From assembly GCA_029432795.1 (NCBI GenBank), contig JARNMJ010000006.1, positions 62,001 through 126,000 on the forward strand: 64,000 nucleotides of DNA, given 5' to 3'. The translations under genes were made by a program, and so were the position numbers. Shown piece after piece: positions 1 through 64,000 of the stretch. Numbering within the stretch: the first letter of the stretch is position 1; every line of letters starts with the position of its first letter. The notes under the pieces are model-generated. The model searched no databases. It was not told where the DNA came from and saw nothing but the letters and a program-made list of their open reading frames with translations. The stretch comes from Pontiellaceae bacterium B12219 (GTDB taxonomy: Bacteria > Verrucomicrobiota > Kiritimatiellia > Kiritimatiellales > Pontiellaceae).

Positions 1-34
1 CTTTTAAAAAAATAACGCGGCAGTGGTGCCGCGT
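1..34 (-). terminator. Rho-independent terminator of the usp operon
   Basis: Read on the minus strand, an 8-bp GC-rich stem (15-22 paired with 27-34, loop of 4) is followed by a T-rich tract. It lies about 70 bases beyond the stop codon of the universal stress gene and would end the minus-strand operon that begins with the ketosynthase. Confidence 0.75.
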
Positions 35-104
35 GTTCTACATATAACCAGTATAGAAACGATTTGAATATAGCCCATTTGGACAGTTTATTGCGGGATT
101 TGAC

Positions 105-590
105 TTATTTCCGGGAGGAGGGGACCACGAGCACATTGCAATGGGCGCGGCGGAGAATGGATTCGGAAACGCTGCCCAAAAGGGCTTTGTGGAAAAGTCC
201 GTGGCCGTGAGAGCCAAGTATGATCATGTCGGCATTTAACTCCTTGGCTTTTTCCACGATCAAGTCTGCGGGTATTCCTTTAAGCAGGAGGGCCTGTGTG
301 TCGAGGCCTTTTTCCCGGAGTCTGGAAGAGATGCCGAGCAGTTCGCGGTGTTCGCGTTTGATTTCTTCTGCGCTGATATCGCGGGTAAGCTGAATGTCGC
401 CGGGCATGGTGATGGTTTCGGGAGCATAGCCGGTGAATTGGGTGGTTTCGAATGCCATGGCCTGCATTTCGTCTGCGGTAACGTGCATGATCCATATTTT
501 TGCTTTGAGGGCGGTGGCCAGCTTCACGGCTTCGGTCAGGACGGCATCGGTGGATTTCGAAAAGTCGACTGCAACAAGCAGGTTATTCAT
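105..590 (-). CDS. Universal stress protein (UspA family)
   Basis: This is a 161-aa single-domain cytoplasmic Usp. It starts MNNLLVAVDFSKS, typical of the first beta strand and the Asp that contacts nucleotide. Near the C-terminus GSHGHGLFHKALLGSVS fits the G-x2-G-x9-G-S ATP-binding signature, so it is probably an ATP-binding Usp. A strong AAGGAGG ribosome site precedes the ATG. It is the last gene of a minus-strand series, 62 bp after the HTH gene, so it may be part of the output of the sensor kinases upstream. The family role is stress survival; the specific signal is unknown. Confidence 0.9.
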   Translation of the reverse strand: MNNLLVAVDFSKSTDAVLTEAVKLATALKAKIWIMHVTADEMQAMAFETTQFTGYAPETITMPGDIQLTRDISAEEIKREHRELLGISSRLREKGLDTQALLLKGIPADLIVEKAKELNADMIILGSHGHGLFHKALLGSVSESILRRAHCNVLVVPSSRK

Positions 591-652
591 GGGGTCCTCC
601 TTTTTTGAAGATGCTCATTTTAAATCTTCGGGAGGGTTTGGCAAGAACAGGG

Positions 653-862
653 TTAGCGTTGTTTCTGAGCCGGCTGAATGCCGAGTTTGTCCATACGATA
701 GCGTAGAATGCGGCGGGTGGTGCCGAGGTGCTGTGCCGCGCGGGTCTGGACGCCGTTGCATTTTTCCAGGGCCTGGATGATCAGCCGGCGTTCAAAGTTG
801 CCGACGGCTTCTTCGAGAATGATCGGGTTTTCCAAGGGTTGGAACTTTTCGGATTGATTCAC
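653..862 (-). CDS. Orphan Fis-type helix-turn-helix protein
   Basis: This 69-aa protein is little more than a Fis/NtrC C-terminal HTH (HTH_8). The segment around LIIQALEKCNGVQTRAAQHL and the following RRILRYRMDKLGI matches the DNA-binding end of sigma-54 activators, but there is no receiver or AAA+ domain. It starts with GTG and overlaps the stop of the kinase gene before it by 4 bases, so it is translationally coupled. The N-terminus contains FQPLE, encoded by one copy of the repeated palindrome (830-844). It is likely the DNA-binding partner of the adjacent kinases, or a Fis-like architectural protein. Confidence 0.8.
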   Translation of the reverse strand: MNQSEKFQPLENPIILEEAVGNFERRLIIQALEKCNGVQTRAAQHLGTTRRILRYRMDKLGIQPAQKQR

Positions 863-2850
863 GACTGTTCCTCCAGAGCGGGAAGAACAATGGATACGGA
901 AGTTCCGCCGGAACTGGTATCGATGTCGATCTGCCCGTTGTGGTCGATGACGGTGCGTTTTGCGATGGGCAATCCGAGGCCGAAGCCCAGCGCTTTGACG
1001 GTGATGAAGGGGGAGTACACTTTGTTTCGCAAAGGTTCTTCAATTCCGCTGCCGTTGTCGGTGACCATGATGTAGATGCTTCCGAGTTCTTTATCCGGGG
1101 AACGCCCTTTGACGGAAATGTTTATCCGTGAACCGGGTTTATTGGCCAGATTTTCGGCGGAGTTTTTGATCAGGTGATAAATGCACTCTTCGAGGGAGGC
1201 GGCATCGCCATTCACAAGCAGGTTGGTGTCGTCGGCGGATAAATGGATTTTAAGGTTTTCGTGTGCGAGCTCATTCTGAATTCGGGTGACGGCAAATTCG
1301 ATCGGTTTGCGAACGTCTATCGGGTGGAGAATGGGTTTCGGCGGATTCGCAAATTCGTTGATTTTGTCGATTATCTGGTTCAGGCGGTCAACTTCGAGGG
1401 TGACCTGCTCGCTGAACTCGGCGCGGAAGTCGGGATCTTCGAACCGTTTCGGCAACAGTTGTGAGAAGGTTTTAATGGCAACGAGCGGGTTGCGTATTTC
1501 GTGGCTCATGCTGGATGCGAGCTCATTCCAGAAGGCAGCACGTTCGACCTGTTCTTCTTTTTCCTGCAGCAGTTTCGCCCCGGTAATATCCCGCAGCATC
1601 ATCATGGCGCCGACGCATTGATTGTTATCGGTGAGGCAGCGGACTTCCGCGGACAGCGTCAGTTTTGTACGGGAATCGGTCCATTCGCGCTCTTTCAGGA
1701 CGGTCTGGCTCTCAACCGTTCTTCTGAAAAGGTCGGCAATGCGGCTTCCAAGCACTTCAACCCGTTCGCCAATAACGGTGGCTTCCTGTGGTTGGAGAAT
1801 TTCGCGGGCGGTGGAGTTGAACCAGCGGACTGTGGCATTTTCATCGCAGGCGATGATGCCGAAGGGAATCGAGTGGAGTACAGTTTCCGCAAGCGCTTTC
1901 TGCAGGGCCGTTTCTTCGTATTGAAATGCTTTTTCGAGGGTGGTGGAGATGTGGTCGGCGAGGCCGGTCAGGTCTTCAAGGTCGGCGACATCGAACGGAA
2001 TGCCGGTGGAGCGTTGGCCGACAAAAATCCAGCCTTTGATCGAACCGCTGGCATAGAGCGGAATAATGATTTCCGCACCGAGGGAATCGAGCATCTGTTT
2101 GAGCATGGCGCGTTCCTGCGGATCGACAATGTTTTCAAGGGTTTTACGGGAAATGAGGTGGGTGTTCATTTCCAGCCATTGAACGAATGTATTTCCGGGT
2201 TGAATGGTCAGCTTCTCGGTGGCCGAGAGGCAGCGGGTTCCCGCCTGAAAAATATAGTCGGAGTGCGGGTTCTGCTGAATGAAAATCCCGGCGCGGGAAA
2301 CGCGGGCGGTGGCAACCAGTCCTTCAACGACGCTTTCGAAGAGCAGCTCGACATTGTCGAAATTACGCTGTGCTTTTGAAAAGTTCTGCAGGGGGGCGGA
2401 AAACAGGGTTCGGGGTTCAGGGCGGTAATCTGTTTTCCGCGCATTCAGGGTTTGGAGTTCTTCCTGAAGAATCCGGTTGCGTTGCCGCAGTCCGAGACAT
2501 TCGACGGCCTGTTTCAGCAGAGCCTGGAATTCGCGGTGATCGGGTTCGAGCGAGCAGGCGGCATAGGGCTCGAGCATTTCTGCGGCGAGCATGGGATCGG
2601 AACGTTCCGTGCCCAGCACAATGATGACGGTGCCAGGGCGTTCCCGGTTGAGGGTGGAGATGACGTCCAGGCAGTTGGGTGCCCGTAGATCGGCCAATAG
2701 AACGGTGTCGCCAAAATAAGTTAATGATTGTTCCAGGTCTGCGTATTGGGCAACGGGTTTCACAGCCGCGATTGAAGCGGAAATGCGAGTTAACCGGGAT
2801 GTTAGTTCTTCATCGCGGGAGTAAAGCAGACTGGAGGGGAGTGTTCTCAT
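859..2850 (-). CDS. Sensor histidine kinase with N-terminal receiver-like, GAF and PAS domains
   Basis: The protein is 663 aa, soluble, with no membrane segment seen. Residues about 1-120 resemble a receiver fold (ADLRAP around Asp54) but lack clear Thr/Lys switch motifs. A GAF-like domain covers about 160-310 and a PAS domain about 320-425. HisKA has SSMSHEIRNPL with the phosphoacceptor His450, and HATPase_c shows DNGSGI and GFGLGLPIAKR. Its ATG overlaps the stop of the preceding kinase (ATGA), and its own stop overlaps the HTH gene. It lacks a dedicated full response regulator nearby, unless the orphan HTH protein or the hybrid at 8042 serves. Signal unknown. Confidence 0.88.
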   Translation of the reverse strand: MRTLPSSLLYSRDEELTSRLTRISASIAAVKPVAQYADLEQSLTYFGDTVLLADLRAPNCLDVISTLNRERPGTVIIVLGTERSDPMLAAEMLEPYAACSLEPDHREFQALLKQAVECLGLRQRNRILQEELQTLNARKTDYRPEPRTLFSAPLQNFSKAQRNFDNVELLFESVVEGLVATARVSRAGIFIQQNPHSDYIFQAGTRCLSATEKLTIQPGNTFVQWLEMNTHLISRKTLENIVDPQERAMLKQMLDSLGAEIIIPLYASGSIKGWIFVGQRSTGIPFDVADLEDLTGLADHISTTLEKAFQYEETALQKALAETVLHSIPFGIIACDENATVRWFNSTAREILQPQEATVIGERVEVLGSRIADLFRRTVESQTVLKEREWTDSRTKLTLSAEVRCLTDNNQCVGAMMMLRDITGAKLLQEKEEQVERAAFWNELASSMSHEIRNPLVAIKTFSQLLPKRFEDPDFRAEFSEQVTLEVDRLNQIIDKINEFANPPKPILHPIDVRKPIEFAVTRIQNELAHENLKIHLSADDTNLLVNGDAASLEECIYHLIKNSAENLANKPGSRINISVKGRSPDKELGSIYIMVTDNGSGIEEPLRNKVYSPFITVKALGFGLGLPIAKRTVIDHNGQIDIDTSSGGTSVSIVLPALEEQS

Positions 2851-5366
2851 GATTTAACTCCATGTTCCAGCAATGGGATGTAAAGGTAGAACGAGGTGCC
2901 GCGCCCGGGTTGACTTTCTACTTCTATGACTCCGTGGTGTTCGGTGATGATTCCGTGGGCGACAGACAGCCCCATGCCGGTACCTTCGCTTTTATTGGTG
3001 TAGAATGGATCAAATATTTTCTGGAGATTTTCCCGTTCAATGCCTTTTCCGGTGTCCGAAATCTGAATTCGGATACATTTGCGGGTGATCGCCTTTTCGG
3101 GCGAGTCTCCGTTGGCAAAACGGTGTGTGCAATTGAGGGTGCCAACCGTGATGGTGCCGCTTTCCGCGATGGATTCAATGGCGTTCAGGTTAAGGTTGAT
3201 TAATGCCTGAGAGAGCAGTTTGGCATCTCCGAAGATTTCGGTGTGTTCAGCGCGGCATTTGTTCTGCAGTTGAATATTCTTCTGGGCCAGCTGTTCGTGA
3301 ATCAATTTAAGAGCCTGGTCGATGGTTTCTTGAACATTCATCGGAATCAGATGAGGCTGAGCAGGTTTTGAAAAGCTCAGCAGTTCATTTACGATTCCGT
3401 CAATGCGGTCAACCTCGTGCGCAACTAATGAGGCAAAATCATTTCGGAAATCATCATCGGCATACCGCTTTGGAAGTAATTGCGTGAAGGTTTTAATGGT
3501 TACCAATGGGTTTTTTATTTCATGTGCCATGCCGGCCGCCAATGTGCCGACGCTGGAAAGTTGGTCGGTCCGGCGCACCTGTTCTTCGAGACTTTTAAAT
3601 TCGGTTATATCAGTGAAAACGAGGAGGGCACCCATTGGTTTTCCATCATGGCCGTAAAGAAAGGCGGATCCCATTCGGATATGTTTGGGGCTTGTTTCTG
3701 AATCTTCATCCGGCAGAAGCGTTGCATCAATATTCTTAATACCCTGCTGGTTTTCCAGTGTGACCGTTAATGCCAGATGAATTTCCCGGGGAAGAACCTC
3801 AATGCTCTGGCCCACGGCCGTGCTTTCTTTAAGACCGGTAATGCGCTGCGCCTCATGATTGAATAACGTAACCTCGCGTTCCGGGTTGGCCACAACAATC
3901 CCGCTGACCATTTGATCGAGCATGATTTCATTCTGAATCTTGCTGTCCTGCATTTTGGTGTACAGCTCTGCATTCTCCAGGGCAACTGAAAACTGATTGC
4001 ACAGGATCTGCAGGGCGTCCTGTTCGGTTTTATCGTATATTTTTCCCTTTTTTCGCGCCCCAAATAATACGATTCCTCTAATCTTAGATTTAGTAAAAAT
4101 ACCAGTAGCAATGGTTACGTTATCTTTTTGTAGTTGGTCGATTATATCTTTATTGAACTGAGTTTGCCGCATTCGGACTAAGCTATCAATACTCGTGGGT
4201 TCATGTGTTTTTTCTAAAATTTGTACTAATGGGTCAGTATGGGAATACTTAAGACTTTTAGTCGAAGTTCCTGAGGAATATGACTCTGAGAATTTGGATG
4301 AATCCGCTGTTAGTATTGTAACATTTTCAGCATTTAAGGTTTCTTCTAAGAGGGCGGAAAATTGTGACATAAGAGCATCAATGGTTGTTACAGATTGAAA
4401 AATTTCATCGGCCTTTCTTACGGTTGCTTTAATGTCAAACACCCCGGATGTTCCAAATAGTATTTCTGTGGCCTTAAACATTCTCTGCCGTACGGGTAGC
4501 ATTGCAAAAGCTACTACCAATGTGGTGAGAAGATGAGGTGGTAATTCTGAAGGAATGGCCATTAATCTGCAAAGGTAAGTTGCAGATGATAAAGTGATGT
4601 AATAAATGGTGCTTAAGATAAAAATTAGAAGGGTATATGCAAATATCTTTCTCAGTAAAAAGGAAACAGTTAGTATTTTGTGCACGGAGATTCCGTAAGC
4701 AACAATGCCCGATACTGTCAGTACACTGGCAGCGTTTGCGATTGGAACAGAATTAGCAGATTGAGTAATAAGCCCAAAAATAGTACCCAGAAAGATGCCG
4801 ACAATTAATCCTGAAAGGCTGGCAAAGATAAGAAAGTCTAATTCAAGCCGCTTACTGCCTGTTAAGCGCTTCCTGTCATAGTAGACATTTAAAGCAAGAA
4901 TTAAGATGGAGCCCAGCATGTAAAATAAAAATATTATAAATGGGGCTCCATAGTCTGGTTTAGCCAAATTGATGGATGTCTGTGATTCTGAAAAGTCTAC
5001 TGAGTCGGTAAATCCAGGAATAAAGCAAACAGCTATTGCAATGGCATTGAATGCAATCTGTTTTCTGTTCTTGTAAACTAGTTTATGAAAACTATCGGAA
5101 GGGAAAGTAATGGCTAAGCGCAACAATTGGAAGGATGTCGGGAGGCAAGCCGACAAAGCTGACGCAATATTTATATTAGTTATGGCTTCAGACTCTGTTG
5201 TTGAATGTAGGATCAGCAGGTTCGCGCATAACCACAAAAACATGAAAGTGGAAGATATTAAAAATGCTTGATTCGCTTTACGATGTCGGTTCGTAAAATA
5301 TACGGTTATTCCTAGGCCGATATTTGCTGTTAAAGCAAATAATATGATTGCTGATAAAAGAATCAT
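2847..5366 (-). CDS. Membrane histidine kinase with 7TM-type sensor, GAF and PAS domains
   Basis: This 839-aa kinase begins with a multi-pass region (about residues 1-270, at least seven hydrophobic segments) resembling the N-terminal 7TM sensor of histidine kinases. A GAF-like region follows (320-470), then PAS (480-590). HisKA has AAGMAHEIKNPL with His615, and the ATPase has DTGKGI and GTGMGLSVAHGI. Its kinase core is a close paralogue of the next gene (compare TIKTFTQLLPKRYADDDF with AIKTFSQLLPKRFEDPDF). It lies 1 bp downstream of the ketosynthase. The 5' two-thirds is visibly more AT-rich than the kinase core. Confidence 0.9.
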   Translation of the reverse strand: MILLSAIILFALTANIGLGITVYFTNRHRKANQAFLISSTFMFLWLCANLLILHSTTESEAITNINIASALSACLPTSFQLLRLAITFPSDSFHKLVYKNRKQIAFNAIAIAVCFIPGFTDSVDFSESQTSINLAKPDYGAPFIIFLFYMLGSILILALNVYYDRKRLTGSKRLELDFLIFASLSGLIVGIFLGTIFGLITQSANSVPIANAASVLTVSGIVAYGISVHKILTVSFLLRKIFAYTLLIFILSTIYYITLSSATYLCRLMAIPSELPPHLLTTLVVAFAMLPVRQRMFKATEILFGTSGVFDIKATVRKADEIFQSVTTIDALMSQFSALLEETLNAENVTILTADSSKFSESYSSGTSTKSLKYSHTDPLVQILEKTHEPTSIDSLVRMRQTQFNKDIIDQLQKDNVTIATGIFTKSKIRGIVLFGARKKGKIYDKTEQDALQILCNQFSVALENAELYTKMQDSKIQNEIMLDQMVSGIVVANPEREVTLFNHEAQRITGLKESTAVGQSIEVLPREIHLALTVTLENQQGIKNIDATLLPDEDSETSPKHIRMGSAFLYGHDGKPMGALLVFTDITEFKSLEEQVRRTDQLSSVGTLAAGMAHEIKNPLVTIKTFTQLLPKRYADDDFRNDFASLVAHEVDRIDGIVNELLSFSKPAQPHLIPMNVQETIDQALKLIHEQLAQKNIQLQNKCRAEHTEIFGDAKLLSQALINLNLNAIESIAESGTITVGTLNCTHRFANGDSPEKAITRKCIRIQISDTGKGIERENLQKIFDPFYTNKSEGTGMGLSVAHGIITEHHGVIEVESQPGRGTSFYLYIPLLEHGVKS

Positions 5367-5367
5367 T

Positions 5368-6600
5368 TCAGGGGAATTTCTTTAGTAATAATGAGCTGTT
5401 TACGCCACCAGTTCCATGGCTGTTGATTAGGGTATAGTTTGTATTGTTCATCAGGTTGTTTTTGGTAACGAAGTTTAAATCACAAGACGGATCCGGGGAG
5501 GTATAATTCGTGATATGAGGGATGGTTCCGTTTAAAAGAGTCATTGCCGCTGCGATTGTCTGTATTGGGCCTCCGGCAGATAATGGATTTCCTGTTGCTC
5601 CTTTTACTGAAGTAACAGATATTTGATCGGTTGAATTTTTAAAAACTGCCCTTATCGCTCTTGTTTCGGCTATATCTAAATGGATGTCGCTGGAGCCATG
5701 AGCGTTAATGTGATCAATTTCTGATGGCATAATTCCGGCATTGCTTAGAGCTTGGTTCATGGCACTTTCCAGCCCAGTAGATGGCGAGCTGTTGACATTA
5801 TTCGCTGATCCATACCCAATGATTTCGGCATAAGGTGTTGCGCCTCGAACCAAAGCATGTTCTAGAGATTCTAGAACTAGCATGCCGGATCCTTCAGAGA
5901 TTATTCCTCCAGACCGTTTAAGGTCAAAAGGTCGGCTTACTGTTGAGGGGTGATCATTCTCTGTGGACAACATCCCTGCGTAGCCTAGTCCTGTTACAAC
6001 GGAGGGAATGATTACTGCATCGGTACCGCCGGCGAGTGCAACGTCGTGTACTCCCTTGCGTATTAATTCTGCTGCATCGGCGATCGCATCTAAACCGCCG
6101 GCACAGCTATTTGATATGACATTGATACGGGTTTCTACTCCGAGTATGCTACTAATGAAACTTGGTGCAATTACATGTACGCAAGCGGAAACGGTTGGCA
6201 GCCCTTTCGTTATGCCTCGTTCAATTAACCGTCTTGTATGCTGTTCGACTAAATCGAGGCCTCCAAGGCTTATACCAACAACAATAGGAAGGGGCTGGGT
6301 TCGCGATAGTCTAGCGCGGTCTAGGTCTGCATCAGTTAATGCAAGCTGAGTGGCAGCTGCTGCTATTTGGGTGTTTCTGCTTTGCCGCTTGGGTTTAAAG
6401 TGTTTCTCGATGTACTGTTCGGGTACAAAATCAGGGATTTCACCAGCGATTCTCCATGGCAATTCACTTGCGTCGAATTGTGTGATTGGTCCAATGCCCG
6501 ATTCGCCGGCGAGGAGGGAGTTCCAGAAGGCATCTTTCCCGATTCCATTGGCGGCGAGAACGCCCACTCCAGTGATGACTACTCTGTTTCTTCCGAACAC
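5368..6600 (-). CDS. FabF-like beta-ketoacyl-ACP synthase with Cys-His-Asn active site
   Basis: The 410-aa protein has the KAS I/II thiolase fold: ITGVGVLAANGIGKDAFW at the start, the nucleophile region NSCAGGLDAI (Cys166), NAHGSSD (His301) and a C-terminal NSHGTGG. The second active-site histidine of FabF (in KSxxGH) is replaced: here SVKGATGNPLSAGG puts Asn338 in its place, giving a Cys-His-Asn set as in KAS III. It starts with GTG. It probably condenses or transfers an acyl group rather than acting as the housekeeping FabF. It heads the operon with the two kinases, which is unusual for a fatty-acid enzyme. Confidence 0.85.
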   Translation of the reverse strand: MFGRNRVVITGVGVLAANGIGKDAFWNSLLAGESGIGPITQFDASELPWRIAGEIPDFVPEQYIEKHFKPKRQSRNTQIAAAATQLALTDADLDRARLSRTQPLPIVVGISLGGLDLVEQHTRRLIERGITKGLPTVSACVHVIAPSFISSILGVETRINVISNSCAGGLDAIADAAELIRKGVHDVALAGGTDAVIIPSVVTGLGYAGMLSTENDHPSTVSRPFDLKRSGGIISEGSGMLVLESLEHALVRGATPYAEIIGYGSANNVNSSPSTGLESAMNQALSNAGIMPSEIDHINAHGSSDIHLDIAETRAIRAVFKNSTDQISVTSVKGATGNPLSAGGPIQTIAAAMTLLNGTIPHITNYTSPDPSCDLNFVTKNNLMNNTNYTLINSHGTGGVNSSLLLKKFP

Positions 6601-6697
6601 GTACCTATTTCCCCTTGGTTACCTATTTCACAACTCTTTAGCATGCAGGCGGTTGAGTGTCATTAAGTGCGAGACTGTACTTTATTTGGCATGTCGA

Positions 6698-6713
6698 TGT
6701 ACAATTTTGTACA
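6698..6713. promoter_or_regulatory. Operator-like inverted repeat in divergent promoter region
   Basis: TGTACAATTTTGTACA has perfect 7-base arms around a 2-base centre. It lies in the 240-bp AT-rich space between the divergent ketosynthase operon and the FadL-like gene, about 100 bp from the first and 130 bp from the second. A half site (TGTAC) is nearby at about 6676. The position and symmetry suggest a dimeric repressor or activator site controlling one or both operons; the binding protein is unknown. Confidence 0.4.
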
Positions 6714-6840
6714 CTAAATATCAATATGTTGTATATATCAAGAATTATTGCACAACCTGTAGGTAAAAAACTTACTGACGACTGGCATATCAATTGCTAC
6801 ATTTTGCGGCTTAGTTATATTCAATATTAAGAGGGGCAGA

Positions 6841-8037
6841 ATGAATACAAATTTTAAACAACTCCCAATGCTGTTGGGTGCAGGATTGGTGTTGGCGCAG
6901 GCCGCAGTTGGAGATGGCTATCGCAACCCGCCCCCTACAGCAGAAGGAATTGCTAAATCCGGAGTAAACTCAGTTTGGGTGAATGATGCGTCGGCCATCT
7001 CCTATAACCCGGCCAACCTGGCCTTTCAAACGAATAAATCGGTGGTTATTTCTACAACATTTGCTCAGACAGATAATACGTACTTCCCTGCGCCGGCAAC
7101 TTCGTTTGATTCTTCCGGAGATTGGAATGTGCTCCCCAATATCTATTATTCGCAGCCCATTGGGGACAAGGGGCTTTCAGTGGGATTAGGGATTACCACT
7201 CCATACGGGCAGGGTTTGGCCTGGAATGAATCCGATTTTGAAAAGCTAATCGCAGGACCGAAACCCGTGATTTATGAAGCAAGTGTAATGATGTTGGACT
7301 TTAATCCGACGGTTGCATTCAAGGTGAACGATTATCTTTCTATTGGGGTCGGTGTAGATATTTATTATTCAACGCTTGAATTAGACGCGGTTGGTGCCTC
7401 GGGCGCTCCTCCTGCACCGCTATATAATGCGACCGGAGAGGGGGATGCCTTTGGTTTGGGTGCAAATATAGGTATTACCTGGTTGCCGACGGAGGCTCAA
7501 CGCGTGGCATTAACCTATCGCAGCGAGGTTGAAATGGAATATAAAGGGGATTTTTCGTCACCCCTTCCAAACAATGGAAATTTTGAAACATCCCTCCAGT
7601 ATCCGAATATCGTCGGATTAGGTTATGGCGTGCAGTTTGCTGAAAAGTTTAAAATCGAGGCCTTGGCGGAATGGTTGCAATGGTCGTTGAATGAAAGCCA
7701 AAGCGTAGATGCCGGTGGAACCCCACTGAATGCACCGAACAACTGGGATGATACCTTCACGTTTGGGATCGGCGGAAGCTGGGATATTACCGATTCCTTT
7801 GTTTTGCGCGCCGGTTATGCCTATTTGCCGTCTCCGATTCCATCGTCAACGTTGACACCTTTGTTGCCTGATGCAGATCGTCAGGCTCTCAGTTTCGGAC
7901 TTGGCTATACGTTTGGTATGAGCCGACTTGATGTTGCATACACGTACAGTATTTATGATGAGTTGGCAGATCAAAAAGGTGGGACTTATGATATTGATTC
8001 CAACCTGATCGGTCTGTCATACTCGACTTCATTTTAG
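6841..8037 (+). CDS. FadL/OMPP1/TodX-like outer-membrane transport protein
   Basis: This is a 398-aa predicted outer-membrane barrel with an N-terminal signal peptide (MNTNFKQLPMLLGAGLVLAQ, cleavage probably after AQAA). The mature start contains NDASAISYNPANLA, typical of the FadL hatch region, followed by alternating amphipathic strands and a C-terminal SYSTSF ending in Phe. The family imports long-chain fatty acids or hydrophobic compounds. A GAGGGG site precedes the ATG. It stops 4 bp before the receiver-kinase gene and is divergent from the ketosynthase, which supports a lipid or hydrophobic substrate theme. Confidence 0.85.
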   Translation: MNTNFKQLPMLLGAGLVLAQAAVGDGYRNPPPTAEGIAKSGVNSVWVNDASAISYNPANLAFQTNKSVVISTTFAQTDNTYFPAPATSFDSSGDWNVLPNIYYSQPIGDKGLSVGLGITTPYGQGLAWNESDFEKLIAGPKPVIYEASVMMLDFNPTVAFKVNDYLSIGVGVDIYYSTLELDAVGASGAPPAPLYNATGEGDAFGLGANIGITWLPTEAQRVALTYRSEVEMEYKGDFSSPLPNNGNFETSLQYPNIVGLGYGVQFAEKFKIEALAEWLQWSLNESQSVDAGGTPLNAPNNWDDTFTFGIGGSWDITDSFVLRAGYAYLPSPIPSSTLTPLLPDADRQALSFGLGYTFGMSRLDVAYTYSIYDELADQKGGTYDIDSNLIGLSYSTSF

Positions 8038-8041
8038 GGGA

Positions 8042-9238
8042 ATGCCTATGATTGCTGAAACGACAGAAAAGTTGGGAAGAGTTCTGGTAATCGACGATGA
8101 GCGCGGACCGCGCGAAAGTCTCCGCATGGTTCTGAAGTACGATTATGAAATCCTGTTGGCCGATCGGGTAGATGCCGGAATTCATCTGCTTCGGGAAAAT
8201 GAGCCCGACCTGATTATCATGGATATTCGCATGCCCGAAAAAAGCGGAATTGAAGGGCTTCAGGAAATTCGTGAAATCAATCAATCCGTATCCATCGTCA
8301 TGCTGACCGGTTATGGCGATCTTGAAACCGCCCAGCAGGCCATCCGTTTCGGAGCCAATGATTATCTCCAAAAACCATTTGATACTGATGATATTCAGGA
8401 AGTGGTCAAAAAATATGTTGATCGCACCCGCCTGCATTCCCGTAAAAAACAGGCGCAGGAAGAGTTGAATAAAATGACGCAGTCGCTCAGTCGCGAAGTG
8501 GGCAAAACCAATAAGCTGACTTCGCTTGGGGCGGCCTCTTCGGAGCTGGTTCGTGATCTGCGAAATCCGCTAACAATCATTCGCGGATATCTCGATTTGC
8601 TGAACTATGAGTTAAAGGAAAAGCAGGAATCGACTTCGGAAGAAATGAATGAATATCTGGGGCAGATTGAGCGCAATGTTGAACGCTGCGCCGAGCTGGT
8701 GGAATCCTGGCGGGCTCTGGGGCGTTTCGACTTTTCGCAAATGCAGCGCCTGAATCTTCCGAAACTGATGAACGATTGCTTTCGGGATGCCGCAGCGCAC
8801 TCGGATATCGCATTTTCCATTCAGGTGGATGGTATTGAAGACCAGTATGAAATGCTGGGCGAACGGTTACAGGTGAAACGGGCGCTGCAGAATCTGATTG
8901 ATAATGCGGTTACGGCGCTGGACCGTCAGTCCTCGCCCTGTATTACAGTCCTCTTCACCATGTCCAACACCGATATTCACGTGAAGGTGAAAGACAACGG
9001 TTGCGGTATTGATACGCAGCGGCTGCGCTGGATTTTTGAGCCCTTTGATAGTACCGCCACCATCGATAAGGGAGCTGGTCTGGGATTGTTCATCACGAAA
9101 AAGGTGATTGAGGAACACCGGGGCTCTTTGCAGTTTGAAAGTCGGGTTGGCGAGGGATCGGTTGCAACGCTGCACATTCCTCAGGCCCATACGGCATTAG
9201 GTTATTTTTCGAGTCCTGAATCGCTTGTAGGGGCCTGA
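8042..9238 (+). CDS. Response regulator-histidine kinase hybrid lacking the H-box histidine
   Basis: This is a 398-aa cytoplasmic protein. The N-terminal receiver (about 12-125) is complete: IDDE acidic pair, phosphoacceptor Asp61 in MDIRMP, Thr88 and Lys111 in QKPFD. A short linker leads to a HisKA-like helix, but the H-box reads LVRDLRNPL, with Arg171 where His is expected. The HATPase_c domain is intact (DNAVTALD, DNGCGI, GAGLGLFITKKVIEEHRG). It may be a receiver-controlled ATPase or pseudokinase that modulates another kinase rather than autophosphorylating. It is 4 bp downstream of the FadL gene and 8 bp upstream of the FAD oxidoreductase. Confidence 0.85.
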   Translation: MPMIAETTEKLGRVLVIDDERGPRESLRMVLKYDYEILLADRVDAGIHLLRENEPDLIIMDIRMPEKSGIEGLQEIREINQSVSIVMLTGYGDLETAQQAIRFGANDYLQKPFDTDDIQEVVKKYVDRTRLHSRKKQAQEELNKMTQSLSREVGKTNKLTSLGAASSELVRDLRNPLTIIRGYLDLLNYELKEKQESTSEEMNEYLGQIERNVERCAELVESWRALGRFDFSQMQRLNLPKLMNDCFRDAAAHSDIAFSIQVDGIEDQYEMLGERLQVKRALQNLIDNAVTALDRQSSPCITVLFTMSNTDIHVKVKDNGCGIDTQRLRWIFEPFDSTATIDKGAGLGLFITKKVIEEHRGSLQFESRVGEGSVATLHIPQAHTALGYFSSPESLVGA

Positions 9239-9246
9239 TCTTTAAA

Positions 9247-10863
9247 ATGAACCATACGCCTGCAGCACTGGCCGCCATCGAAGCTTGGAAGCGGGAGGTC
9301 GGGCCGGAATCAGTTTTTTCCGATTTCCAGACTCTGGAAGAATACACGCAAAGTACGTGCGCCTCGACGCGCGAAATTGTGGCTGTCCTCAAACCGGTTT
9401 CTCTCGAACAGGTACAGCGAATCGTTGCCGTTGCCAATGAGCACCGGATTTCACTTTATCCCATCAGCCAGGGCAAACAATGGGGAATGGGTTCGCGCCT
9501 TCCGGTTCAGGACGGAGCTGCGGTGGTGGATCTTTCCGGAATGAACCGCATTCTGGAAGTCAGCGAACCATTTCATTATGCCGTGGTGGAACCCGGGGTG
9601 ACGCAGCGGCAGCTGATCGAATACCTTCAGGAAAAAAAACTGCCCTTAATGCTCAATGTGACGGGCTCAACCTCCTGCACCAGCCTGATCGGCAATGCCA
9701 TGGATCGGGGGGTGGGCTATTTCGATTCCCGCGCTGACGGCATCTCCAATATGGAAGTGGTGCTCGGCAATGGAGAAACCATTCAAACCGGTTTCGGCCA
9801 TTTTTCCAATGCCCGGACAAAAAATCTATATCCGCATGGCATCGGCCCTTCGCTCGACGGCCTCTTTCAGCAGGGAAATTTCGGGATCGTGACTTCGGCC
9901 TGCGTTGATCTGATGCCGAAGCCCGAAGCGCAGATGTCCGCCATTGTAAAAATTGACGATGAAAATAAATTACCCGGATTAATCGACGCTCTGAAAAAAC
10001 TGCGCGATCGCGGGGTTTATACCACCATTGCGCATATCGGGAACCGCGAGCGTTCGTATATCACATTGGCGCCATTGCTTTATGAACAGTTGGTTTTAGG
10101 TGGTGCTCCAGCAGGAGAAGCCACGCGGAACAAAGCTGTCCAGATGTTGGAGGATGGCGGATTCGGTCCTTGGAGTGCGGCCATCGGGGTGCTCGGGACC
10201 AAGGCCCAGCTTAAACTGGCGAAGCGTGAAATTCATAAAGCGGTCTCAGGATTTTCCAAAACGCTCTTTCTGAACGATGCAACGCTGGAACGGGCCGAAA
10301 AATGGTTGAATACGCTATCTTTCATTCCTGCGTGTAAAAAACAGCTGATGATGCTTAGCGCCATCAAACCGGTGTATGGTTTCACACGTGGCGATACGAC
10401 CGATCAATCGCTGAAATCGGTCTATTGGGCGGCCGGCGACTTCCAACGGCTGGATCACCCGAACCCCGACCATTCTGATAGCGGTATCATGTTCTGCCTC
10501 CCGATTTTTCCAGCCATTGGAAGCATTGTGCTCGACGCGGTGAAAGATACACGCGATACGTTTGCGCGCTATGGTTTCGAGGCGGCCATTACGGTGAACC
10601 TGATGGATGGGAAAGCCATGGAAGGTGTTGTGAGCCTCGCGTTTGATCGACGCAACACGGAGCAGGTCGGCAAAGCACTCGAATGCATCCAGGAAATGGA
10701 GCGTCGCTATATGGAGCAGGGCTTTCCTCCTTATCGCGTTGGTATTAATTCCATGCATCAGGTGGTTCACGAAAATGATTCCTTCTGGCAGACCGTGCAC
10801 AATCTGAAAAAGGCACTCGATCCGAACGGTATCATGGCCCCGGGCCGCTATAATCTCTCCTGA
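9247..10863 (+). CDS. FAD-binding oxidoreductase of the VAO/4-cresol dehydrogenase family
   Basis: The 538-aa protein has an N-terminal PCMH-type FAD-binding domain: QRIVAVANEHRISLYPIS, then GNAMDRGVGYFDSRAD and GPSLDGLFQQGNFGIVTSA, both typical of the vanillyl-alcohol oxidase/4-cresol dehydrogenase group. The C-terminal cap ends in DPNGIMAPGRYNL. Family members oxidise phenolic or hydroxy compounds; the substrate here is unknown. No signal peptide is seen. It follows the hybrid kinase by 8 bp and is about 120 bp before plsY. A palindrome copy (9325-9339) encodes FQTLE. Confidence 0.82.
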   Translation: MNHTPAALAAIEAWKREVGPESVFSDFQTLEEYTQSTCASTREIVAVLKPVSLEQVQRIVAVANEHRISLYPISQGKQWGMGSRLPVQDGAAVVDLSGMNRILEVSEPFHYAVVEPGVTQRQLIEYLQEKKLPLMLNVTGSTSCTSLIGNAMDRGVGYFDSRADGISNMEVVLGNGETIQTGFGHFSNARTKNLYPHGIGPSLDGLFQQGNFGIVTSACVDLMPKPEAQMSAIVKIDDENKLPGLIDALKKLRDRGVYTTIAHIGNRERSYITLAPLLYEQLVLGGAPAGEATRNKAVQMLEDGGFGPWSAAIGVLGTKAQLKLAKREIHKAVSGFSKTLFLNDATLERAEKWLNTLSFIPACKKQLMMLSAIKPVYGFTRGDTTDQSLKSVYWAAGDFQRLDHPNPDHSDSGIMFCLPIFPAIGSIVLDAVKDTRDTFARYGFEAAITVNLMDGKAMEGVVSLAFDRRNTEQVGKALECIQEMERRYMEQGFPPYRVGINSMHQVVHENDSFWQTVHNLKKALDPNGIMAPGRYNLS

Positions 10864-10983
10864 TTTTTACAATCCTTGGGGGTTCTTAGGTATTTTTTCT
10901 GCGTTGAATGAATTGCAGTTGAAAAGCATTTGAATCCTGTTACTGTTTTAACACTATGCCACTACACTAATGGGGAGTGTTAT

Positions 10984-11574
10984 ATGACAGGCAGAGACAT
11001 CATCTGCATTATTATCGCCTATCTGCTGGGGGGAATCTGCACCGGGTATTATCTCATTCGCTTTAAAACCGGGCAGGATATTCGTGAGTTGGGGAGCGGA
11101 GGGGTCGGAGCGCGTAACGTCGGGCGGATTCTCGGTAAACCCGGATTCATAATCACGCTGACGGGGGACGCGCTGAAAGGGAGTATTGCGATTCTGTTGG
11201 CCCGCCAGTTCGCGATTGCCGAGCCTGTTGTTTCGCTGGTGCTTGTGGCGGTCATTGCCGGTCATATCTGGCCGTTGTTTTTGCAGTTTCGGGGTGGCCG
11301 GGGCATTGCAACCGCCATTGGTTCCTATAGTGCATACAGTCCTGAACTGGCACTGATTCTTTTGGTCATCACACTGGGCATGATGATCTTTCGGCGCGGG
11401 TTCATTCTCAGTGGTCTGTCCGCATTTCTTCTGCTGCCTCTGGTGGCCTGGGCTCTTAAATTTCCCGGCTATACGGTGGCTGCGCTTGCGGGGGCATCGG
11501 TCATCATTTTATTTGCTCATCGAGAACGTCTTCGCAAAGCATTTGCAGAGGTTGCACCTCAAGGGGAGGCATAA
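10984..11574 (+). CDS. plsY: Glycerol-3-phosphate acyltransferase PlsY
   Basis: This is a 196-aa, multi-pass inner-membrane protein. It shows the three PlsY motifs: ELGSGGVGARNVGR (glycerol-phosphate/acyl-phosphate site), FRGGRGIATAIG, and a later membrane helix ending in AHRERLRK. PlsY transfers acyl groups from acyl-phosphate to glycerol-3-phosphate, the first step of phospholipid synthesis. I chose the ATG at 10984, preceded by GGGGAG, rather than an in-frame ATG 54 bases upstream that would add an unlikely extension. The next gene begins immediately after the stop codon. No plsX is in the window. Confidence 0.9.
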   Translation: MTGRDIICIIIAYLLGGICTGYYLIRFKTGQDIRELGSGGVGARNVGRILGKPGFIITLTGDALKGSIAILLARQFAIAEPVVSLVLVAVIAGHIWPLFLQFRGGRGIATAIGSYSAYSPELALILLVITLGMMIFRRGFILSGLSAFLLLPLVAWALKFPGYTVAALAGASVIILFAHRERLRKAFAEVAPQGEA

Positions 11575-13197
11575 ATGGGGTTACTGGACGGATTCATCTT
11601 TAAAGTGGCAGACCAGGATTGGGAACTGGAGGCCATTCATGCGCTGAACTATAAAACCTTTGTTGAAGAAATTCCTCAGCATGCGATCAATCAGGAACGA
11701 AGACTGGTGGATAAATTCCACGAACAGAATACGTACATCATCTGTGTGAATGAGGAGACAAAAGAGCTCGCGGGTATGATTGCCTATCGCGACCAGCGCC
11801 CCTTTTCTCTGGATAGTAAACTCGAAAACCTCGATGCCTATCTTCCGGCTGCCCGCAAAATTTGCGAAATCCGGCTGTTGGCTGTGGAGGATGCCTATCG
11901 CTACACCCGAATAACACAGGGGCTGATTGCGTTGCTCACTGAATATGCAGACGGCCAATGCTGCGATATGTTCGTCATTTCCGGAACGGTTCGTCAGATC
12001 AAACTCTATAAATATCTGGGCTTTACTCCATTCGGGCCATTGGTTGGAACCGAAGGCGCAGAATACCAGCCGATGTATGCCTCCATGGAGGCCTATCGGC
12101 ATTTGCAGGATCGCTCCCGGTCATTTGCAAAGAATGCCCCCAAACTGGCAAACGACGATACGGTGCTGTTCAATTTTCTACCGGGACCGGTCGATTTCGC
12201 CCGGCAGGTGCAGGAGGTTTATAAAGAGAAGCCCTGCTCCCACCGTTCCGATCAGTTTATGAAAGATTTCCAGACTGTTCGGAAATTGCTCTGCGATCTC
12301 TCGCAGGCCAGGCAGGTTCAGATTCTGATGGGCCCCGGAACACTCGCCAACGATGCTGTTGCGGGACAGCTTTCATTACTTTGCAGCACCGGCCTCATTT
12401 TAGTGAGCGGTGAATTCGGCCGGCGATTGGCAAAAAATGCCAATGGAGCCAAACTGTTTTTCCATACGTTGGAAATTCCGGAAGGACAGACGTTCCAGCG
12501 TTCGGAAATCGAAAAAGTCCTTAACGACCATCCGGAGATTGACTGGATTTGGGGAACGCATTGCGAAACTTCCACCGGCGTGTTGAACGATATCGAGATG
12601 ATTCAGGAAATCTGCAAGCCGCGAGGCATCAAGGTCTGCCTGGATTGCATCAGTTCGCTCGGCACAGTGCCGGTCGATCTGTCCGGGGTTTATCTGGCTT
12701 CCGGAACCAGTGGAAAAGGGCTGGCTTCCATCTCCGGGCTCAGTATGGTTTTTCATAACCACGATTTTGAACCCGCTCCCGATGATCTGCCCTGCATACT
12801 CGATTTGGGAATCTATCAGGAGCATGACGGCATTCCGTTCACCATCCAGTCGAATCTGGTGTATGCCCTGCTTGCGGCTCTGCAGTCGCATGACTGGCCG
12901 AAACGCTTTGAAGATGTCCGCGATTGGTCGAAAAGTATTCGCCGTAAGCTGGCCGAAATCGATGCGCCGATTCTTGCTCCTGATGCCTGTGCGATGCCTG
13001 CCGTCGTCACCATTGCTCTTCCCGAAATACACTCCTCCATTTCGATCGGAGATGCATTGAAAAACGAAGGTGTACTCATCAGCTACCGCAGTCGTTATCT
13101 GCTCGAACGAAACTGGATTCAGGCCTGTATGATGGGGGCCGAGCATAAACCTGCCGAAAAATTCATCCGGCTGCTGAAAAAGGAATTGGCTCGCTGA
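11575..13197 (+). CDS. GNAT acyltransferase fused to class V aminotransferase
   Basis: The protein is 540 aa with two parts. Residues about 1-185 look like a GNAT N-acyltransferase (EIRLLAVEDAYRYTRITQGL and QIKLYKYLGFTPFG). Residues about 195-540 are a fold-type I, class V PLP aminotransferase: FLPGPV, GTHCETSTGVLND, the cofactor Asp357 in CLDCISSLG, and Lys381 in SGTSGKGLAS for the Schiff base. It resembles serine-pyruvate or aminoethylphosphonate transaminases. The fusion suggests an amine made by transamination is then N-acylated, or the reverse. It begins right after the plsY stop and ends 5 bp from a convergent gene. The product is unknown. Confidence 0.8.
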   Translation: MGLLDGFIFKVADQDWELEAIHALNYKTFVEEIPQHAINQERRLVDKFHEQNTYIICVNEETKELAGMIAYRDQRPFSLDSKLENLDAYLPAARKICEIRLLAVEDAYRYTRITQGLIALLTEYADGQCCDMFVISGTVRQIKLYKYLGFTPFGPLVGTEGAEYQPMYASMEAYRHLQDRSRSFAKNAPKLANDDTVLFNFLPGPVDFARQVQEVYKEKPCSHRSDQFMKDFQTVRKLLCDLSQARQVQILMGPGTLANDAVAGQLSLLCSTGLILVSGEFGRRLAKNANGAKLFFHTLEIPEGQTFQRSEIEKVLNDHPEIDWIWGTHCETSTGVLNDIEMIQEICKPRGIKVCLDCISSLGTVPVDLSGVYLASGTSGKGLASISGLSMVFHNHDFEPAPDDLPCILDLGIYQEHDGIPFTIQSNLVYALLAALQSHDWPKRFEDVRDWSKSIRRKLAEIDAPILAPDACAMPAVVTIALPEIHSSISIGDALKNEGVLISYRSRYLLERNWIQACMMGAEHKPAEKFIRLLKKELAR

Positions 13198-13202
13198 GCC
13201 CG

Positions 13203-13673
13203 TTATGCGGAATAGGTGAAATCCGTTTTGACGTATTTTAACAGCCGGTTCGCACCGTGCTGGATTTGCAGGATCCGGGCGTCAATATCGATCAGTTCTT
13301 GATCGGTGTAACGTCCCGTGCCGAGAGCATCGGCAATTCCGAAAAGAATGGTTGCGAGTTGATCCAGGAAGGCATCGAGAGCTTCAGTAAACAGGCTGTT
13401 TTCATAAAAACCGCCTTGTTCAACCTGAAACCGTTCACCAACTTCATTCAGTATATTAAAAATTTCGATAAACAAATTCCGGCAATTCGGCCATGCCTCT
13501 TCGATATCGATTTTTTTACGGACCTTATGGGTTGGGGTGGGTAAAATAATCTTTTCCTTGAAATTTCGGATTTCAAGAATGGTGATGCGAATGGAATAGA
13601 AATGCTCGCCCAGCAGGGCAATATCCACCTCTGCTGGCGCTTCTTTTTTTGCCTTTTTATGTTTAAAAAACAT
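13203..13673 (-). CDS. Hypothetical cytoplasmic protein
   Basis: This 156-aa protein is not recognised. It starts with a very basic stretch (MFFKHKKAKKEAP) and continues as mostly helical, charged sequence without signal peptide or membrane segment. It reads well as a gene: normal codon use, no competing frame, convergent with the fusion gene (5-bp gap). It sits 19 bp after the RdgC-like gene on the same strand, so it may be co-transcribed with it. Confidence 0.6.
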   Translation of the reverse strand: MFFKHKKAKKEAPAEVDIALLGEHFYSIRITILEIRNFKEKIILPTPTHKVRKKIDIEEAWPNCRNLFIEIFNILNEVGERFQVEQGGFYENSLFTEALDAFLDQLATILFGIADALGTGRYTDQELIDIDARILQIQHGANRLLKYVKTDFTYSA

Positions 13674-13692
13674 GGCGTTCGGAGGGTTGGGG

Positions 13693-14793
13693 TTAAGCGG
13701 AAGTCGGCCGATCGCCGACCCACTTGCGCATCTCGTCTTTGGTGGTTTTCCAATCGTTGGATTCGTTGCGTTCTTTGGCGAACTCGCTGAAAAGGTGGAA
13801 GAAGGCCTGGCGGAATGTTTCGAGAAAAACCATACGCTCCTGGAATTTTCCCACCCGGTCGAACGTTTCGGTTTGCGGAAGTTTCAGGCTTCGGAAAATG
13901 AATTCATCGGCATCGAAGGTGAAGGCCCACACCTCCTCGCCGCGCACAAACTGCACTTTGGCCTTCTTCAGCTTTTTACCGCTGATCAACGCCGTTCGGG
14001 CCTCGGCGCTGAGCATTGGTTCGCCTTTGCGCAAGGTGATTTCATGTGCACCTTTTCCTTCCATCACAAAGGTCAGCGGACCTTCAACCATATAGGCAAT
14101 TTCTCCAACGTCCGGAATGTTGGAAATACCGCCGCGTTTTTCGGAGCAGTACCAGAGCCACATCAGAAATTCGCGTCCAGCAGTTCCATCCACCATACCG
14201 TCTTCTATTTCATCGGAGAAGCTGCACGGGCCCCAGTTTTGTACATTGATTCCGGAATCCTTGGCGGCAATTGTTTCCGGATCAGCCGGCGTTGCGCTGC
14301 AACCGGTGGTCTGCATCAGGCTCAGCACGAATGCATCCACCTGTTTTTCAGAAGTGGCCGACGCGTAAATCATATGTGAGCGTTCGTCGAAGACAAAGTC
14401 GATGCCCTTGAGCTGCGGCGGCATATCCGGGAGGAGACGCTCCTTGACCTGTTTTTTGATTTCCGAGCGCATCTGCTGATTCAGATAGTTTTTGTCTTCG
14501 GCTTCCATCACCGCCATTTCCTCCACCGCGCATTCCGCCTGAAGCAGGGAAGAAGGCACGGTCTTTTTGGCCTGCGTCAAGGTCAGACGAAGGTAGCCGC
14601 CGAGAAAGGCGTTTTCTTCGGTAATGTTGCGGTCGAGCAAATGGCGGCCCGCCACCCAGCCGTGGACTTCCTCTTCAACCAGTGTATTCAGTGGAGGCAG
14701 GGCTGCCGCCGAAAATTTTTCGATATCTTCAACGCCCAGATCGCGTCCGGCGAAATACATACGAAAACTCAGTGAACCTTTTTCAAAACCCAT
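13693..14793 (-). CDS. RdgC-like recombination-associated protein
   Basis: This 366-aa protein resembles RdgC, a ring-shaped DNA-binding protein that limits RecA and affects replication restart. The helical stretch around residues 95-125 (SEIKKQVKERLLPDMPPQL) corresponds to the KKxxLLPR region of RdgC, and GREFLMWLWYCSEK is found in non-proteobacterial RdgC-like proteins. It is longer than the roughly 300-aa E. coli protein. An AAGGA site precedes the ATG. A one-mismatch palindrome copy lies at 13748-13762. Recognition is by motif memory, so the family call is moderate. Confidence 0.6.
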   Translation of the reverse strand: MGFEKGSLSFRMYFAGRDLGVEDIEKFSAAALPPLNTLVEEEVHGWVAGRHLLDRNITEENAFLGGYLRLTLTQAKKTVPSSLLQAECAVEEMAVMEAEDKNYLNQQMRSEIKKQVKERLLPDMPPQLKGIDFVFDERSHMIYASATSEKQVDAFVLSLMQTTGCSATPADPETIAAKDSGINVQNWGPCSFSDEIEDGMVDGTAGREFLMWLWYCSEKRGGISNIPDVGEIAYMVEGPLTFVMEGKGAHEITLRKGEPMLSAEARTALISGKKLKKAKVQFVRGEEVWAFTFDADEFIFRSLKLPQTETFDRVGKFQERMVFLETFRQAFFHLFSEFAKERNESNDWKTTKDEMRKWVGDRPTSA

Positions 14794-14838
14794 TTCAAAA
14801 TCCTTTTTTGGGGGAGCACCCCTGTGCTTCTAAATTCA

Positions 14839-16509
14839 TTACCATCCGACGGCCAGACTGGCGAATATACTCGTCGGGCGTGGTTTCAGCCCGGGAACAG
14901 ACTGAAAACTGGTGCTCCAGAGATTATCCACCAGAAACGATAGGCGCACATTTTTGGCGAAGCGGGGATCATAATGCAAGCCCAGTGATGCCACGGCGCC
15001 AAAATCACTGCTGGTTCGTACGGAATTTTCGGCCTGCAGGCGGGTGGTTTGTGCAAATTCGACAGCCAGTTCGGAAACAAAGCGCCAATAGGCGGAAACA
15101 TTGAGCATGTGTTCCGGATAGTCCGTTTCATACAGCCCGTTTTCAATTTCATTGTTTTTGTGCAGCCACTGATAGTAGGCCCTCAATTCCAGTTTTTCAG
15201 AGGGATAATAGCGAATGGCTCCGTCCACGCCGGCGGTTTTCAACGTGCCCAGTCCGGTTGCCACAGCCACGCCGGTTTGATTGAACCAATCGTTCGCATT
15301 TTCCAAAGTCCGGAAAAATGTGCCGATTTGCCAATCACAGCTGGCCGAAATAAAATGTTTAAATCCGATTTCCGAATTTTTTGAGATCTGCTGCTCGAGC
15401 AGGGGATTTCCGGCCATGAACGGCGTGTTTGCATACAGCAGTTGATAATCCGGCTGCTGTTCGGTTTCGGTGTAGGAAAGATAAAACCGGCCATTATCGC
15501 TGACAAACCAGTCGATTCCAGCCATTGGAAGAAACTCGGCACTTTCCGAGGTTTGGAAAACAGAATTCACTCCGGCCTTCAGGACAATCCGTTCGAAACG
15601 CGCTTCCGGCAAAATCTGAAGGGTTCCCCGGGTACGGTGTTCGCTCGGAATATAGCCGTACACCTGTTCATATTCCAGATCACCCCGCAAATTCAGTGCA
15701 ATATTCTGAATTTCCATGGTGCGTCCTTCTAAAGCGATTGCTGTATTTTCCGAGGTCACACCGCCCAGAAAGAGACGCGAGGGCACCGCATAGCGATCCC
15801 ATAAATTGCGATACAGCGCGGTGGCTCTGAAGTAGGCATCATCCAAATCGCCCCGGGTTGCGCTGGCCATCAGAAAGCCATCATCAATTTTTTGTTTGGC
15901 ATACACATCGGCCGGAGCGCCGTAATAACCCTGTGCTCCAAATTCCTTCGTCTGGCTGGCGGTAATAAAATCAAACATCCAGTTGTCAGAGATATGCTGC
16001 ATAAAGAAACTGGCGGAAACCCTTTCATAATCATTGGGATCATAATCCACTTTCCGCGCTTTTTCCCACTCGAGCATGCCCCCGATATTTTCAGAATGGC
16101 CGTAAGCCGTTGCCTGATAGTGATCTTTTGTTCCGGCACCGGCCGCATATTTGGAGGACTTGGCCATGGGCTGCGTATTAAAGTTAGCGGTACCCACCAG
16201 ATTTCCCGAAATATTCTGCAGACCGGTTCCAACCGTTGGAGCCGAAAGCAGGTTTCCAAGCATTGGAACCTCGGAGTTGTAGTGTGCCGACCACGGGCTT
16301 TTGAGGCGCAAACCATTGATGGAAATACCGGTTCCGGTATAGCCGCCGCCGCGAACAGAAAGATCCTGCTGTGCCAGCCCCTGCGCATTCACCAGTACTT
16401 CCGGGTCCGCATCCAGAATCTGCCAGGCCTGTCGTGTGTCAGGTAAATCGATCTGAGCCGAAGCCATAGAGCATGCTGCAAGAAGCAGAATATAAATTGG
16501 TTTAATCAT
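14839..16509 (-). CDS. TonB-dependent receptor-like outer-membrane protein
   Basis: The protein is 556 aa with a signal peptide (MIKPIYILLLAACSMASAQ). A plug-like part contains DLSVRGGGYTGTGISINGL, and a barrel follows with many aromatic strand ends, finishing FASLAVGW. It is shorter than most TonB receptors and I see no clear TonB box. I use the ATG at 16509; a TTG two codons earlier is possible. Two exact palindrome copies (15516-15530 and 16254-16268) and two near copies lie inside, none of them in the FQxLE frame. A structured leader precedes it. The substrate is unknown. Confidence 0.8.
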   Translation of the reverse strand: MIKPIYILLLAACSMASAQIDLPDTRQAWQILDADPEVLVNAQGLAQQDLSVRGGGYTGTGISINGLRLKSPWSAHYNSEVPMLGNLLSAPTVGTGLQNISGNLVGTANFNTQPMAKSSKYAAGAGTKDHYQATAYGHSENIGGMLEWEKARKVDYDPNDYERVSASFFMQHISDNWMFDFITASQTKEFGAQGYYGAPADVYAKQKIDDGFLMASATRGDLDDAYFRATALYRNLWDRYAVPSRLFLGGVTSENTAIALEGRTMEIQNIALNLRGDLEYEQVYGYIPSEHRTRGTLQILPEARFERIVLKAGVNSVFQTSESAEFLPMAGIDWFVSDNGRFYLSYTETEQQPDYQLLYANTPFMAGNPLLEQQISKNSEIGFKHFISASCDWQIGTFFRTLENANDWFNQTGVAVATGLGTLKTAGVDGAIRYYPSEKLELRAYYQWLHKNNEIENGLYETDYPEHMLNVSAYWRFVSELAVEFAQTTRLQAENSVRTSSDFGAVASLGLHYDPRFAKNVRLSFLVDNLWSTSFQSVPGLKPRPTSIFASLAVGW

Positions 16510-16760
16510 GATCAAAAGAGCTTAGCAGGGCGGTTCCTGCAAACAAACAAAATCTGGTCAGCGGGCAGGCTCCCGGCTGAGGTGTAGAGGCCGCTCTCTC
16601 TCCGAGTTGTCTGGGCGAGCGCGGTTTTCTTTAATTTAAACAGAACAGTAGTTCTTCGAATCTGAAGGGGGCGCGAATTCCTGATATGCTGCGACGCGGA
16701 AGGTTTGCTCAAAACAGGCCGGGATGGCCTGCGGTGTCCGAGGCATGTCCCGGACGATTT
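16510..16760 (-). promoter_or_regulatory. Structured leader upstream of the TonB-type receptor
   Basis: On the minus strand this region holds a hairpin with arms CAGGCC/GGCCTG (16715-16731) followed by four Ts, and nearer the gene AGCCGGGAGCCTGCC, which recalls the 3' end of cobalamin riboswitches. The rest of that riboswitch (GCCACTG box, GGTGnnAnnCC) is not visible, so I do not call it. It contains no credible gene. It could be a leader or attenuator, or simply a transcript end plus promoter. Confidence 0.25.
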
Positions 16761-16764
16761 ATTT

Positions 16765-16798
16765 ATAAAACCGCCCTTCAGAATGCTCTGAAAAGCGG
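16765..16798 (-). terminator. Rho-independent terminator of the PEP-CTERM gene
   Basis: On the minus strand a 12-bp stem (16787-16798 with 16771-16782, two G-U pairs, 4-base loop) is followed by TTTTAT. It lies 17 bases past the stop codon of the PEP-CTERM gene. Confidence 0.8.
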
Positions 16799-16814
16799 TT
16801 TTCAATCACATTAC

Positions 16815-17858
16815 TTAGATCATGAACCGACGACGTAAAAATAAGACCGCGCCGCCAAATACAGCCACCAGGCCCAATGTAGCCGGCTCCGGAATCACGT
16901 AGGTTGCGGTCAGCAAACCGTTGGCTCCGGAATTATCAACATTAAAGCTCCAGCCGATGCCGTCACCTTCAGAAGAATCAACACCGACAGCAAGCTCCAG
17001 GCCCTGATCATCAATATCGCCGTTTTCAAGTTCCATCAGCGTCCAGGTTCCTTCAGTGGCTTCCGTTCCGTAGAAGGATAAGTCCAAAACAGAACCGTCC
17101 GCGAAATAAGCATACGGATCAGCAGTGGCCTGATCGGTATCATCGATCAAAATAGTCGATACTCCCGCCGCGCCGATTCCCATGCTGAGCACTCCACCGG
17201 CATCCTGCCACCAGTGGCCATCGAGAGTTCCTGACGATCCAATCCCAATCGTTGCGTCATTACCCTGAACCTGGAATGTTCCTCTGTCACCGACTTCAAC
17301 GCCGATTCGAGTGACCAATGATCCGCCCGTGATATTCATGAGTCCGGTTCCATTCCCCCATCCGATGGAGAGCGAACCACCCGCATTACCACCGAATGTG
17401 TTGGGATTTCCGGTCAGTGTATTGCCTCCGCGAGAGATATCCAGCGTACCTCCACTTAGATTGTAGATCCCGGTGCCATGTCTGCCGACGGCAAGAATAT
17501 GGCCGATATTATAGTTTCCGCCAGATTGATTGACAGTTCCTGCGCCGGTATTCCCAATAAAGTTCCGGGTGGTATTGCCCGACTGGTTGTCACTGTGCGT
17601 GCCTCCTGTGATATTCAATGTAGCACCACCATCAACAAACGTTCGCGATACAGTGACATCTGTGTCACGGGTAACAGTGAATGCTCCATCGATTTCCCGC
17701 GTACTGCCGGCGAATGCATTGGTGGAAGGATCCCAGTTGAGGGCATCTTCGAAGCTGATCCCGTCCCCTGCACCATTCCATACATCCGCATTCGCAATGC
17801 CTGCTGATCCCATGGTCAAGGCCATGGCGATTAGTAGATTTTTATTAACGAACTGCAT
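16815..17858 (-). CDS. PEP-CTERM surface protein with autotransporter-type repeats
   Basis: This 347-aa exported protein has a signal peptide (MQFVNKNLLIAMALTMGSAG) and a low-complexity, Gly/Asn/Thr-rich body. The repeated pattern G-T-x-N-x-S-G-G-x (for example GTVNQSGGNYNIG and GTGIYNLSGGTLDISRGG) is typical of beta-helical autotransporter-associated repeats. The C-terminus carries a PEP-CTERM sorting signal: IPEPATLG, a hydrophobic helix, then RRRFMI. It would be anchored or processed by an exosortase, which is not in this window. An AAGGAGA site precedes the ATG and a strong terminator follows. Ligand unknown. Confidence 0.88.
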   Translation of the reverse strand: MQFVNKNLLIAMALTMGSAGIANADVWNGAGDGISFEDALNWDPSTNAFAGSTREIDGAFTVTRDTDVTVSRTFVDGGATLNITGGTHSDNQSGNTTRNFIGNTGAGTVNQSGGNYNIGHILAVGRHGTGIYNLSGGTLDISRGGNTLTGNPNTFGGNAGGSLSIGWGNGTGLMNITGGSLVTRIGVEVGDRGTFQVQGNDATIGIGSSGTLDGHWWQDAGGVLSMGIGAAGVSTILIDDTDQATADPYAYFADGSVLDLSFYGTEATEGTWTLMELENGDIDDQGLELAVGVDSSEGDGIGWSFNVDNSGANGLLTATYVIPEPATLGLVAVFGGAVLFLRRRFMI

Positions 17859-18077
17859 TTTGATTTCTCCTTTTCGTTATACTTCAGTTTGACCTGTCGT
17901 TTTTCCTAAAAGGCGCGAGGCCAGACACCTTCGCACGATTCAGAATGGTGTAGTCGTACCCGGTATTTTCGAAGCGTACGAGCGGGCTGAAGGTTACCAT
18001 GTTAAATTTGGCAGAAGGTTTGCGGAGATCAGAATGCTTTCTCCATTGTATTTGGATTGCCCGAGTGGGTTCCGGCC

Positions 18078-18170
18078 ATGACTCGCAAACCGCGTATTGA
18101 ATACGCCGGGCGTTGGCAGATGAGTCGCCGGGGGTGTGTTTGGCGGAAAATGATTTCCGAATGGATATAG
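18078..18170 (+). pseudogene. 5' fragment of a RAYT (Y1) transposase
   Basis: A 30-codon plus-strand frame starts MTRKPRIEYAG, the typical N-terminus of REP-associated tyrosine transposases, then loses the expected YHVxxRG and stops. The HUH motif and the rest of the gene are absent. It lies in the 404-bp space between the PEP-CTERM gene and bioA, where I see no intact gene. It is most likely a decayed insertion, and of a different RAYT subgroup from the copy at 52.5-53.0 kb. Confidence 0.45.
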
Positions 18171-18262
18171 AGGTGTTGACGAATGATGCGAGGTGAGACT
18201 GCCGCGATATCATGGAAAAAGCATTCTGACCTCTTGTGCTGACTCCCCTTTGGGCTAATGCG

Positions 18263-19507
18263 TCAGCAAAACTCCTCGATGGTTTGCTGGAGGGCATAAA
18301 TCGCCGCTTTCAGTTCATCGTCCGAAATCACCAGAGGCGGCATCAGATAAAACATGGTTCCCAACGGTCGGAAAAGATAGCCCTGTTTGAAGAGTGCTTG
18401 TTTCATTTCCGCAATGAGCGGTTTGGTTTCAGGCTTGAGTTCCACCACGCCGATCATGCCGAGAAACCGCACCTCTTTCACGCAATCGAGTTCCGCGAGC
18501 GGCAGCATCCACAGCTTCATTTTTTCAGCCATTTCAGCGCCGCGTTCCACCGTGCCTTCCGCTTCATAAATATCGAGAGCCGCCAGCGCCGCCGCACAAC
18601 CGATCGGGTGCCCGGCATAGGTGTTGCCATGATAAAAGGTGCAGTCTTTTTCGCCTTCATCGGTGAAGGTACTGTAAATTGAATCTTTCACCACGGCGGC
18701 ACTCAGCGGCATATAGCCCGCGGTCAGGCCTTTTCCAAGGCAAACGATATCCGGATCAATACCGGCATGATTAAACGCAAAGCGTTTGCCGGTTCGGCCG
18801 AAGCCCATCGCCACTTCGTCAATAATCAGCAGTACATCATGTTCGGCGCAGCAGTCGGCCAGTTGTTTCAGATAATCCGCTGAATAGATTTTCATTCCGG
18901 CCGAACCCAGACAGAGCGGCTCAACAATGACTGCCGCCAGTTTATCTTTGTGCCGCTCAATCACCTGCCGACTCGGGCCGAAATCGCCAGCTGCTGGAAA
19001 CGGAAGTTTGGCGGGGTGGGGCACCACCTTTTCATAGGGTTTATGGAATCCGTCCACAAAACCCGCACCCAGCGCGCCAAGCGAATCGCCGTGATAGCCC
19101 TGATCCATTCCGATCACCCACGTCTTTTCCGGGCGGTCGATATTATACCAATACTGAATCGCGATTTTGAGCGCCGCCTCCACTGCTGAACACCCATCAC
19201 TCGCAAAGACGGTATGCCGATCCGGCGTCGGCATCAGGTTGGCCAAACGCTCCGCCAGCGCCAGCACATTCGGGTGTGTCAGGCTCCCGGTAATCGAATG
19301 TTGCAGAATAGCTGTCTGCTCCTGAATGGCTTTCACCACTTTCGGATGACCATGACCCAGCGCACACGCCCACCAGCTCGAAACAATATCGACGTACTTA
19401 TTGCCGTCGTCATCGAAAAGATAAATTCCCTCGCCCCGAACCATATTCGGTAGTTTATTCCTCAGCGCGGAGAACGTCGTGTAGGGGTGAAAGATTTTAT
19501 TGGTCAT
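18263..19507 (-). CDS. bioA: Adenosylmethionine-8-amino-7-oxononanoate aminotransferase BioA
   Basis: This 414-aa fold-type I PLP enzyme converts KAPA to DAPA using SAM in biotin synthesis. Family features include SSWWACALGHGHP near the N-terminus, GCSAVEAALKIAIQYW, the DQGYHGDSLGALG substrate loop, IIDEVAMGFGRTGK with the cofactor Asp, CLGKGLTAGYMPLS with the catalytic Lys, and FYHGNTYAGHPIGCAAA. Length is normal for BioA. Its ATG overlaps the end of bioD by 4 bases, so the two are coupled. It is the last gene of the minus-strand array. Confidence 0.95.
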   Translation of the reverse strand: MTNKIFHPYTTFSALRNKLPNMVRGEGIYLFDDDGNKYVDIVSSWWACALGHGHPKVVKAIQEQTAILQHSITGSLTHPNVLALAERLANLMPTPDRHTVFASDGCSAVEAALKIAIQYWYNIDRPEKTWVIGMDQGYHGDSLGALGAGFVDGFHKPYEKVVPHPAKLPFPAAGDFGPSRQVIERHKDKLAAVIVEPLCLGSAGMKIYSADYLKQLADCCAEHDVLLIIDEVAMGFGRTGKRFAFNHAGIDPDIVCLGKGLTAGYMPLSAAVVKDSIYSTFTDEGEKDCTFYHGNTYAGHPIGCAAALAALDIYEAEGTVERGAEMAEKMKLWMLPLAELDCVKEVRFLGMIGVVELKPETKPLIAEMKQALFKQGYLFRPLGTMFYLMPPLVISDDELKAAIYALQQTIEEFC

Positions 19508-20280
19508 AATGCTAATTGATTCACGATCTTTTCGATTTCGGCGACGACGGGGATCGGGAGGTTGTCGAATTTCGGGTTGGTTTCTGCGAGCTGGGCGCAG
19601 TAGGGGATGGTCCCGAGGATGGGAACATTGCCGAATTGTGTAATGGCATTGGCGTTATCTTCTTCGATAAAACCGGGCTCACCGGGCTGGCTGGCGATCA
19701 AAACCACGCCGGCGATATTCAGTCCGTCTGAGCGCAGGGCCCGGATGGAAAGCAGCGTATGGTTAATGGTTCCTAGGCCTGGACGGGCAGCGAGCAGAAC
19801 GGGCAGTTTCAGGGCCTGCATCAGATCGAGCATGGTTTCGCGGGAATTGAGAGGAACCATGATTCCGCCGGCACCTTCCGCAATCACAAACTCGTATTCG
19901 GAAGCGAGTGTACGCGCGGCAATCACGATTTCGGCCAACTCGATTTCTATTCCGGCCATTTTTGCGGCGAGATGCGGTGAGCAGGCGGGCTCGAAGGTAT
20001 AGGGCGCCATGTTGGCGTAATCTTCCCCGGAAACCGTCATCGAAGCCATTGAAAGCGAGTAGTCGAGATCGGGAACAGAGCGCGATGAAACCGGAGGCTT
20101 GAAACCGGAAACTTGAAATTCAGGGTCATTGGTATCTTCCGGTTTCAGGGCACAGCCCGTCTGAGCCGGTTTCATGGGGGCGGCGTTGGTGCCGCGTCGG
20201 CGCAGTTCGGCGAGGAGCAGAGCGCTGAGTGCGGTTTTTCCGATATCCGTATCCGTTCCGGTGATAAATAGTCCGTTCAT
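19504..20280 (-). CDS. bioD: Dethiobiotin synthetase BioD
   Basis: The 258-aa protein has the BioD P-loop FITGTDTDIGKTALSALL at the N-terminus, MKPAQTGC, and EGAGGIMVPLN. It forms dethiobiotin from DAPA, CO2 and ATP. I chose the ATG at 20280 (MNGLFITG) because the upstream extension is not BioD-like. Between the KPAQTGC segment and the YTFEPACSPHLAA segment is an insert-like stretch (about residues 50-80) encoded partly by a 14-bp direct repeat (20086-20121). The reading frame stays open and catalytic motifs are intact, so it is probably functional. Confidence 0.93.
   Translation of the reverse strand: MNGLFITGTDTDIGKTALSALLLAELRRRGTNAAPMKPAQTGCALKPEDTNDPEFQVSGFKPPVSSRSVPDLDYSLSMASMTVSGEDYANMAPYTFEPACSPHLAAKMAGIEIELAEIVIAARTLASEYEFVIAEGAGGIMVPLNSRETMLDLMQALKLPVLLAARPGLGTINHTLLSIRALRSDGLNIAGVVLIASQPGEPGFIEEDNANAITQFGNVPILGTIPYCAQLAETNPKFDNLPIPVVAEIEKIVNQLAL
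20086..20121. repeat. 14-bp direct repeat inside bioD
   Basis: TGAAACCGGAGGCT and TGAAACCGGAAACT follow each other (20086-20099, 20100-20113) and a partial third unit begins at 20114. The unit is non-coding in style but is read in frame here as part of VSGFKPPVS. It resembles the short heptamer-based arrays found between genes in this window. Confidence 0.7.
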
Positions 20281-20329
20281 GGGGCAAATGTATTGCAGAA
20301 ATTGGCGTTGAAGGCAAAGCAACCGTGGC

Positions 20330-21064
20330 TTATTCCTCATCCAGCTCAATGCCGAAGACGTTGCCGATATCTTCGGTTTTCAGGGTCCGTCTTCGGCGGG
20401 AACGTTTGCCGGCCGTAAGATCGTCGATGGCGGTGTCGACCGCAATCAGCTCTTCATGATGCACACCACGGAGTTTAAAGAGCAGTTCGGGTTCAGAGTC
20501 CAGCCGAACGCCGATGCCATACATCGCGGCCGCCACGTGTTTGCACATATCGGCCCAGTCGGGGCAGTTACAGTTGAAGTGGATTTCGCTGGGATGCGGA
20601 AAAAGGCCGGTATCGCGATCGGTGACGGTTTCCATGATTTCGTCGGATATTTTTCCCTGCAGCAGTTCAATCAAGGAGCCGATTTTACCTTTGCATTCAT
20701 TTTTAATCGCGTCCCATTTCTCCGGGGCCAACGGCTCAATATGGATTGATAGTTCGTACATTTCGGAACCGGCAACCATGGCCTTTGCAGTTTCGGGTTC
20801 AATCCTTAAATGGCAGACCGAGCCGTTGCGGACGTAGGTGCGCCCGCGCGGCAGTCGGTTTTCATAATCCGAAAACTTTTCCAGATGCCTGCACCACGAT
20901 CGGCCCCAGAAGCTTTTGGCAATACCGCGCGTTTTAAACGGCTCGATCGGCTGAATATCTTCGCCTTCCACACGCAGTTGTTCGATTTTCTGAAGTGCGC
21001 GCCGGCGTCGCTCGGCTGCGGAAACATATTCATATTCGTTATCATCAAAGTCGTTCCAGCTCAT
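20330..21064 (-). CDS. SWIM zinc-finger protein
   Basis: The protein is 244 aa. The central-to-C-terminal part contains FNCNCPDWADMCKHVAAAMY, a CxC...CxH SWIM zinc-binding motif used in DNA or protein contacts. The N-terminal third (SFWGRSWCRHLEKFSDYENR) is typical of SWIM proteins encoded next to SNF2 helicases. Its ATG overlaps the stop of the SNF2 gene (ATGA), which implies a functional pair. It lies 50 bp before bioD on the same strand. Role in chromatin or DNA remodelling is inferred from the partner. Confidence 0.85.
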   Translation of the reverse strand: MSWNDFDDNEYEYVSAAERRRRALQKIEQLRVEGEDIQPIEPFKTRGIAKSFWGRSWCRHLEKFSDYENRLPRGRTYVRNGSVCHLRIEPETAKAMVAGSEMYELSIHIEPLAPEKWDAIKNECKGKIGSLIELLQGKISDEIMETVTDRDTGLFPHPSEIHFNCNCPDWADMCKHVAAAMYGIGVRLDSEPELLFKLRGVHHEELIAVDTAIDDLTAGKRSRRRRTLKTEDIGNVFGIELDEE

Positions 21065-23661
21065 TGGGAAGTCTCCGCTTTTTCCAGATCGAGGCTCACC
21101 AGGGCGAGGAGTTCGTCGTTGGACATTTCGGTGAGGGCTTTTTCGGCACCGCCGGTAAGAATCTGATCAGCGGTTTTTTGTTTTTCAGCGAGCAGGCGGT
21201 CGATTTTCTCCTCCAATGTGCCGGAGGTGACGAATTTATGCACGAGCACGTTGCGTTTCTGGCCGATACGAAAGGCGCGGTCGGTGGCCTGATTTTCGAT
21301 GGCCGGGTTCCACCAGCGGTCGAAATGGACGACGTGTGAGGCGGCGGTGAGGTTGAGTCCGGTGCCGCCGGCTTTGATGGAGAGCACGAAAAAAGGAGGC
21401 CCGTCTTCGCGCTGAAAGGCTTCGACCATTTCCTGCCGTTTTTTGACGGGGGTTCCGCCGTGCAGTACAAGGCCGGGCCGGCCGAAAACGCCTGCCAGGC
21501 AATCGGCCAGCGGTTCGGTAATTTCGCGGAACTGAGTGAATACGAGGACTTTTTCGCCGCGCGATTCAATTTCGGAACACAGTTCTTCCAGCCGTTGGAA
21601 CTTGGCGCTGTGTTTGGGGAGATAGTCGCCTTCGCCGGTAACCTGATCAGGATGATTACAGATTTGTTTGAAACGCATCAGATAGGTGAGGACCAATCCC
21701 TTTTTCTGGATGCCTTCCGTTTCTTTCAGCTCTTTCAGCATGGATTGCACGGACTGTTTGTAGAGTTTGGCCTGCGGCGGATTCAGCCCGCAGAAAACGG
21801 TCATTTCGGTTTTATCCGGCAAATCGGAAATGATGGATTTGTCGGTTTTGAGTCGTCGAAGAATATATGGACTCACGAGACGCCGCAGCGGAGCGTAGTG
21901 TTCGTGGTTGTCGGACTGAATCGATTTAGTGAAGGCTGAAAACTGGGATGCGCTGCCCAGCAGGCCGGGATTGAGAAAATCGAACAGCGACCACAAATCG
22001 CCGAGACGGTTTTCGATTGGCGTTCCGGTCAGCGCGATGCGGGCATCGGCTTTGAGCGCGCGGACGGCTTTGCTCTGGCGGGTGGTGTGGTTTTTAATCG
22101 CCTGCGCTTCGTCAAGAATCGCCCAGCTCCATTCGGTTTCGCTCGGCCATTCGAGGCGGGTGAGCATGCCGTAGGTGGTGATGACCAGATCGGCAGAAAG
22201 GTCGGGGCAGGATGCATCCTCCCCGTATTGACGGTGGGCAATGAACAGATTTAGATCGGGCGCAAACTTTTCAGCTTCACGTTTCCAGTTGCCTATCAGA
22301 GAGGTCGGCACGACCAGCAGTGCGGGCTTTGAACCGGGGGCGTCGGCCTTTTTACGCAGTAACGCGGCGAGCACCTGTATGGTTTTCCCGAGGCCCATGT
22401 CGTCGGCCAGACAGGCTCCCAGGCCGGTATTGGCACAAAACCAGATCCAGTTGAGGCCCTCTTCCTGATACGGCCGCAGTTTGGCATTAAGGGTTTCGGG
22501 AACTGCCAGTTCTTCGGGATTTCGCAATTGATCGAGCGTTTCGCTCAGCCATTCGCCGGGTTGGGTGAAGGCCCATTCGCGGTGCTCTTCCAGCTCTTCT
22601 TCGCTCTTCAAATTTGCGGGTGCGCCCGCCAGCAGCCGCATGCCTTCCGTGAACGAAATACCGCCGTGCTGTTCAATGCGTTCCCAATGTGCAAGGGCCT
22701 GCTGGAGCTTTTCGCGGTCGACCTCCACCCATTGGCCTTTCAACAGGACGAGCCCGTCTTCGCCCGCCAGTAATTCATTAATTTCTGTGCGGGTCAATCG
22801 GCGGCCGTCAACCATCACGTCGAGATGGAAATCCAACAGCGCATGGATGCCGACGCCGCTCTTTTTCTGCTCTCCAATGGTGACGGCGACCTTCGGGCGG
22901 CGGGTCCGTTTTTTCCACCAGTTGGGCAAACGGGCAAGCAGGCCGGCTTCTTCATAAACAGGAATGGCCTTCAGAAATTCATAGGCCTCGGAAGGCAGCC
23001 AGACCAGCGGATGAAAGATATCGCCTGTTTCGACCAAATCGGCCAACAGTGCATTTTGTTTGGCAGCGGCATGGATGGGGGAAAGCAGTTTGAGCAGGGC
23101 CGGTTTGTTGTTGGCGCCGGCATATTCCTTCAGTGCTTTGCCGAGCGGCCATTGCTGGATGCGTCCGGTTTTGGTAAGGCCGGAGGCGTAGGTGGCCATG
23201 AAGGCAAACGGAAATTCGGGATCGCCCTTGTTTTCGGCGAGGTGCAGCGTAACCCGTCCGACGCGTGACCAAAGCGGGGCGTGTGTTTCCAGAAATTCCG
23301 GCAGTTCGGTTTCCTGGTCCTTCGTCCATTTTTCCAGCCGTTTCCAAAGGTTGGAAAGGGTGGCGGGGGAAAGGTATTCCGCGCCGCGCATCGGCGGGGC
23401 ATTTAAAACCAGTTCAGCCAATTCGGCGGACGAAGGGGGCGGAACGTCCAGAGGCTCGCCTTCGGAAATATGGCAGAGCGCGCGGAGGAAAAGGCTGCCG
23501 AAACTGCGCCAGTAGTTCGTTGAATAATCCGTGCCGGGTCCGGGTTTGTTTCCTGCGAGCGCGATCAATCCCTTCGCGTCCGATTCCGCAAACCCTTCCA
23601 GTTTCGCGCCGCGGCAAATCACAACGCCGTGCGGGGTGAGCTCGAGAATTCCGGATTCCAT
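21061..23661 (-). CDS. SNF2-family DNA helicase/translocase
   Basis: This is an 866-aa Swi2/Snf2 ATPase. The N-terminal half (about 1-400) is the bacterial SNF2-associated region. The motor starts with LRPYQEEGLNWIW, then Walker A DDMGLGKTIQ, motif II DEAQAIKN, motif III ALTGTPIENRLGDLW, and the second RecA lobe with KVLVFTQF, HGGTP, AGGTGLNLTAASHVVH, DRWWNPAIENQATDRAFRIGQ. It probably translocates on double-stranded DNA to remodel protein-DNA complexes. It is coupled to the SWIM gene and begins 4 bases after bioC, so it is embedded in the biotin array. A palindrome copy (21586-21600) encodes FQRLE. Confidence 0.93.
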   Translation of the reverse strand: MESGILELTPHGVVICRGAKLEGFAESDAKGLIALAGNKPGPGTDYSTNYWRSFGSLFLRALCHISEGEPLDVPPPSSAELAELVLNAPPMRGAEYLSPATLSNLWKRLEKWTKDQETELPEFLETHAPLWSRVGRVTLHLAENKGDPEFPFAFMATYASGLTKTGRIQQWPLGKALKEYAGANNKPALLKLLSPIHAAAKQNALLADLVETGDIFHPLVWLPSEAYEFLKAIPVYEEAGLLARLPNWWKKRTRRPKVAVTIGEQKKSGVGIHALLDFHLDVMVDGRRLTRTEINELLAGEDGLVLLKGQWVEVDREKLQQALAHWERIEQHGGISFTEGMRLLAGAPANLKSEEELEEHREWAFTQPGEWLSETLDQLRNPEELAVPETLNAKLRPYQEEGLNWIWFCANTGLGACLADDMGLGKTIQVLAALLRKKADAPGSKPALLVVPTSLIGNWKREAEKFAPDLNLFIAHRQYGEDASCPDLSADLVITTYGMLTRLEWPSETEWSWAILDEAQAIKNHTTRQSKAVRALKADARIALTGTPIENRLGDLWSLFDFLNPGLLGSASQFSAFTKSIQSDNHEHYAPLRRLVSPYILRRLKTDKSIISDLPDKTEMTVFCGLNPPQAKLYKQSVQSMLKELKETEGIQKKGLVLTYLMRFKQICNHPDQVTGEGDYLPKHSAKFQRLEELCSEIESRGEKVLVFTQFREITEPLADCLAGVFGRPGLVLHGGTPVKKRQEMVEAFQREDGPPFFVLSIKAGGTGLNLTAASHVVHFDRWWNPAIENQATDRAFRIGQKRNVLVHKFVTSGTLEEKIDRLLAEKQKTADQILTGGAEKALTEMSNDELLALVSLDLEKAETSQ

Positions 23662-23665
23662 TGGG

Positions 23666-24433
23666 CTACATTTTGGTCAGCAGAAAGGTGGCGGTTTCGT
23701 AGGTGGCGAAAACACCGTTGTCGGAGGCGTAGTTTTCCTGATAATCGGCGACCAGCTGACTGAGCTCTGCGCGGTTGAGCGGCGCGTTGCCGGCGCTGAC
23801 TTTTCCGCCGGTCACACCCTGTTCGTGGATGGCTTTGAGGAAGGCTTTGGCGTCGTCGTAAATGATTTCCTCTTCCGCGTGCAACCGGCGCTCAATTTTA
23901 AAGCCGGCGTTTTGCAGGCAGGCTTTGGTTTTTTCGTAGGTGGGCAGGGAAATCTGCGGTGTTTTTTCCGGTGCCACATCGCGGCGCAGTTCGTGGAGTT
24001 CTTTCAGTGTGCCTTCGAGCATCATGCCGAGCGAGAATGTGCCGCCGGGTTCCAGGGATTGGAAAATCGATTCGCAGGCAGCCTGCAGATCGGTCGCCCA
24101 GTGGAGGGCCGAGCTGGAGACAATCAGTGGATAGCGGTCGCCGCCCCACCAGGTCTGGGCATCGCCGACAATCCAGTTGATCTGCGGGAAGCGTTTAAAG
24201 CGGGCCTTGCTGTGTTCTATCATTTTTTCCGACACATCAACGGCGTCGATGAGCACATCGGGAAATCGCTCGGTGAGCAGCCGGGTGAGGAGTCCGGTTC
24301 CGGGGCCGAGTTCAAGAATCTGTTCCGGATAGAGTTCGGGAAGCATGGCAACGACCGATTGGGCCAGCGCAAGTTGCGGGCGGGCGTGGCGTTCGTAGGT
24401 GTCGGCGGCAGCTGAAAATCGGTGTCCAATCAT
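23666..24433 (-). CDS. bioC: Malonyl-ACP O-methyltransferase BioC
   Basis: The 255-aa class I SAM methyltransferase starts IGHRFSAAADTYERHA, the usual BioC opening, followed by motif I LELGPGTGLLTRLL, DAVDVSE, and SSSALHWATDLQAA. It methylates malonyl-ACP to prime pimelate synthesis for biotin. I chose the ATG at 24433; that start codon lies inside a one-mismatch copy of the repeated palindrome (24424-24438). A second exact copy (24050-24064) encodes FQSLE. It heads the array bioC-SNF2-SWIM-bioD-bioA. Confidence 0.88.
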   Translation of the reverse strand: MIGHRFSAAADTYERHARPQLALAQSVVAMLPELYPEQILELGPGTGLLTRLLTERFPDVLIDAVDVSEKMIEHSKARFKRFPQINWIVGDAQTWWGGDRYPLIVSSSALHWATDLQAACESIFQSLEPGGTFSLGMMLEGTLKELHELRRDVAPEKTPQISLPTYEKTKACLQNAGFKIERRLHAEEEIIYDDAKAFLKAIHEQGVTGGKVSAGNAPLNRAELSQLVADYQENYASDNGVFATYETATFLLTKM

Positions 24434-24556
24434 TGGAAATACTCTTTTAAAAATTCGGCGCGGAGCTTGCGTCATTTCAGCGGGTATTGCAATCCCTTTG
24501 CTTGCGCTGTAAGCGGCAACCCTTCATAATTACCGGCGATAAAATCCGGAAATTTT

Positions 24557-25471
24557 ATGATTACAGCGATAGCCAATAAGTTGCGTATATCTGAAGGGAT
24601 GGCGGAAAACCTGGTGTTCAGCGCTGCGGCTCTGCTGCTGTTGATCCTGTTCAAGATTTTAACCACGAAGGTTATCTGCCGCAATATTGAGGATGACAAG
24701 CGGCGGTATCATGTTCGCCGCACCGTAACCCATGTGTATTCCGTTTTTCTGATTGTGGTGGTGGGTGGAATCTGGTTTCAGGGAATGGCCTCGCTCGGCA
24801 CGTTTCTGGGTTTGGCCAGTGCGGGCTTGGCGGTGGCATTGCATGATACCATTGCCAATATGGCCGGCTTTTTTTTCATTGAGGCCCGGAAGCCGTTTCG
24901 GGTGGGAGACCGCATTGAAATTGGCGGTGTTCAGGGCGATGTGATTGATATCCGGCTGTTTCAGTTCAGCATTGTTGAAGTGGGAAACTGGGTGGATGCG
25001 GATCAGAGCACGGGACGTATTATTCATGTGCCGAACAGTATGACGCTGAAAGAGCCGTTATCGAATTCACATATCGGGTTTGAATATATCTGGAACGAAA
25101 TTCCGGTACGCGTCAGTTTTGAAAGCGATTGGCGCAAAGCGAAAGAAATGCTGCTCATGATTGCCAAAGAAAATGCTGAATATCTTTCCCCGAACGCGCA
25201 GTCCCAAATTCGTAAAGCAGCCAAAAAATATCTGATCGTGGCCGGAAAACTGACGCCTACGGTATATACGACCGTGAAAGAAAACGGGGTGATGTTAACG
25301 ATCCGTTATCTCGTTGATCCGCGCCAGCGGCGGGGTACGGAAATGAAAATGTGGGAGGAGATTCTTGATGCGTTCGCGAAGATGCCGAATGTTGCTCTCG
25401 CCTACCCGACCACCCGCTTTTATTCAAGTGCCGAGAACAATCCGGCAAGTCCTTCCTCACTTCAGGAGTAA
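24557..25471 (+). CDS. MscS-family mechanosensitive channel
   Basis: This 304-aa inner-membrane protein has two or three N-terminal helices, then the pore helix and beta domain: FLGLASAGLAVALHDTIAN, FFFIEARKPFRVGDRIEIGG and IIHVPNS, matching the MscS core. It should open on membrane tension to release solutes. It is divergent from bioC and the first of five closely packed plus-strand genes (mscS, pfk, DUF432, mscS, corA). The stop is 1 base before the phosphofructokinase ATG. Confidence 0.9.
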   Translation: MITAIANKLRISEGMAENLVFSAAALLLLILFKILTTKVICRNIEDDKRRYHVRRTVTHVYSVFLIVVVGGIWFQGMASLGTFLGLASAGLAVALHDTIANMAGFFFIEARKPFRVGDRIEIGGVQGDVIDIRLFQFSIVEVGNWVDADQSTGRIIHVPNSMTLKEPLSNSHIGFEYIWNEIPVRVSFESDWRKAKEMLLMIAKENAEYLSPNAQSQIRKAAKKYLIVAGKLTPTVYTTVKENGVMLTIRYLVDPRQRRGTEMKMWEEILDAFAKMPNVALAYPTTRFYSSAENNPASPSSLQE

Positions 25472-25472
25472 A

Positions 25473-26792
25473 ATGAACACGAAAATAGACACTGAAAACA
25501 AGAATCCATATCCATCGCCCTTACGTTTTGCCGGATGCGATCCATCGGCTCCCATTCGTTACCGGTCTGATATTGATCGTGTGCGGGTTTTCCCGAGCAT
25601 TACTGCTGATATGGATGATGCTGAAACGACGTTCGAACGCGCCGGACCGCGCGCTATGATTACGGGAAATCCGGCGGAAATGACTGCGGCCATTTTGACG
25701 TGCGGCGGCATCTGCCCCGGGCTGAACGATGTTATTCGCGGCCTGGTGATGAGTTTGAGTCATCATTATGGCGTAAAGAAAATCTGGGGAATCCGTTACG
25801 GTTATGCCGGTTTAACGCCGAACGGGCTTGCGCCGATCGAACTGACTCCGAACAACGTGGATGAAATTCATCGTGACGGGGGAACCATGCTGGGCGTCAG
25901 CCGCGGTGCGCAGGATGTGGAAGTTATGGCTGCGCAGGCGATCGGGCTCGGCGTGAATAAACTTTTTGTCATCGGCGGTGATGGTACGCAACGCGGGGCC
26001 ATGGAATTGAGTGAAGCGTTCCAACGATTGGAAGCCAATGTGCAGGTGGTCGGAATTCCGAAAACGATTGATAACGATATTCTATGGGTGGATCAGTCGT
26101 TCGGGTTTGATACCGCCGTGCAGATTGCCGCCCAGGTTGTTTCAGATGCGCATGTGGAAGCGCGTTCAACGGAACGAGGTGTCGGCATTGTGAAAGTGAT
26201 GGGGCGTGACAGTGGATTTATTGCGGCGCATGCCGCGCTGGCATCGCTGGAAGCGAATGTGGTTCTGATTCCCGAAGTGTCGTTTGTTCTCGATGGGCCG
26301 ACCGGGCTGCTCAGTTATCTCGAACAGCGGCTGGATGTGAAAGATCATGTTGTGATCGTGGTGGCCGAAGGTGCCGGGCAGGATCTTTTTCAGGCGATGG
26401 AAAAATCCGCGGAGCATGATGCCAGTGGAAACAAGCTGCACCGGGATATCGGGACATTGCTGTGCGACCGCATTTCGGATCATTTTACAACTCTTGGGAA
26501 ACCGGTGAAACTGAAGTATCTGGACCCGGGCTATTCGGTGCGGTCGGCACCGGCCTGCGCGACAGACCGGGTGTATTGCACCCGATTGGCCCATGCGGCG
26601 GTTCATGCCGCAATGGCCGGAAAAACCGCGATGATGGTCAGTCGGTGGAGTGGGCACTATGTTCATGTTCCGCTGGATCTGGTGACGCAGGGGCGGCGGA
26701 AAATTCACCCGTCCGGCAGCCTTTGGCGAACGGTACTTGAGTCCACCGGACAACCCTGTCTGTCGGGGCCGGTTGAAAAAGGGACCTTATAA
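25473..26792 (+). CDS. 6-phosphofructokinase (plant-like ATP type)
   Basis: The 439-aa protein has LTCGGICPGLNDVIRG, GGDGTQRGA (168-175), GIPKTIDNDI and GFDTAVQIAAQ. Gly in GGDGT predicts ATP as phosphoryl donor, whereas Lys in PKTIDND is shared with the PPi-type and plant-like group, so this belongs to the long, plant-like PFK clade. It phosphorylates fructose 6-phosphate. I chose the ATG at 25473, preceded by CAGGAG. An exact palindrome copy (26019-26033) encodes FQRLE. Its place between a channel gene and DUF432 is unusual. The ATP assignment is from residues, not assay. Confidence 0.9.
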   Translation: MNTKIDTENKNPYPSPLRFAGCDPSAPIRYRSDIDRVRVFPSITADMDDAETTFERAGPRAMITGNPAEMTAAILTCGGICPGLNDVIRGLVMSLSHHYGVKKIWGIRYGYAGLTPNGLAPIELTPNNVDEIHRDGGTMLGVSRGAQDVEVMAAQAIGLGVNKLFVIGGDGTQRGAMELSEAFQRLEANVQVVGIPKTIDNDILWVDQSFGFDTAVQIAAQVVSDAHVEARSTERGVGIVKVMGRDSGFIAAHAALASLEANVVLIPEVSFVLDGPTGLLSYLEQRLDVKDHVVIVVAEGAGQDLFQAMEKSAEHDASGNKLHRDIGTLLCDRISDHFTTLGKPVKLKYLDPGYSVRSAPACATDRVYCTRLAHAAVHAAMAGKTAMMVSRWSGHYVHVPLDLVTQGRRKIHPSGSLWRTVLESTGQPCLSGPVEKGTL

Positions 26793-27607
26793 TGCCGGAT
26801 CAGAAAAAAGAGGGATTGGATAGCCAGGTACTTTGGAAACCTCATTCGATTAAGCAGGATGAAATCCTGGAAATCGAATTAGGCGCGCTTCGGGCATGGA
26901 TTCATCGCGGGAAGCACGATTGGCATATTGCTCACACTATCGGTATGGAGGATGCAAATGGTTGTCATATTTCGGTGACAAACGGTTTGTTTGATCCGGA
27001 CCGAGATTGGATGCGGTGGATTCTGGATGAGAAAACCGATCAGCTTCAGCTGAAACCCCAACTGCCGGACCGCCCACTGATTGTACGCCCGGAAATGCCG
27101 ATGTGTCTGATGCCGCGTGAGACGGCTCTGTTGTTTATCGGGATACCGGTCTGGCTCGGAATCACATTTGGTGCAAAACGGGAGCAGGCGGTTGATATTC
27201 CGACGTCGGTGCTTTCGAATTCCTGGTTCGGTTCATTTACGGATGGCGAGCTCTGTTACGCGATCAAAACCTGGGCGAGGCAGAATCAGGCGGATCTTCT
27301 GCCGAACAACAGTCGGGTGGTTTTCCCGTTGGAGGTGCGTAATGCATCCAGTGAGAAACTTAAATTTGAACGGCTTTGTATCCGGCCTCAGAACCTGAAT
27401 ATCTATCAGGGAAACACGCGGCTTTGGACGAATAAAGGGCGCGTGAGTTACCGAGGTGAAGAAAACTGGAGCCGGCTTGTCTATGCCCCCCGCCCGCCTG
27501 AATATGATCAGGCGGCAAAACTGCTCTGCAAAGCACGAGAACCAGTGCATCGGGGCGCCATACTGCAGACATTTGATAATTTTAAACAACGGGTTGACCT
27601 CTCATGA
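26792..27607 (+). CDS. DUF432 domain protein
   Basis: This 271-aa protein without signal peptide or membrane helix resembles DUF432, a domain of unknown function commonly encoded next to MscS channels. Its ATG overlaps the phosphofructokinase stop by 1 base, and its stop overlaps the second mscS gene by 4, so coupling is tight. The context suggests a soluble partner or regulator of the channel. The family call rests on context and overall sequence feel (IPVWLGITFG, VVFPLEVRN). Confidence 0.6.
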   Translation: MPDQKKEGLDSQVLWKPHSIKQDEILEIELGALRAWIHRGKHDWHIAHTIGMEDANGCHISVTNGLFDPDRDWMRWILDEKTDQLQLKPQLPDRPLIVRPEMPMCLMPRETALLFIGIPVWLGITFGAKREQAVDIPTSVLSNSWFGSFTDGELCYAIKTWARQNQADLLPNNSRVVFPLEVRNASSEKLKFERLCIRPQNLNIYQGNTRLWTNKGRVSYRGEENWSRLVYAPRPPEYDQAAKLLCKAREPVHRGAILQTFDNFKQRVDLS

Positions 27608-28455
27608 TGAACACAATAATCACCTGGGTTAAATCACACCAGGCCATCCTTATTCAGTGCACACTGCTGCTGGGTATCGGCTTGCCGTTGCTGCGTCTTC
27701 TGGCTTTTATAATCCGCAAAGGATTGAAGAAAAAAGTCAGCGAACAGTTTATCATGCTCTTTAGCAAGGCGTTGGTTTATCTGGGTTCCACCCTTTTGAT
27801 TCTGATGGCGCTGCATCAGGCCGGCTTTAAGTTAGGGGCTTTGTTGGGAGCGGCCGGTATTGCGGGCGTTGCTGTCGGTTTCGCATCACAAACCAGTCTG
27901 TCGAATTTAATCAGCGGACTGTTTCTGATTTGGGAAAAACCGTTTGCGGTGGGCGATGTGCTGCAGGTCGGAACAGACCACGGCATTGTTCATTCCATCG
28001 ATCTGTTGTCGGTACAGCTTCGCACATATACTAATCAGCTGATCCGGATTCCCAATGAAGTTCTGATTAAATCCTCCTTTACGAATGTGACCCGTTTTCC
28101 CATTCGTCGAATGGATATTCCGATTGGTGTTGCCTATAAAGAGGATCTCCAGAAAGTTATGGACATTCTGAAGGATGTTGCCGATCGCAATCCCTACTGC
28201 CTGGATGAGCCCGCACCCCTCATTGTTTTCAAGGGCTTTGGTGAATCGTCATTGGATTTTCAATTTGGACCGTGGTTTGCGAAAACCGATTACATTGCTT
28301 TGCGCAATAGTTTGTTAATAGAGGTTAAAAGGCGGTTCGATGAAGAGGGCATTGAGATTCCCTTCCCGCATCGAACTCTTTATGCGGGAGAGGCCACCAA
28401 GCCGTTTCCTGTGCATGTTGTTCCGGCATCCGAGAGTCCTAAGGCAGGTGAATAA
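27604..28455 (+). CDS. MscS-family mechanosensitive channel (second copy)
   Basis: The 283-aa protein has two N-terminal membrane helices, then the pore helix AAGIAGVAVGFASQTSLSNL with the Gly/Ala pattern of MscS, followed by FLIWEKPFAVGDVLQVG and IRIPNEVLI. It is closer to canonical MscS than the first copy. It overlaps DUF432 by 4 bases and corA by 1 base. Likely role is osmotic down-shock protection. Confidence 0.92.
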   Translation: MMNTIITWVKSHQAILIQCTLLLGIGLPLLRLLAFIIRKGLKKKVSEQFIMLFSKALVYLGSTLLILMALHQAGFKLGALLGAAGIAGVAVGFASQTSLSNLISGLFLIWEKPFAVGDVLQVGTDHGIVHSIDLLSVQLRTYTNQLIRIPNEVLIKSSFTNVTRFPIRRMDIPIGVAYKEDLQKVMDILKDVADRNPYCLDEPAPLIVFKGFGESSLDFQFGPWFAKTDYIALRNSLLIEVKRRFDEEGIEIPFPHRTLYAGEATKPFPVHVVPASESPKAGE

Positions 28456-29516
28456 TGAAAAAATTCTACATTGCGTCCTCCAAACAGGGGCAGCCGCCCG
28501 GCACGCCGGTCTACACGGGAACCCGCACAGATGTGCCGATCCGCATCCGGGTCATTCACTACAATGAAGAGCTGCTCGAAGAGCATGAATTTTCCACCGT
28601 TGAAGAAACGTTCGCCTATGCCGAAGCCGCACCGACGACCTGGGTGAATATTGACGGACTGAACGATGCGCCTGCTGTGGAAAAAATGGGTCAATATCTA
28701 GGCCTGCACTCGCTGATTATCGAAGACATTCTGCACACGCATCAGCGGCCGAAAATGGAAGATCTCGGCGATGCCGTCTATATGGTGATCCGAATGCTTT
28801 CCATTGATCCGGAAAACGATGAAGTCAATTCTGAACAGATCAGTTTTGTGCTGCATAAATCGGCACTCGTCACATTTCAGGAACATTCCGGAGATGTATT
28901 TGAAGGGGTTCGCGAAAGAATACAGAAAATGCAGGGCCGTATTCGGCGGAAAGGTGCGGACTATCTGATGTATGCGCTGCTCGATGCCGTCACCGACCAT
29001 TACTTCAAAGTGCTCGAACAATTCGGCGAACGGATCGAAGGGGTTGAAGCTGCGCTGATGGAAGATCCCTATCCGGAGCTGCTCAACGAAATTTATGCCA
29101 TGAAAAGGGAACTGCTCTATATCCGCAAATCAGTGTGGCCGCTGCGCGAAGCCATCGGCAATCTGGAACGCGGTGAAAATGAACTTTTTGAGGACGGCAC
29201 GCAGAAATATCTCCGCGACCTTTACGACCATACTATTCAGGTGATCGACACCATTGAATCCTTTCGCGATATGCTCAGCGGCGTGCAGGATCTTTATCTT
29301 TCCAGCCTCGGGAACAAAACCAATCAGGTCATGAAAGTTCTGACCATTATTGCCACCATTTTCATTCCGATCACTTTCATTGCCGGAATCTACGGCATGA
29401 ACTTTGAGGTGATCCCCGAGCTGAAATGGAAATACGGCTATGTCGGGGTCTGGGCTTTGATGATTGCAATGACCATTGGCATGCTTGCCTATTTTCGCAG
29501 GAAGCGGTGGTTTTAA
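28455..29516 (+). CDS. corA: CorA-type magnesium/cobalt transporter
   Basis: The protein is 353 aa: a long cytoplasmic N-terminal alpha/beta domain and funnel helix, then two C-terminal membrane helices separated by the YGMNFE selectivity motif, ending with a basic tail (FRRKRWF). This is the CorA Mg2+ channel plan. It is the last gene of the ion and osmotic operon and ends exactly where the convergent bioH-like gene ends. No terminator separates the two. Confidence 0.93.
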   Translation: MKKFYIASSKQGQPPGTPVYTGTRTDVPIRIRVIHYNEELLEEHEFSTVEETFAYAEAAPTTWVNIDGLNDAPAVEKMGQYLGLHSLIIEDILHTHQRPKMEDLGDAVYMVIRMLSIDPENDEVNSEQISFVLHKSALVTFQEHSGDVFEGVRERIQKMQGRIRRKGADYLMYALLDAVTDHYFKVLEQFGERIEGVEAALMEDPYPELLNEIYAMKRELLYIRKSVWPLREAIGNLERGENELFEDGTQKYLRDLYDHTIQVIDTIESFRDMLSGVQDLYLSSLGNKTNQVMKVLTIIATIFIPITFIAGIYGMNFEVIPELKWKYGYVGVWALMIAMTIGMLAYFRRKRWF

Positions 29517-30176
29517 TTACGCGATAAATGCACGAATCGAGTTGATCACCGCCCCGAACTGATGCGCGGGCAGGGCATGCCCGTGCCCTTTATAGATTTT
29601 AAGCTGACTGTTCGGCAGATGGTGGTGCAACCACTCCGCCGCTCCAGCCGGGATGATCCGGTCTTCCAATCCATGGAAAATCTGAACCGGAATTCCAAGG
29701 GTTGGAACGGTTGAACGAACATCGGATTGCAGCAGATATTCGAGTCCGGAAACCAGTTCCTCCAGAGGGAAAGCCGCGGCATTCCGTGAAGCAATCGCCT
29801 GCCTGCTTTCGCGCATCGGAAAATGCACGTTCTTAAAAAACTCATCCAGCACGGCTGCCGGATTACGCTTCAATTGAAGGATCATGCGCTTCAGAATTTT
29901 TTCATGCGTCCCGCAGGGATAATTTTCTGCGGAACAAAATTTTGCGGTCGACGAAATCAGTACCAGTTTCTGACAGCTCACGGGCAGCAGCTCCATTGCG
30001 AGCAGTCCGCCCATGGAACCGGTGATAATATAATCCGCATCCGGAATATACTGTTCTTTCAGCACCTGGCTTCCGGTGATTAACTGCACCTCAAACTGAT
30101 CCGACAACACATCGCCCATCGGCTGAATCGCTTCAATGCCATGCGCCCATCCTGAAATGATGACAACCGATTTCAT
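29517..30176 (-). CDS. BioH-like pimeloyl-ACP methyl ester esterase
   Basis: This 219-aa alpha/beta hydrolase has the nucleophile elbow TGSMGGLLAM, an acid in GLEDRIIP and the catalytic His in KGHGHALP. It is small for the fold. Its ATG overlaps the stop of bioF (ATGA), which strongly suggests it performs the BioH step, removing the methyl group that BioC adds. It could instead be BioV/BioG-like; the sequence alone does not decide. Two exact palindrome copies occur (29664-29678 in the FHGLE frame and 29693-29707 in another frame). Confidence 0.75.
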   Translation of the reverse strand: MKSVVIISGWAHGIEAIQPMGDVLSDQFEVQLITGSQVLKEQYIPDADYIITGSMGGLLAMELLPVSCQKLVLISSTAKFCSAENYPCGTHEKILKRMILQLKRNPAAVLDEFFKNVHFPMRESRQAIASRNAAAFPLEELVSGLEYLLQSDVRSTVPTLGIPVQIFHGLEDRIIPAGAAEWLHHHLPNSQLKIYKGHGHALPAHQFGAVINSIRAFIA

Positions 30177-31333
30177 GCGGTTACCGCCTTGATAATTTCT
30201 TTGGCGGCGCGTTCGAGATGGTCGACGTGATGGGCGAGTGTGACGGAAAGCCGCAGGCGGGCAGAACCGGCGGGAACCGTGGGCGGGCGAATTGCGGCGG
30301 CGATAATTCCCATTTCCCGCAGTTTCCGGGAAATGGCGAGCGCCTTTTCGTTATCGCCGATTACGATCGGGACAATCTGACTTTGACTTTGCAGCGTATC
30401 GAGCCCGCCTTCGTGCAGGAGCGATCGAAAATAGTCGGTGTTGGCCTGCAGAATATTGCCAAGCCTTGGAGATGCTTCCAGAACATCCAGCGCACCGAGT
30501 GCACCGCCGATAATCGCTGGGGGCGGGGCGGTGGTGTAGATGAATGCGCGCGATGAATTCACAAGCAATTTCCGCAGATTGGACGAGCAGGCCACGTAGC
30601 CGCCGTAGCCCGCCATTGCTTTGCTCATGGTTCCCATCGAAACCGTGACGGCATTTTCAAGGCCCAGCTCGCGAATCAAGCCGGCACCATTCGGCCCGAA
30701 GGTTCCGGTGGAGTGAGCTTCGTCGATCATCAGCATGGCATCGTGTGTTTCCGCCAATGCGGCGATTTCCTTCAGAGGGGCAATGTCGCCATCCATGCTG
30801 AAAACCGATTCCGTGATGATCAGTTTCCGAACCTTGGAAGATCCGTATTGCACCAAACGTTTTTCCAACGCCTGGAAATCGTTATGTGCCCAGCGGACCA
30901 GCTTGGCGGCGGAAAGTCTGCAGGCGTCGATCATCGATGCGTGCACCAGTTTGTCGGCAAAAATAAGGTCGTCGCGACCGGCCAGAATGGGAATGGTTCC
31001 GGCGTTGGTCATATAGCCGGAGCCGAAAATGAGTGCGGCTTCATAGCCCTTTTCTTTGGCGATGCGTGCTTCGAGCTCGTCGTGAATCGGCAAGGTGCCG
31101 GTCACGAGGCGCGAGGCGGTGGAACCGATGCCGTATCGGTCCAGTGCTTCCCGAGCACAATCCACCACGTGCGGATGCCGACCGAGATCGAGATAGTCGT
31201 TGCTCGAAAAGTTGAGCACCTCTTTGCCATCGATTTTAATGATGCCGCCGGCTTCGGGATAAACCCGCGCCGCGCGTACGAGTCCCTGCGCTTTGGCTTC
31301 GTCGAGTTGCTGTTTGATCCAGTTTTCGTTCAT
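30173..31333 (-). CDS. bioF: 8-amino-7-oxononanoate synthase BioF
   Basis: The 386-aa PLP enzyme condenses pimeloyl-ACP with alanine. Features: NFSSNDYLDLGRHP, GSTASRLVTGTLPIHDELE, FADKLVHASMIDACRLS, MIDEAHSTGTFGPNGAG, and TMSKAMAGYGGY with the Schiff-base Lys. I chose the ATG at 31333; an in-frame ATG 21 bases upstream is possible. It is coupled to the bioH-like gene. The palindrome copy at 30863-30877 encodes FQALE. Confidence 0.94.
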   Translation of the reverse strand: MNENWIKQQLDEAKAQGLVRAARVYPEAGGIIKIDGKEVLNFSSNDYLDLGRHPHVVDCAREALDRYGIGSTASRLVTGTLPIHDELEARIAKEKGYEAALIFGSGYMTNAGTIPILAGRDDLIFADKLVHASMIDACRLSAAKLVRWAHNDFQALEKRLVQYGSSKVRKLIITESVFSMDGDIAPLKEIAALAETHDAMLMIDEAHSTGTFGPNGAGLIRELGLENAVTVSMGTMSKAMAGYGGYVACSSNLRKLLVNSSRAFIYTTAPPPAIIGGALGALDVLEASPRLGNILQANTDYFRSLLHEGGLDTLQSQSQIVPIVIGDNEKALAISRKLREMGIIAAAIRPPTVPAGSARLRLSVTLAHHVDHLERAAKEIIKAVTA

Positions 31334-31399
31334 TTGTTCTTTTGTTCCTCTCATTCCTGCACGCCCATACACAACCTATATAGCAACGAATTTATAGAA

Positions 31400-31480
31400 G
31401 CAACGGATCGAATATGTGAAACGCGAAAGAGCAGATCCGTTCTATATATCAATCCGTTGCCGGATCTTCTGCTGCGAAGC
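31400..31480. promoter_or_regulatory. Interleaved inverted repeats in the bioF / protease intergenic region
   Basis: GCAACGGAT (31400-31408) pairs with ATCCGTTGC (31452-31460), and the inner AACGGATC (31402-31409) also pairs with GATCCGTT (31434-31441). The alternatives are mutually exclusive. The region lies between divergent bioF and the CPBP-type gene, so it may be an operator cluster or an RNA leader for bioF. No known biotin-operator consensus is seen. Confidence 0.3.
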
Positions 31481-31568
31481 CGCGTTGGAGTTAGTAGAAA
31501 GCATGGCCAGGTAAAAAAAGCAAGAAGAGCCGATGCTCTTTGGGAGGGTGTTCGGGCATATTCGGGAT

Positions 31569-32180
31569 ATGAAACTATTGGCTGCGCTGGTTCCTTACCT
31601 GGCTGTGTTGCCGGGCATGCAACTGCTCCACAGTGCGTGGATTACGATTTTGCTTTATCATGCCGGCATTCTGCTTTTTCTAGTGCTGCGCCGTCCTTCC
31701 AATGGTTGGAAAACCGTGTGGGGCGGATGGCGCACTCCGTTGCTGATTCCTGCGGTCATCGTTTGCGCGATGGCCGCGCCGGTTATTTATTTCATGTGGC
31801 CGCTTTTCCAGGCATCGGAAGGTATCCTGCCGGAATGGCTGGCATTCTACGGACTAAGCGGGCTCGCCTGGCTGCTGTTGATTCCCTATTTTTCGCTGGT
31901 TCATCCGGTGCTGGAGGAAATCCATTGGCGCGGAATTGCACCGGAGCAGGTGAAGGGATTCTGCTGGCAGGATTTTATGTTTGCGGGCTATCATATTCTC
32001 GTGTTGCATGAGCTGGTGTTCTGGCCGTGGTTGATCATGATCTTCGGCATACTGGCCGGGAGTTCATTTTTCTGGCGCTGGACGACGGAGCGATTCGGGG
32101 GCTGCGGCCTGCCGGTGCTGACGCACGCGGCGGCGGATGCCGGCGTGGTGATCGGTGTTTGGTTTTTACTTGGGAAATAA
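31569..32180 (+). CDS. CPBP/Abi-type intramembrane protease-like protein
   Basis: This 203-aa, multi-pass protein carries the three CPBP motifs: LEEIHWRG (EExxxR type), FAGYHIL and THAAADAG (HxxxN/D type). CPBP proteins are glutamic intramembrane peptidases acting on prenylated or bacteriocin-type substrates; the substrate here is unknown. I favour the ATG at 31569 (MKLLAALVPYL), with an upstream in-frame ATG at 31533 possible. It is 12 bp before the SDR gene. A palindrome copy (31697-31711) is read as SNGWK. Confidence 0.7.
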   Translation: MKLLAALVPYLAVLPGMQLLHSAWITILLYHAGILLFLVLRRPSNGWKTVWGGWRTPLLIPAVIVCAMAAPVIYFMWPLFQASEGILPEWLAFYGLSGLAWLLLIPYFSLVHPVLEEIHWRGIAPEQVKGFCWQDFMFAGYHILVLHELVFWPWLIMIFGILAGSSFFWRWTTERFGGCGLPVLTHAAADAGVVIGVWFLLGK

Positions 32181-32192
32181 CGGAGAAGGCAA

Positions 32193-32984
32193 ATGGATCT
32201 GGGACTGCATGGAAAAGTGGCGATGGTGGCGGCATCGAGTAAGGGGCTGGGTTTCGGGATTGCCCGCGAACTCGCTAAAGAGGGCGCATTGGTTTCCATC
32301 GGCTCGCGAACGGAAGCTGAAGTGTTCGATGCCGCCGATATCCTGATTGAAGAAACCGAGGCGGAGGTGCTGCCGAATGTGCTCGATGTTTCCGATCCGG
32401 ATTCGATTGTCCAATGGGTGGAAAATACCACCAACGCCTTTGGCGGCGTGGATCTGCTTGTGGTGAATGCCGGCGGGCCTCCTGCCGGGAAGTTTGACGA
32501 TTTTGAGGATGCGGACTGGTTGTCGGCTTTTAATCTGACGCTTATGAGTTCCGTACGGATGATCCGCTCAGTGCTGCCCTATATGCGCGCGGCCGGAGCC
32601 GGATCGATTCTGGTGATTACGTCTATCTCTGTGAAAGAACCGATCGACTTTCTGTTGCTTTCCAATGTGATGCGGTCCGGGGTTACGAGCCTGGCGAAAA
32701 GTCTCTCGAAGGAACTGGCGCCGGAACATATTCGGGTTAATAATCTTATGCCGGGCCGGATCGATACCGATCGCGTTCAATCATTGGATGCAATGAATGC
32801 CGAGGCGGGAGACCTTTCTGTCGGCGAAATTAAGTCGGCCAATGAATTAAAGATTCCGATCGGCCGCTATGGAACGATTGAAGAGTTTGGAAAGCTGGGC
32901 GCCTTTCTCCTTTCGGATGCAGCAAGTTACATCACCGGCCAAACCATCGCGGTCGATGGCGGTTCCATTAATACGGTTTGGTAG
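32193..32984 (+). CDS. Short-chain dehydrogenase/reductase with altered catalytic residues
   Basis: The 263-aa Rossmann protein has an NAD(P) motif (AASSKGLGFGIA), NAGG at 92-95 and the C-terminal YITGQTIAVDGG. Of the catalytic set, Ser144 is present, but the usual Tyr-x3-Lys is replaced by Ser157 and Arg161 (LLLSNVMRSG). Such SDR groups exist, but the chemistry may differ or be lost. GGAGAAGG precedes the ATG. It follows the CPBP gene by 12 bp and lies between biotin genes, but I see no specific biotin role. Confidence 0.85.
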   Translation: MDLGLHGKVAMVAASSKGLGFGIARELAKEGALVSIGSRTEAEVFDAADILIEETEAEVLPNVLDVSDPDSIVQWVENTTNAFGGVDLLVVNAGGPPAGKFDDFEDADWLSAFNLTLMSSVRMIRSVLPYMRAAGAGSILVITSISVKEPIDFLLLSNVMRSGVTSLAKSLSKELAPEHIRVNNLMPGRIDTDRVQSLDAMNAEAGDLSVGEIKSANELKIPIGRYGTIEEFGKLGAFLLSDAASYITGQTIAVDGGSINTVW

Positions 32985-33048
32985 GGGAGGAATGCGTACT
33001 TCGTAATTCCTGCTCGACGAGGAACGCTCCCTGCAAAAAATAATTTTA

Positions 33049-33080
33049 CGCACCACGCACCACGCACCACGCACCACGCA
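33049..33080. repeat. Heptamer tandem array (CGCACCA)
   Basis: CGCACCA is repeated four times plus a partial unit in the space between the SDR gene and bioB. No hairpin or spacer structure is present. It is similar in style to the TCACGTT array at 45721. Confidence 0.85.
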
Positions 33081-33180
33081 ATATACCACCTCCTCTTTCT
33101 AATTTAGACGGAGTCCTCATTTACTTCACCCGGATCGGTGGGTACGTTTTGTCATTTTTAAATAGGTGAGGAAACAGATC

Positions 33181-34167
33181 ATGAATTGGGAAGTGTTGGC
33201 GAACCGGATACTCGACGGCGGAAACGCCATTACCCGCGATGAAGCATTGGCGATATTGAATTCGCCGGATGAAGAACTGCTGGCTGTTCTTCAGGCCTCG
33301 TTTTTGATCCGTAAAAAGTATTTCGGAAAAAAGGTCAGTCTGCATGTGCTGAAAAATGCCAAGTCGGGGGTTTGTCCGGAGGACTGCTCCTTCTGCAGCC
33401 AGTCCAAAACCTCGACTGCCGAGGTTGAAGAATATGAAATGCAATCGGCAGAAGAGATTGTGGCGGGTGCAAAAGTGGCCACCGATATGCAGGCGCTTCG
33501 CTATTGCGTGGTGACCAGTTCCCGCGCCCCGTCCGAAAACGAAATGCAGATTATCACGGCGGCGGCCGCTCGCATTAAGGCAGAGAATCCGCACCTTGAG
33601 CTTTGTGCTTCCATGGGATTTCTGACGGAGGAAAAGGCGCGGCGCCTGAAAGAGGCCGGTGTGGATCGTTTTAACCATAATCTTGAAACTTCAGCCGGTT
33701 TTTATCCGTCGATCTGTTCGACGCATCAATATGAAGACCGCGTGGCTACCGCCAAAACGGTGAAGAAGGTCGGACTCGACCTTTGCTGCGGCGGCTTGAT
33801 CGGTATGGGGGAAACCAGAGAGGATCGCGTGGATCTGGCACTTGCACTGAAGGAGCTCGATACGGATTCCGCGCCCATCAATTTTCTCGATCCGCGAGAG
33901 GGCACCGATTTGGAAAACAGTGCGCGCGTTTCGCCGAACGACTGCCTGCGCACACTCGCCATGTTCCGTTTCGTGCTGACGTCATCCGAAGTTCGAGTTG
34001 CCGGCGGGCGCGAAACGTGTTTGCGGGGGCTCCAGCCGCTGTCGCTCTATCCAGCCAATTCCATGTTTACCAATGGCTACCTGACCACCGGCGGGCAGCA
34101 TTTTGAAGCGGATAAGCAGATGATTGAAGATGCCGGCTTCGAAGTCGGGCATCTCGTGAATGCCTGA
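33181..34167 (+). CDS. bioB: Biotin synthase BioB
   Basis: This 328-aa radical-SAM enzyme inserts sulfur into dethiobiotin. It has the CxxxCxxC cluster motif (GVCPEDCSFCSQS) and later CCGGLIGMGET, PINFLDPREGT and PANSMFTNGYLTT. I chose the ATG at 33181, preceded by GGTGAGG; the GTG 15 bases upstream is part of that ribosome site. It is monocistronic, with the other bio genes on the opposite strand. Length is normal. Confidence 0.96.
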   Translation: MNWEVLANRILDGGNAITRDEALAILNSPDEELLAVLQASFLIRKKYFGKKVSLHVLKNAKSGVCPEDCSFCSQSKTSTAEVEEYEMQSAEEIVAGAKVATDMQALRYCVVTSSRAPSENEMQIITAAAARIKAENPHLELCASMGFLTEEKARRLKEAGVDRFNHNLETSAGFYPSICSTHQYEDRVATAKTVKKVGLDLCCGGLIGMGETREDRVDLALALKELDTDSAPINFLDPREGTDLENSARVSPNDCLRTLAMFRFVLTSSEVRVAGGRETCLRGLQPLSLYPANSMFTNGYLTTGGQHFEADKQMIEDAGFEVGHLVNA

Positions 34168-34255
34168 CGCTTGTTATAAAATGCCGATTGTAAACGGCAG
34201 GTGTTGAAGGTAGCATTTCCCGCATAACATCGAACACCAACCAAAGGAGAGTGCG

Positions 34256-34903
34256 ATGCGTTTTAAGGGGTTTATTGTATTGGCAGCTGTGATGGGGCTT
34301 GTGGCGGCTGGATCAGCTGAAGCAGAAGCAACCGCAAAGAAAAATGACATTGCAATCCGGATCAGTGTGGGTACCGCGCCCGGAATCAACAAAGAAGATC
34401 TCGAAGGATTTAACCAGACCGTTGATGAAGATGATGGTTGGCAGCTGGAAGCGCTTGCGGTTAAACGGATCTGGTTTGAAAACAATCCAAACTTTGGGTA
34501 CACGCTGGGCGGCGGACTTTTTGTTTCAAGTTTCGGGGGAAAACGGACGTTTGATGTTCCCAAATATGGTTCGGAATATGATGCCGATGTTTTCGGGATT
34601 ACCGGTCAGATCGGCCTCGCCTACCAGATTGGAAAATACATCATCGTCGAAGGTTCGCCTTATTTTGGTTTCGGCTTCGGACAAATTGAGCTGAATGGAG
34701 ACGATGGAGGCCTGATGTATACCTCCTATGGCGTGAAAGGCGGTCTCTATATCCTCTTGGGTGAAAAAATTGAATTGGGTTTTGAAGCGGGTTATCAAGG
34801 CTTCGTCACCGAGTACACCATCGATTTGCGTCCCGGGGAATATGAGGTTGATCTGACTGGCGACGGCCCGCTCTACAGCGCCGTACTGGCTGTCAAATTC
34901 TAG
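34256..34903 (+). CDS. Small outer-membrane beta-barrel protein
   Basis: The 215-aa protein has a signal peptide (MRFKGFIVLAAVMGLVAAGS) and an alternating polar/aromatic body rich in Gly and Tyr (FGYTLGGGLFVSSFGG, GSPYFGFGFGQIEL), ending in LAVKF with a C-terminal Phe as in barrels. AAAGGAGAG precedes the ATG. A terminator that is copied after the next barrel gene follows. The two genes are probably related in origin, though their proteins are quite different. Function unknown. Confidence 0.75.
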   Translation: MRFKGFIVLAAVMGLVAAGSAEAEATAKKNDIAIRISVGTAPGINKEDLEGFNQTVDEDDGWQLEALAVKRIWFENNPNFGYTLGGGLFVSSFGGKRTFDVPKYGSEYDADVFGITGQIGLAYQIGKYIIVEGSPYFGFGFGQIELNGDDGGLMYTSYGVKGGLYILLGEKIELGFEAGYQGFVTEYTIDLRPGEYEVDLTGDGPLYSAVLAVKF

Positions 34904-34915
34904 ACCGCAGCTTTT

Positions 34916-34956
34916 CAGGGTTTGGAAGCCGTCCGGTTGGGCGGCTTTTTTTGTGA
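34916..34956 (+). terminator. Rho-independent terminator, first of two identical copies
   Basis: A 9-bp stem (34926-34934 with 34939-34947, GGTT loop) is followed by a run of Ts. The 41 bases 34916-34956 are identical to 35776-35816. Confidence 0.9.
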
Positions 34957-35090
34957 AGAGTGTTTGAGGAATCGATAAAGGAGTGCGCGAATACTTGCAT
35001 GGTATTATAAGTACTTAATTATTTCGGTTGAGTTGTTGCATCATATCCATCATCATGGGTTTTCATTGAACTTAACCAAAGGAGAATCCA

Positions 35091-35756
35091 ATGAACTGTG
35101 TCAGGGGGATGCTTGTAGTAGCGATGATGGGGGTAATTTCCACGGGATGGGCAGAAGATGCGGCACCGGGAAAACCAAAAGACAAGAAACAGTATATCTC
35201 GATCGGATTAGGGGGAGCTTCACAATCAGCGGCCAGTTATAAAGAATCCGGACTTTTCCTGAATGCGGATGCAGAGGCGGATTTCGGAGGCGGGGGCGCC
35301 TTCAATATTTGTTATGGATCAAAGCTGAAAAATACGCCGATGCGGTTAGAGGTAGAGTTGTTGTTTACCGGGGTGGATATTGACTCTTTTGAAGATAAGA
35401 CTTTCGGGACCCTCCCGGTGGGGGAGGAGGCTGGTTCCTTTTTGTTCGCAGGGCTGTTTAATGCATATCTGGATTGGAATAACAGCTCGCCGGTTACGCC
35501 GTATATTATGGGCGGTATCGGGGGCGGAGCGTACTCGCTCGACTTCGATAACGGGATGGGTGAGGGAAGTGCCGGGAGTTTTCTTGGACAGTTCGGACTG
35601 GGAGCATCTGTTGCGCTCAATGAAACCATTGCCTTCGATTTCAAATATAAAAATATAATCGGTACGGATCCGGAATTTGATATTGAAGGAGGCGGGACTG
35701 CTACGACAGAGCTGAATATGCAACAGTATATGGTTAGCATTATGATTTATTTTTAA
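35091..35756 (+). CDS. Small outer-membrane beta-barrel protein
   Basis: The 221-aa protein has a signal peptide (MNCVRGMLVVAMMGVISTGW) and a barrel-like body with Gly-rich turns (YIMGGIGGGAYSLDFDNG, GLGASVALNETIAFDFKYKN). It ends in SIMIYF, with the C-terminal Phe typical of outer-membrane strands. AAAGGAGAA lies before the ATG. It is followed by the same terminator as the preceding barrel gene. Function unknown; similar to OmpW/OprF-like small barrels only in general form. Confidence 0.75.
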   Translation: MNCVRGMLVVAMMGVISTGWAEDAAPGKPKDKKQYISIGLGGASQSAASYKESGLFLNADAEADFGGGGAFNICYGSKLKNTPMRLEVELLFTGVDIDSFEDKTFGTLPVGEEAGSFLFAGLFNAYLDWNNSSPVTPYIMGGIGGGAYSLDFDNGMGEGSAGSFLGQFGLGASVALNETIAFDFKYKNIIGTDPEFDIEGGGTATTELNMQQYMVSIMIYF

Positions 35757-35775
35757 AGCATTGAGATCTTGTTTA

Positions 35776-35816
35776 CAGGGTTTGGAAGCCGTCCGGTTGG
35801 GCGGCTTTTTTTGTGA
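35776..35816 (+). terminator. Rho-independent terminator, second identical copy
   Basis: This has the same 41-base sequence as 34916-34956, with the stem at 35786-35807 and the T run after it. It lies 20 bases after the barrel gene. A second GC hairpin without a T run (35844-35862) follows, before the convergent PL6 gene. Confidence 0.9.
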
Positions 35817-35877
35817 TGTGATGATTCCTGTGACGGGTCGGCGGGCGGTCGCAGGGACCGCCACCGGTTGATGCCGT

Positions 35878-38800
35878 TTATTCAGGCGGGTAGATCAGGC
35901 GATAGAATGCAGCGGCATCGGTCGGGTCCATCGGAATGGTCATATCATTGGTCAGAGTGGAGTCCGGCCATACGAGCCAGTTTGTGCTCAGATTATTGGT
36001 CTGGTATTGCAACTGCCATCCGGTGCGGTCTCCCGGCCAGGAAATGTTGACGGTGCCGTTGCTGACCCCGAATGCGAGATCCGGCGGAGTGGTGTTGACG
36101 CCGGATACAACCGAGAGGACGCCGCTTGCCGCATCGAAACTCCACGCCAGGCCATCTCCCGGTTCCGGAGTGATGCTGTCGAAACTGCCCGAGCCTCCGG
36201 CACTAAAGATCTGGAAGTTTTGTCCGGATGTCAGGGTGCCGGAGAGGTTATTCACCTGCAGATCTCCGGCGTAGGTGGCGTCATCGCTCCAAGTGACGAG
36301 GTCGCTGGTTGCACTCGATGCATTCACTTCCATGATGGTCGTACTACCCGCTTTAAGCGTGAGCTCGCCCACGGTAAGGGTGCCGATGCTTTCTCCCGGA
36401 GACAGGGTGCCGCCGCTGTTGACCTTGACACTGTTTTCAACCTCTCCGGAGCCTCCCAGTGTACCGCCGCTATTGACATCGACGCGGTAGCTGTCCTCAA
36501 TGACTCCATTTAGGATCAGTGTGCCGCCGTCGATCGACGTCAAGCCATAATACTGGCCTTGGAATCCGGATCCGAGCACCACGGTTCCGTCTGTCGTTTT
36601 GGTTAGTCCGCCCGACCCTTTGAGGCGGATCGTCTTGTTTATATTGCCGTCGATGGTTCCGCTCTCAACGAGAATGGAACTCGTTGCCTCCAGCTCGCGG
36701 TTGTTTCCGGTATCGTCGTTGACCACCAGCCCGTCTTTAAGTACGAGGGATGCAAACGTATCGCCGCCCGAGGAGACCATTCGGAGGGCTCCGCCCGCAA
36801 CGGTAACCGTGGCGGCGTCGTTGATCTGCCTCTTCTTCGGCATGATCACTGTGCCGCCGGTATTAATCAGGAGACCTCCAGCCGTGATGGCTTCGATTCC
36901 ATCGGATCCCTTCCGGATAATCAAGGTGCCGTCGTTCACGGTAACCAGTCCACTGTATGTGTTAGAGGATCCGGTGCCTCCGCCAATCTGCAGGGTTCCG
37001 GGACCTTCCTTGATGAAACCCGTTCCGGACAGGATGACTTTTAGTTGCGCCTGGTAATCTTCACCGCTGGGAAAGTCTGCAACGGTGATGGTTGGTGTTC
37101 CGGAGAGGTTGAGTACACTGGTGAGATTGTTGCCGGAGTCGATGGTGTATTCTCCATCATTCGGCTGGATGAACGAAATATTTCTCACTGTTCTGGTTTC
37201 GCCGGCCGGGATATCGACATAGCCGGCTGAGCCGCTTATGCCGCCGCCGAATATGGCATCGTTCGGTCCGTTATCGTCCCACGTCACATTCGGCCCCGTT
37301 CCGTTGAGGAGCCAGTTCGCGCCGGTGCTGGTCCAGTCGGTTCCGCCGTCCTGAATGCCGGCCGAGCCGTTGCTGGCATCATACTGGTAACTGCCCGCCG
37401 GTCCCGCCTCGTTCACCGTCAAGAGCGCATAGGTGCTGACATCGCCGCCCCAGTTATTGGTCACGGTTACAGAATACATGCCTGCATCGCTAATCTGTGC
37501 ACTGGGTATGGAGAGGGTACTGTTCGTTTCTCCGAGAAGCACGGTATTGGTATTGTAGTACCACTGGTATGAGATCGGCGGTGTGCCGATAACCGTTACG
37601 AAGAAACTGGCCGTCTGCCCTTCTGTAATGGTGTTGTCGAGGGGGTCGACGGTAATTTCGGCCGGTTGATCCGGAGGAATCACGGTCAGTGTCGCAGCTG
37701 CACTGGTGTCTGTTCCATACGGATTGGTCGCCACCGCATGGTAGGTTCCTTCGTCGGCCGCATCAACACTGATGAGTGTGAGCGAACTGTTGGTTTCTTC
37801 AGAGAGCAGGGTTGACGTGTCAAAATACCATTGATAACTGATCGGCGCGGTACCGCTGGCGTCTACGGTAAAGGTCGCATTGGCGCCCGTAAGCACGGTG
37901 TCGTTCGTCGGTTGAGTTGTTATCGTCGGCGGATAGGTCTGCACGAAAGTGGTAACAACAGCAACGGAGCTGGTTGCCGAGCCGTAGGCATTGTTGAGTA
38001 TCACATCATAATTGCCGGCATCGGACAGTTGAACATTGGCGATGGACAGGATTCGGTCATCTGCGCCGGAGACCTCTCCACCTTCGACCAAATTGACGCC
38101 GTTGTATCGCCATTGATAGATCATCGGATCAGCACCGGTTCCATTTGCGGACAAGATAAGCGTGGTTAAGGTGGCCACGTTCTGGTTCGCAGGATTTTGC
38201 GTCACGACCGGCGGTGCCGTGGATTGAATCCAGGTGGGGCCGACGTCCGTAATCGCCATGGGGGCCATCGGGGCGGTTCCGAGGGCAATCTGATCCGCTC
38301 CGACATCCCGGCCCAGCAGCGGCCGCAGTGCTCCGTCCATATCCAGCAGGTTGTCGGGCAGAATGAATTCGGTTCCGGCATTTCCGGCGGCAGGTCCGGT
38401 CGCGGAAGGCACCTGGATGCCCAGCGAGTCCGTCGTCAGAATCGGATCGGCGACAATGATGCCCGGATCTGTGATCCCGACCGTTGCGCCCCATACCACA
38501 TTGGAGGAATAGATGGTGCCGGTTGGGGTATCCGTGAAGGTGAAGAGCGGGGCTGAGGAGGATTCAATCAGGTTTGCTGCAAAGGTGTTGTCGGCCGGTT
38601 CCGTCGTGCGTCCATCACCGCCCAGGCCGACGCCCCAAACCACGGATTCCTGCGAATCGATAATCGTGTTTTGTGCGATGATGCAGTTCTTCACCTGAAC
38701 GTATCCGCCGCTTTCATCCGGACTTGTGCTGCCGGGTCCTGCCCAGATCGTGCCGGCCATGATGCCCATGGCGGCCTGATAGGTTGTGCCGGCCAGATCC

Positions 38801-39768
38801 TGCATGTAGTTGTTAATCACGGTGTGATCCTGGTTCGAAATGCGAATGCCGCCCGAATTCGGAACGTTTCCGCCGAAGAAGACATTGCCTTCCACGAGGC
38901 AGCCGCGACCATGGCGCAGCGTGAGCGATCCGACACATTCAACAAAGGTGTTGTAGAGGTATGAGTTTTCGGCGGATTTATTCGAGATAATCTCAGCTTC
39001 GCCGCTGCAGCGATAAAAGAAGTTGCTCTGTACGGTGATTCTTGCGTTTTGGATGCTCATGCTTGAGGTGCCGATGCGGAGGGTTTCCTGTTCATTGGCA
39101 CTCAAACCATCGGGATGCAGCGGTCGGTCGGCAAAGACATTTTGTTCGATGACATGAGCCACGACGTCATCGTCGAATTGCGCTCCTTCGTTCAGCTCAA
39201 CGATAAAGGTGGCTCCGCCGGTGCGCTTGCCGCTTACGAAGTTATTGTCGAACCGGTTCGTGGCACCGTACCACTGGACCCATTTGGAATTGCCCGTATC
39301 TAGCGGATTATCATAGTTCACGATGGCGCAGTCGGTGACCCGGCAGTTATAGGCGTGGCGGGTGATGTCGGAATGAGCGCGCGTCTGGATAACCCAGCCG
39401 GAGCCTTCATCATCCGGAAACTCATACGTGGAATTATCGAACCGAAAGCCGGAGATGATCAGGTGATGGCCTCCAATTCCCAAACGCGTGGTGCCGCGGA
39501 AGGTTACACCGCCGGGGGTTTGTGCGCGGAAGGTGATGGGGGCCAGTGCTGTCCCGTTTGTGAGCGGTTCAAACCGGAGAGTGTCCAGGTCGTCGTATGT
39601 GCCGTCCTGCCAGACGATGGAATCGCCGGGCTGGACCATTTCGAGGGCGTTATCAAACTCGTCATCATCGGCCACAAGGTACTCTGCCGCCCGTGAAAGG
39701 GGGGGCGGCATGAGGATGATGAAGCTGAAAAGCGATACAGCAAGGTGAATACAGGTCGTCTTTTTCAT
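35878..39768 (-). CDS. Giant secreted PL6-type polysaccharide lyase with Ig-like and autotransporter repeats
   Basis: The protein is 1296 aa. A signal peptide (MKKTTCIHLAVSLFSFIILM) is followed by a right-handed beta-helix lyase of the PL6 alginate lyase/chondroitinase-B type (about 30-510; SNKWVQWYGATNRFDNNFVSGK-like strand pattern, FRFDNSTYEFPDDEG). Three Ig-like domains follow (about 525-785, each with YQWxYN and DAGxYxV), then autotransporter-associated beta-helix repeats (about 820-1190), and a C-terminal domain ending FYRLIYPPE. It probably degrades uronate polymers outside the cell. GGAGG precedes the chosen ATG at 39768. No SusD-like or transport partner is adjacent. Confidence 0.85.
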   Translation of the reverse strand: MKKTTCIHLAVSLFSFIILMPPPLSRAAEYLVADDDEFDNALEMVQPGDSIVWQDGTYDDLDTLRFEPLTNGTALAPITFRAQTPGGVTFRGTTRLGIGGHHLIISGFRFDNSTYEFPDDEGSGWVIQTRAHSDITRHAYNCRVTDCAIVNYDNPLDTGNSKWVQWYGATNRFDNNFVSGKRTGGATFIVELNEGAQFDDDVVAHVIEQNVFADRPLHPDGLSANEQETLRIGTSSMSIQNARITVQSNFFYRCSGEAEIISNKSAENSYLYNTFVECVGSLTLRHGRGCLVEGNVFFGGNVPNSGGIRISNQDHTVINNYMQDLAGTTYQAAMGIMAGTIWAGPGSTSPDESGGYVQVKNCIIAQNTIIDSQESVVWGVGLGGDGRTTEPADNTFAANLIESSSAPLFTFTDTPTGTIYSSNVVWGATVGITDPGIIVADPILTTDSLGIQVPSATGPAAGNAGTEFILPDNLLDMDGALRPLLGRDVGADQIALGTAPMAPMAITDVGPTWIQSTAPPVVTQNPANQNVATLTTLILSANGTGADPMIYQWRYNGVNLVEGGEVSGADDRILSIANVQLSDAGNYDVILNNAYGSATSSVAVVTTFVQTYPPTITTQPTNDTVLTGANATFTVDASGTAPISYQWYFDTSTLLSEETNSSLTLISVDAADEGTYHAVATNPYGTDTSAAATLTVIPPDQPAEITVDPLDNTITEGQTASFFVTVIGTPPISYQWYYNTNTVLLGETNSTLSIPSAQISDAGMYSVTVTNNWGGDVSTYALLTVNEAGPAGSYQYDASNGSAGIQDGGTDWTSTGANWLLNGTGPNVTWDDNGPNDAIFGGGISGSAGYVDIPAGETRTVRNISFIQPNDGEYTIDSGNNLTSVLNLSGTPTITVADFPSGEDYQAQLKVILSGTGFIKEGPGTLQIGGGTGSSNTYSGLVTVNDGTLIIRKGSDGIEAITAGGLLINTGGTVIMPKKRQINDAATVTVAGGALRMVSSGGDTFASLVLKDGLVVNDDTGNNRELEATSSILVESGTIDGNINKTIRLKGSGGLTKTTDGTVVLGSGFQGQYYGLTSIDGGTLILNGVIEDSYRVDVNSGGTLGGSGEVENSVKVNSGGTLSPGESIGTLTVGELTLKAGSTTIMEVNASSATSDLVTWSDDATYAGDLQVNNLSGTLTSGQNFQIFSAGGSGSFDSITPEPGDGLAWSFDAASGVLSVVSGVNTTPPDLAFGVSNGTVNISWPGDRTGWQLQYQTNNLSTNWLVWPDSTLTNDMTIPMDPTDAAAFYRLIYPPE

Positions 39769-40081
39769 TGCGTACAGTCCTCCGGTTTGAATGCTTCGGG
39801 TTTGCCACTGGCAATGCATAACCAATTGAGCGAATCTGTCAAATAATAATTATGAATTAAAGCGAGGGAGTGTAATGGAGGGTATATGCGGGGTCGCAGG
39901 TTTTATTATATTTTACACCGTAAATTTGGGTTTTTATGGCTGATAGCAACCCAACACTTAAGATTAATAAAAATAAACCAAGGCGTTTGTGTTGCAATAA
40001 TCCGAACCGGATAAAGGAGTCGGTTTGCTAAAGGCGACCTGAAATCGCGATGAATAGGGCGCGTTACTGATCGGATATTTT
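39769..40081. other. Intergenic, AT-rich, no gene seen
   Basis: These 313 bases separate two minus-strand genes. They contain the PL6 ribosome site, a long AT-rich stretch around 39840-40000 likely to hold the PL6 promoter, and no credible reading frame, RNA gene or strong hairpin. Confidence 0.5.
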
Positions 40082-42760
40082 TTATGCAACGAGGATTTCC
40101 AGCCCTTGGAAAAGGGTTTCGGATTTGGGCTCCAGTCGTTGGAGTAAGGTGAACATGGCGGGGAAGTGTTTGGGGTGGGTCATGAATTCCATTTCGGCGT
40201 AGCCGCGTTCCGTTCCGGCCTTGGCAACCGCTTTGAACAGATGGGGAACCACCCAGCGGTTTCTATGTTCCGGCGCCACGGCGAGATAAGGGCAGTGAAC
40301 AACGTCGTCTTTAATCCGGTTGATGAATACGCCGGTGATCTGTTTGTTCTGCAGGGCAATGAATGAGAGATCGGCAGAAATGTGACGATACCCTTCCGGT
40401 CCGAGCAGATCGTCGGAAACGGGAATGTGCCGGATGATAAAGAGCCGGACGGCTTCCCAGGAAACATGATTCAGAGGAACAATGGTACCGTTTTCCGGCA
40501 GGGGAATCCGGTCCACGAGCGGTCTCATCTGCGCGAAGACGGAGGGGCCGTTAATCTGGTATCGGTTGATTTGCATCCAATGTTTGAAACCCTGATTTTC
40601 CAATCGTTGGAAAAGGGGGCTGCCGGTTTGCAGGAGCGACCAGGTGCGAAGAGTTTGAATGCCGAGTCGACGACAGCGTTCGAGTATGCCCTGTTGAAGC
40701 TCGGCAGATGGGGGTTGAAAAAATTCCACGCGGGCGGGCTCGTTTTCGAGCATCGGCTTCCGGAGCAAAGCGGCTTCAGAATCGGTTACAATCACTTCGG
40801 TCTGTTCCATATGGCCGTGCGGAAGCTGGTGGTTTTTGCAGAAGCGGATGACTTCGTCGGAATGGATCAATCGAGCCTGACCGAGCTGCATCTTGCGCTG
40901 AGCATCCTGAACAAAGAGTTGATATTGCCAGCGCTGACTTTCGAGCTGCCGGTCGGCATTGGAAACTGAGGCGCGCGCGCGAATCATTTCTGCACCCCAG
41001 GGATCTTCTTCTTCAATACTTGCGGCCAATGCACTTAGTGCAATAGGAGATTCCGGGCAGAAGCGTAAGGCGGTAACGACAGCTGTTCGTGCTCTTGCTT
41101 TGCGACCTTGAAGGAGCAGGGCCCGGGACAGCGCCAGATGAGCGCGCATGGAGGAAAAATCGGATTCAATGGCGCGTCGGGCGGCATCAGCGGCTTTGTT
41201 TGCCTGACCCAGTGTGGCCAGCATTTCTGATTTTGAAATCAGGGAGGGCACGTGGTCGGCATATTCCTCCAGGAGCTCGTTCAGCAGTTGCAAGGCTGTT
41301 CCGGGTTGATCGAGATTCAGGTAAACCTCTGCGAGGAAATGTTTCCAGTCCGGCGGGAGGGTTAGATCCCGGTTTAAAGTTTCCAGATGTTTGACTGCGG
41401 TTTCGGAGTTTCCGGAATGGTGCGCCACCATGGCTTTCAACAGCGGCGTTATCGGAGCATCGGAATGAATTTCGGCAGTGCGTTTCATGAGTTCGGACGA
41501 TTCTTTAATCAGGCCGGAATGGAAGAGGGCCTGACAAAGCGGCAGAGCGAACTCCAGGGATAAGGGGGCTGAAATATGTTGTTCCAGTAAAAAGGGCAAC
41601 GCTTCAAACCAGCGACTGCGGACGAGGTATGCAGTTGCCTTCTGCTGGTTGGCAAACCGCTCTACGCGCCAGGATGCGGTGTTGAGTTTGGCGGGTTCCA
41701 GCAACCAGCCCGACTCTGTACGCGTCGGCGTTTCCAATGTTCCGGAATCAGGAAGCGGTGGGCAGGGTTCGGTTTGTGGTGTTGCGGCGAACATTTCTTC
41801 GAGCACACGCCCGTTCATATGTTCTGCCGCAGAAAGACCCATGAGATTCAGCAAAGTGGGGGCAATGTCTTCGTGGCGGGGTCCAAGCAGTTTTTCACGG
41901 GAGCGGATTCCCTCGCCGTCAAACGCAATAAAGCCGCCGCCCTCGCCCTTTGCGGAGTAGAGGATCAGGATGTGGTCGCCGGCCAGCCGCCGGATGGTGC
42001 CGAGGCATAGATTCAGTGTTCGGAAGGCTGCTTCGCGTACGTTGCCGAAGAAGCCGTCGGGATCATTGGTTGTTTTGAGAATTTCGTTAATTTCATCGGC
42101 CAGCGAAAACCGGATGATGGTTAAATCCCAGTCAAGCTCAGCCATGGCCTGCCCGGCGATGGCCTGAATGGAAAGGTTGGAGGCAATGCAGCCTGCAATT
42201 TCCCCAATGGCCGGTTGGTTATTTAGATCCGGATATCCAAGGTCCGGAATAAAAAGTTTGAGCGTGGCCTGGTCCATCTGGGCGGGTGCAACGGCCAGTG
42301 ATTTTGCCGCATCAAAAAAGTTGGCGGGCTGTACGCTGCGCAGCGGGCTTAACTGGCTGTGTTTAATCTGATTGAAAAAAACCGGAGAAATGGAAAGGCA
42401 ATGATCCTGTTCAGCTTCCGGATGCCGGCCCGGAATATTGAATCGGTTGGTCAGAAGTCCTTCCTGTTCGAGTATTTCCCAAATGGGCTTGTGGTTCCAG
42501 TCGCATGGGCCAACGGCCCGGATCTTGCCGGAGCTCTGGTCGAGAATGGTGGGGCCGAGAATGCCGTGTTGGTCCGGCGAACAGCCGGTGGCGAGTCCGG
42601 CCCATGCCGCCACCGTCGGGAGGGGGCCGGAGCAGCTTATTTTTCCGGATGCCCCGTTATGCAGGGCCGATAGAAATTTTTTTAATTGGTAGTGCTTCAG
42701 GTCCGACAGGCCGATGCCGTCCACACCGATCAGCAGCACGCGGTTGTTGCCGAGACTCAT
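40082..42760 (-). CDS. Phosphodiesterase-like domain fused to TPR repeats and a GNAT domain
   Basis: The protein is 892 aa in three parts. Residues 1-330 resemble type I phosphodiesterase/alkaline phosphatase folds (LLIGVDGIG with Asp14, LPTVAAWAGLATG with Thr49, GPRHEDIAPTLLNLMG), but the usual SDHG metal site reads SAKGEGGG, so activity is doubtful. Residues about 400-600 are TPR-like helices. The C-terminal 270 residues end in a GNAT-like fold. ATGA overlap couples it to a small upstream gene. Two exact palindrome copies (40097-40111 and 40598-40612) encode FQGLE and FQRLE. Location is probably cytoplasmic; role unknown. Confidence 0.75.
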   Translation of the reverse strand: MSLGNNRVLLIGVDGIGLSDLKHYQLKKFLSALHNGASGKISCSGPLPTVAAWAGLATGCSPDQHGILGPTILDQSSGKIRAVGPCDWNHKPIWEILEQEGLLTNRFNIPGRHPEAEQDHCLSISPVFFNQIKHSQLSPLRSVQPANFFDAAKSLAVAPAQMDQATLKLFIPDLGYPDLNNQPAIGEIAGCIASNLSIQAIAGQAMAELDWDLTIIRFSLADEINEILKTTNDPDGFFGNVREAAFRTLNLCLGTIRRLAGDHILILYSAKGEGGGFIAFDGEGIRSREKLLGPRHEDIAPTLLNLMGLSAAEHMNGRVLEEMFAATPQTEPCPPLPDSGTLETPTRTESGWLLEPAKLNTASWRVERFANQQKATAYLVRSRWFEALPFLLEQHISAPLSLEFALPLCQALFHSGLIKESSELMKRTAEIHSDAPITPLLKAMVAHHSGNSETAVKHLETLNRDLTLPPDWKHFLAEVYLNLDQPGTALQLLNELLEEYADHVPSLISKSEMLATLGQANKAADAARRAIESDFSSMRAHLALSRALLLQGRKARARTAVVTALRFCPESPIALSALAASIEEEDPWGAEMIRARASVSNADRQLESQRWQYQLFVQDAQRKMQLGQARLIHSDEVIRFCKNHQLPHGHMEQTEVIVTDSEAALLRKPMLENEPARVEFFQPPSAELQQGILERCRRLGIQTLRTWSLLQTGSPLFQRLENQGFKHWMQINRYQINGPSVFAQMRPLVDRIPLPENGTIVPLNHVSWEAVRLFIIRHIPVSDDLLGPEGYRHISADLSFIALQNKQITGVFINRIKDDVVHCPYLAVAPEHRNRWVVPHLFKAVAKAGTERGYAEMEFMTHPKHFPAMFTLLQRLEPKSETLFQGLEILVA

Positions 42761-42927
42761 TCGTCGGAACCTTCAGTTTCAAGCGTTGGAAAAATTCGCC
42801 TACCGGTCAGTGATCCGATTCCACCTCCGCCGGTTACATTTATGTCGGCGGACTTGGTGTGTCGCTTGAGCGGTTGATGTGTTTCCCATTCCATATCGGT
42901 GCAGCATCCTAAAAGTTGAGTTGGCAT
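42757..42927 (-). CDS. Small coupled protein of 56 residues
   Basis: An ATG at 42927 with GGAG seven bases upstream opens a 56-codon frame starting MPTQLLGCCTDMEWE and ending ETEGSDE. Its stop overlaps the ATG of the large fusion gene by 4 bases (ATGA), which argues for real translation and coupling. No membrane segment is present; the centre has a Gly-rich turn (VTGGGGIGSLTG) and there are two adjacent cysteines near the start. Not recognised. A one-mismatch palindrome copy (42777-42791) lies inside. Confidence 0.55.
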   Translation of the reverse strand: MPTQLLGCCTDMEWETHQPLKRHTKSADINVTGGGGIGSLTGRRIFPTLETEGSDE

Positions 42928-43083
42928 TTGAAACACTCCAAAGGAGCAGGGAACATGCCACCCCCGCGTAAAAATATGCCGCTCGGTCCTGATTTGGCGG
43001 GATTCATTTCAGGACGTGATTTACTTCAACGATGTCTTTGGTACTATCCCCCGCAATTAACGCCGTAAGGAAAGGACTTCGCT

Positions 43084-44754
43084 ATGCGCAGTGATAAAAC
43101 GAAAAAGGGATTGGAACGGGCTCCGCATCGGAGCCTGATGCGGGCAACGGGCATGTCGTCAGAAGACATCAAAAAACCGTTCATCGCGGTCTGTAATGCT
43201 TTTAATGAGGTAATTCCCGGACACGCCCATTTGGATCAGGTTGGGAAAATTGTGAAAGACGCCGTTCGTGCTGCGGGGGGAACACCGATTGAGTTTAATA
43301 TGATCGGAGTGTGCGACGGTATTGCCATGGGCCACTCGGGAATGAAATATTCTCTGCCCAGCCGCGAGCTGATTGCCGATGCGGTTGAAACCATGGTGGG
43401 CGCGCATGCATTCGATGCCATGATCTGCATCCCGAACTGCGATAAAATTGTTCCGGGCATGATTATGGGCGCGATGCGTGTGAACATCCCGACGATTTTC
43501 GCCAGCGGCGGCCCGATGAAAGCCGGCAAAACAAAAGATGGCCGGGTTGTTGACCTGATCAGTGTATTCGAAGCCGTTGCAGAGCATAAGCAGGGCACGA
43601 TCAGCGACGAAGAGCTGGAAGAAATCGAATGCAAAGGTTGTCCGGGACAGGGCTCCTGTTCCGGCATGTTCACGGCAAACTCCATGAACTGCCTGTGCGA
43701 AGCAATCGGCCTGGCTCTTCCGGGGAATGGAACCATTCTTGCGCTTGATCCCGCCCGTCACCAGCTTTGGAAAGATGCGGCCAAACGCGCCGTTGAAATG
43801 GCCTATGCCGATGGTCCGCTTCCGCGCGATATCGTTACGCAGGAATCGCTGGATAATGCTTTTGCACTTGATATGGCCATGGGCGGCAGCACCAATACGG
43901 TCCTGCACACGCTCGCAATTGCAAAAGAAGCCGGTGTTGAATACAGCCTCGAACGCATCAATGCAGTGTCCAAAAAGGCGCCGAATATCTGCAAGGTTTC
44001 TCCGTCTTCGCACTACCACATCGAAGATGTGCATGCGGCCGGCGGCATTTCCGCCATTCTGGCTGAAATTTCGAAAAGGGAAGGGCTGTTAACGCTCGAC
44101 TGTCCGACCGTGACCGGCAAAACGCTGGGCGAAAATATTCAGGGAATGGAAAGCAAAGATCTCGATTGCATCCGCGATCTTGAGCATGCCTACTCAGAAA
44201 CCGGCGGCCTCTCTATTCTCTGGGGCAATCTGGCTGAAGGCGGCTGTGTGGTGAAGAGTGCCGGGGTTGATCCGAAAATGCTGGTTCACACCGGACCGGC
44301 CGTCATCTTTGAATCGCAGGAAGAAGCCTGCGAAGGTATCCTCGAAGGCAAGGTGAAAGCCGGCGACGTGGTCGTGATTCGTTATGAAGGCCCGAAAGGC
44401 GGACCCGGCATGCAGGAAATGCTCGCGCCGACCTCGTATATTATGGGACAGGGCCTCGGCGACAGCGTGGCGCTGATCACCGACGGACGTTTCAGCGGCG
44501 GCACCCATGGCGCGTGTATCGGCCATATTTCTCCGGAAGCAGCCGAAGGCGGGCCGATTGGTCTGATTCGTGAAGGCGATATCATTGAAATCGACATTCC
44601 GAATAATAAATTGTCCGTTCAAGTGTCCGATGAAGAGCTTGCCGAGCGTCGGAAGGGTTGGAAGGAACCTGCACCGCGTTTCACCACCGGCTGGCTCGCA
44701 CGGTATGCCAAGATGGCAACCAATGCCAGCAATGGCGCGATTCTGCAGGTCTAG
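43084..44754 (+). CDS. ilvD: Dihydroxy-acid dehydratase IlvD
   Basis: The 556-aa enzyme makes 2-keto acids for valine, leucine and isoleucine. Family motifs: [36 protein letters not shown] with a cluster Cys, [30 protein letters not shown], and [11 protein letters not shown] near the C-terminus. AAGGAAAGGA precedes the ATG. It is divergent from the small coupled gene. No other ilv genes are nearby, so it stands alone. Confidence 0.96.
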
Positions 44755-44762
44755 ATTATACG

Positions 44763-45656
44763 ATGGTTTTGATTCAGTTCCGGTTCTGGTTGGGCACGCT
44801 GGCGGTTTCGCTGGCGTGTTCTTCTATGGGTGCCGGGCTGGACAGCCTTAAGAAAAAAACGGAAGAAAAGGCGGCGGAAAATCAGCCTGAGCCGTCAAAA
44901 GTGCAAAGCGCGGCATCGCGCTCTGATGTTGCAACCTCCTCGTTCGGTTCCGGAACATTTCCCTCGCAGAATACAGGCCACGGCAATGGATTTATGGGCG
45001 ACTTCTGGAGCTGGATGGTGGCGGGTCCTTTTGCCTATCGCTCCGATGATCCATCGGCATCCATGACGCCCGAAAAAGGGGACTGGGCTGCTGCAGCGTA
45101 CGGCGGGCTGATGTGGCCGAAGCACCGAAGTGGTCAACAGGCCCTGGCCTTTGTTCGTGCGGATCTGAACTGGCAATACGTGGATCGCGATAATGATGCC
45201 GTCGATGCCCGGATTGAGCTGGGCTATAAAGTACTGGGTTTTCAGGCGCGTACCACAACCTATGCGAACAGCTCGGCGGATTTGTCGCAGCGCGTGAATC
45301 AGTTTTACGGCCTGCTGCGTTACGGGCTGCAATATCGCGATCTGTTTCCCGGCGTGATCGAGTTGGCTTTCGGGCTCGGTGTGGCAACGCAGAGAGGCGA
45401 TGTTTCGAACGACAGCTCGCCCGCCTTAACCTTTCCCGTCAAATACTTCCCGGCCGATTGGCTTGGGTTTGAATTCCGCCCGGCATGGTACGAAGCCGAT
45501 CATGCCGGGATTGTATATAATATTGGCGACTACGATCTCTCCGCCAGCCTCGGTCCCCGCTTTGTTCAGCTGCGCGCCGGATATCGCTGGCTCTGGTATA
45601 ACAGTATCGGCCGGTTTAATGACGGCCCCTATATCGGCGTTTCACTCAGCTACTGA
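44763..45656 (+). CDS. Outer-membrane beta-barrel-like protein
   Basis: The 297-aa protein has a hydrophobic signal-like start (FWLGTLAVSLACSSMGAG), then a Lys/Glu-rich and Ser-rich linker (about 25-75), and a barrel-like body with aromatic strand ends (ALAFVRADLNWQYVD, FVQLRAGYRWLWYN), ending VSLSY. I chose the ATG at 44763, just after ilvD, because longer starts overlap ilvD deeply; no clear ribosome site is visible. Function unknown. Confidence 0.65.
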   Translation: MVLIQFRFWLGTLAVSLACSSMGAGLDSLKKKTEEKAAENQPEPSKVQSAASRSDVATSSFGSGTFPSQNTGHGNGFMGDFWSWMVAGPFAYRSDDPSASMTPEKGDWAAAAYGGLMWPKHRSGQQALAFVRADLNWQYVDRDNDAVDARIELGYKVLGFQARTTTYANSSADLSQRVNQFYGLLRYGLQYRDLFPGVIELAFGLGVATQRGDVSNDSSPALTFPVKYFPADWLGFEFRPAWYEADHAGIVYNIGDYDLSASLGPRFVQLRAGYRWLWYNSIGRFNDGPYIGVSLSY

Positions 45657-45720
45657 ATCGTGAGACGTGACGATTGAACCGTGATTCCGATTGACGGGAT
45701 TTCCGAAGGTTGGAAATTTT

Positions 45721-45769
45721 TCACGTTTCACGTTTCACGTTTCACGTTTCACGTTTCACGTTTCACGCT
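45721..45769. repeat. Heptamer tandem array (TCACGTT)
   Basis: TCACGTT is repeated six times and followed by one TCACGCT unit, abutting a perfect copy of the 15-bp palindrome. It is intergenic between the barrel gene and the YihY-like gene. No interspaced unique sequence, so not a CRISPR. Confidence 0.9.
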
Positions 45770-45784
45770 TTCCAACGGTTGGAA
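45770..45784. repeat. Intergenic copy of the dispersed palindrome TTCCARNNNYTGGAA
   Basis: TTCCAACGGTTGGAA is the one exact copy outside a gene; a near copy lies at 45701-45715. The other exact TTCCA-N5-TGGAA starts in the window are 830, 7565, 9325, 12460, 15516, 16254, 21586, 23342, 24050, 26019, 29664, 29693, 30863, 31697, 40097, 40598, 48308, 50324, 51561, 51720, 53241, 53716, 55348, 55567, 55738 and 61767. In all but four (7565, 12460, 29664, 48308) the spacer is R-NNN-Y. The function is unknown; a chromosomal protein-binding site is plausible. Confidence 0.9.
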
Positions 45785-45827
45785 ACGAACGTAAAGTCCT
45801 TTCGTCACTGGAGCAGGAGGATTTCGC

Positions 45828-47150
45828 ATGGCCGGAGCATTTATTACGAATGTTAAAAAGTTGCTGAATTTTATTCAGCATGATCTCTGGCGTATGGATT
45901 TGGTTCATGATTCCAAACTCCGTTCGTTCGGCATTGAATCGCTGCGGGTGATTCATCTGGTTTTGAAAGGGGTCAAAGACGACAACTGTCATCTCCATGC
46001 CTCAGCCCTGACCTTTGCCACACTGATGGCCCTGATTCCATTTCTCGTTATTCTGTTCTCCATTTCCAGTGCCATCGGGTTCACCTCCGCCAAGGAAAAG
46101 CTGATTGAATGGTCCGCTGAAATGCCGCAGGTACAGGAAGCGGTTAATGCGCTGGTTGATTTGGTTGAAAAAACCGATATGGGTGCGTTGGGCACTTTCG
46201 GGGGTGTCATTTTTCTCTACATCATTTTTAAGCTGCTGAGCGGAATCGAAGAATCCTTTAACCAGATTTGGGGCGTGCAATCGCCTCGGAGTATTTCCGA
46301 TAAGGTTCGAAATTATCTGTCCGTTCTCGTGGTGACACCGATTCTGATGATCGGCTCAAATTATCTGTCGTTGAAGCTGACCACCTTTTCCTCCGAGGTT
46401 TCATGGCTGAGCCCGATGATTACGGTCATGCTTCAGGTTGCACCGGTCATTTTAATGACCGTCGCCTTTATCGCCGTATTCATGTTTATCCCCAATACGC
46501 AGGTGAAATTCAAGGCGGCATTAATCGGCGGTTTTACCAGCGCGTTTCTCGCTATTATTTTCCAGGTGCTGATGGTCAAACTCGGAATTGGGGTCACGCG
46601 GTTGAGTAAGATTTACGGCACCTTTGCTTATATTCCCATTTTCCTGTTCTGGCTGCAGATGAGCTGGACCATTCTGCTGTTCGGGGCGGAGCTGGCCTTC
46701 GCTATTCAGAACCGCGACACCTACGCCGAGGAACAGGCCGCCGTGCGGGCCAGTATGACTTCCAAACTTTGGGTGGCCTATTCGGTGATGCAGGAAGCGG
46801 TCCGCGTTTTCCAGAGTACGGAAGCCGCTGTTCATACCGTGAATTATGCGCGGTCCAACAATATTCCGATTCGCCTGATGAATGAAGTGGTTGAAGTGCT
46901 CACCCGCGCGAGCCTGCTGGGTCCGGTTGCAACCGAGGGGCTCGATGGATATGTCCTGCTTCAGGCTCCCGAACACGTTACCGCAAAGAAAATATTCGAT
47001 CTCATGATTTCCGATGGTTCCTCGCCCGACGACCTCGGGCTGGTGGAGGATTTGGTCACCGATGAAGTGCTGCACATGCTCGACGGCCGTCTCGACGAAA
47101 CTCTCGATCCCATCACCCTCGGAAAATTTATGAATAAAGGGGCGAAGTAA
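45828..47150 (+). CDS. YihY/BrkB-type inner-membrane protein
   Basis: The 440-aa protein has a soluble start (residues 1-45), then about six membrane helices with the YihY signature: NCHLHASALTFATLMALIPF, IFKLLSGIEESFNQIWGV and LSKIYGTFAYIPIFLFWLQM. A C-terminal soluble domain of about 130 residues (from ASMTSKLWVAYSV) looks like a winged helix. The family was once called RNase BN but is now treated as membrane protein of uncertain transport function. A GAGCAGGAGG site precedes the ATG. Confidence 0.85.
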   Translation: MAGAFITNVKKLLNFIQHDLWRMDLVHDSKLRSFGIESLRVIHLVLKGVKDDNCHLHASALTFATLMALIPFLVILFSISSAIGFTSAKEKLIEWSAEMPQVQEAVNALVDLVEKTDMGALGTFGGVIFLYIIFKLLSGIEESFNQIWGVQSPRSISDKVRNYLSVLVVTPILMIGSNYLSLKLTTFSSEVSWLSPMITVMLQVAPVILMTVAFIAVFMFIPNTQVKFKAALIGGFTSAFLAIIFQVLMVKLGIGVTRLSKIYGTFAYIPIFLFWLQMSWTILLFGAELAFAIQNRDTYAEEQAAVRASMTSKLWVAYSVMQEAVRVFQSTEAAVHTVNYARSNNIPIRLMNEVVEVLTRASLLGPVATEGLDGYVLLQAPEHVTAKKIFDLMISDGSSPDDLGLVEDLVTDEVLHMLDGRLDETLDPITLGKFMNKGAK

Positions 47151-47230
47151 CACGCACCGAGCTTCGGAGAGGGCTTAGTGGAAGCAAATACCTTTTACTC
47201 ACGCATCTGTTTCTATAGGGTGCGCCGATC

Positions 47231-50092
47231 ATGAATTTTAAAGACGAACTCAACGAAGAACAATATGCCGCCGTCACGGCTCCCGACGGGCCCGCGCTGG
47301 TCGTCGCTGCCGCCGGAACCGGTAAAACCCGCACCCTGATTTACCGCCTGGCCTATTTGGTCACAGAAAAAAATGTCCAGCCCTGGGAAGTGCTCTTGCT
47401 GACCTTCACCAATAAAGCCGCACGGGAAATGCTGGAACGCGCAACCTCCCTGATCGACCGCCCGTTTGACCGCGGCTTCAGCGGTACCTTCCACTCTTTT
47501 GCCAACCGGCTCTTGCGCAAACATGCGGGACTCATTGGTTTCGGTAATGATTTTTCAATTCTCGATTCCGACGACTCCAAAAAGCTGGTGCGTTCCTGCA
47601 TGGACGATTTGAAAATCGACAAAAAACATTTTCCCAAGCCGGAGGTAATCCTGAGTCTGCTGGGCGTAACGAGCGGGCGCATGGGCGATCTGGCGGTTGC
47701 CGTGAACGATCATTTTGAGCTGACCGACGTCAACGCGGAGCAGGTGCTCAACGTACTGGAGCAGTATCAGGCCCGTAAGAAAGAGCAGAACGCGATGGAT
47801 TTTGACGACCTGCTCGTCTACGCCCTGAAATTGCTTGATGAGCATGAAAATGTCAGGTCGCGCTATCAGAGCGAGTTCCGTTACGTATTGGTGGACGAAT
47901 ATCAGGACACCAATGCCATTCAGGAGCGGCTGGTGCATCAGCTGATCGCCGGCCACGGCAACCTGATGGTGGTGGGCGATGACTTTCAGAGCATCTATTC
48001 CTGGCGCGGTGCCGACTATCGTAACTTCCTCGATTTTGAAAAGCGCTATCCCGATGCGACCACCTATAAACTGCAGACCAACTACCGCTCGACTCCCGAG
48101 ATTCTCGACGTCGCCAACTCGGTGATTGCGGGAAACCCGGAGCAGTTTCAAAAGGAGTTGCGCCCGGTGCGTTCTTCGCAAACCCGGCCGCATCTTTTCC
48201 GGCCGCGCGATGGTTCCATTCAGGCGCGTTATGTGATTGAAAAGGCAAAAGAGCTGAATCGAAGGGGAATGTCCTTTTCCGAGATGTGTGTGCTCTACCG
48301 TTCGCATTTCCACGCGATGGAATTGCAGATGGAACTCAGTCGCGCTTCATTGCCCTATGTGTTGACGTCCGGCGTCCGCTTTTTTGAACAGGCGCATATT
48401 AAAGACGTCTGTGCGGTGCTGAAAGTATTGGCAAATCCGAACGATGAACTGGCGTTTACGCGCTTGATTGAGCTCTTCCCGAAAGTGGGCCCGAAAACCG
48501 CTCTGAAAATCTTCCGTAAATTTGGCGGCCGTTGTAATTTCCAGCGGTCGGAAACGATTGAGGAAGTCGGAGCGGCCCTGCCCAAAGCTGCACAACCGGA
48601 GTGGGAAAAAATTGCGCCTATTTTTGCCGCCTATCGCGAGGAAAACCTGCAGAACGATCCGGGCGAAATCATTTTCCGTTTCGGAAAAGAGTTCTATTCG
48701 GAATTCATGGTTGAAAATTTTGATAACCATAAATATCGGCAGGAAGACATCGACGGACTGATCGACTTCACGGCCAAGTTTGAAACCACCGAAGAATTTC
48801 TCAGCGAAATCGCATTACAGAGCAATCTCGATGGCGAGGTTTCCGCCGAACCCGATGCGCCGGCGGACGCGCTGCGGTTGAGCACCGTACATCAGGCCAA
48901 AGGCCTGGAGTGGAAAGCTGTCTTCATTCTCTTTGCCTGCGAGGATATGTTCCCCAGCAAAAAAGCGGCGGAGGAATCGGGCGATGCCGAGGAACGCCGC
49001 CTGTTTTATGTGGCGGTAACCCGCGCCGAGGACGAGCTGTTTATCTGTGCGCCGATGGTGCGCCGTCAGCGCGACGGCGGAATAATATTTCTGGATCCTT
49101 CCCGTTTCATCGCCGAGATTCCGGAGGATAAACTGGACGAAGTTTCCGGGTTCAGCGCGGCTCAGACCTTCTCCAGTCCCGCTCCGCCCCGCCGGCCGAA
49201 GGCCCCGGCCAAGCCGGCCTTTAAACCTGCGCCGCGCCCGCCGAGCACCAAACCCACCTGGGAGCGGGAGCGCCCGCACAGCTGCCGGCTGCATATTGAC
49301 GATTTTACATTTTCCAAGGGTGCAGCTGAGGTGGAGTTGGCATTTGATGGCGACAACCTGCCGGGCTTAACCAAGTCAGTCAAGCAGACGATCCGCATCG
49401 AAGATCCGCTCTTCGACTCGATTCATAATTCGTTGAAGGAAGCCCTGCGCGGCAAAACCATTGCTCTGACGGTTTCGATTTCATACAACGCATTTTCGGT
49501 GACGGAATACGAAGTGACGGATTGCGGTCTGAAGGCGCATATGGAATCCCGGCTAGAGCCTGCGGAGCCCATGAACCTGAAAAGGCGGCTGGCAGCATTC
49601 GAGAAAAAAGGCAGGCCTTTTGTGGATACAAAAACGCTGCTTGAAGAATGCGATGACGTTGAATCAGATGCCGAGCTGATTGACCAGTTGGCATCCGATG
49701 CGCGCCATGCGGAACAGATCAATTATCTTGCTAAACAGCATCTCGCAACGTTGGGGCCCATTCATATCGGTACCGATGCGAACTCGGTGCTCTGTCTTCT
49801 GGCGGGAGAACAGGATTGCTTTTTTGTTTGGGAAGTTTTCGATGCCGACCTTTCGACCTATCTCTGGAAATCCACGGCTTCGTTGATGGAGCTCTCCACC
49901 AGGCCCACTCGCTATGGCGAAGAAATGGCCGCGGTGCTCAAAGAGATTGATTCGATTGGCCGGCTCGGCGGACGCACGAAGTACAAGGCGAACAAGCCCG
50001 CGAACTTTTCCCATTTTGACCACGACTACGACGAAGATGGTTTCGATGTGTGGCTTTCGAAGCTGAATCAGCAGTTGGGGCGCTTGCTCTAA
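47231..50092 (+). CDS. UvrD/PcrA-like ATP-dependent helicase with a long C-terminal extension
   Basis: This is a 953-aa SF1A helicase: LNEEQYAAVTAP, Walker A AAAGTGKTRT, TFTNKAAREM, YVLVDEYQDTN (motif II), GDDFQSIYSWRGAD, TNYRST, LSTVHQAKGLEWKAVF, and VAVTRAEDELF. It unwinds DNA in repair or replication restart. UvrD/PcrA are about 720 aa; here residues about 635-953 add a Pro/Arg/Lys-rich linker and a folded domain I do not recognise. A copy of the palindrome (48308-48322) is read FHAME. Confidence 0.9.
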   Translation: MNFKDELNEEQYAAVTAPDGPALVVAAAGTGKTRTLIYRLAYLVTEKNVQPWEVLLLTFTNKAAREMLERATSLIDRPFDRGFSGTFHSFANRLLRKHAGLIGFGNDFSILDSDDSKKLVRSCMDDLKIDKKHFPKPEVILSLLGVTSGRMGDLAVAVNDHFELTDVNAEQVLNVLEQYQARKKEQNAMDFDDLLVYALKLLDEHENVRSRYQSEFRYVLVDEYQDTNAIQERLVHQLIAGHGNLMVVGDDFQSIYSWRGADYRNFLDFEKRYPDATTYKLQTNYRSTPEILDVANSVIAGNPEQFQKELRPVRSSQTRPHLFRPRDGSIQARYVIEKAKELNRRGMSFSEMCVLYRSHFHAMELQMELSRASLPYVLTSGVRFFEQAHIKDVCAVLKVLANPNDELAFTRLIELFPKVGPKTALKIFRKFGGRCNFQRSETIEEVGAALPKAAQPEWEKIAPIFAAYREENLQNDPGEIIFRFGKEFYSEFMVENFDNHKYRQEDIDGLIDFTAKFETTEEFLSEIALQSNLDGEVSAEPDAPADALRLSTVHQAKGLEWKAVFILFACEDMFPSKKAAEESGDAEERRLFYVAVTRAEDELFICAPMVRRQRDGGIIFLDPSRFIAEIPEDKLDEVSGFSAAQTFSSPAPPRRPKAPAKPAFKPAPRPPSTKPTWERERPHSCRLHIDDFTFSKGAAEVELAFDGDNLPGLTKSVKQTIRIEDPLFDSIHNSLKEALRGKTIALTVSISYNAFSVTEYEVTDCGLKAHMESRLEPAEPMNLKRRLAAFEKKGRPFVDTKTLLEECDDVESDAELIDQLASDARHAEQINYLAKQHLATLGPIHIGTDANSVLCLLAGEQDCFFVWEVFDADLSTYLWKSTASLMELSTRPTRYGEEMAAVLKEIDSIGRLGGRTKYKANKPANFSHFDHDYDEDGFDVWLSKLNQQLGRLL

Positions 50093-50131
50093 ACGCAGTG
50101 CTGCGGTCGCTGAGGACAGCGCTCCTCCAAC

Positions 50132-51082
50132 TTACTGAAATGTGAAATCTACAATCACGGGCAGGTGATCGGAGCCGACTTTCGGGCCGATCATGCGGTT
50201 GTGGATGGAGATTTCTTCATCATGCAAAACGTGGTCGAGCGGAATACGCATGAAGGCGTTGCCGCTGGGCCAGCTGGGTTGATGGCCGAACCCCTGCATA
50301 CTGTTTTTAAGTCCGCTCTCTTTTTCCAGGGTTTGGAAAAAAGGCGACCACGGGGTGGTGTTCAGATCGCCGATCAGCAGGACCGGATATTTCTGCTGTT
50401 GAATGAATTCCGGCAGCGCAGCGAGTTGCGCATTGCGTTGTGCGGAATAGTCGGCTCCGATTGGCGGCAGCGGATGCGTCCCGATAATGGAAATTGTGCC
50501 GCCCGGGAAATAGGCCTCTGCAATAATCGATGGAACGCCGGAGTTCCCGATCTCGACGACCTGACGGTGTTCGAGCGGAACCTTGCTGAGCAAAACCATA
50601 CCGAAGCAATCTTCCCGGGGTTCAGCAATGCGGTAGGGATAGGTTGCGTTCAGTACCTCCAGTTCACGTGCCCATTTGGGCGTAACCTCTTCGAGCAGGA
50701 GGATGTCAGGCGCGGCCGTTTTGATCGCGCCAAGCACCTGGTCGGTATTGCTGTTTTCAGCGTTAATATTCATCAGCATGGCGCGGATGGTTTTGCCGGT
50801 GGCCGGGCCGGGCTTGCCGAAATAGAGCGGCAGCACAAAAGTATAATTCAGGCAGACCAACAGGACCAATGCGATCGCCAGTTTGTTCCGTCGTTTCCAC
50901 AGAGCGATGACGAACGGGATCAGACAAAGCTGCAGATACTGCACCCGGAAGTGCGAAAACAGATCGAAGAACCAATTGAATTTCCCGAAGTATCCCAGCA
51001 GCGAAACGATGAGTATCCCGATGGTGAACAGATCCAGAACGCCATCGAGCCAGGTTCGTTTTATAGGGGGCTTCTTTTTCAT
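50132..51082 (-). CDS. Membrane-anchored endonuclease/exonuclease/phosphatase family protein
   Basis: The 316-aa protein has three N-terminal membrane helices (about 15-95), then an EEP domain with MLMNINAENS, LLLEEVTPKW (catalytic Glu), GTHPLPP, IGDLNTTPWSP and a C-terminal SDHLPVIVD with the catalytic Asp-His. The family cleaves phosphodiester or phosphomonoester bonds in DNA, lipids or other substrates; the domain probably faces the periplasm. A copy of the palindrome (50324-50338) encodes FQTLE. Confidence 0.85.
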   Translation of the reverse strand: MKKKPPIKRTWLDGVLDLFTIGILIVSLLGYFGKFNWFFDLFSHFRVQYLQLCLIPFVIALWKRRNKLAIALVLLVCLNYTFVLPLYFGKPGPATGKTIRAMLMNINAENSNTDQVLGAIKTAAPDILLLEEVTPKWARELEVLNATYPYRIAEPREDCFGMVLLSKVPLEHRQVVEIGNSGVPSIIAEAYFPGGTISIIGTHPLPPIGADYSAQRNAQLAALPEFIQQQKYPVLLIGDLNTTPWSPFFQTLEKESGLKNSMQGFGHQPSWPSGNAFMRIPLDHVLHDEEISIHNRMIGPKVGSDHLPVIVDFTFQ

Positions 51083-51149
51083 GATTCGCTTTCCGATCTG
51101 CTTCTATCATCTGTTTGCACGATCGTGCAGACAGATGAAAGAGGGGTTG

Positions 51150-52010
51150 TTACACGTCGAGCACGATGCCGCACCATTGCCCGTCGCCATCGCGGGAGAC
51201 TTCTTTGCAGCCGAGCAGGATAAACGTATCGGCGACGGCGTCGGCTTCAATTTCGCGGATGCCGCTTAAAAGAATCCGCTTTTTGGCGGCGCGTTTAATC
51301 AGGGGGGCGGCATCGAGCAGCACGGAGGTCAGGATATTGGCGCAGACGAGGTCGGCCGGTTTGGTATTCCAGCCGGGTTCCAGCACATCGGCCTGGAAGA
51401 AATGGATTTTATCTGAAACGTCATTCCGGGCGGCGTTGGTGTTGCACTGGTCGACGCAGACGGGGTCGTAGTCGAAGGCCACCACGTCGGGAATGCCGAG
51501 TTTAATGGCGGCGATGGAGAGGATGCCGCTGCCGGTTCCGGCATCGATCATCGAATGTATTTCCAAGGTCTGGAAAGCCGTTTCCAGTGCCTCCAGACAG
51601 AAGCGGGTGGTGAAATGTCCGCCGGTGCCGAAGCTGAGGCCGGGATTGATGGTGATATTGATTTTATCATCGTCCGGCACTTCCTCCCATTCCGGAATAA
51701 TACGCAGGTTTTTCCCGAGTTCCAGCGTCTGGAAGTGGTGCTGCCAAAAGGTGGTCCAATCCTGCTCTTTGTATTCTCTGGCTTCCGAGGAGAGAATGAA
51801 GAGATCGCCGGGCAGGGCTTTTTGTGCAATCTGTGCTTCGAGCAGCGAGTCGAAATAGACCTCGATCCGCGATTCTTCGGCCAGATGCTCAGAAACTTCA
51901 ATGGGCTCTTTTTCAAGTGCATCGCGAACCCATTCGCAAACCGATTCCACATGTTGAATCGGGACAAAGAGGTTAAGCTGTCCACCGCTGTTTTTATTTT
52001 CTTCGCTCAT
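51150..52010 (-). CDS. prmA: Ribosomal protein L11 methyltransferase PrmA
   Basis: The 286-aa SAM methyltransferase has PGLSFGTGGHFTTRFCLEAL, the PrmA hallmark, motif I MIDAGTGSGILSIAAIKLG, and VCANILTSVLLDAAP. It trimethylates ribosomal protein L11. An N-terminal domain of about 110 residues precedes, as in other PrmA proteins. Two palindrome copies encode FQTLE (51561-51575 and 51720-51734), 159 bp apart, the closest tandem spacing apart from the BioH-like pair. Confidence 0.93.
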   Translation of the reverse strand: MSEENKNSGGQLNLFVPIQHVESVCEWVRDALEKEPIEVSEHLAEESRIEVYFDSLLEAQIAQKALPGDLFILSSEAREYKEQDWTTFWQHHFQTLELGKNLRIIPEWEEVPDDDKINITINPGLSFGTGGHFTTRFCLEALETAFQTLEIHSMIDAGTGSGILSIAAIKLGIPDVVAFDYDPVCVDQCNTNAARNDVSDKIHFFQADVLEPGWNTKPADLVCANILTSVLLDAAPLIKRAAKKRILLSGIREIEADAVADTFILLGCKEVSRDGDGQWCGIVLDV

Positions 52011-52054
52011 AAATTAATCCAATTCTTTGAGAAAACGTTTACTGCACGCCATTT

Positions 52055-54358
52055 TTAATTCTGTAAATGCCGGTTTTGCCGGGGCATTGGAGTAGAGGCT
52101 TTTGCGGCTTCGGTGTCACGTTTTTCAAAGCCGAACTTTTTCAGGAATCCGGGCACATCCGGCCGGTTGCCGCGCTGATAGTCGGTCCAGAGGGCTTCGG
52201 CTACGGATGTATCATCCAGTTTGCGTTCCAGAGTCAGAAATTCCATCAGCAGTTTGGCCAGGCGAACGACGTGCAGATTTCCGGTGGTGTCGGTTTTGGC
52301 GTAGAGCCAGTCGGAAAACCGCATGAATGCCGCGAAGGGGGAGTGCGGGAGCCCGCTGGAGGAGGCGGGCGGTGCGTCGCCGGGTCTGCTGGAAGCAGGC
52401 GGTACGGGTGTGCCGCCTGCTTCCAGCAGGCTTGAGGAATGGGAAACTCGGATATCGGCTTTCTCCGGATTATCGCGAATGTACTTTCTGATCCGAAGTA
52501 GTTCATCAACATCGCGAACGATGTGATCATAATATTCTTTTTGCCACAATTTACCGGTCAGGTTTCGTACCCGGTTAATTTGATTAGAAGAAAACGATTT
52601 CCAGGAATGCAGAAGTTCAGATAGCTGATGTTCTCCCAGCGGCTTCACTAAAACGTGGACGTGGTTCGGCATAATCACCCATTCTCCCAATTGATAACGC
52701 GTTCCATCAAAATGAAGCAGGGCATCCGCAACGATTTGGGAGAAGTCAGGATTGCGGAGGAGGCAGGAGCCAGCCCCTTCGTCCAGCCAGTCATTGATTC
52801 GTTCTGAAAACAGGTCATTAAACTGTTCTTGTTCCCTTTCGGAGTAGGGCGGCTGGTGATGTTCCTCCCATTTACGGCGCAGTTCTTCGTATTCCTTGAT
52901 CCGGGCCTGCGGGATGGAGTCGGCCAGTCGGAACGTGACGAAGTAGATACAGCCGTCCTGTGTCCAGTGCGGATAGTTTTTGCGCTGGGTTTGCAGGATT
53001 TTCTGATGCGGGTTGAAACCGGTGGTTTCGGGGAGCCCGCTGGAAGCGGGCGATACTGGTGCGGGAGTATCGCCGCCATCCTGGCGGCCTTGCCAGATGA
53101 GCGGCGCGGTGTTGAGGAACTGGCCGTTGTTGACGACGAGGTTCCAATAGCGGGCAAAGCGTTGGATACGCTGCATGTCTTGAAAGGAGATCAGGCTGGT
53201 GCTGAGAATTTCGTAGGGGGCGTGTGAACTGTAGAGCATGTTCCAATCGTTGGAATGCCGGTCTATCGGAGCACCGCGCAGGCGTTTGAGAATGCCGAGT
53301 TGAATTTCCTGCGGTCGGAGGGCGAGCAGCCGATTGAATCCGGCTTCGAAGCTTTTGAGGTCTTCTCCCGGCAGGCCGGCAATCAGATCGGAATGAATAT
53401 GTACGCCGGTTTCATCGCGCAGGCGGCGCATATTGATTTCGATTTTTTCGATGTCCAATGGGCGTTGAATTCGATGTGCGACTGCTTCATTGAAGGTTTG
53501 AATCCCGACTTCGAACTGCAGCATGCCGGGCGGGCAGTCGGCGACGGCTTCCATCAGTTCGTCGGGCAGTTGCGAGGGAATGACCTCGAAGTGCAGCATC
53601 ATACCCGGCCGATAGCGTTCTTTGAAGAAGGCCAGCACTTTCAGGGCGAATGCGATATCGATGTTGAAGCTGCGGTCGACAAATTTAAAACCGAGTGCCC
53701 CGCGGTCGATCAACTTTCCAAAGGCTGGAAAGAGTTTGTCTTCGGGAAAATAGCGCACGCAGGGATCGAGCGACGACATACAGTATTCGCAGCGGAAGGG
53801 GCAGCCGCGCGAGGCCTCAACATAAATTGCGCGGTGTTTGAGGTCTTCGTCGGTGTAAAGATCGTACGGCAGTTCGATCTGTGAAACGTCGACCATTTCG
53901 GCCTGGATGATTCGGCGGGGCCGACTGGAAGCCGGCGGTATGAACGCATCGCTGGCTTCCAGCAGACTTCTGCAGAGTTTCGGGACTTCGGTTTCGCCTT
54001 CACCGCAGACGACGTAGTCGGCGTATTGGAAAATTTCCTGTTGTTCGGTTTCGTAGGAGATTTCGGGGCCGCCGAGGATTAGCCGGATTTCGGGCCGGAT
54101 CTTTTTGAGCAGCGCGGCAACCTTTGTGACGAGGTCGATATTCCAGATATAGCAGCCGATCAGTATGATTTTCGGTTGATGACTCAGGATTTTTTCAACG
54201 GCAACCCGAGGCTGCACCTGCAGGTCGTATTCCAATAAAAGGCTTTGTGCTTTCAGTTCACCCATGTTGGCGAGCAGGTAGCGGGCTCCGAACGAGGTGT
54301 GGGCATAGCGTGCGTTGAATGCGGCAAATATGATTTCAGATGGTTTCGGTGGGTTCAT
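52055..54358 (-). CDS. B12-binding radical-SAM protein with an in-frame RAYT transposase insertion
   Basis: The protein is 767 aa. Residues about 10-140 are a B12-binding-like Rossmann domain; 175-370 is a radical-SAM domain with the CxxxCxxC motif at Cys186, Cys190, Cys193; the C-terminal 90 residues (from SPFAAFMRFSDWLYAK) match the DUF4080 end of this family. Between them residues about 428-672 are foreign: a whole Y1/HUH transposase (WVIMPNHVHVL with His566/His568, Tyr626 in RKYIRDNP) and Ala/Ser/Pro segments encoded by REP hairpins. No stop codon interrupts. Without the insert the length (about 520) is normal. Confidence 0.85.
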   Translation of the reverse strand: MNPPKPSEIIFAAFNARYAHTSFGARYLLANMGELKAQSLLLEYDLQVQPRVAVEKILSHQPKIILIGCYIWNIDLVTKVAALLKKIRPEIRLILGGPEISYETEQQEIFQYADYVVCGEGETEVPKLCRSLLEASDAFIPPASSRPRRIIQAEMVDVSQIELPYDLYTDEDLKHRAIYVEASRGCPFRCEYCMSSLDPCVRYFPEDKLFPAFGKLIDRGALGFKFVDRSFNIDIAFALKVLAFFKERYRPGMMLHFEVIPSQLPDELMEAVADCPPGMLQFEVGIQTFNEAVAHRIQRPLDIEKIEINMRRLRDETGVHIHSDLIAGLPGEDLKSFEAGFNRLLALRPQEIQLGILKRLRGAPIDRHSNDWNMLYSSHAPYEILSTSLISFQDMQRIQRFARYWNLVVNNGQFLNTAPLIWQGRQDGGDTPAPVSPASSGLPETTGFNPHQKILQTQRKNYPHWTQDGCIYFVTFRLADSIPQARIKEYEELRRKWEEHHQPPYSEREQEQFNDLFSERINDWLDEGAGSCLLRNPDFSQIVADALLHFDGTRYQLGEWVIMPNHVHVLVKPLGEHQLSELLHSWKSFSSNQINRVRNLTGKLWQKEYYDHIVRDVDELLRIRKYIRDNPEKADIRVSHSSSLLEAGGTPVPPASSRPGDAPPASSSGLPHSPFAAFMRFSDWLYAKTDTTGNLHVVRLAKLLMEFLTLERKLDDTSVAEALWTDYQRGNRPDVPGFLKKFGFEKRDTEAAKASTPMPRQNRHLQN
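52386..52429. repeat. REP hairpin on the 3' side of the RAYT
   Basis: A perfect 17-bp inverted repeat (52386-52402 with 52413-52429) surrounds a 10-base loop; the arms start CTGCTGGAAGCAGGCGG. A related half element lies just before it (52351-52372). Both are read as coding sequence (PPASS peptides). Confidence 0.85.
53035..53074. repeat. REP hairpin on the 5' side of the RAYT
   Basis: GCCCGCTGGAAGCGGGC is a short palindrome around TGGAA, overlapping a second hairpin with 9-bp arms GGCGATACT/AGTATCGCC (53049-53057 with 53066-53074). It shares the CTGGAAGC core with the other REP copies. Confidence 0.8.
53925..53962. repeat. Solitary REP-like hairpin in the radical-SAM N-terminal region
   Basis: CTGGAAGCCGGCG (53925-53937) pairs with CGCTGGCTTCCAG (53950-53962), 12 of 13 bases. 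It is read in frame as part of EASDAFIPPASSRPRR between the B12-binding and radical-SAM domains, so a REP copy has become linker sequence. Confidence 0.75.
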
Positions 54359-54439
54359 TCCCGGAAGCTATACTGGAACGGTTCCATTTTCTCAATTTCA
54401 ATTGACAAGTCCGGTCAACTTCACGAAAACCTTGCCGCT

Positions 54440-54991
54440 ATGAGTTTACCCATTTGTACCTACGGAAATCCGATTCTTCGCAAAAAAGCCATCGAAGTCA
54501 CGACGGTGAACGACGACATTAAGGCGTTGGCGAAAGAAATGTTTGAAACGATGTATGCGGAGCAGGGCGTCGGCCTGGCTGCGGAGCAGGTTGGCCGCAC
54601 GGAGCGCATGTTTGTGGTTGATATTCCGCCGGAAGGGGATGTCGGCGAGGATGGGCAGCGTGAAAACCCGGGAATTTCAATGCCGTTGGTTTTCATTAAT
54701 CCGAGAATTACGGGTCACACGCAGGATGTTCAGGTCGGCCCGGAAGGGTGTTTGAGTTTTCCCGACATCTTTGCCAACGTTGAGCGGTGGTATGAGGTGG
54801 ATGCGGAGTATATCGACATCGAAGGACTGCCGCAGCGGATTCATGCAAAAGGGCTGCTTTCCCGCGCCATTCAGCACGAACTGGATCATCTCGACGGTAT
54901 TCTGCTGGTCGACCGGATGTCGCATGTGAAAAAAGCCGCGCTCGGCGGAAAACTCAAGCGCCTCGTTAAAGCGACCAAAAAAGCGCTTTGA
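54440..54991 (+). CDS. def: Peptide deformylase
   Basis: The 183-aa metalloenzyme removes formyl groups from nascent proteins. Motif 1 is GVGLAAEQVG (Glu in place of the usual Pro in GLAAPQ), motif 2 EGCLSFPD with the metal Cys, motif 3 QHELDHLDG with HExxH. I chose the ATG at 54440 (MSLPICTYGNPILRK), the usual start; no good ribosome site is visible. It is divergent from the radical-SAM gene. Glu for Pro in motif 1 is a modest deviation. Confidence 0.92.
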   Translation: MSLPICTYGNPILRKKAIEVTTVNDDIKALAKEMFETMYAEQGVGLAAEQVGRTERMFVVDIPPEGDVGEDGQRENPGISMPLVFINPRITGHTQDVQVGPEGCLSFPDIFANVERWYEVDAEYIDIEGLPQRIHAKGLLSRAIQHELDHLDGILLVDRMSHVKKAALGGKLKRLVKATKKAL

Positions 54992-54997
54992 TGTTTC

Positions 54998-55073
54998 AAC
55001 CACTGATCGGCACTGATCCACACTGATAAATCTCTTCTAGTGAATCAGTGAAGATTAGTGCACATTAGTGGTT
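54998..55073. repeat. Long imperfect inverted repeat made of CACTGAT units
   Basis: Three direct CACTGAT units (54998-55027) face three related AATCAGTG / AGATTAGTG / ACATTAGTG units (55042-55073), forming an imperfect hairpin with arms of about 30 bases. It sits in the 86-bp gap between def and the next gene and ends 4 bases before that gene's ATG, where it could mask the translation start. Confidence 0.75.
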
Positions 55074-55077
55074 AGTT

Positions 55078-56169
55078 ATGATTGCATTGAATAAAACCAT
55101 TAAGCTGTTTCTCGACAGCATCGGACGCCGGGACGAGTACGAGTTTTACCTCAATAAGTTCCAGTCGGATCCATCGGCGTGTTTTGCCCTGCTTTGTCCG
55201 GATCTTGGAAGTATTGAAGCGGGTGCGGAAGTTCTGGCGTTTGATCTGCACTTTCTGCTGCGGCTGGAACTGGTGCCGGCCATTTTGCTGAGCGGTCCGG
55301 ATGCCGTTAAAATGCAGCAGGCCCTGGCGAAGGAGCCGATTTTCACGTTCCAGACCTTGGAATCCGGGACAACAGCTCCGTTTATTGAGCATGCCCGCAG
55401 TCTGGAAAAGGTGCCGGTATTGGTGGCCCCGGAGCTCGATTTGCAATCCGCTTTGCTGGAATTGCTGCCGAAAACAGCAAAACGCGTGCATTTTATTCGC
55501 GCCGCCGGCGGGCTGAAGAGCCAATCCGGGGATCGGCTGGAATATGTTTATACGCACAAGGAAAACTTCCAGCCGCTGGAAGCGTTGGAATTTGATTTTC
55601 CGAAGCTGGGAAAAAAACTGCTCGAAGAGCGGCCGGGTGTGCACCTTTCGGTGACATCGCCGCTGAATCTGCTTCAGGAAATCTTTACGGTGAAAGGTGC
55701 GGGAACTCTGTTCCGGAAGGGGAGCGAGATTCTGCACTTCCAACGGTTGGAAGGGGTGGACCAGGAACGGCTGCTGAATCTGCTGGAAGCGAGTTTCGGC
55801 AAGAAACTGGCGAATCAGGATTTCCTGAAAAATGTGGCGCAGGTCTATGTTGAGGCGGCATATCGCGGAGCGGTGCTGCTGGAAGAGCATCCGGCGGGGC
55901 TCTATCTCTCCAAGTTTGCGGTCGGGCGCGAAGCTCGCGGCGAAGGTGTGGCGCTGGAACTCTGGCGGGAAGTCTGCGATAACCATGAGGCGCTGTTCTG
56001 GCGTTCCAGTGTGCAGAATCCGTTCAATTCGTGGTATCACAAGCAGGCCGATGGCCACCACCAACAGGGAAAGTGGCAGATTTATTGGCGCGGCGTTTCG
56101 GTGGATACCATTTCGGAAATCGTTGCCTATTGCATGAACCGGGCGGAAGATTTTTCTAAAGGGGCTTAA
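55078..56169 (+). CDS. N-acetylglutamate synthase-like protein (AAK-like plus NAT domain)
   Basis: The 363-aa protein has an N-terminal region resembling a degenerate amino-acid kinase fold and a C-terminal NAT (DUF619-type) acetyltransferase domain: AGLYLSKFAVGREARGEGVA, ALFWRSSVQNPFNSWYHKQA and GKWQIYWRG match the domain of bifunctional or vertebrate-like N-acetylglutamate synthases. It probably makes N-acetylglutamate for arginine synthesis. It holds three exact palindrome copies (55348, 55567, 55738), all FQxLE. No ribosome site is seen; a large hairpin abuts the start. Its end overlaps the convergent gene by 4 bases. Confidence 0.7.
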   Translation: MIALNKTIKLFLDSIGRRDEYEFYLNKFQSDPSACFALLCPDLGSIEAGAEVLAFDLHFLLRLELVPAILLSGPDAVKMQQALAKEPIFTFQTLESGTTAPFIEHARSLEKVPVLVAPELDLQSALLELLPKTAKRVHFIRAAGGLKSQSGDRLEYVYTHKENFQPLEALEFDFPKLGKKLLEERPGVHLSVTSPLNLLQEIFTVKGAGTLFRKGSEILHFQRLEGVDQERLLNLLEASFGKKLANQDFLKNVAQVYVEAAYRGAVLLEEHPAGLYLSKFAVGREARGEGVALELWREVCDNHEALFWRSSVQNPFNSWYHKQADGHHQQGKWQIYWRGVSVDTISEIVAYCMNRAEDFSKGA

Positions 56170-57365
56170 TCCGAGGAAAAACGTATCAGTTCGATTTCGC
56201 CATTTGCGCCGTTGATGTTGATGGAAAAATATTTGAGAAAGGACATGCCCAATAAACCATCCTGCTCTTCGTTGGGACTGTCCGGTAAAATGATTACTTC
56301 CACATCCTGAACCGTTGCTGTGCCAACCGTCACCGATGAAAGCAGCGTGAGGCGTGATTCCACGGTTCGGCCATCGGCAACCAGTGTGGTGATTTTGGGC
56401 AAATCTTCCGAATTCAGTCCGAGTTCGAGGGCAAAGGATTCGGTGATCGTCATGAGAGAGGCCCCCGTATCAAATACAAAATCACCTGCGAGTTTCCCGT
56501 TGACCACGGCACGAACCATGGTGGAGTGGCCGTGGTGGGTGGCGGGAATGGTATTGATTTCCATTTCGGCTTTAAAGCGTGCGAGGTAGCGGTCGATCGT
56601 GCTGAACAGTTCGCGCGCGGGACCGTTCAGGTTTGGGGGCAGGCGTTTTTTCACATCGGCATACATGGGTAAAAACTCGTGAAAGGCTTTGATGTATTGC
56701 GCAATGGGGACGGCCTGCTTTTTCTGTTTCTGCTGGTCGTCTTTAATGTTCCGGAGGATGGTTTGCTGTTCTTGTTCCAGCGGCCCGATTTTGGCGGCTA
56801 TGGCATTCATTTCGCTGGAGAGCTGATTGTGTTTATGAACCTGCTCATTATATTTCTTTGTGGAAGTGGTTCTGTTTCTCGCGGTGTCATCCGGGAAGTC
56901 GATCGCGGAAATTTGTTGGTGCTTTTGGGAGAGTTGAAGGTTTAGGGCCTGAATGTCCTGATTAAGTTCTTTCAGCTGAAATTCTGAACGTCGTATTTTT
57001 TCCGAAAAATGGGTGATCATATAACGGGCATCGGTCGCCTTGTTTCGTTGGTTCATCAAGGTGCGGAATGCGCTGGCCACAGTTGCATACTGTGCTGGAG
57101 CGTGCTGTTTGCTCAGTATATTTCCTCGTCGCGAAGGTTTTGTGGTTTCGGGGTGCGATGCGGGATCGGTTTGAACGATTTTTTGAATTGTTGTGCGCGG
57201 AAGGTTCATGCTTCCTGTCCCTAATGAAATCTCGACGGCATCGGCGGTTTCGGAGAGAATCGTGCAATCGATAATTCGGCCATTCATTAAAAAGACCTGA
57301 TCGGCGGCAGCCGATTCATAGGCTACGGCCCATAAAATTAGAAAAAGGCACATAAATATTCGCAT
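56166..57365 (-). CDS. Exported retropepsin-like aspartic protease
   Basis: The 399-aa protein starts with a signal peptide (MRIFMCLFLILWAVAYESAA). A short SH3-like N-terminal part follows, then a long helical, Gln/Lys-rich region (about 95-225, coiled coil likely). The C-terminal retropepsin-type domain has VFDTGASLMTIT (the DTGA catalytic motif) and GLLGMSFLKYF. One such domain per chain means it must dimerise to be active. I chose ATG 57365; a TTG 9 bases upstream is less likely. Substrate unknown. Confidence 0.82.
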   Translation of the reverse strand: MRIFMCLFLILWAVAYESAAADQVFLMNGRIIDCTILSETADAVEISLGTGSMNLPRTTIQKIVQTDPASHPETTKPSRRGNILSKQHAPAQYATVASAFRTLMNQRNKATDARYMITHFSEKIRRSEFQLKELNQDIQALNLQLSQKHQQISAIDFPDDTARNRTTSTKKYNEQVHKHNQLSSEMNAIAAKIGPLEQEQQTILRNIKDDQQKQKKQAVPIAQYIKAFHEFLPMYADVKKRLPPNLNGPARELFSTIDRYLARFKAEMEINTIPATHHGHSTMVRAVVNGKLAGDFVFDTGASLMTITESFALELGLNSEDLPKITTLVADGRTVESRLTLLSSVTVGTATVQDVEVIILPDSPNEEQDGLLGMSFLKYFSININGANGEIELIRFSSD

Positions 57366-57662
57366 GATAGACAAAAACTAAATGGCTGAATGAATGGAGT
57401 CAATGGCGATGAACCTGTACTTCTTCATCACGCGGTATCGGTTGAAATGGACGATAGGGGCATCTGAACAAATGACTTCGCGATTTGACACGTCGCACCG
57501 TACATATTAGTTTTCACGGAATTTCCTAAGCAACTATAAAGTATGATCGGAATTTAAGTGAAATGGATTGAACCACGCGCTCTATCGACGGGTTATATCG
57601 GCGATAGATAAGTAATCCACACTCGGTCAGCGTACAGAACAGCAACCATAAGAAGGTGAATT

Positions 57663-60221
57663 ATGAGTCAGTTTTTTGAAGAATATTATGCTCATGTTGA
57701 AGAGCGGGCAAAAGAAGGCATTCCTCCACTTGCTTTAAATAAAGAACAAACTGCGGAAGTCATCGAACTGCTGAAAAATCCTCCGGCCGGAAAAGAAGAC
57801 GAACTCGTTGCACTGATTACCGACCGCGTAAATCCCGGCGTTGACCCGGCGGCGCAGGTGAAAGCTGAATTCCTGTTCAAAGTTGCCCATGGCGAGGAAT
57901 CCACCGCACTGATTACGCCGGAGCGCGCCGTTGAATTGCTCGGGACCATGGTTGGAGGCTACAACCTTGACGGTCTGATTCGTCTGGTCGATGAGCAGGG
58001 CCCGCTGGCCGCCACCGCCGGAGCCGCTCTGAAAAAAATCGTGCTGTCCGTCAACCGTTTCGAAGATGTTAAGGCGCTGGTTGATAAAGGAAACGAAATT
58101 GCCAGGGATGTTCTGAGCTCCTGGGCCAACGGCGAATGGTTTACCTCGCTGCCTGCTGTGGAAGAAGAGATCGAAACGGTCATCTACAAAGTCGATGGCG
58201 AAATCAATACCGACGATTTTTCCCCGGCGTCTTTCGCATACACTCGCGCTGATATCCCGTTGCACTCCACCTGTATGGGCGGATCACTTTTCCCGAGCGG
58301 TCCGCAGGAAATTTCGGACCTGAAAGCCAAAACCAAGCTGCCGGTCACCTTTGTCGGTGATGTGGTTGGAACAGGCTCATCCCGCAAATCGGCGATCAAT
58401 TCCTTGCTGTGGCACATTGGCAACGACATTCCGTGCATCCCGAATAAACGCCGCGGCGGAATCATTATCGGAAGCACGATTGCCCCGATTTTCTTCAACA
58501 CCGCTGAAGATTCCGGTTCTCTGCCTATCCAGACCGATGTGAGCGCGTTGACTACCGGAAAAATCATCAAAGTCTATCCGACCAAAGGGCTGATTACTGA
58601 TGCGGATGGAAACGAAATTACATCGTATGCCATTAAGCCGGACACCATTCTGGATGAATACCGTGCGGGTGGACGTGTTCCGCTGATCATCGGTAAACAG
58701 CTGACGGAAAAAGCGCGGGAAGCTCTGGGCATGAGCTCCATCGATGAATCCGGTCTCTTTGTTGTGCCCGACAATCCGAAGCCGGTTGCGGGGCAGGGTT
58801 ATTCGCTGGCCCAGAAAATGGTGGGTAAGGCCTGCGGCGTGGAAGGTATTCTTCCGGGTACATCCTGCCTGCCGAAAATGACTACTGTTGGTTCCCAGGA
58901 TACCACGGGCCCGATGACTGCCGGTGAAATCACCGAACTGGCCTGTTTGAAATTTAATGCAGATCTCGTAATGCAGTCCTTCTGTCACACGGCCGCATAT
59001 CCCAAACCGACTGATGTCATCACGCATGCAACACTGCCGGAATACATCATGGATCGTAAGGGCGTTTCGCTTCGCCCCGGTGATGGCGTGATTCACTCCT
59101 GGCTTAACCGCCTGCTGATTCCCGACACCGTCGGGACCGGCGGCGATTCGCACACCCGTTTCCCGCTGGGTATTTCCTTCCCGGCCGGTTCCGGCCTCGT
59201 GGCTTTTGCTGCGGCGCTCGGAGTGATGCCGCTGGATATGCCGGAATCTGTGCTGGTTCGTTTTAAAGGCGAATTGCAGCCGGGGGTTACACTGCGCGAT
59301 ATCGTGAATGCTATTCCGTACCAGGCGATTCAGGAAGGTCTGCTGACGGTGGAGAAAAAGAATAAGAAAAACATTTTCGCCGGCCGTATTCTCGAAATGG
59401 AAGGCTTGCCCGATTTGAAAGTGGAGCAGGCGTTTGAGCTGACCGATGCCGCCGCTGAACGTTCTGCCGCTGCAGCGAGTATCAAACTCGGTCGTGAATC
59501 TGTTGTGGAATACCTCAACTCCAACGTCAAACTGATGGAAGAGATGATCAAGGGCGGTTACGGCGATGCGGAAACGATTCAGCGTCGAATTGATAACGTG
59601 AAAGACTGGATTGAAAACGGCGAACTGATGAGTGCCGATGAAAATGCGGACTACAAACAGATTATCGAAATTGACCTGAACGAGATTAAAGAACCGTTGC
59701 TCGCCTGCCCGAATGATCCGGATGATGTGAAGAAACTGTCCGACGTTCAGGGGGCCAAAGTGGACGATGTCTTTATCGGAAGCTGCATGACCAATATTGG
59801 GCATTTCCGTGCCGCCGGTGAAGTACTCGAGGGCGAAGGATTCGCCAATGTGAAACTCTGGATCTGCCCGCCGACCAAGATGGACCAGGCACAGCTGACG
59901 AAAGAAGGCTATTATTCGAAGTTCAGTGCAGCCGGTGCGCGGATTGAAATTCCGGGCTGTTCGCTCTGTATGGGCAATCAGGCACGTGTGAAGGACGGCG
60001 CAACCGTGTTCTCCACCTCTACGCGGAACTTTAATAACCGTATGGGTAAAGATGCGCAGGTTTATCTGGGGTCCGCCGAGCTCGCAGCTGTTGTTGCATT
60101 GAAAGGAAAACTTCCGACTCCGGCGGAATATGTAGAGATCGTCGCTCCGAAATTTGCAGGAAAAGAAGAGAATATCTACAGATATCTGAACTTCGATCAG
60201 ATGACCGATTTCTCCGTTTAG
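57663..60221 (+). CDS. acnB: Aconitate hydratase B
   Basis: The 852-aa AcnB-type aconitase interconverts citrate and isocitrate in the TCA cycle. The N-terminal HEAT-like domain (to about 155) precedes the swivel domain (GTGSSRKSAINS), and the catalytic part carries cluster cysteines in GSCMTNIGHFR and in GCSLCMGNQ. Length fits AcnB. AAGAAGGTG precedes the ATG. The 297-bp space upstream holds a short inverted repeat (TCTATCG at 57581 with CGATAGA at 57602) and probable divergent promoters. A strong terminator follows. No palindrome copies are inside. Confidence 0.96.
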   Translation: MSQFFEEYYAHVEERAKEGIPPLALNKEQTAEVIELLKNPPAGKEDELVALITDRVNPGVDPAAQVKAEFLFKVAHGEESTALITPERAVELLGTMVGGYNLDGLIRLVDEQGPLAATAGAALKKIVLSVNRFEDVKALVDKGNEIARDVLSSWANGEWFTSLPAVEEEIETVIYKVDGEINTDDFSPASFAYTRADIPLHSTCMGGSLFPSGPQEISDLKAKTKLPVTFVGDVVGTGSSRKSAINSLLWHIGNDIPCIPNKRRGGIIIGSTIAPIFFNTAEDSGSLPIQTDVSALTTGKIIKVYPTKGLITDADGNEITSYAIKPDTILDEYRAGGRVPLIIGKQLTEKAREALGMSSIDESGLFVVPDNPKPVAGQGYSLAQKMVGKACGVEGILPGTSCLPKMTTVGSQDTTGPMTAGEITELACLKFNADLVMQSFCHTAAYPKPTDVITHATLPEYIMDRKGVSLRPGDGVIHSWLNRLLIPDTVGTGGDSHTRFPLGISFPAGSGLVAFAAALGVMPLDMPESVLVRFKGELQPGVTLRDIVNAIPYQAIQEGLLTVEKKNKKNIFAGRILEMEGLPDLKVEQAFELTDAAAERSAAAASIKLGRESVVEYLNSNVKLMEEMIKGGYGDAETIQRRIDNVKDWIENGELMSADENADYKQIIEIDLNEIKEPLLACPNDPDDVKKLSDVQGAKVDDVFIGSCMTNIGHFRAAGEVLEGEGFANVKLWICPPTKMDQAQLTKEGYYSKFSAAGARIEIPGCSLCMGNQARVKDGATVFSTSTRNFNNRMGKDAQVYLGSAELAAVVALKGKLPTPAEYVEIVAPKFAGKEENIYRYLNFDQMTDFSV

Positions 60222-60250
60222 TCAGTTCATAACGGACATATCGGAATGCG

Positions 60251-60283
60251 TAAAGGCGGTCTTCGGGCCGCCTTTATTTTTTT
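60251..60283 (+). terminator. Rho-independent terminator of acnB
   Basis: AAAGGCGG (60252-60259) pairs with CCGCCTTT (60268-60275), with a TCTTCGGG loop and then a T-rich tail. It ends the acnB transcript about 30 bases past its stop. Confidence 0.9.
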
Positions 60284-60360
60284 ATAAGTACGCAGGTTGA
60301 ATTTGAAATATTATAATAAGTTTGAAAAAGTAGATGCGTTTAAAACGAAGGGGGATCTGT

Positions 60361-61578
60361 ATGCGCATTGCTTTGTGGATAGGACTGGCTGGCTGTTTCA
60401 CCTGTTTTGCTGCGCCGGTTGAAGTGGAGCGGCAGGCGGAATATCTGCGTATAATTCTGCAACAGGCCGACGAAGCCTATTTCAATAAATATGATTCGAT
60501 CATGAGCGATGTCGCGTATGATGCGCTGCAATCGCGCTATGCCGCAATGAAAGCCGCCTATCCTGATCTATTGGATATTGCCGCAGTCGGTTCGCCGGTG
60601 GGGGATGATAAACTACTGCATTCAAAACCAGTGCTGAGTTTAAAGAAAGCATACTCGGACGATGAGGTGGTGGCATTTGTTAAAAAGAGCGGGGCGGAAC
60701 GTTTCCGCGTTGAGCCGAAACTGGATGGGCTGACGGTGGTGCTGAGCTATCAAAACGGGGTGCTGACCCGTGCACTAACCCGTGGAGATGGAGATGCAGG
60801 CTCTGATGTCACGGCGGCTATTCTTGCATCAGGATGTGCGCCGGCGGTACTGAACAACGGAAAACCGGCTACGCTGGAGATCAGAGGAGAGGTTTATATG
60901 CCTTTTGCACAATTTGCCGCGTTGAATGAACGGAGGGTTCGTGAGGGACTGGATCCTTTGAAAAGTCCGCGGAATACGGCAGCGGGGTCGTTGCGGCTGG
61001 ATGATTTCGCGGAGATTGAGCGCCGAGGCCTTGAGCTGGCTGTTTTTGAGTTGCGGGAAAGCGATCTCATGCCGGCAACGCGGACCGACATGATGCTTTT
61101 TCTGGAGGAACTTGGATTTTCGGTGGTGGCTGGCGAGACGGTAGATGCGCCTAACGTTCTCAGCGCAGTGGAACGCATAAACCGGCAACGCGCTTCAGCG
61201 CCTTTTTTGACGGATGGTGTTGTGATCAAAGTGGACGATCTCTCTGTATTTGCGGCGCAGGGATCAACCGCGCGTTATCCGCGGGGCGCATTGGCTCGGA
61301 AGTATAAAACCATTCCGGAGGAAACGACTTTATTGAATGTGGAGTGGCAGCGGGCTGAGTCTGGGCGGCTTACACCGGTGGCTCATTTTGAACCGGTGAG
61401 GGTGTCGGGTGCCATAATTCAGCGTGCGACATTGCATAATTTGAATCATCTTCGTGCGCTGGATCTGAGGATTGGAGATCGGATTCTGGTAACGCGTGCG
61501 GGAGGAAGCGTGCCGGAAATTATTGGTGTGGTGCCAAATCAGCGCACGGGCGATGAGATACCGATTGCATCTCCATAA
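60361..61578 (+). CDS. Exported LigB-like NAD-dependent DNA ligase
   Basis: The 405-aa protein begins with a signal peptide (MRIALWIGLAGCFTCFA). It then has the Ia and adenylation domains of NAD ligases (YDALQSRYAAMKAAYPDLL, RVEPKLDGLTVV with the nucleophilic Lys, RGDGDAGSDVT, IRGEVYMP, SPRNTAAGSLR, DGVVIKVDD) and the OB fold (HNLNHLRALDLRIGDRILV). It lacks zinc finger, HhH and BRCT domains, as in E. coli LigB, which also has a leader. The ATG at 60361 follows GGGGGA. It may seal nicks outside the cytoplasm or simply be a diverged ligase. Confidence 0.85.
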   Translation: MRIALWIGLAGCFTCFAAPVEVERQAEYLRIILQQADEAYFNKYDSIMSDVAYDALQSRYAAMKAAYPDLLDIAAVGSPVGDDKLLHSKPVLSLKKAYSDDEVVAFVKKSGAERFRVEPKLDGLTVVLSYQNGVLTRALTRGDGDAGSDVTAAILASGCAPAVLNNGKPATLEIRGEVYMPFAQFAALNERRVREGLDPLKSPRNTAAGSLRLDDFAEIERRGLELAVFELRESDLMPATRTDMMLFLEELGFSVVAGETVDAPNVLSAVERINRQRASAPFLTDGVVIKVDDLSVFAAQGSTARYPRGALARKYKTIPEETTLLNVEWQRAESGRLTPVAHFEPVRVSGAIIQRATLHNLNHLRALDLRIGDRILVTRAGGSVPEIIGVVPNQRTGDEIPIASP

Positions 61579-61604
61579 AAAAAGGAGGCCCGAAAGCCTC
61601 CTTT
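61575..61604. terminator. Bidirectional terminator between ligB-like gene and HU
   Basis: AAAGGAGGC (61581-61589) pairs with GCCTCCTTT (61596-61604) around CCGAAA. Read on the minus strand it ends in seven Ts, which suits the HU gene; on the plus strand the tail is weaker. Confidence 0.85.
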
Positions 61605-61623
61605 GCATTTAAAACGATTGAAC

Positions 61624-61920
61624 TTATTTCTTTTTAACAGGAACGATTCCTTCCTGACATGCTTTAGCCACACGGAATTTAACGATGGTTTTGGCTTTAA
61701 TCTTGATGGTTTCGCCAGTAGCCGGATTGCGGCCTGTACGGGCTTTCCGTTTCGTTTTGATCAGTTTTCCAAGGCCTGGAAGAGTAAACCCGTCTACTGA
61801 TTTAGCACCTTTATAGGCCTGCGCAACAATAGACTCGTAAGCGGCTTTCGCCTGAACTTTGGTGATGTCTGCGTCGGTTGCAATCTTAGCGATGATGTCG
61901 CTTTTAGTCACTGCTGCCAT
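61624..61920 (-). CDS. HU-family DNA-binding protein
   Basis: The 98-aa histone-like protein has the HU fold: VTKSDIIAKIATDADITKVQAKAA, then GFTLPGLGKL and the DNA-binding arm KARTGRNPATGETIKIKAKT, and a Lys-rich tail VPVKKK. It compacts and bends DNA. AAAGGAG lies upstream of the ATG. The palindrome copy at 61767-61781 is read LPGLGK, not FQxLE, so the DNA motif persists even in a highly conserved gene. Confidence 0.95.
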   Translation of the reverse strand: MAAVTKSDIIAKIATDADITKVQAKAAYESIVAQAYKGAKSVDGFTLPGLGKLIKTKRKARTGRNPATGETIKIKAKTIVKFRVAKACQEGIVPVKKK

Positions 61921-62114
61921 GTGTTTACTCCTTTATTAATTTAGTGGCTTTTCTAAGTGCATCCCCGGACGCCTGCCCGACCTAAGCACCATTCGCGCAA
62001 GATATAAGAGGAAATGGATGCTTCCCGCAAGAAAGGAAGTTCTTTTTAGAGAACTTTTTTTGAGGTTAAATCGCATGAGACGCTTTGCCAGCGGGGCTTT
62101 GGCGATGGTTGTAT
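61921..62114. other. Intergenic stretch between HU and the PII gene
   Basis: The HU promoter probably lies here. A 78-codon minus-strand frame crosses the region but runs through the PII terminator and has no ribosome site, so I do not call it. No RNA gene is recognised. Confidence 0.5.
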
Positions 62115-62144
62115 GAAAAACGGCGGCTGTTCCGCCGCCGTTTT
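62115..62144 (-). terminator. Rho-independent terminator of the PII gene
   Basis: Arms AAACGGCGGC (62118-62127) and GCCGCCGTTT (62134-62143) form a 10-bp stem; on the minus strand it ends in a run of Ts, about 80 bases past the PII stop. Confidence 0.9.
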
Positions 62145-62224
62145 CAACTGCAGGAAGTAGGTTCTTCCACATGGATTATTTATCGTTATCCCGCACGTCT
62201 TTCGGGAGGGAATCCCTTACACGA

Positions 62225-62566
62225 TCAGATGGCTTCGCCACCGCGTTCGCCGGTGCGGATGCGGATGCATTCTTCGAGCGGGGTGATGAAGATTTTGCCA
62301 TCGCCGACTTTACCATTACCATGGCGGGCGGCTTTGAGGATGGTGTCGACCGTGATGTCGACAAACGTTTCGTTCACACCGATCTTGATTTCAACTTTTG
62401 GAATCAGATTCGGGATCACCACCTGTCCGCGATAGATTTCGGTGCCTTCCTGACGGCCGTGGCCATCCACACGGGTGACCGTGATTCGGCCGATTTCCGC
62501 AGCGGTGAGGGCTTCGCGTACTTCGTCGAGTTTGTCTTCCTGGATAATTGCAGTAATGAGTTTCAT
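62225..62566 (-). CDS. PII nitrogen regulatory protein (GlnB/GlnK type)
   Basis: The 113-aa protein matches PII: KLITAIIQEDKLDEVREAL, GRQEGTEIYRG (T-loop), and the C-terminal GDGKIFITPLEECIRIRTGE. PII senses 2-oxoglutarate and ATP/ADP and controls AmtB and glutamine synthetase. The Tyr that is uridylylated in GlnB/GlnK (E. coli Tyr51) is replaced by Val50, so control by UMP attachment at that site is not possible. It is 100 bp after amtB on the same strand and likely its partner. Confidence 0.94.
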   Translation of the reverse strand: MKLITAIIQEDKLDEVREALTAAEIGRITVTRVDGHGRQEGTEIYRGQVVIPNLIPKVEIKIGVNETFVDITVDTILKAARHGNGKVGDGKIFITPLEECIRIRTGERGGEAI

Positions 62567-62607
62567 AACTAAAAGTTCCTTTTAGAGAATTCGGTTTTAA
62601 GTGGTTA

Positions 62608-62663
62608 AGTTTTAAGTCCGCATTAATAGGAGTTCCTTTGCTTAATACCTAAAACTTAAAACT
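62608..62663. repeat. AT-rich inverted repeat between amtB and the PII gene
   Basis: AGTTTTAAGT (62608-62617) pairs with ACTTAAAACT (62654-62663) and nearby partial copies give a further TTAAG repeat. It may be a weak transcript attenuator or a decayed heptamer-style repeat. Confidence 0.4.
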
Positions 62664-62666
62664 CTT

Positions 62667-63971
62667 TTACGAGTTCAGGTTCACCATGCCGTAGCCGCGT
62701 TCGCTATGCAGGCAATGGTCCATTCCGGCCTTTTCTTCTTCGGGGCTCATGCGTAATCCGATTGTTTTATCCACCAGCACTACCAGGATGAATGTCATAA
62801 TTCCGGCGTATGCGAAGCTGACGAGACAGCCCTCGGTCTGCACCCAGAGCTGATGCGGCACGCTGACATCGATCGTGCCCGGACGGAGAACAAATGTGAG
62901 CCCGATGGCCCCCCAGATTGCAGCCACGCCATGGATGCCGAATACGTCGAGGGTATCGTCGTAGCCCAGTTTGTTTTTCATTTCGATGGCGAAGTAGCAC
63001 AGTACGGAAGCAACCATCCCCAGAATAAGAGCGCCCCAGGGCTGTACGGCACCGGCGGCAGGAGTGATGGCAACAAGGCCGGCGAGTACGCCGGAAACAA
63101 AACCGAGCGTCGTGACCTTTTTGTGCAGTACTCCTTCGAGAATCATCCAGGAGAGTGCGCCGGCTGCCGCGGCAACCTGTGTTACGGCAAGGGCCTGAGC
63201 CGTCACCAGTCCGCTGTCTACAGACGATCCGGCATTAAAACCGAACCACCCCACCCAAAGCAGTCCGGCCCCCATGAGGGTCATAACAAGGTTGTTTGGA
63301 TGCATGGCGGTTTTCGGGTAGCCGCGACGCGGGCCGAGATAGAACGCACAAACCAGCGCCGCTGCACCGGCGGAAATATGAATCACGGTTCCGCCGGCAA
63401 AATCGATGGCGCCCTTCTGGAACAGGAATCCGTCTTCGGACCAGACCCAATGACACAATGGGTTATAAATGATCAGACTCCACAGGGCGATAAAGATGCA
63501 GTAGCCGCGAAACTTCACGCGCTCAGCAAATGCACCGGCAATCAGAGCCGGTGTGATGATCGCGAATTTACCCTGAAACATGGCGAATACATATTCCGGG
63601 ATGCCCGAGGGCATAATGGTTGTATCGATACCTTTCAGCAGAAAATAGTCGGAGTTCCAGCCGAACCAGCCGCCGAGGACATTTGAACCGAAGCTCATGG
63701 AATAGCCGCAGATCATCCAGAGTACTCCGACAATCGCCATGGCGGCAAAAGAGTGCATCATGGTGCCGAGCACGTTTTTCGTGCGGACCAGTCCTCCGTA
63801 AAACATGGCCAGGCCGGGAACCATCAGCAGAACCAGACCGGTGGAGGTCAGCATCCATGCTGTTGTTCCGCTGTCCACTTCAGGGGATCCTTCGGCCGCG
63901 AAAACGGAACGCGAGGTACACAATAAGGCAGCAAAGACAGCCCATAAGGCTGCCGTTTTATTTTTCGACAT
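62667..63971 (-). CDS. amtB: Ammonium transporter AmtB
   Basis: The 434-aa protein has a signal-like N-terminus (NKTAALWAVFAALLCTSRSV) and eleven membrane helices. Family motifs: MVPGLAMFYGGLVRTKNVL, FAGGTVIHISAGAAALVCAF, DTLDVFGIHGVAAIWGA with pore His, and the C-terminal MDHCLHSERGYGM that binds PII. It conducts ammonia. It lies upstream of the PII gene, the classical amtB-glnK pair. GAGAGAGATG precedes the start. Confidence 0.96.
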   Translation of the reverse strand: MSKNKTAALWAVFAALLCTSRSVFAAEGSPEVDSGTTAWMLTSTGLVLLMVPGLAMFYGGLVRTKNVLGTMMHSFAAMAIVGVLWMICGYSMSFGSNVLGGWFGWNSDYFLLKGIDTTIMPSGIPEYVFAMFQGKFAIITPALIAGAFAERVKFRGYCIFIALWSLIIYNPLCHWVWSEDGFLFQKGAIDFAGGTVIHISAGAAALVCAFYLGPRRGYPKTAMHPNNLVMTLMGAGLLWVGWFGFNAGSSVDSGLVTAQALAVTQVAAAAGALSWMILEGVLHKKVTTLGFVSGVLAGLVAITPAAGAVQPWGALILGMVASVLCYFAIEMKNKLGYDDTLDVFGIHGVAAIWGAIGLTFVLRPGTIDVSVPHQLWVQTEGCLVSFAYAGIMTFILVVLVDKTIGLRMSPEEEKAGMDHCLHSERGYGMVNLNS

Positions 63972-64000
63972 CTCTCTCTCCTGTTGTATTACGTCTTGGT

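Follow-up and report, generated by a model that had tools for sequence, protein, structure and literature searches.

A densely iterated 15-bp palindrome in one class of Verrucomicrobiota: candidate site for a dimeric DNA-binding protein

Introduction

Palindromes of the HIP type are dispersed through coding and non-coding DNA. ParB and Noc are chromosome-organising proteins that read dispersed short sites, and the sites of MatP, SlmA, SeqA and ParB/Noc are mostly far fewer in number or confined to a domain. AbrB binds genome-wide, and NtrC enhancer pairs combine two dyads of the dimeric type, each with an N5 gap, at a distance of ~32 bp (three turns) that supports cooperative oligomers.

HIP1 and the other cyanobacterial HIPs are over-represented, dense palindromes of 5–8 nt with little or no gap, usually GC-rich, present at ~1000–2000 per Mb, unevenly distributed among relatives and of unsettled function (PMC4390886). 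Three other sources describe dispersed short DNA sites for the chromosome-organising proteins MatP, SlmA and SeqA (PMC3116907), the Bacillus AbrB pseudo-consensus TGGNA-5-TGGNA (PMC11497800), and GTAG REPs in the verrucomicrobium O. terrae (PMC3733652).

The palindrome described here, in its refined form TTCCARNSNYTGGAA, has the 15-bp core TTCCA-N5-TGGAA, and an open-access literature search found no description of it. It shares with HIP1 and the HIPs a dense, over-represented palindromic character and an uneven presence among relatives, but it is a gapped 15-mer with A/T ends rather than a short, (nearly) contiguous, GC-rich oligomer, its density reaches at most ~520 per Mb (in G037; G000 denotes the window's own genome and other G numbers further genomes), and it is helically phased in several genomes. 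Its dimeric-type dyad, N5 gap and approximately three-turn spacing resemble NtrC-type pairs, but whereas NtrC sites are scarce and precede sigma-54 promoters, the motif numbers hundreds to thousands and occurs also in convergent gaps and within genes. TGGNA words 5 bp apart are common to the motif and to the AbrB consensus, which is a direct repeat whereas the motif is inverted. Like REP/RAYT elements it is a repeated short palindrome found partly within genes, but, set beside the REPs of 20–40 bp with a GTAG or CGTC tag, it has neither tag, nor insertion signature (in site-rich pairs), nor correlation with Y1 transposase numbers. With the sites of MatP, SlmA, SeqA and ParB/Noc it shares shortness, dispersal on the chromosome, and a putative organiser as its reader.

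Results

In the window, the whole 64-kb stretch of DNA that was analysed, 28 exact TTCCA-N5-TGGAA sites were counted against 0.08 expected from 100 shuffles, and 51 against 3.2 when up to one mismatch was admitted. The excess announced in the sequence-only reading was thereby upheld, while its total of 27 omitted a site at 10508 and its one-mismatch site at 7123 was found to start at 7113; the R-NNN-Y spacer it had seen in 23 of 27 sites held as a pattern and was recounted in 24 of 28, the central base being G or C in all 28. Across the 4.75-Mb genome 1554 sites were recorded against 2 for a reversed-pattern control, so that chance and composition are rejected on the window shuffles and the genomic control together, and the motif stands where a genome-wide count near chance would have spoken against it. 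Among inverted 5-mers with gaps of 0–12 in 206 kb, TTCCA with a gap of 5 was the commonest (n = 90), ranks 2–8 being its shifted registers and the top unrelated arrangement reaching only n = 6. Sites occur about once per 2–3 kb, and once per 3 kb in the window's genome; among the genomes sampled the motif was found in one Verrucomicrobiota class only, patchily both inside the class and within families.

The first window site, TTCCAAGGGTTGGAA (830–844; all site coordinates are unstranded), lies inside a Fis-like ORF (653–862, minus strand), and TTCCAAACAATGGAA (7565–7579), which departs from R-NNN-Y, inside an ORF at 6841–8037 (plus strand). Then come TTCCAGACTCTGGAA (9325–9339), TTCCAGCCATTGGAA at both 10508–10522 (the site previously overlooked) and 15516–15530, TTCCATACGTTGGAA (12460–12474; not R-NNN-Y), TTCCAAGCATTGGAA (16254–16268), TTCCAGCCGTTGGAA (21586–21600), TTCCAAAGGTTGGAA (23342–23356), TTCCAGGGATTGGAA (24050–24064), TTCCAACGATTGGAA (26019–26033), TTCCAATCCATGGAA (29664–29678; again not R-NNN-Y), a second copy of TTCCAAGGGTTGGAA (29693–29707), TTCCAACGCCTGGAA (30863–30877), TTCCAATGGTTGGAA (31697–31711), whose G016 copy carries one mismatch, TTCCAGCCCTTGGAA (40097–40111) and TTCCAATCGTTGGAA (40598–40612). 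The site at 45770–45784, which is intergenic, is conserved in G016 and G001, as are the sites at 51561–51575, 51720–51734, 53716–53730, 55348–55362, 55567–55581 and 55738–55752; that at 53241–53255 is conserved in G016, G001 and G005, and that in a UvrD-like gene (48308–48322; not R-NNN-Y) in G016. TTCCAGGGTTTGGAA (50324–50338) is kept in none of the four relatives compared, and TTCCAAGGCCTGGAA (61767–61781) is intergenic.

According to our own gene calls, 17 window sites are read as F-Q/H-x-L/M-E, 6 are shifted by one and 3 by two, exactly as had been claimed, and two (45770 and 61767) are intergenic rather than one. Coding sites numbered 75, against 10.8 after synonymous shuffling, which removed 86% of them, and 0.41 after codon-order shuffling; codon usage and peptide selection are disfavoured by these two controls, of which similar counts would have undermined the sequence-only reading. 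In 157 predicted genes, 42 of the 43 F[QH]x[LM]E peptides were encoded by an exact site against 1.2 expected, a result that, with the synonymous losses, bears out the proposal that selection or spread acts on the DNA and not on the peptide. Of 90 sites in G000, 75 are coding and 15 lie in the 13.6% of sequence that is intergenic, without clear intergenic enrichment, counts that are approximate because the simple gene finder deployed (coding fraction 0.71–0.92) misses genes, the ORF around 7565 having at first been passed over as intergenic. Counts concerning coding and intergenic placement, codon controls, conservation, two-mismatch sites, phasing, tolerance, gap enrichment and half-site covariation derive from parts of genomes.

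Comparison of orthologous places demonstrated that site-rich genomes retain most sites exactly: 9/11 from G000 to G016 and 9/12 in reverse, 15/19 from G000 to G001, 8/8 from G001 to G016 and 8/11 in reverse, 8/12 from G040 to G032 and 8/11 in reverse. In such pairs the ten fixed bases mismatched at 0–5%, against 21–25% for background and 12–22% for lone half-words, and the inner bases at 30–36%. In site-poor relatives most places are lost, with 1/10 exact from G000 to G005 and 5/16 from G016 to G005, the G005 loss resting on these 10 and 16 sites, and 7/49 from G040 to G030, accompanied by 12 indels. Two-mismatch sites were in excess in G030, with no such excess in five site-rich genomes or in G040. 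The decaying G030 and the site-rich G040 belong to one genus. Lasting conservation of sites could also stem from biased gene conversion or uptake.

One-mismatch variants from six genomes appear reader-like, with a tolerance graded by position: A5>G (162 observed, 14.6 in the control), C3>T (52 against 10) and any change at T1 were tolerated, while C4 showed no change beyond control levels (to A 15 against 13.6, to G 5 against 8.6, to T 3 against 2.4). In 576 sites the two half-sites varied independently, the combinations AA, AG and GG numbering 326, 200 and 17 against 334, 184 and 25 expected.

Spacing between neighbouring sites was in phase at 10.5 bp in G048 (R = 0.95, n = 33), G032 (R = 0.85, n = 25) and G040 (R = 0.83, n = 86), and weakly so in G001 (R = 0.55, n = 14). 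G000 (R = 0.26, n = 21) and G016 (R = 0.09, n = 14) gave no visible phasing. A viral collection yielded on-phase spacings in 9, 4 and 4 stretches and off-phase spacings in 0 and 1, from scans with unequal spacing windows (one, two or three spacings), one of the on-phase scans using a looser core. All 28 of the sites examined in G048 were intergenic, and since 75 of 90 are coding in G000 a single mechanism must yield two landscapes. Clusters of three or more sites marked no single recurring gene.

Candidate readers were sought by several routes. PF04014 (AbrB/MazE) is disfavoured, having no match in the site-rich G000, G032 and G037 and no relation to density (rho −0.01), and MraZ (PF02381), present in 52 of 58 genomes including site-poor ones (rho −0.03) and without a match in the dense G028 (79% complete), was rejected as a discriminating reader. 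NrpR (PF01995), the operator of which differs from this motif, tracks density in part (rho 0.41, p 0.0014), with no match in G028, G036 and G057 and presence in the site-poor G044, G046 and G055. A home-made helix-turn-helix score applied to 669 predicted proteins from about half of G040 listed 66, by eye mostly membrane proteins and enzymes; among the 235 left after filters, skimming of their starts brought to light only ordinary regulators, five being checked in Pfam. A candidate lead within the window is the 69-aa standalone Fis-family protein encoded at 653–862 (minus strand). When this protein was combined with two tblastn hits into a profile, only the same three ORFs (69, 452 and 518 aa) were matched in the DNA examined. 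A scan of the window and L085–L248 for canonical parS, with the central CACGTG fixed and up to two mismatches elsewhere, gave no match, a negative that says little because few origins are present among these sequences.

Discussion

The constraint acts on DNA, the ten bases are held in site-rich genomes, and sites fall on the same helix face in three relatives. We give roughly even credence to the motif being the putative binding site of a dimeric DNA-binding protein, likeliest an oligomerising chromosome-architecture factor. Each TTCCARNSNYTGGAA would then be one site for a sequence-specific host protein contacting its two TTCCA half-sites, 10 bp or about one helical turn apart, each independently; dimers at adjacent sites may touch or bridge, and the sites would thereby organise or compact the chromosome. 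Sites would decay as neutral sequence in a lineage losing the reader, and phages with phased arrays would rely on that host protein too. The fuller proposition, a class-specific organiser that bridges phased 15-bp sites chromosome-wide, leaves F-Q-x-L-E peptides as a by-product and is common to phages with the same phased arrays, is held more tentatively, at somewhat less than even credence; bridging is without support for the window's own genome because phasing was not seen in G000 or G016. Of the roles listed in the sequence-only reading, recognition by a nucleoid-type protein accords best with these results.

An unlikely alternative is a global transcription factor of very wide reach, with the sites as its operators and the intragenic ones silencing or attenuating transcription. 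A 15-mer dyad is typical of dimeric regulators, G048 and G040 have arrays ahead of start codons, and the 31/32-bp spacing is similar to that of cooperative NtrC enhancer pairs; yet in both genomes divergent, convergent and tandem gaps are enriched alike, with 9709 per Mb convergent (6 sites) and 7862 divergent (10 sites) in G048, and 1548 (16 sites) and 1365 (20 sites) in G040, and the coding sites of G000 are distributed along genes.

Somewhat less probable is maintenance, by selection or repair, of a HIP1-type palindrome recognised by an orphan methyltransferase. In cyanobacteria, HIP1 palindromes track methyltransferases with some exceptions (PMC4390886), patchy presence within families would suit a mobile gene, and the array-bearing phage contig L254 encodes a DNA methyltransferase of unassigned specificity. 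Helical phasing is not predicted by such a scheme, however, and since C4>T shows no excess and C3>T a moderate one, the variants are unlike m5C decay.

That uptake bias and recombination maintain the motif as a non-polar DNA uptake signal is improbable. The density and genic spread are akin to those of uptake sequences, and three of the four genomes without ComEC (G010, G015 and G022) carry few sites, with the caveat that these genomes are small and incomplete; but ComEC (PF03772), present in 54 of 58 genomes, does not discriminate, occurring also in the site-poor G004, G018 and G051, and neither phased arrays, nor the intergenic-only sites of G048, nor phage arrays are predicted.

A selfish mini-repeat moved by a transposase such as RAYT is very improbable. 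Arrays with related 31–32-bp units in G183 and G210, sites close to contig ends in G057 and G079, and a median density of 5 per Mb in the seven genomes without Y1_Tnp against 82 would suit it. Against this, no indels were present at aligned sites between the site-rich G000/G016, G000/G001, G001/G016 and G040/G032, the spacers between G048 sites are unlike one another, and Y1_Tnp counts fail to follow site density (rho 0.19, p 0.15, 58 genomes), as illustrated by Y1_Tnp-to-site counts of 0/122 in G057, 2/1808 in G048 and 14/27 in G054; the earlier suggestion of a spreading mini-repeat is thus a poor fit in the window's genus. An RNA hairpin, whether terminator or mRNA stabiliser, is scarcely credible: the palindrome can fold and one phage array (L254) lies upstream of what by eye resembles a terminator hairpin, but the half-sites are independent, without compensatory covariation, and self-complementary pairs among the inner bases fall short of the chance expectation (113 against 151 in 576 sites).

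A 15-bp site thus occurs at several hundred per Mb, with a hold on the DNA so strong that it determines peptides encoded by housekeeping genes, and in the genomes sampled has been repeatedly gained or lost inside one bacterial class. With G030 beside G040 in one genus as a natural experiment on site decay, and with cultured members in existence, the purpose of iterated palindromes can be tested directly. The motif, held at the level of the DNA both inside genes and between them, appears to point to a reader protein with a possible part in organising the chromosome; if so, that organiser would be shared by these bacteria and their phages carrying the same phased arrays.

Abundance of the site and constraint on the DNA

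The window contains 28 exact copies of the 15-bp palindrome TTCCA-N5-TGGAA, as against 0.08 in dinucleotide shuffles, and 51 sites at ≤1 mismatch (3.2 expected). The excess claimed in a sequence-only reading of this DNA was thereby confirmed, although its count of 27 had overlooked the site at 10508, and a one-mismatch site that it placed at 7123 belongs at 7113. The same reading had proposed that the genome-wide count be set against chance: the whole 4.75 Mb genome (G000) returned 1554 sites, and the reversed-pattern control 2. When all inverted 5-mers with gaps of 0–12 were ranked over 206 kb of G000, the TTCCA gap-5 arrangement came first with 90 copies, ranks 2–8 were shifted registers of the same site, and the most frequent unrelated arrangement had 6 copies. 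In parts of six site-rich genomes, R..Y flanked the inner triplet in 543 of 576 sites and the central base was G or C in 553 of the 576, therefore giving the refined motif TTCCARNSNYTGGAA.

The earlier claim that the DNA, not a peptide, is the target was supported by codon-aware controls and by the use of all three reading frames (42, 25 and 8 sites). The 157 predicted genes analysed (178 kb) carried 75 coding sites, compared with a mean of 10.8 and a maximum of 21 in 200 runs of within-gene synonymous codon shuffling, and with 0.41 after codon-order shuffling. Within these genes the exact site encoded 42 of the 43 F[QH]x[LM]E peptides, for which residue frequencies predict 1.2.

Conservation, decay and distribution

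Between site-rich genomes, the orthologous sites still exact numbered 9/11 from G000 to G016 and 9/12 in reverse, 15/19 from G000 to G001, 8/8 from G001 to G016 and 8/11 in reverse, and 8/12 from G040 to G032 with 8/11 in reverse. At such orthologous positions the ten fixed bases showed 0–5% mismatch against a background of 21–25%, and the five inner bases 30–36%; lone half-words in site-rich comparisons showed 12–22%, and no indels occurred at sites aligned between site-rich genomes. Uptake bias, too, could hold sites over long times, as could gene conversion.

With site-poor relatives as targets, sites were mostly lost: exact retention was 1/10 with 3 indels from G000 and 5/16 from G016 to G005, 7/49 with 12 indels from G040 and 1/3 from G032 to G030, and 0/9 aligned window sites in G004, which was compared with the window only. 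Ten-base mismatch versus background was 30% vs 24% (G000) and 26% vs 22% (G016) against G005, and 19% vs 18% (G040) and 13% vs 25% (G032) against G030. The residual sites of site-poor genomes were mostly shared (G030 with G040, 7/11; G005 with G016, 3/4, and with G000, 1/1). Measured against wrong-gap controls, exact and one-mismatch sites were in excess in site-rich genomes but two-mismatch sites were not: G000 had 90 exact, +66 one-mismatch and −13 two-mismatch, G032 had 76, +56 and −23, and G040, with 278 exact, had 502 two-mismatch sites against 554 in the control. The site-poor G030 gave 26 exact, +58 and +45, and its two-mismatch excess is a mark of site decay.

Site counts ranged from 3 to 2297 across 58 genomes including G000, with 5–2297 in the 28 genomes of the window's genus and 181–1091 in the 14 of a sister family, f2; a related genome, 'Verrucomicrobia bacterium isolate MAG23', had 1091, a number identical to that of G037. 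A survey of 288 genomes of the window's class showed a patchy occurrence of the refined motif: it was present in families f1, f2, f18 and f22, in genus g9 of f8 (1731, 928, 351, 954), g47 of f27 (462, 416) and g59 of f14 (3121); intermediate or mixed in f6, f9, f12, f17 and f36; and at ≤6 copies in sampled members of f11, f31 and f37. Both states occurred within single genera (g34: 174, 185, 3; g25: 110, 106, 34, 2). Among 191 genomes of other classes of the phylum the motif reached a maximum of 9, and eight other named genomes had 1–22 matches to a looser pattern (controls 2–15). One of the 191, G338, had 52 reversed-control copies and 0 of the motif, perhaps a different iterated sequence.

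Highly iterated palindromes as a kind are known from cyanobacteria (PMC4390886). A search of the open literature, with few subscription journals, found no paper matching the exact motif string and, among the papers listed, no account of the motif, its length, gap, helical phasing or taxonomic confinement.

Base tolerance, placement and helical phasing

One-mismatch variants in six genomes were non-random: T1 was replaceable by any base, A5>G was frequent (162 vs 14.6 in the control), C3>T (52 vs 10) and T2>C (26 vs 5.2) were tolerated, and no C4 replacement exceeded its control. If sites simply decayed by mutation, C3 and C4 should be hit about equally; the profile is a reader-like fingerprint of a putative site-recognising protein. 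The choice of A or G was independent between half-sites (326/200/17 vs 334/184/25 expected) and inner self-complementarity was below chance (113 vs 151), which together favour a dimer on double-stranded DNA and argue against an RNA hairpin.

The placement of sites differs from that predicted for a promoter-bound regulator. In 80 kb of G048 all 28 sites were intergenic, with density elevated alike in convergent, divergent and tandem gaps; G040 had 1548, 1365 and 938 per Mb in these gaps, respectively, and 209 in coding DNA. In G032 density was higher in convergent gaps (4 sites) and tandem gaps (15), with little elevation in divergent gaps (2 sites; 356 vs 158 per Mb). In G000, 75 of 90 sites were coding, about in proportion to coding DNA, and the gaps showed no clear enrichment (tandem 8, convergent 1, divergent 1 sites).

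Sites in G048 stood singly or in arrays of 2–4 spaced by 31/32 bp with dissimilar spacers. Distances between neighbouring sites were in phase at 10.5 bp with a coherence of R = 0.95 (n = 33) in G048, 0.85 (n = 25) in G032 and 0.83 (n = 86) in G040, where distances clustered near 22, 31, 42, 52, 63, 73, 84 and 94; in G001 it was 0.55 (n = 14). Phasing was absent from G000 (R = 0.26, n = 21) and G016 (R = 0.09, n = 14). Unlike those of G048, the 31–32-bp array units of G183 and G210 (f27) share spacer words too, such as GCGAAACTGG in G183; these arrays resemble diverged tandem repeats, to which local duplication may have contributed.

A viral collection held on-phase pairs at 31/32 bp in 9 stretches on 8 contigs, at 41–43 bp in 4, and, with a looser core pattern, four at 22 bp; off-phase pairs numbered 0 at 26/27 bp and 1 at 36/37 bp. 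Two array-bearing contigs of tailed phages code for terminase, portal protein and head protease, with mostly phased arrays of six (L250:2786–2946) and four sites (L254:650–767) upstream of the terminase gene; a DNA methyltransferase gene is present on one of these contigs.

Other features of the window

Aconitase B (57663–60221, +) had among the matches listed two Verrucomicrobiota/Lentisphaerales MAGs and then cyanobacterial proteins at 66% identity, the latter suggesting acquisition by transfer. A 1315-aa protein (35878–39825, −) combines chondroitinase-B-like and Ig domains with a sub-threshold PATR (autotransporter-type) match. The stretch 4001–8000, with a GC of 0.43 against 0.51–0.56 elsewhere, is a possible island.

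Candidate site-recognising proteins

No site-recognising protein was found among the families compared. Y1 transposase numbers did not follow sites over 58 genomes (rho 0.19), nor did PF04014 (AbrB/MazE; −0.01) or MraZ (−0.03); median density per Mb was 5 vs 82 in the seven genomes without Y1 and 6 vs 76 in the six without MraZ, low values for which small genome size or incompleteness may be responsible. NrpR (PF01995) followed density partly (rho 0.41), failing in dense genomes and occurring in site-poor ones. Within the window, residues 554–629 of a B12-binding radical SAM protein (52055–54358, −) match the Y1 (IS200-like) family.

The window also encodes a standalone 69-aa Fis-family helix-turn-helix protein (653–862, −), the start of its gene overlapping by 4 bases the end of the upstream histidine kinase gene (859–2850, −), and an exact site (830) and a near site (764) lying within the Fis-family gene. 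Its PDB sequence matches were 2m8g 'transcriptional regulator' (6e-6), ZraR (0.003) and a Nif-specific regulator (0.0064). In Escherichia coli, Fis recognises dyads of 15 bp, and at the glnA enhancer dimers of NtrC are paired at a distance of ~32 bp; a domain of this type would fit the site geometry, and the 69-aa protein is a candidate only.

The combined data show a DNA site under constraint, with a reader-like tolerance of bases and with spacing that is co-facial in three of the relatives. Such sites would be recognised by a hypothetical dimeric, oligomerising DNA-binding protein. The absence of phasing in G000 counts against this reading. As sites occur both in gene bodies and in intergenic gaps of more than one type, the role of such a protein would be more architectural than regulatory.

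Follow-up and report, generated by a model that had tools for sequence, protein, structure and literature searches.

The window, a 64-kb stretch of DNA, carries on its minus strand a gene for a ketosynthase-fold protein and, after it, genes for two histidine kinases, whereas a FadL-family channel gene and its operon are divergent from them on the plus strand (Table 1). The ketosynthase reading frame is open throughout its 410 codons, and the plus strand across the same interval is crowded with stop codons. The first kinase gene starts 1 nt past the ketosynthase stop codon and the two kinase genes overlap by 4 nt. Searching the PDB by structure with the 7TM region of the first kinase gave no informative match, and only its GAF domain was matched. 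From a Rokubacteria homologue we infer that the second kinase may additionally carry a GAF domain and an N-terminal pseudo-receiver.

Table 1. Features of the ketosynthase locus and of adjacent DNA, with positions counted in the window.
Feature	Position	Strand	Basis and remarks
Universal stress protein	105..590	minus	268 nt after the kinases; relatives often have one in the same place
Second histidine kinase, 663 aa (PAS, HisKA/HATPase)	859..2850	minus	Pfam; synteny
Sensor histidine kinase, 839 aa (7TM region, GAF, PAS, HisKA, HATPase)	2847..5366	minus	Pfam; GAF from structure
Ketosynthase-fold protein, 410 aa	5368..6600	minus	GTG start at 6600; Pfam, AlphaFold2, PDB match
Predicted sigma-54 (-24/-12) promoter, TGGCATATCAATTGCT	6783..6798	plus	42 nt ahead of the FadL start codon
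FadL/OmpP1/TodX-family outer-membrane channel	6841..8037	plus	PF03349, E 7.6e-55; divergent from the ketosynthase
Receiver-HisKA-HATPase hybrid	8042..9238	plus	4 nt past FadL; Pfam, synteny
FAD-dependent oxidase, vanillyl-alcohol oxidase (VAO)/p-cresol methylhydroxylase family	9247..10863	plus	Pfam
PlsY-like gene	10930-11574	plus	Pfam; FadL-side operon
Fusion of FeeM/GNAT-like N-acyltransferase and 2-aminoethylphosphonate-type aminotransferase	11575-13197	plus	Directly after the PlsY-like gene
RdgC-like protein	13693-14793	minus	Weak PF04381 match; stays beside the cluster in close relatives
TonB-dependent-receptor-like barrel, 558 aa	14839-16515	minus	PF00593; shorter than most such receptors
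Protein with C-terminal PEP-CTERM-type sorting signal VIPEPATLGLVAVFGGAVLFLRRRFMI	16815-17858	minus	No Pfam match

Fold and active site of the ketosynthase

Ketosynthases are annotated as builders of lipids or polyketides. The protein encoded here matches PF00109 and PF02801, which places it in the KAS I/II type and not in the FabH type, and its AlphaFold2 model (pLDDT 92.8) has B. subtilis FabF as its closest PDB match (TM 0.95). Its score against TIGR03150, the FabF equivalog, is 346.9 bits and thus below the cut-off of 493.75 bits. PF00109 occurs in just two proteins of the genome, the window protein and, on a different contig, an ordinary Cys-His-His FabF, and no second ketosynthase lies beside the gene in the 64-kb window. 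The retained Cys and the lack of an adjoining ketosynthase in the window also separate the protein from chain-length factors (KS-beta).

The active-site positions are occupied by Cys166, His301, Ser303, Asp305, Lys333, Asn338, Gln347, His395, and Thr397, with the motifs NSCAGG, NAHGS, and KGATGNP around Cys166, His301, and Asn338. In phmmer alignments with FabF of B. subtilis and T. thermophilus, Asn338 takes the place of the GH-motif His, and the surrounding alignment is ungapped. The earlier note had described a KAS I/II fold in which Cys166 and His301 are kept and GH has become GN, and the motifs, the alignment, and the Pfam domains agree with this description. The note gave neither the strand nor the further altered active-site positions, and it did not mention His395. 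Because GN is shared by orthologues from other genomes at 67–47% identity, it is not a chance error.

The protein resembles FabF/KAS II in fold, in the nucleophilic Cys, in the Lys (FabF Lys335), in the Asp and Glu framework, and in one catalytic His. It differs from FabF (FabF numbers) by His340 to Asn, Thr305 to Ser, Thr307 to Asp, Glu349 to Gln, Phe398 to His, and the gating Phe400 to Thr, so that only the first of the two catalytic His (His303 and His340) is kept, HGSSD replaces the HGTxT motif, and HGTGG replaces the GFGG gate. The FabF threonines after the first His touch the pantetheine arm, and the loss of both makes canonical ACP use doubtful. A published active-site table for FabB and FabF lists eight residues (FabB numbers Cys163, His298, Thr300, Thr302, Lys328, His333, Glu342, and Phe392; PMC2649909), for which the window protein has Cys, His, Ser, Asp, Lys, Asn, Gln, and Thr, that is, three of eight kept and five altered (T to S, T to D, H to N, E to Q, and F to T). 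The same paper describes His298 and His333 of FabB as both essential to malonyl decarboxylation (PMC2649909). FabF Phe398 sits immediately ahead of the GFGG gating loop (described in PMC7138838), and the aligned His395 is a conserved new His in this gating-loop region, which might conceivably supply the active site with a His from a different part of the chain.

A kinase-linked family in three phyla

Relatives were compared in a joint sample of 78 kinase-linked family members and 27 FabF rows, in which the Rokubacteria and Desulfobacterota members were chosen by resemblance to kinase-linked sequences and the counts describe a sample, not a census. The 27 FabF rows make up a single clade of the joint tree (SH-aLRT 100), and all 78 kinase-linked rows fall outside it. 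A branch with an SH-aLRT of 98 sets the 52 Kiritimatiellota members off from the housekeeping FabFs that their genomes also encode. A search of Nitrospirota returned ordinary FabF among the inspected top matches, with no gap in the scores; one of these has a FadL gene nearby. In Omnitrophota, a Cys-His-His ketosynthase stands in tandem with a partner lacking Cys and His (L017:3383-5841), resembling a ketosynthase/chain-length-factor pair.

The nucleophilic Cys is invariant in the kinase-linked family (78/78), as is Asp309 (78/78), and Lys or Arg occupies position 333 in 77 of 78. Both catalytic His, by comparison, are retained in only seven of the 78 members. At the second His position the family has N in 40, Q in 18, H in 12, C in four, S in three, and A in one. 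Thr occurs at 303 in two members and at 305 in four, versus 27 of 27 FabF rows; position 347 (FabF Glu349) is Gln in 71 and position 395 (FabF Phe398) is His in 63 of the 78. All 52 Kiritimatiellota members keep the Cys and none has both catalytic His, the pairs at 301/338 being H/N, H/C, H/S, N/H, D/H, N/N, and Y/N. In the Kiritimatiellota subclade whose residue 301 is Asn or Asp, position 338 is mostly His. In one subclade of six (L118, L120, L122, L189, L119, and L121) the first catalytic His has become Asn, and in four of the six the second position is His, as though the two residues of the pair had been exchanged.

Position 338 changes state at least nine times on the tree. Cys-His-Asn is therefore ruled out as a clade marker, and Asn338 does not define a clade, a point that the earlier note had put up for checking. 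The proposal that Cys-His-Asn is a functional set as in KAS III is not supported, because the second His is replaced also by Q, C, S, and A and one subclade lacks the first. Likeness to KAS III/FabH extends to the three letters in the window protein alone; this protein has no FabH-type Pfam domains, its PF00109 and PF02801 matches rule out KAS III membership, and the family does not keep the Asn. Judged from the aligned sequences, the family has in common a kept Cys and loosened constraint at the His positions rather than a triad like that of KAS III.

Loci were taken as testable for kinase linkage if their sequence continued downstream for 1.2 kb or more. In 71 of 72 such loci, the next gene on the same strand encodes a 7TM-GAF(-PAS) histidine kinase (Kiritimatiellota clade 48/48, Rokubacteria 16/16, and Desulfobacterota 7/8), against none of 19 FabF loci. 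Stable linkage of a synthase gene to a membrane sensor kinase and a regulator is expected of a quorum-sensing pair, and these loci show it, with the kinase next in 71 of 72 and regulators often further on. Together with the separate ordinary FabF in the genome, this bears out the view that the window protein is dedicated, non-housekeeping, and tied to sensor kinases.

Across many families the ketosynthase gene is followed in order by the 7TM kinase, a second kinase, and in many cases a response regulator, and the opposite strand carries FadL and a receiver-kinase hybrid. The response regulators of relatives are of the REC-sigma54-HTH_8 or REC-HTH_8 type and often follow the kinases. In Rokubacteria, the order is ketosynthase, 7TM kinase (directly after the ketosynthase in the match L046), often a second 7TM kinase, a receiver-GAF-PAS kinase, and a receiver protein, and Desulfobacterota carry comparable loci. 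Two Desulfobacterota loci, L290 and L288, have an NAD-dependent epimerase/3-beta-HSD-like gene near the ketosynthase, and L290 has a FadL gene too. The smallest unit conserved over the three phyla is ketosynthase, kinase, and regulator. No other biosynthetic gene is conserved with the ketosynthase across these phyla, and no ACP, reductase, or dehydratase gene was seen to travel with it across the family. Such a conserved neighbourhood shows functional linkage of the encoded proteins and not the direction of information flow.

The FadL operon and its predicted sigma-54 promoter

The sequence TGGCATATCAATTGCT ahead of FadL is the sole exact match to TGGCAYN5TTGCW in the 64-kb window, where 0.3 would be expected by chance. 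Sigma-54 sites scoring at least 13/15 in the FadL-side orientation were found in 27 of 50 Kiritimatiellota-clade loci, versus 2.3 expected from shuffles, and many of them have an ATG no more than 60 nt away. On the ketosynthase side, the case for a sigma-54 promoter is unconvincing (five sites versus 2.4 expected), and no excess of sites appeared in Rokubacteria or Desulfobacterota loci. The genome of the window has rpoN in two copies and encodes at least 12 strong sigma-54 activators, and no sigma-54 response regulator adjoins the window's own ketosynthase locus.

FadL is divergent from the ketosynthase in 37 of 45 testable Kiritimatiellota-clade loci, is absent as a divergent neighbour from the Rokubacteria loci, and is nearby in only some Desulfobacterota loci. 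The VAO-family oxidase gene belongs to the same operon in several families. Conservation of the PlsY-like gene and the GNAT/aminotransferase fusion at the ketosynthase locus is limited to the window's genus or family. The presence of FadL and the VAO-family flavoprotein suggests a hydrophobic, or aromatic, ligand. In Sinorhizobium, FadL takes up long-chain AHL signals (PMC9938287).

Possible roles of the ketosynthase in a two-component module

The locus pattern points to a putative lipid-based signalling module, so far undescribed, in at least three bacterial phyla. We consider the chances about even that a ketosynthase without elongation acts here as an acyl-responsive receptor or ligand maker in a new class of two-component system that feeds sigma-54 transcription. 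As to its role, we slightly prefer a ligand synthase over an acyl sensor. Our leading candidate, held tentatively and at somewhat below an even chance, is that the FabF-fold protein was recruited as the first component of the two-component module and makes a hydrophobic ligand. Cys166 would take an acyl group and either pass it on or condense it without malonate decarboxylation, for which the protein lacks the required His pair. The hydrophobic ligand so formed may be read by the 7TM/GAF kinase, and a phosphorelay to a sigma-54 activator would then switch on the FadL operon. Against this reading weigh the patchy occurrence of FadL in the Rokubacteria and Desulfobacterota loci, the lack of an adjoining sigma-54 response regulator in the window, and the doubt over canonical ACP use.

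A cytoplasmic sensor of acyl status or of a hydrophobic ligand, that is, a pseudo-enzyme with no product, is a somewhat less probable but serious alternative. In this case the protein, with an acyl group bound at Cys166 or with a ligand imported by FadL, would touch the 7TM kinase directly and so alter its activity. In a protein that retains its fold and its Cys, drift of the catalytic His (the second to N, Q, C, S, or A, the first to N, D, or Y) favours binding and is as compatible with a binding protein as with an enzyme; the altered gating and pantetheine-side residues, the restriction of the unit conserved over three phyla to ketosynthase, kinase, and regulator, and the hydrophobic or aromatic ligand to which FadL and the oxidase point are likewise consistent with sensing. 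The invariant Cys within its framework of Asp, Glu, and Lys, however, favours covalent chemistry. We know of no ketosynthase-fold sensor, and none was found in the literature searched.

Alternatively, the protein could be an ordinary enzyme of condensation or acyl transfer, dedicated to a lipid that ends up in the membrane or the wall or is secreted, with the kinases doing no more than regulating its gene. We regard this as unlikely. The PlsY-like acyltransferase and the FeeM-like GNAT/aminotransferase fusion encoded opposite would fit such a pathway, but they accompany the ketosynthase in the window's family only; the seven members with both His and the epimerase/3-beta-HSD-like genes of some Desulfobacterota loci also speak for it, whereas the lack of a family-wide ACP, reductase, or dehydratase speaks against it. 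Moreover, a regulator would seldom be tied to one enzyme gene over three phyla unless the encoded protein took part in the circuit. It is highly improbable that the gene is a housekeeping FabF variant, a decaying paralogue, or a sequencing artefact, even though FabF is the nearest characterised family. The genome has its separate FabF, the score falls well short of the FabF cut-off, and the gene is intact and syntenic across dozens of genomes, so that the comparative data refute a housekeeping or artefactual origin, and synteny and the invariant Cys rule out decay.

If the signalling role is correct, many database genes labelled fabF would encode parts of signalling circuits, each the fixed partner of a single type of 7TM sensor kinase, in which lipid metabolism or a hydrophobic ligand is converted into sigma-54-dependent transcription. 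They would then offer a lead to a new signal derived from lipid, or to a sensor of acyl state, in phyla that have received little study. We found no description of a ketosynthase tied to a 7TM kinase in the open-access literature.

CqsA-CqsS, LqsA-LqsS, and RpfF-RpfC are quorum systems composed of a synthase and a sensor kinase. As at the window locus, the gene for an enzyme of lipid-metabolism type is paired in them with a receptor or regulator; unlike it, they employ other enzyme folds. The ketosynthase-like PpyS makes the photopyrone signals of Photorhabdus, and PpyS-PluR similarly joins a lipid-metabolism-type enzyme gene to a receptor or regulator but differs in its LuxR receptor (PMC4235431). 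The tenuazonic acid synthetase TAS1 has a KAS I/II-type, Cys-His-Asn ketosynthase domain that cyclises instead of elongating; unlike the window protein, it is a domain of a fungal NRPS hybrid, keeps the Asn among its homologues, and has no kinase link (PMC4640141). Signal synthases resembling ketosynthases and Cys-His-Asn ketosynthases are thus known separately. The window family differs from FabF itself in falling below the curated cut-off and in its hard linkage to a kinase. Divergent FabF paralogues of anammox planctomycetes have also lost His, Thr, and Glu positions of the FabF fold, but in these the Cys is lost too, and they are located in fatty-acid or ladderane-candidate clusters (PMC2649909).
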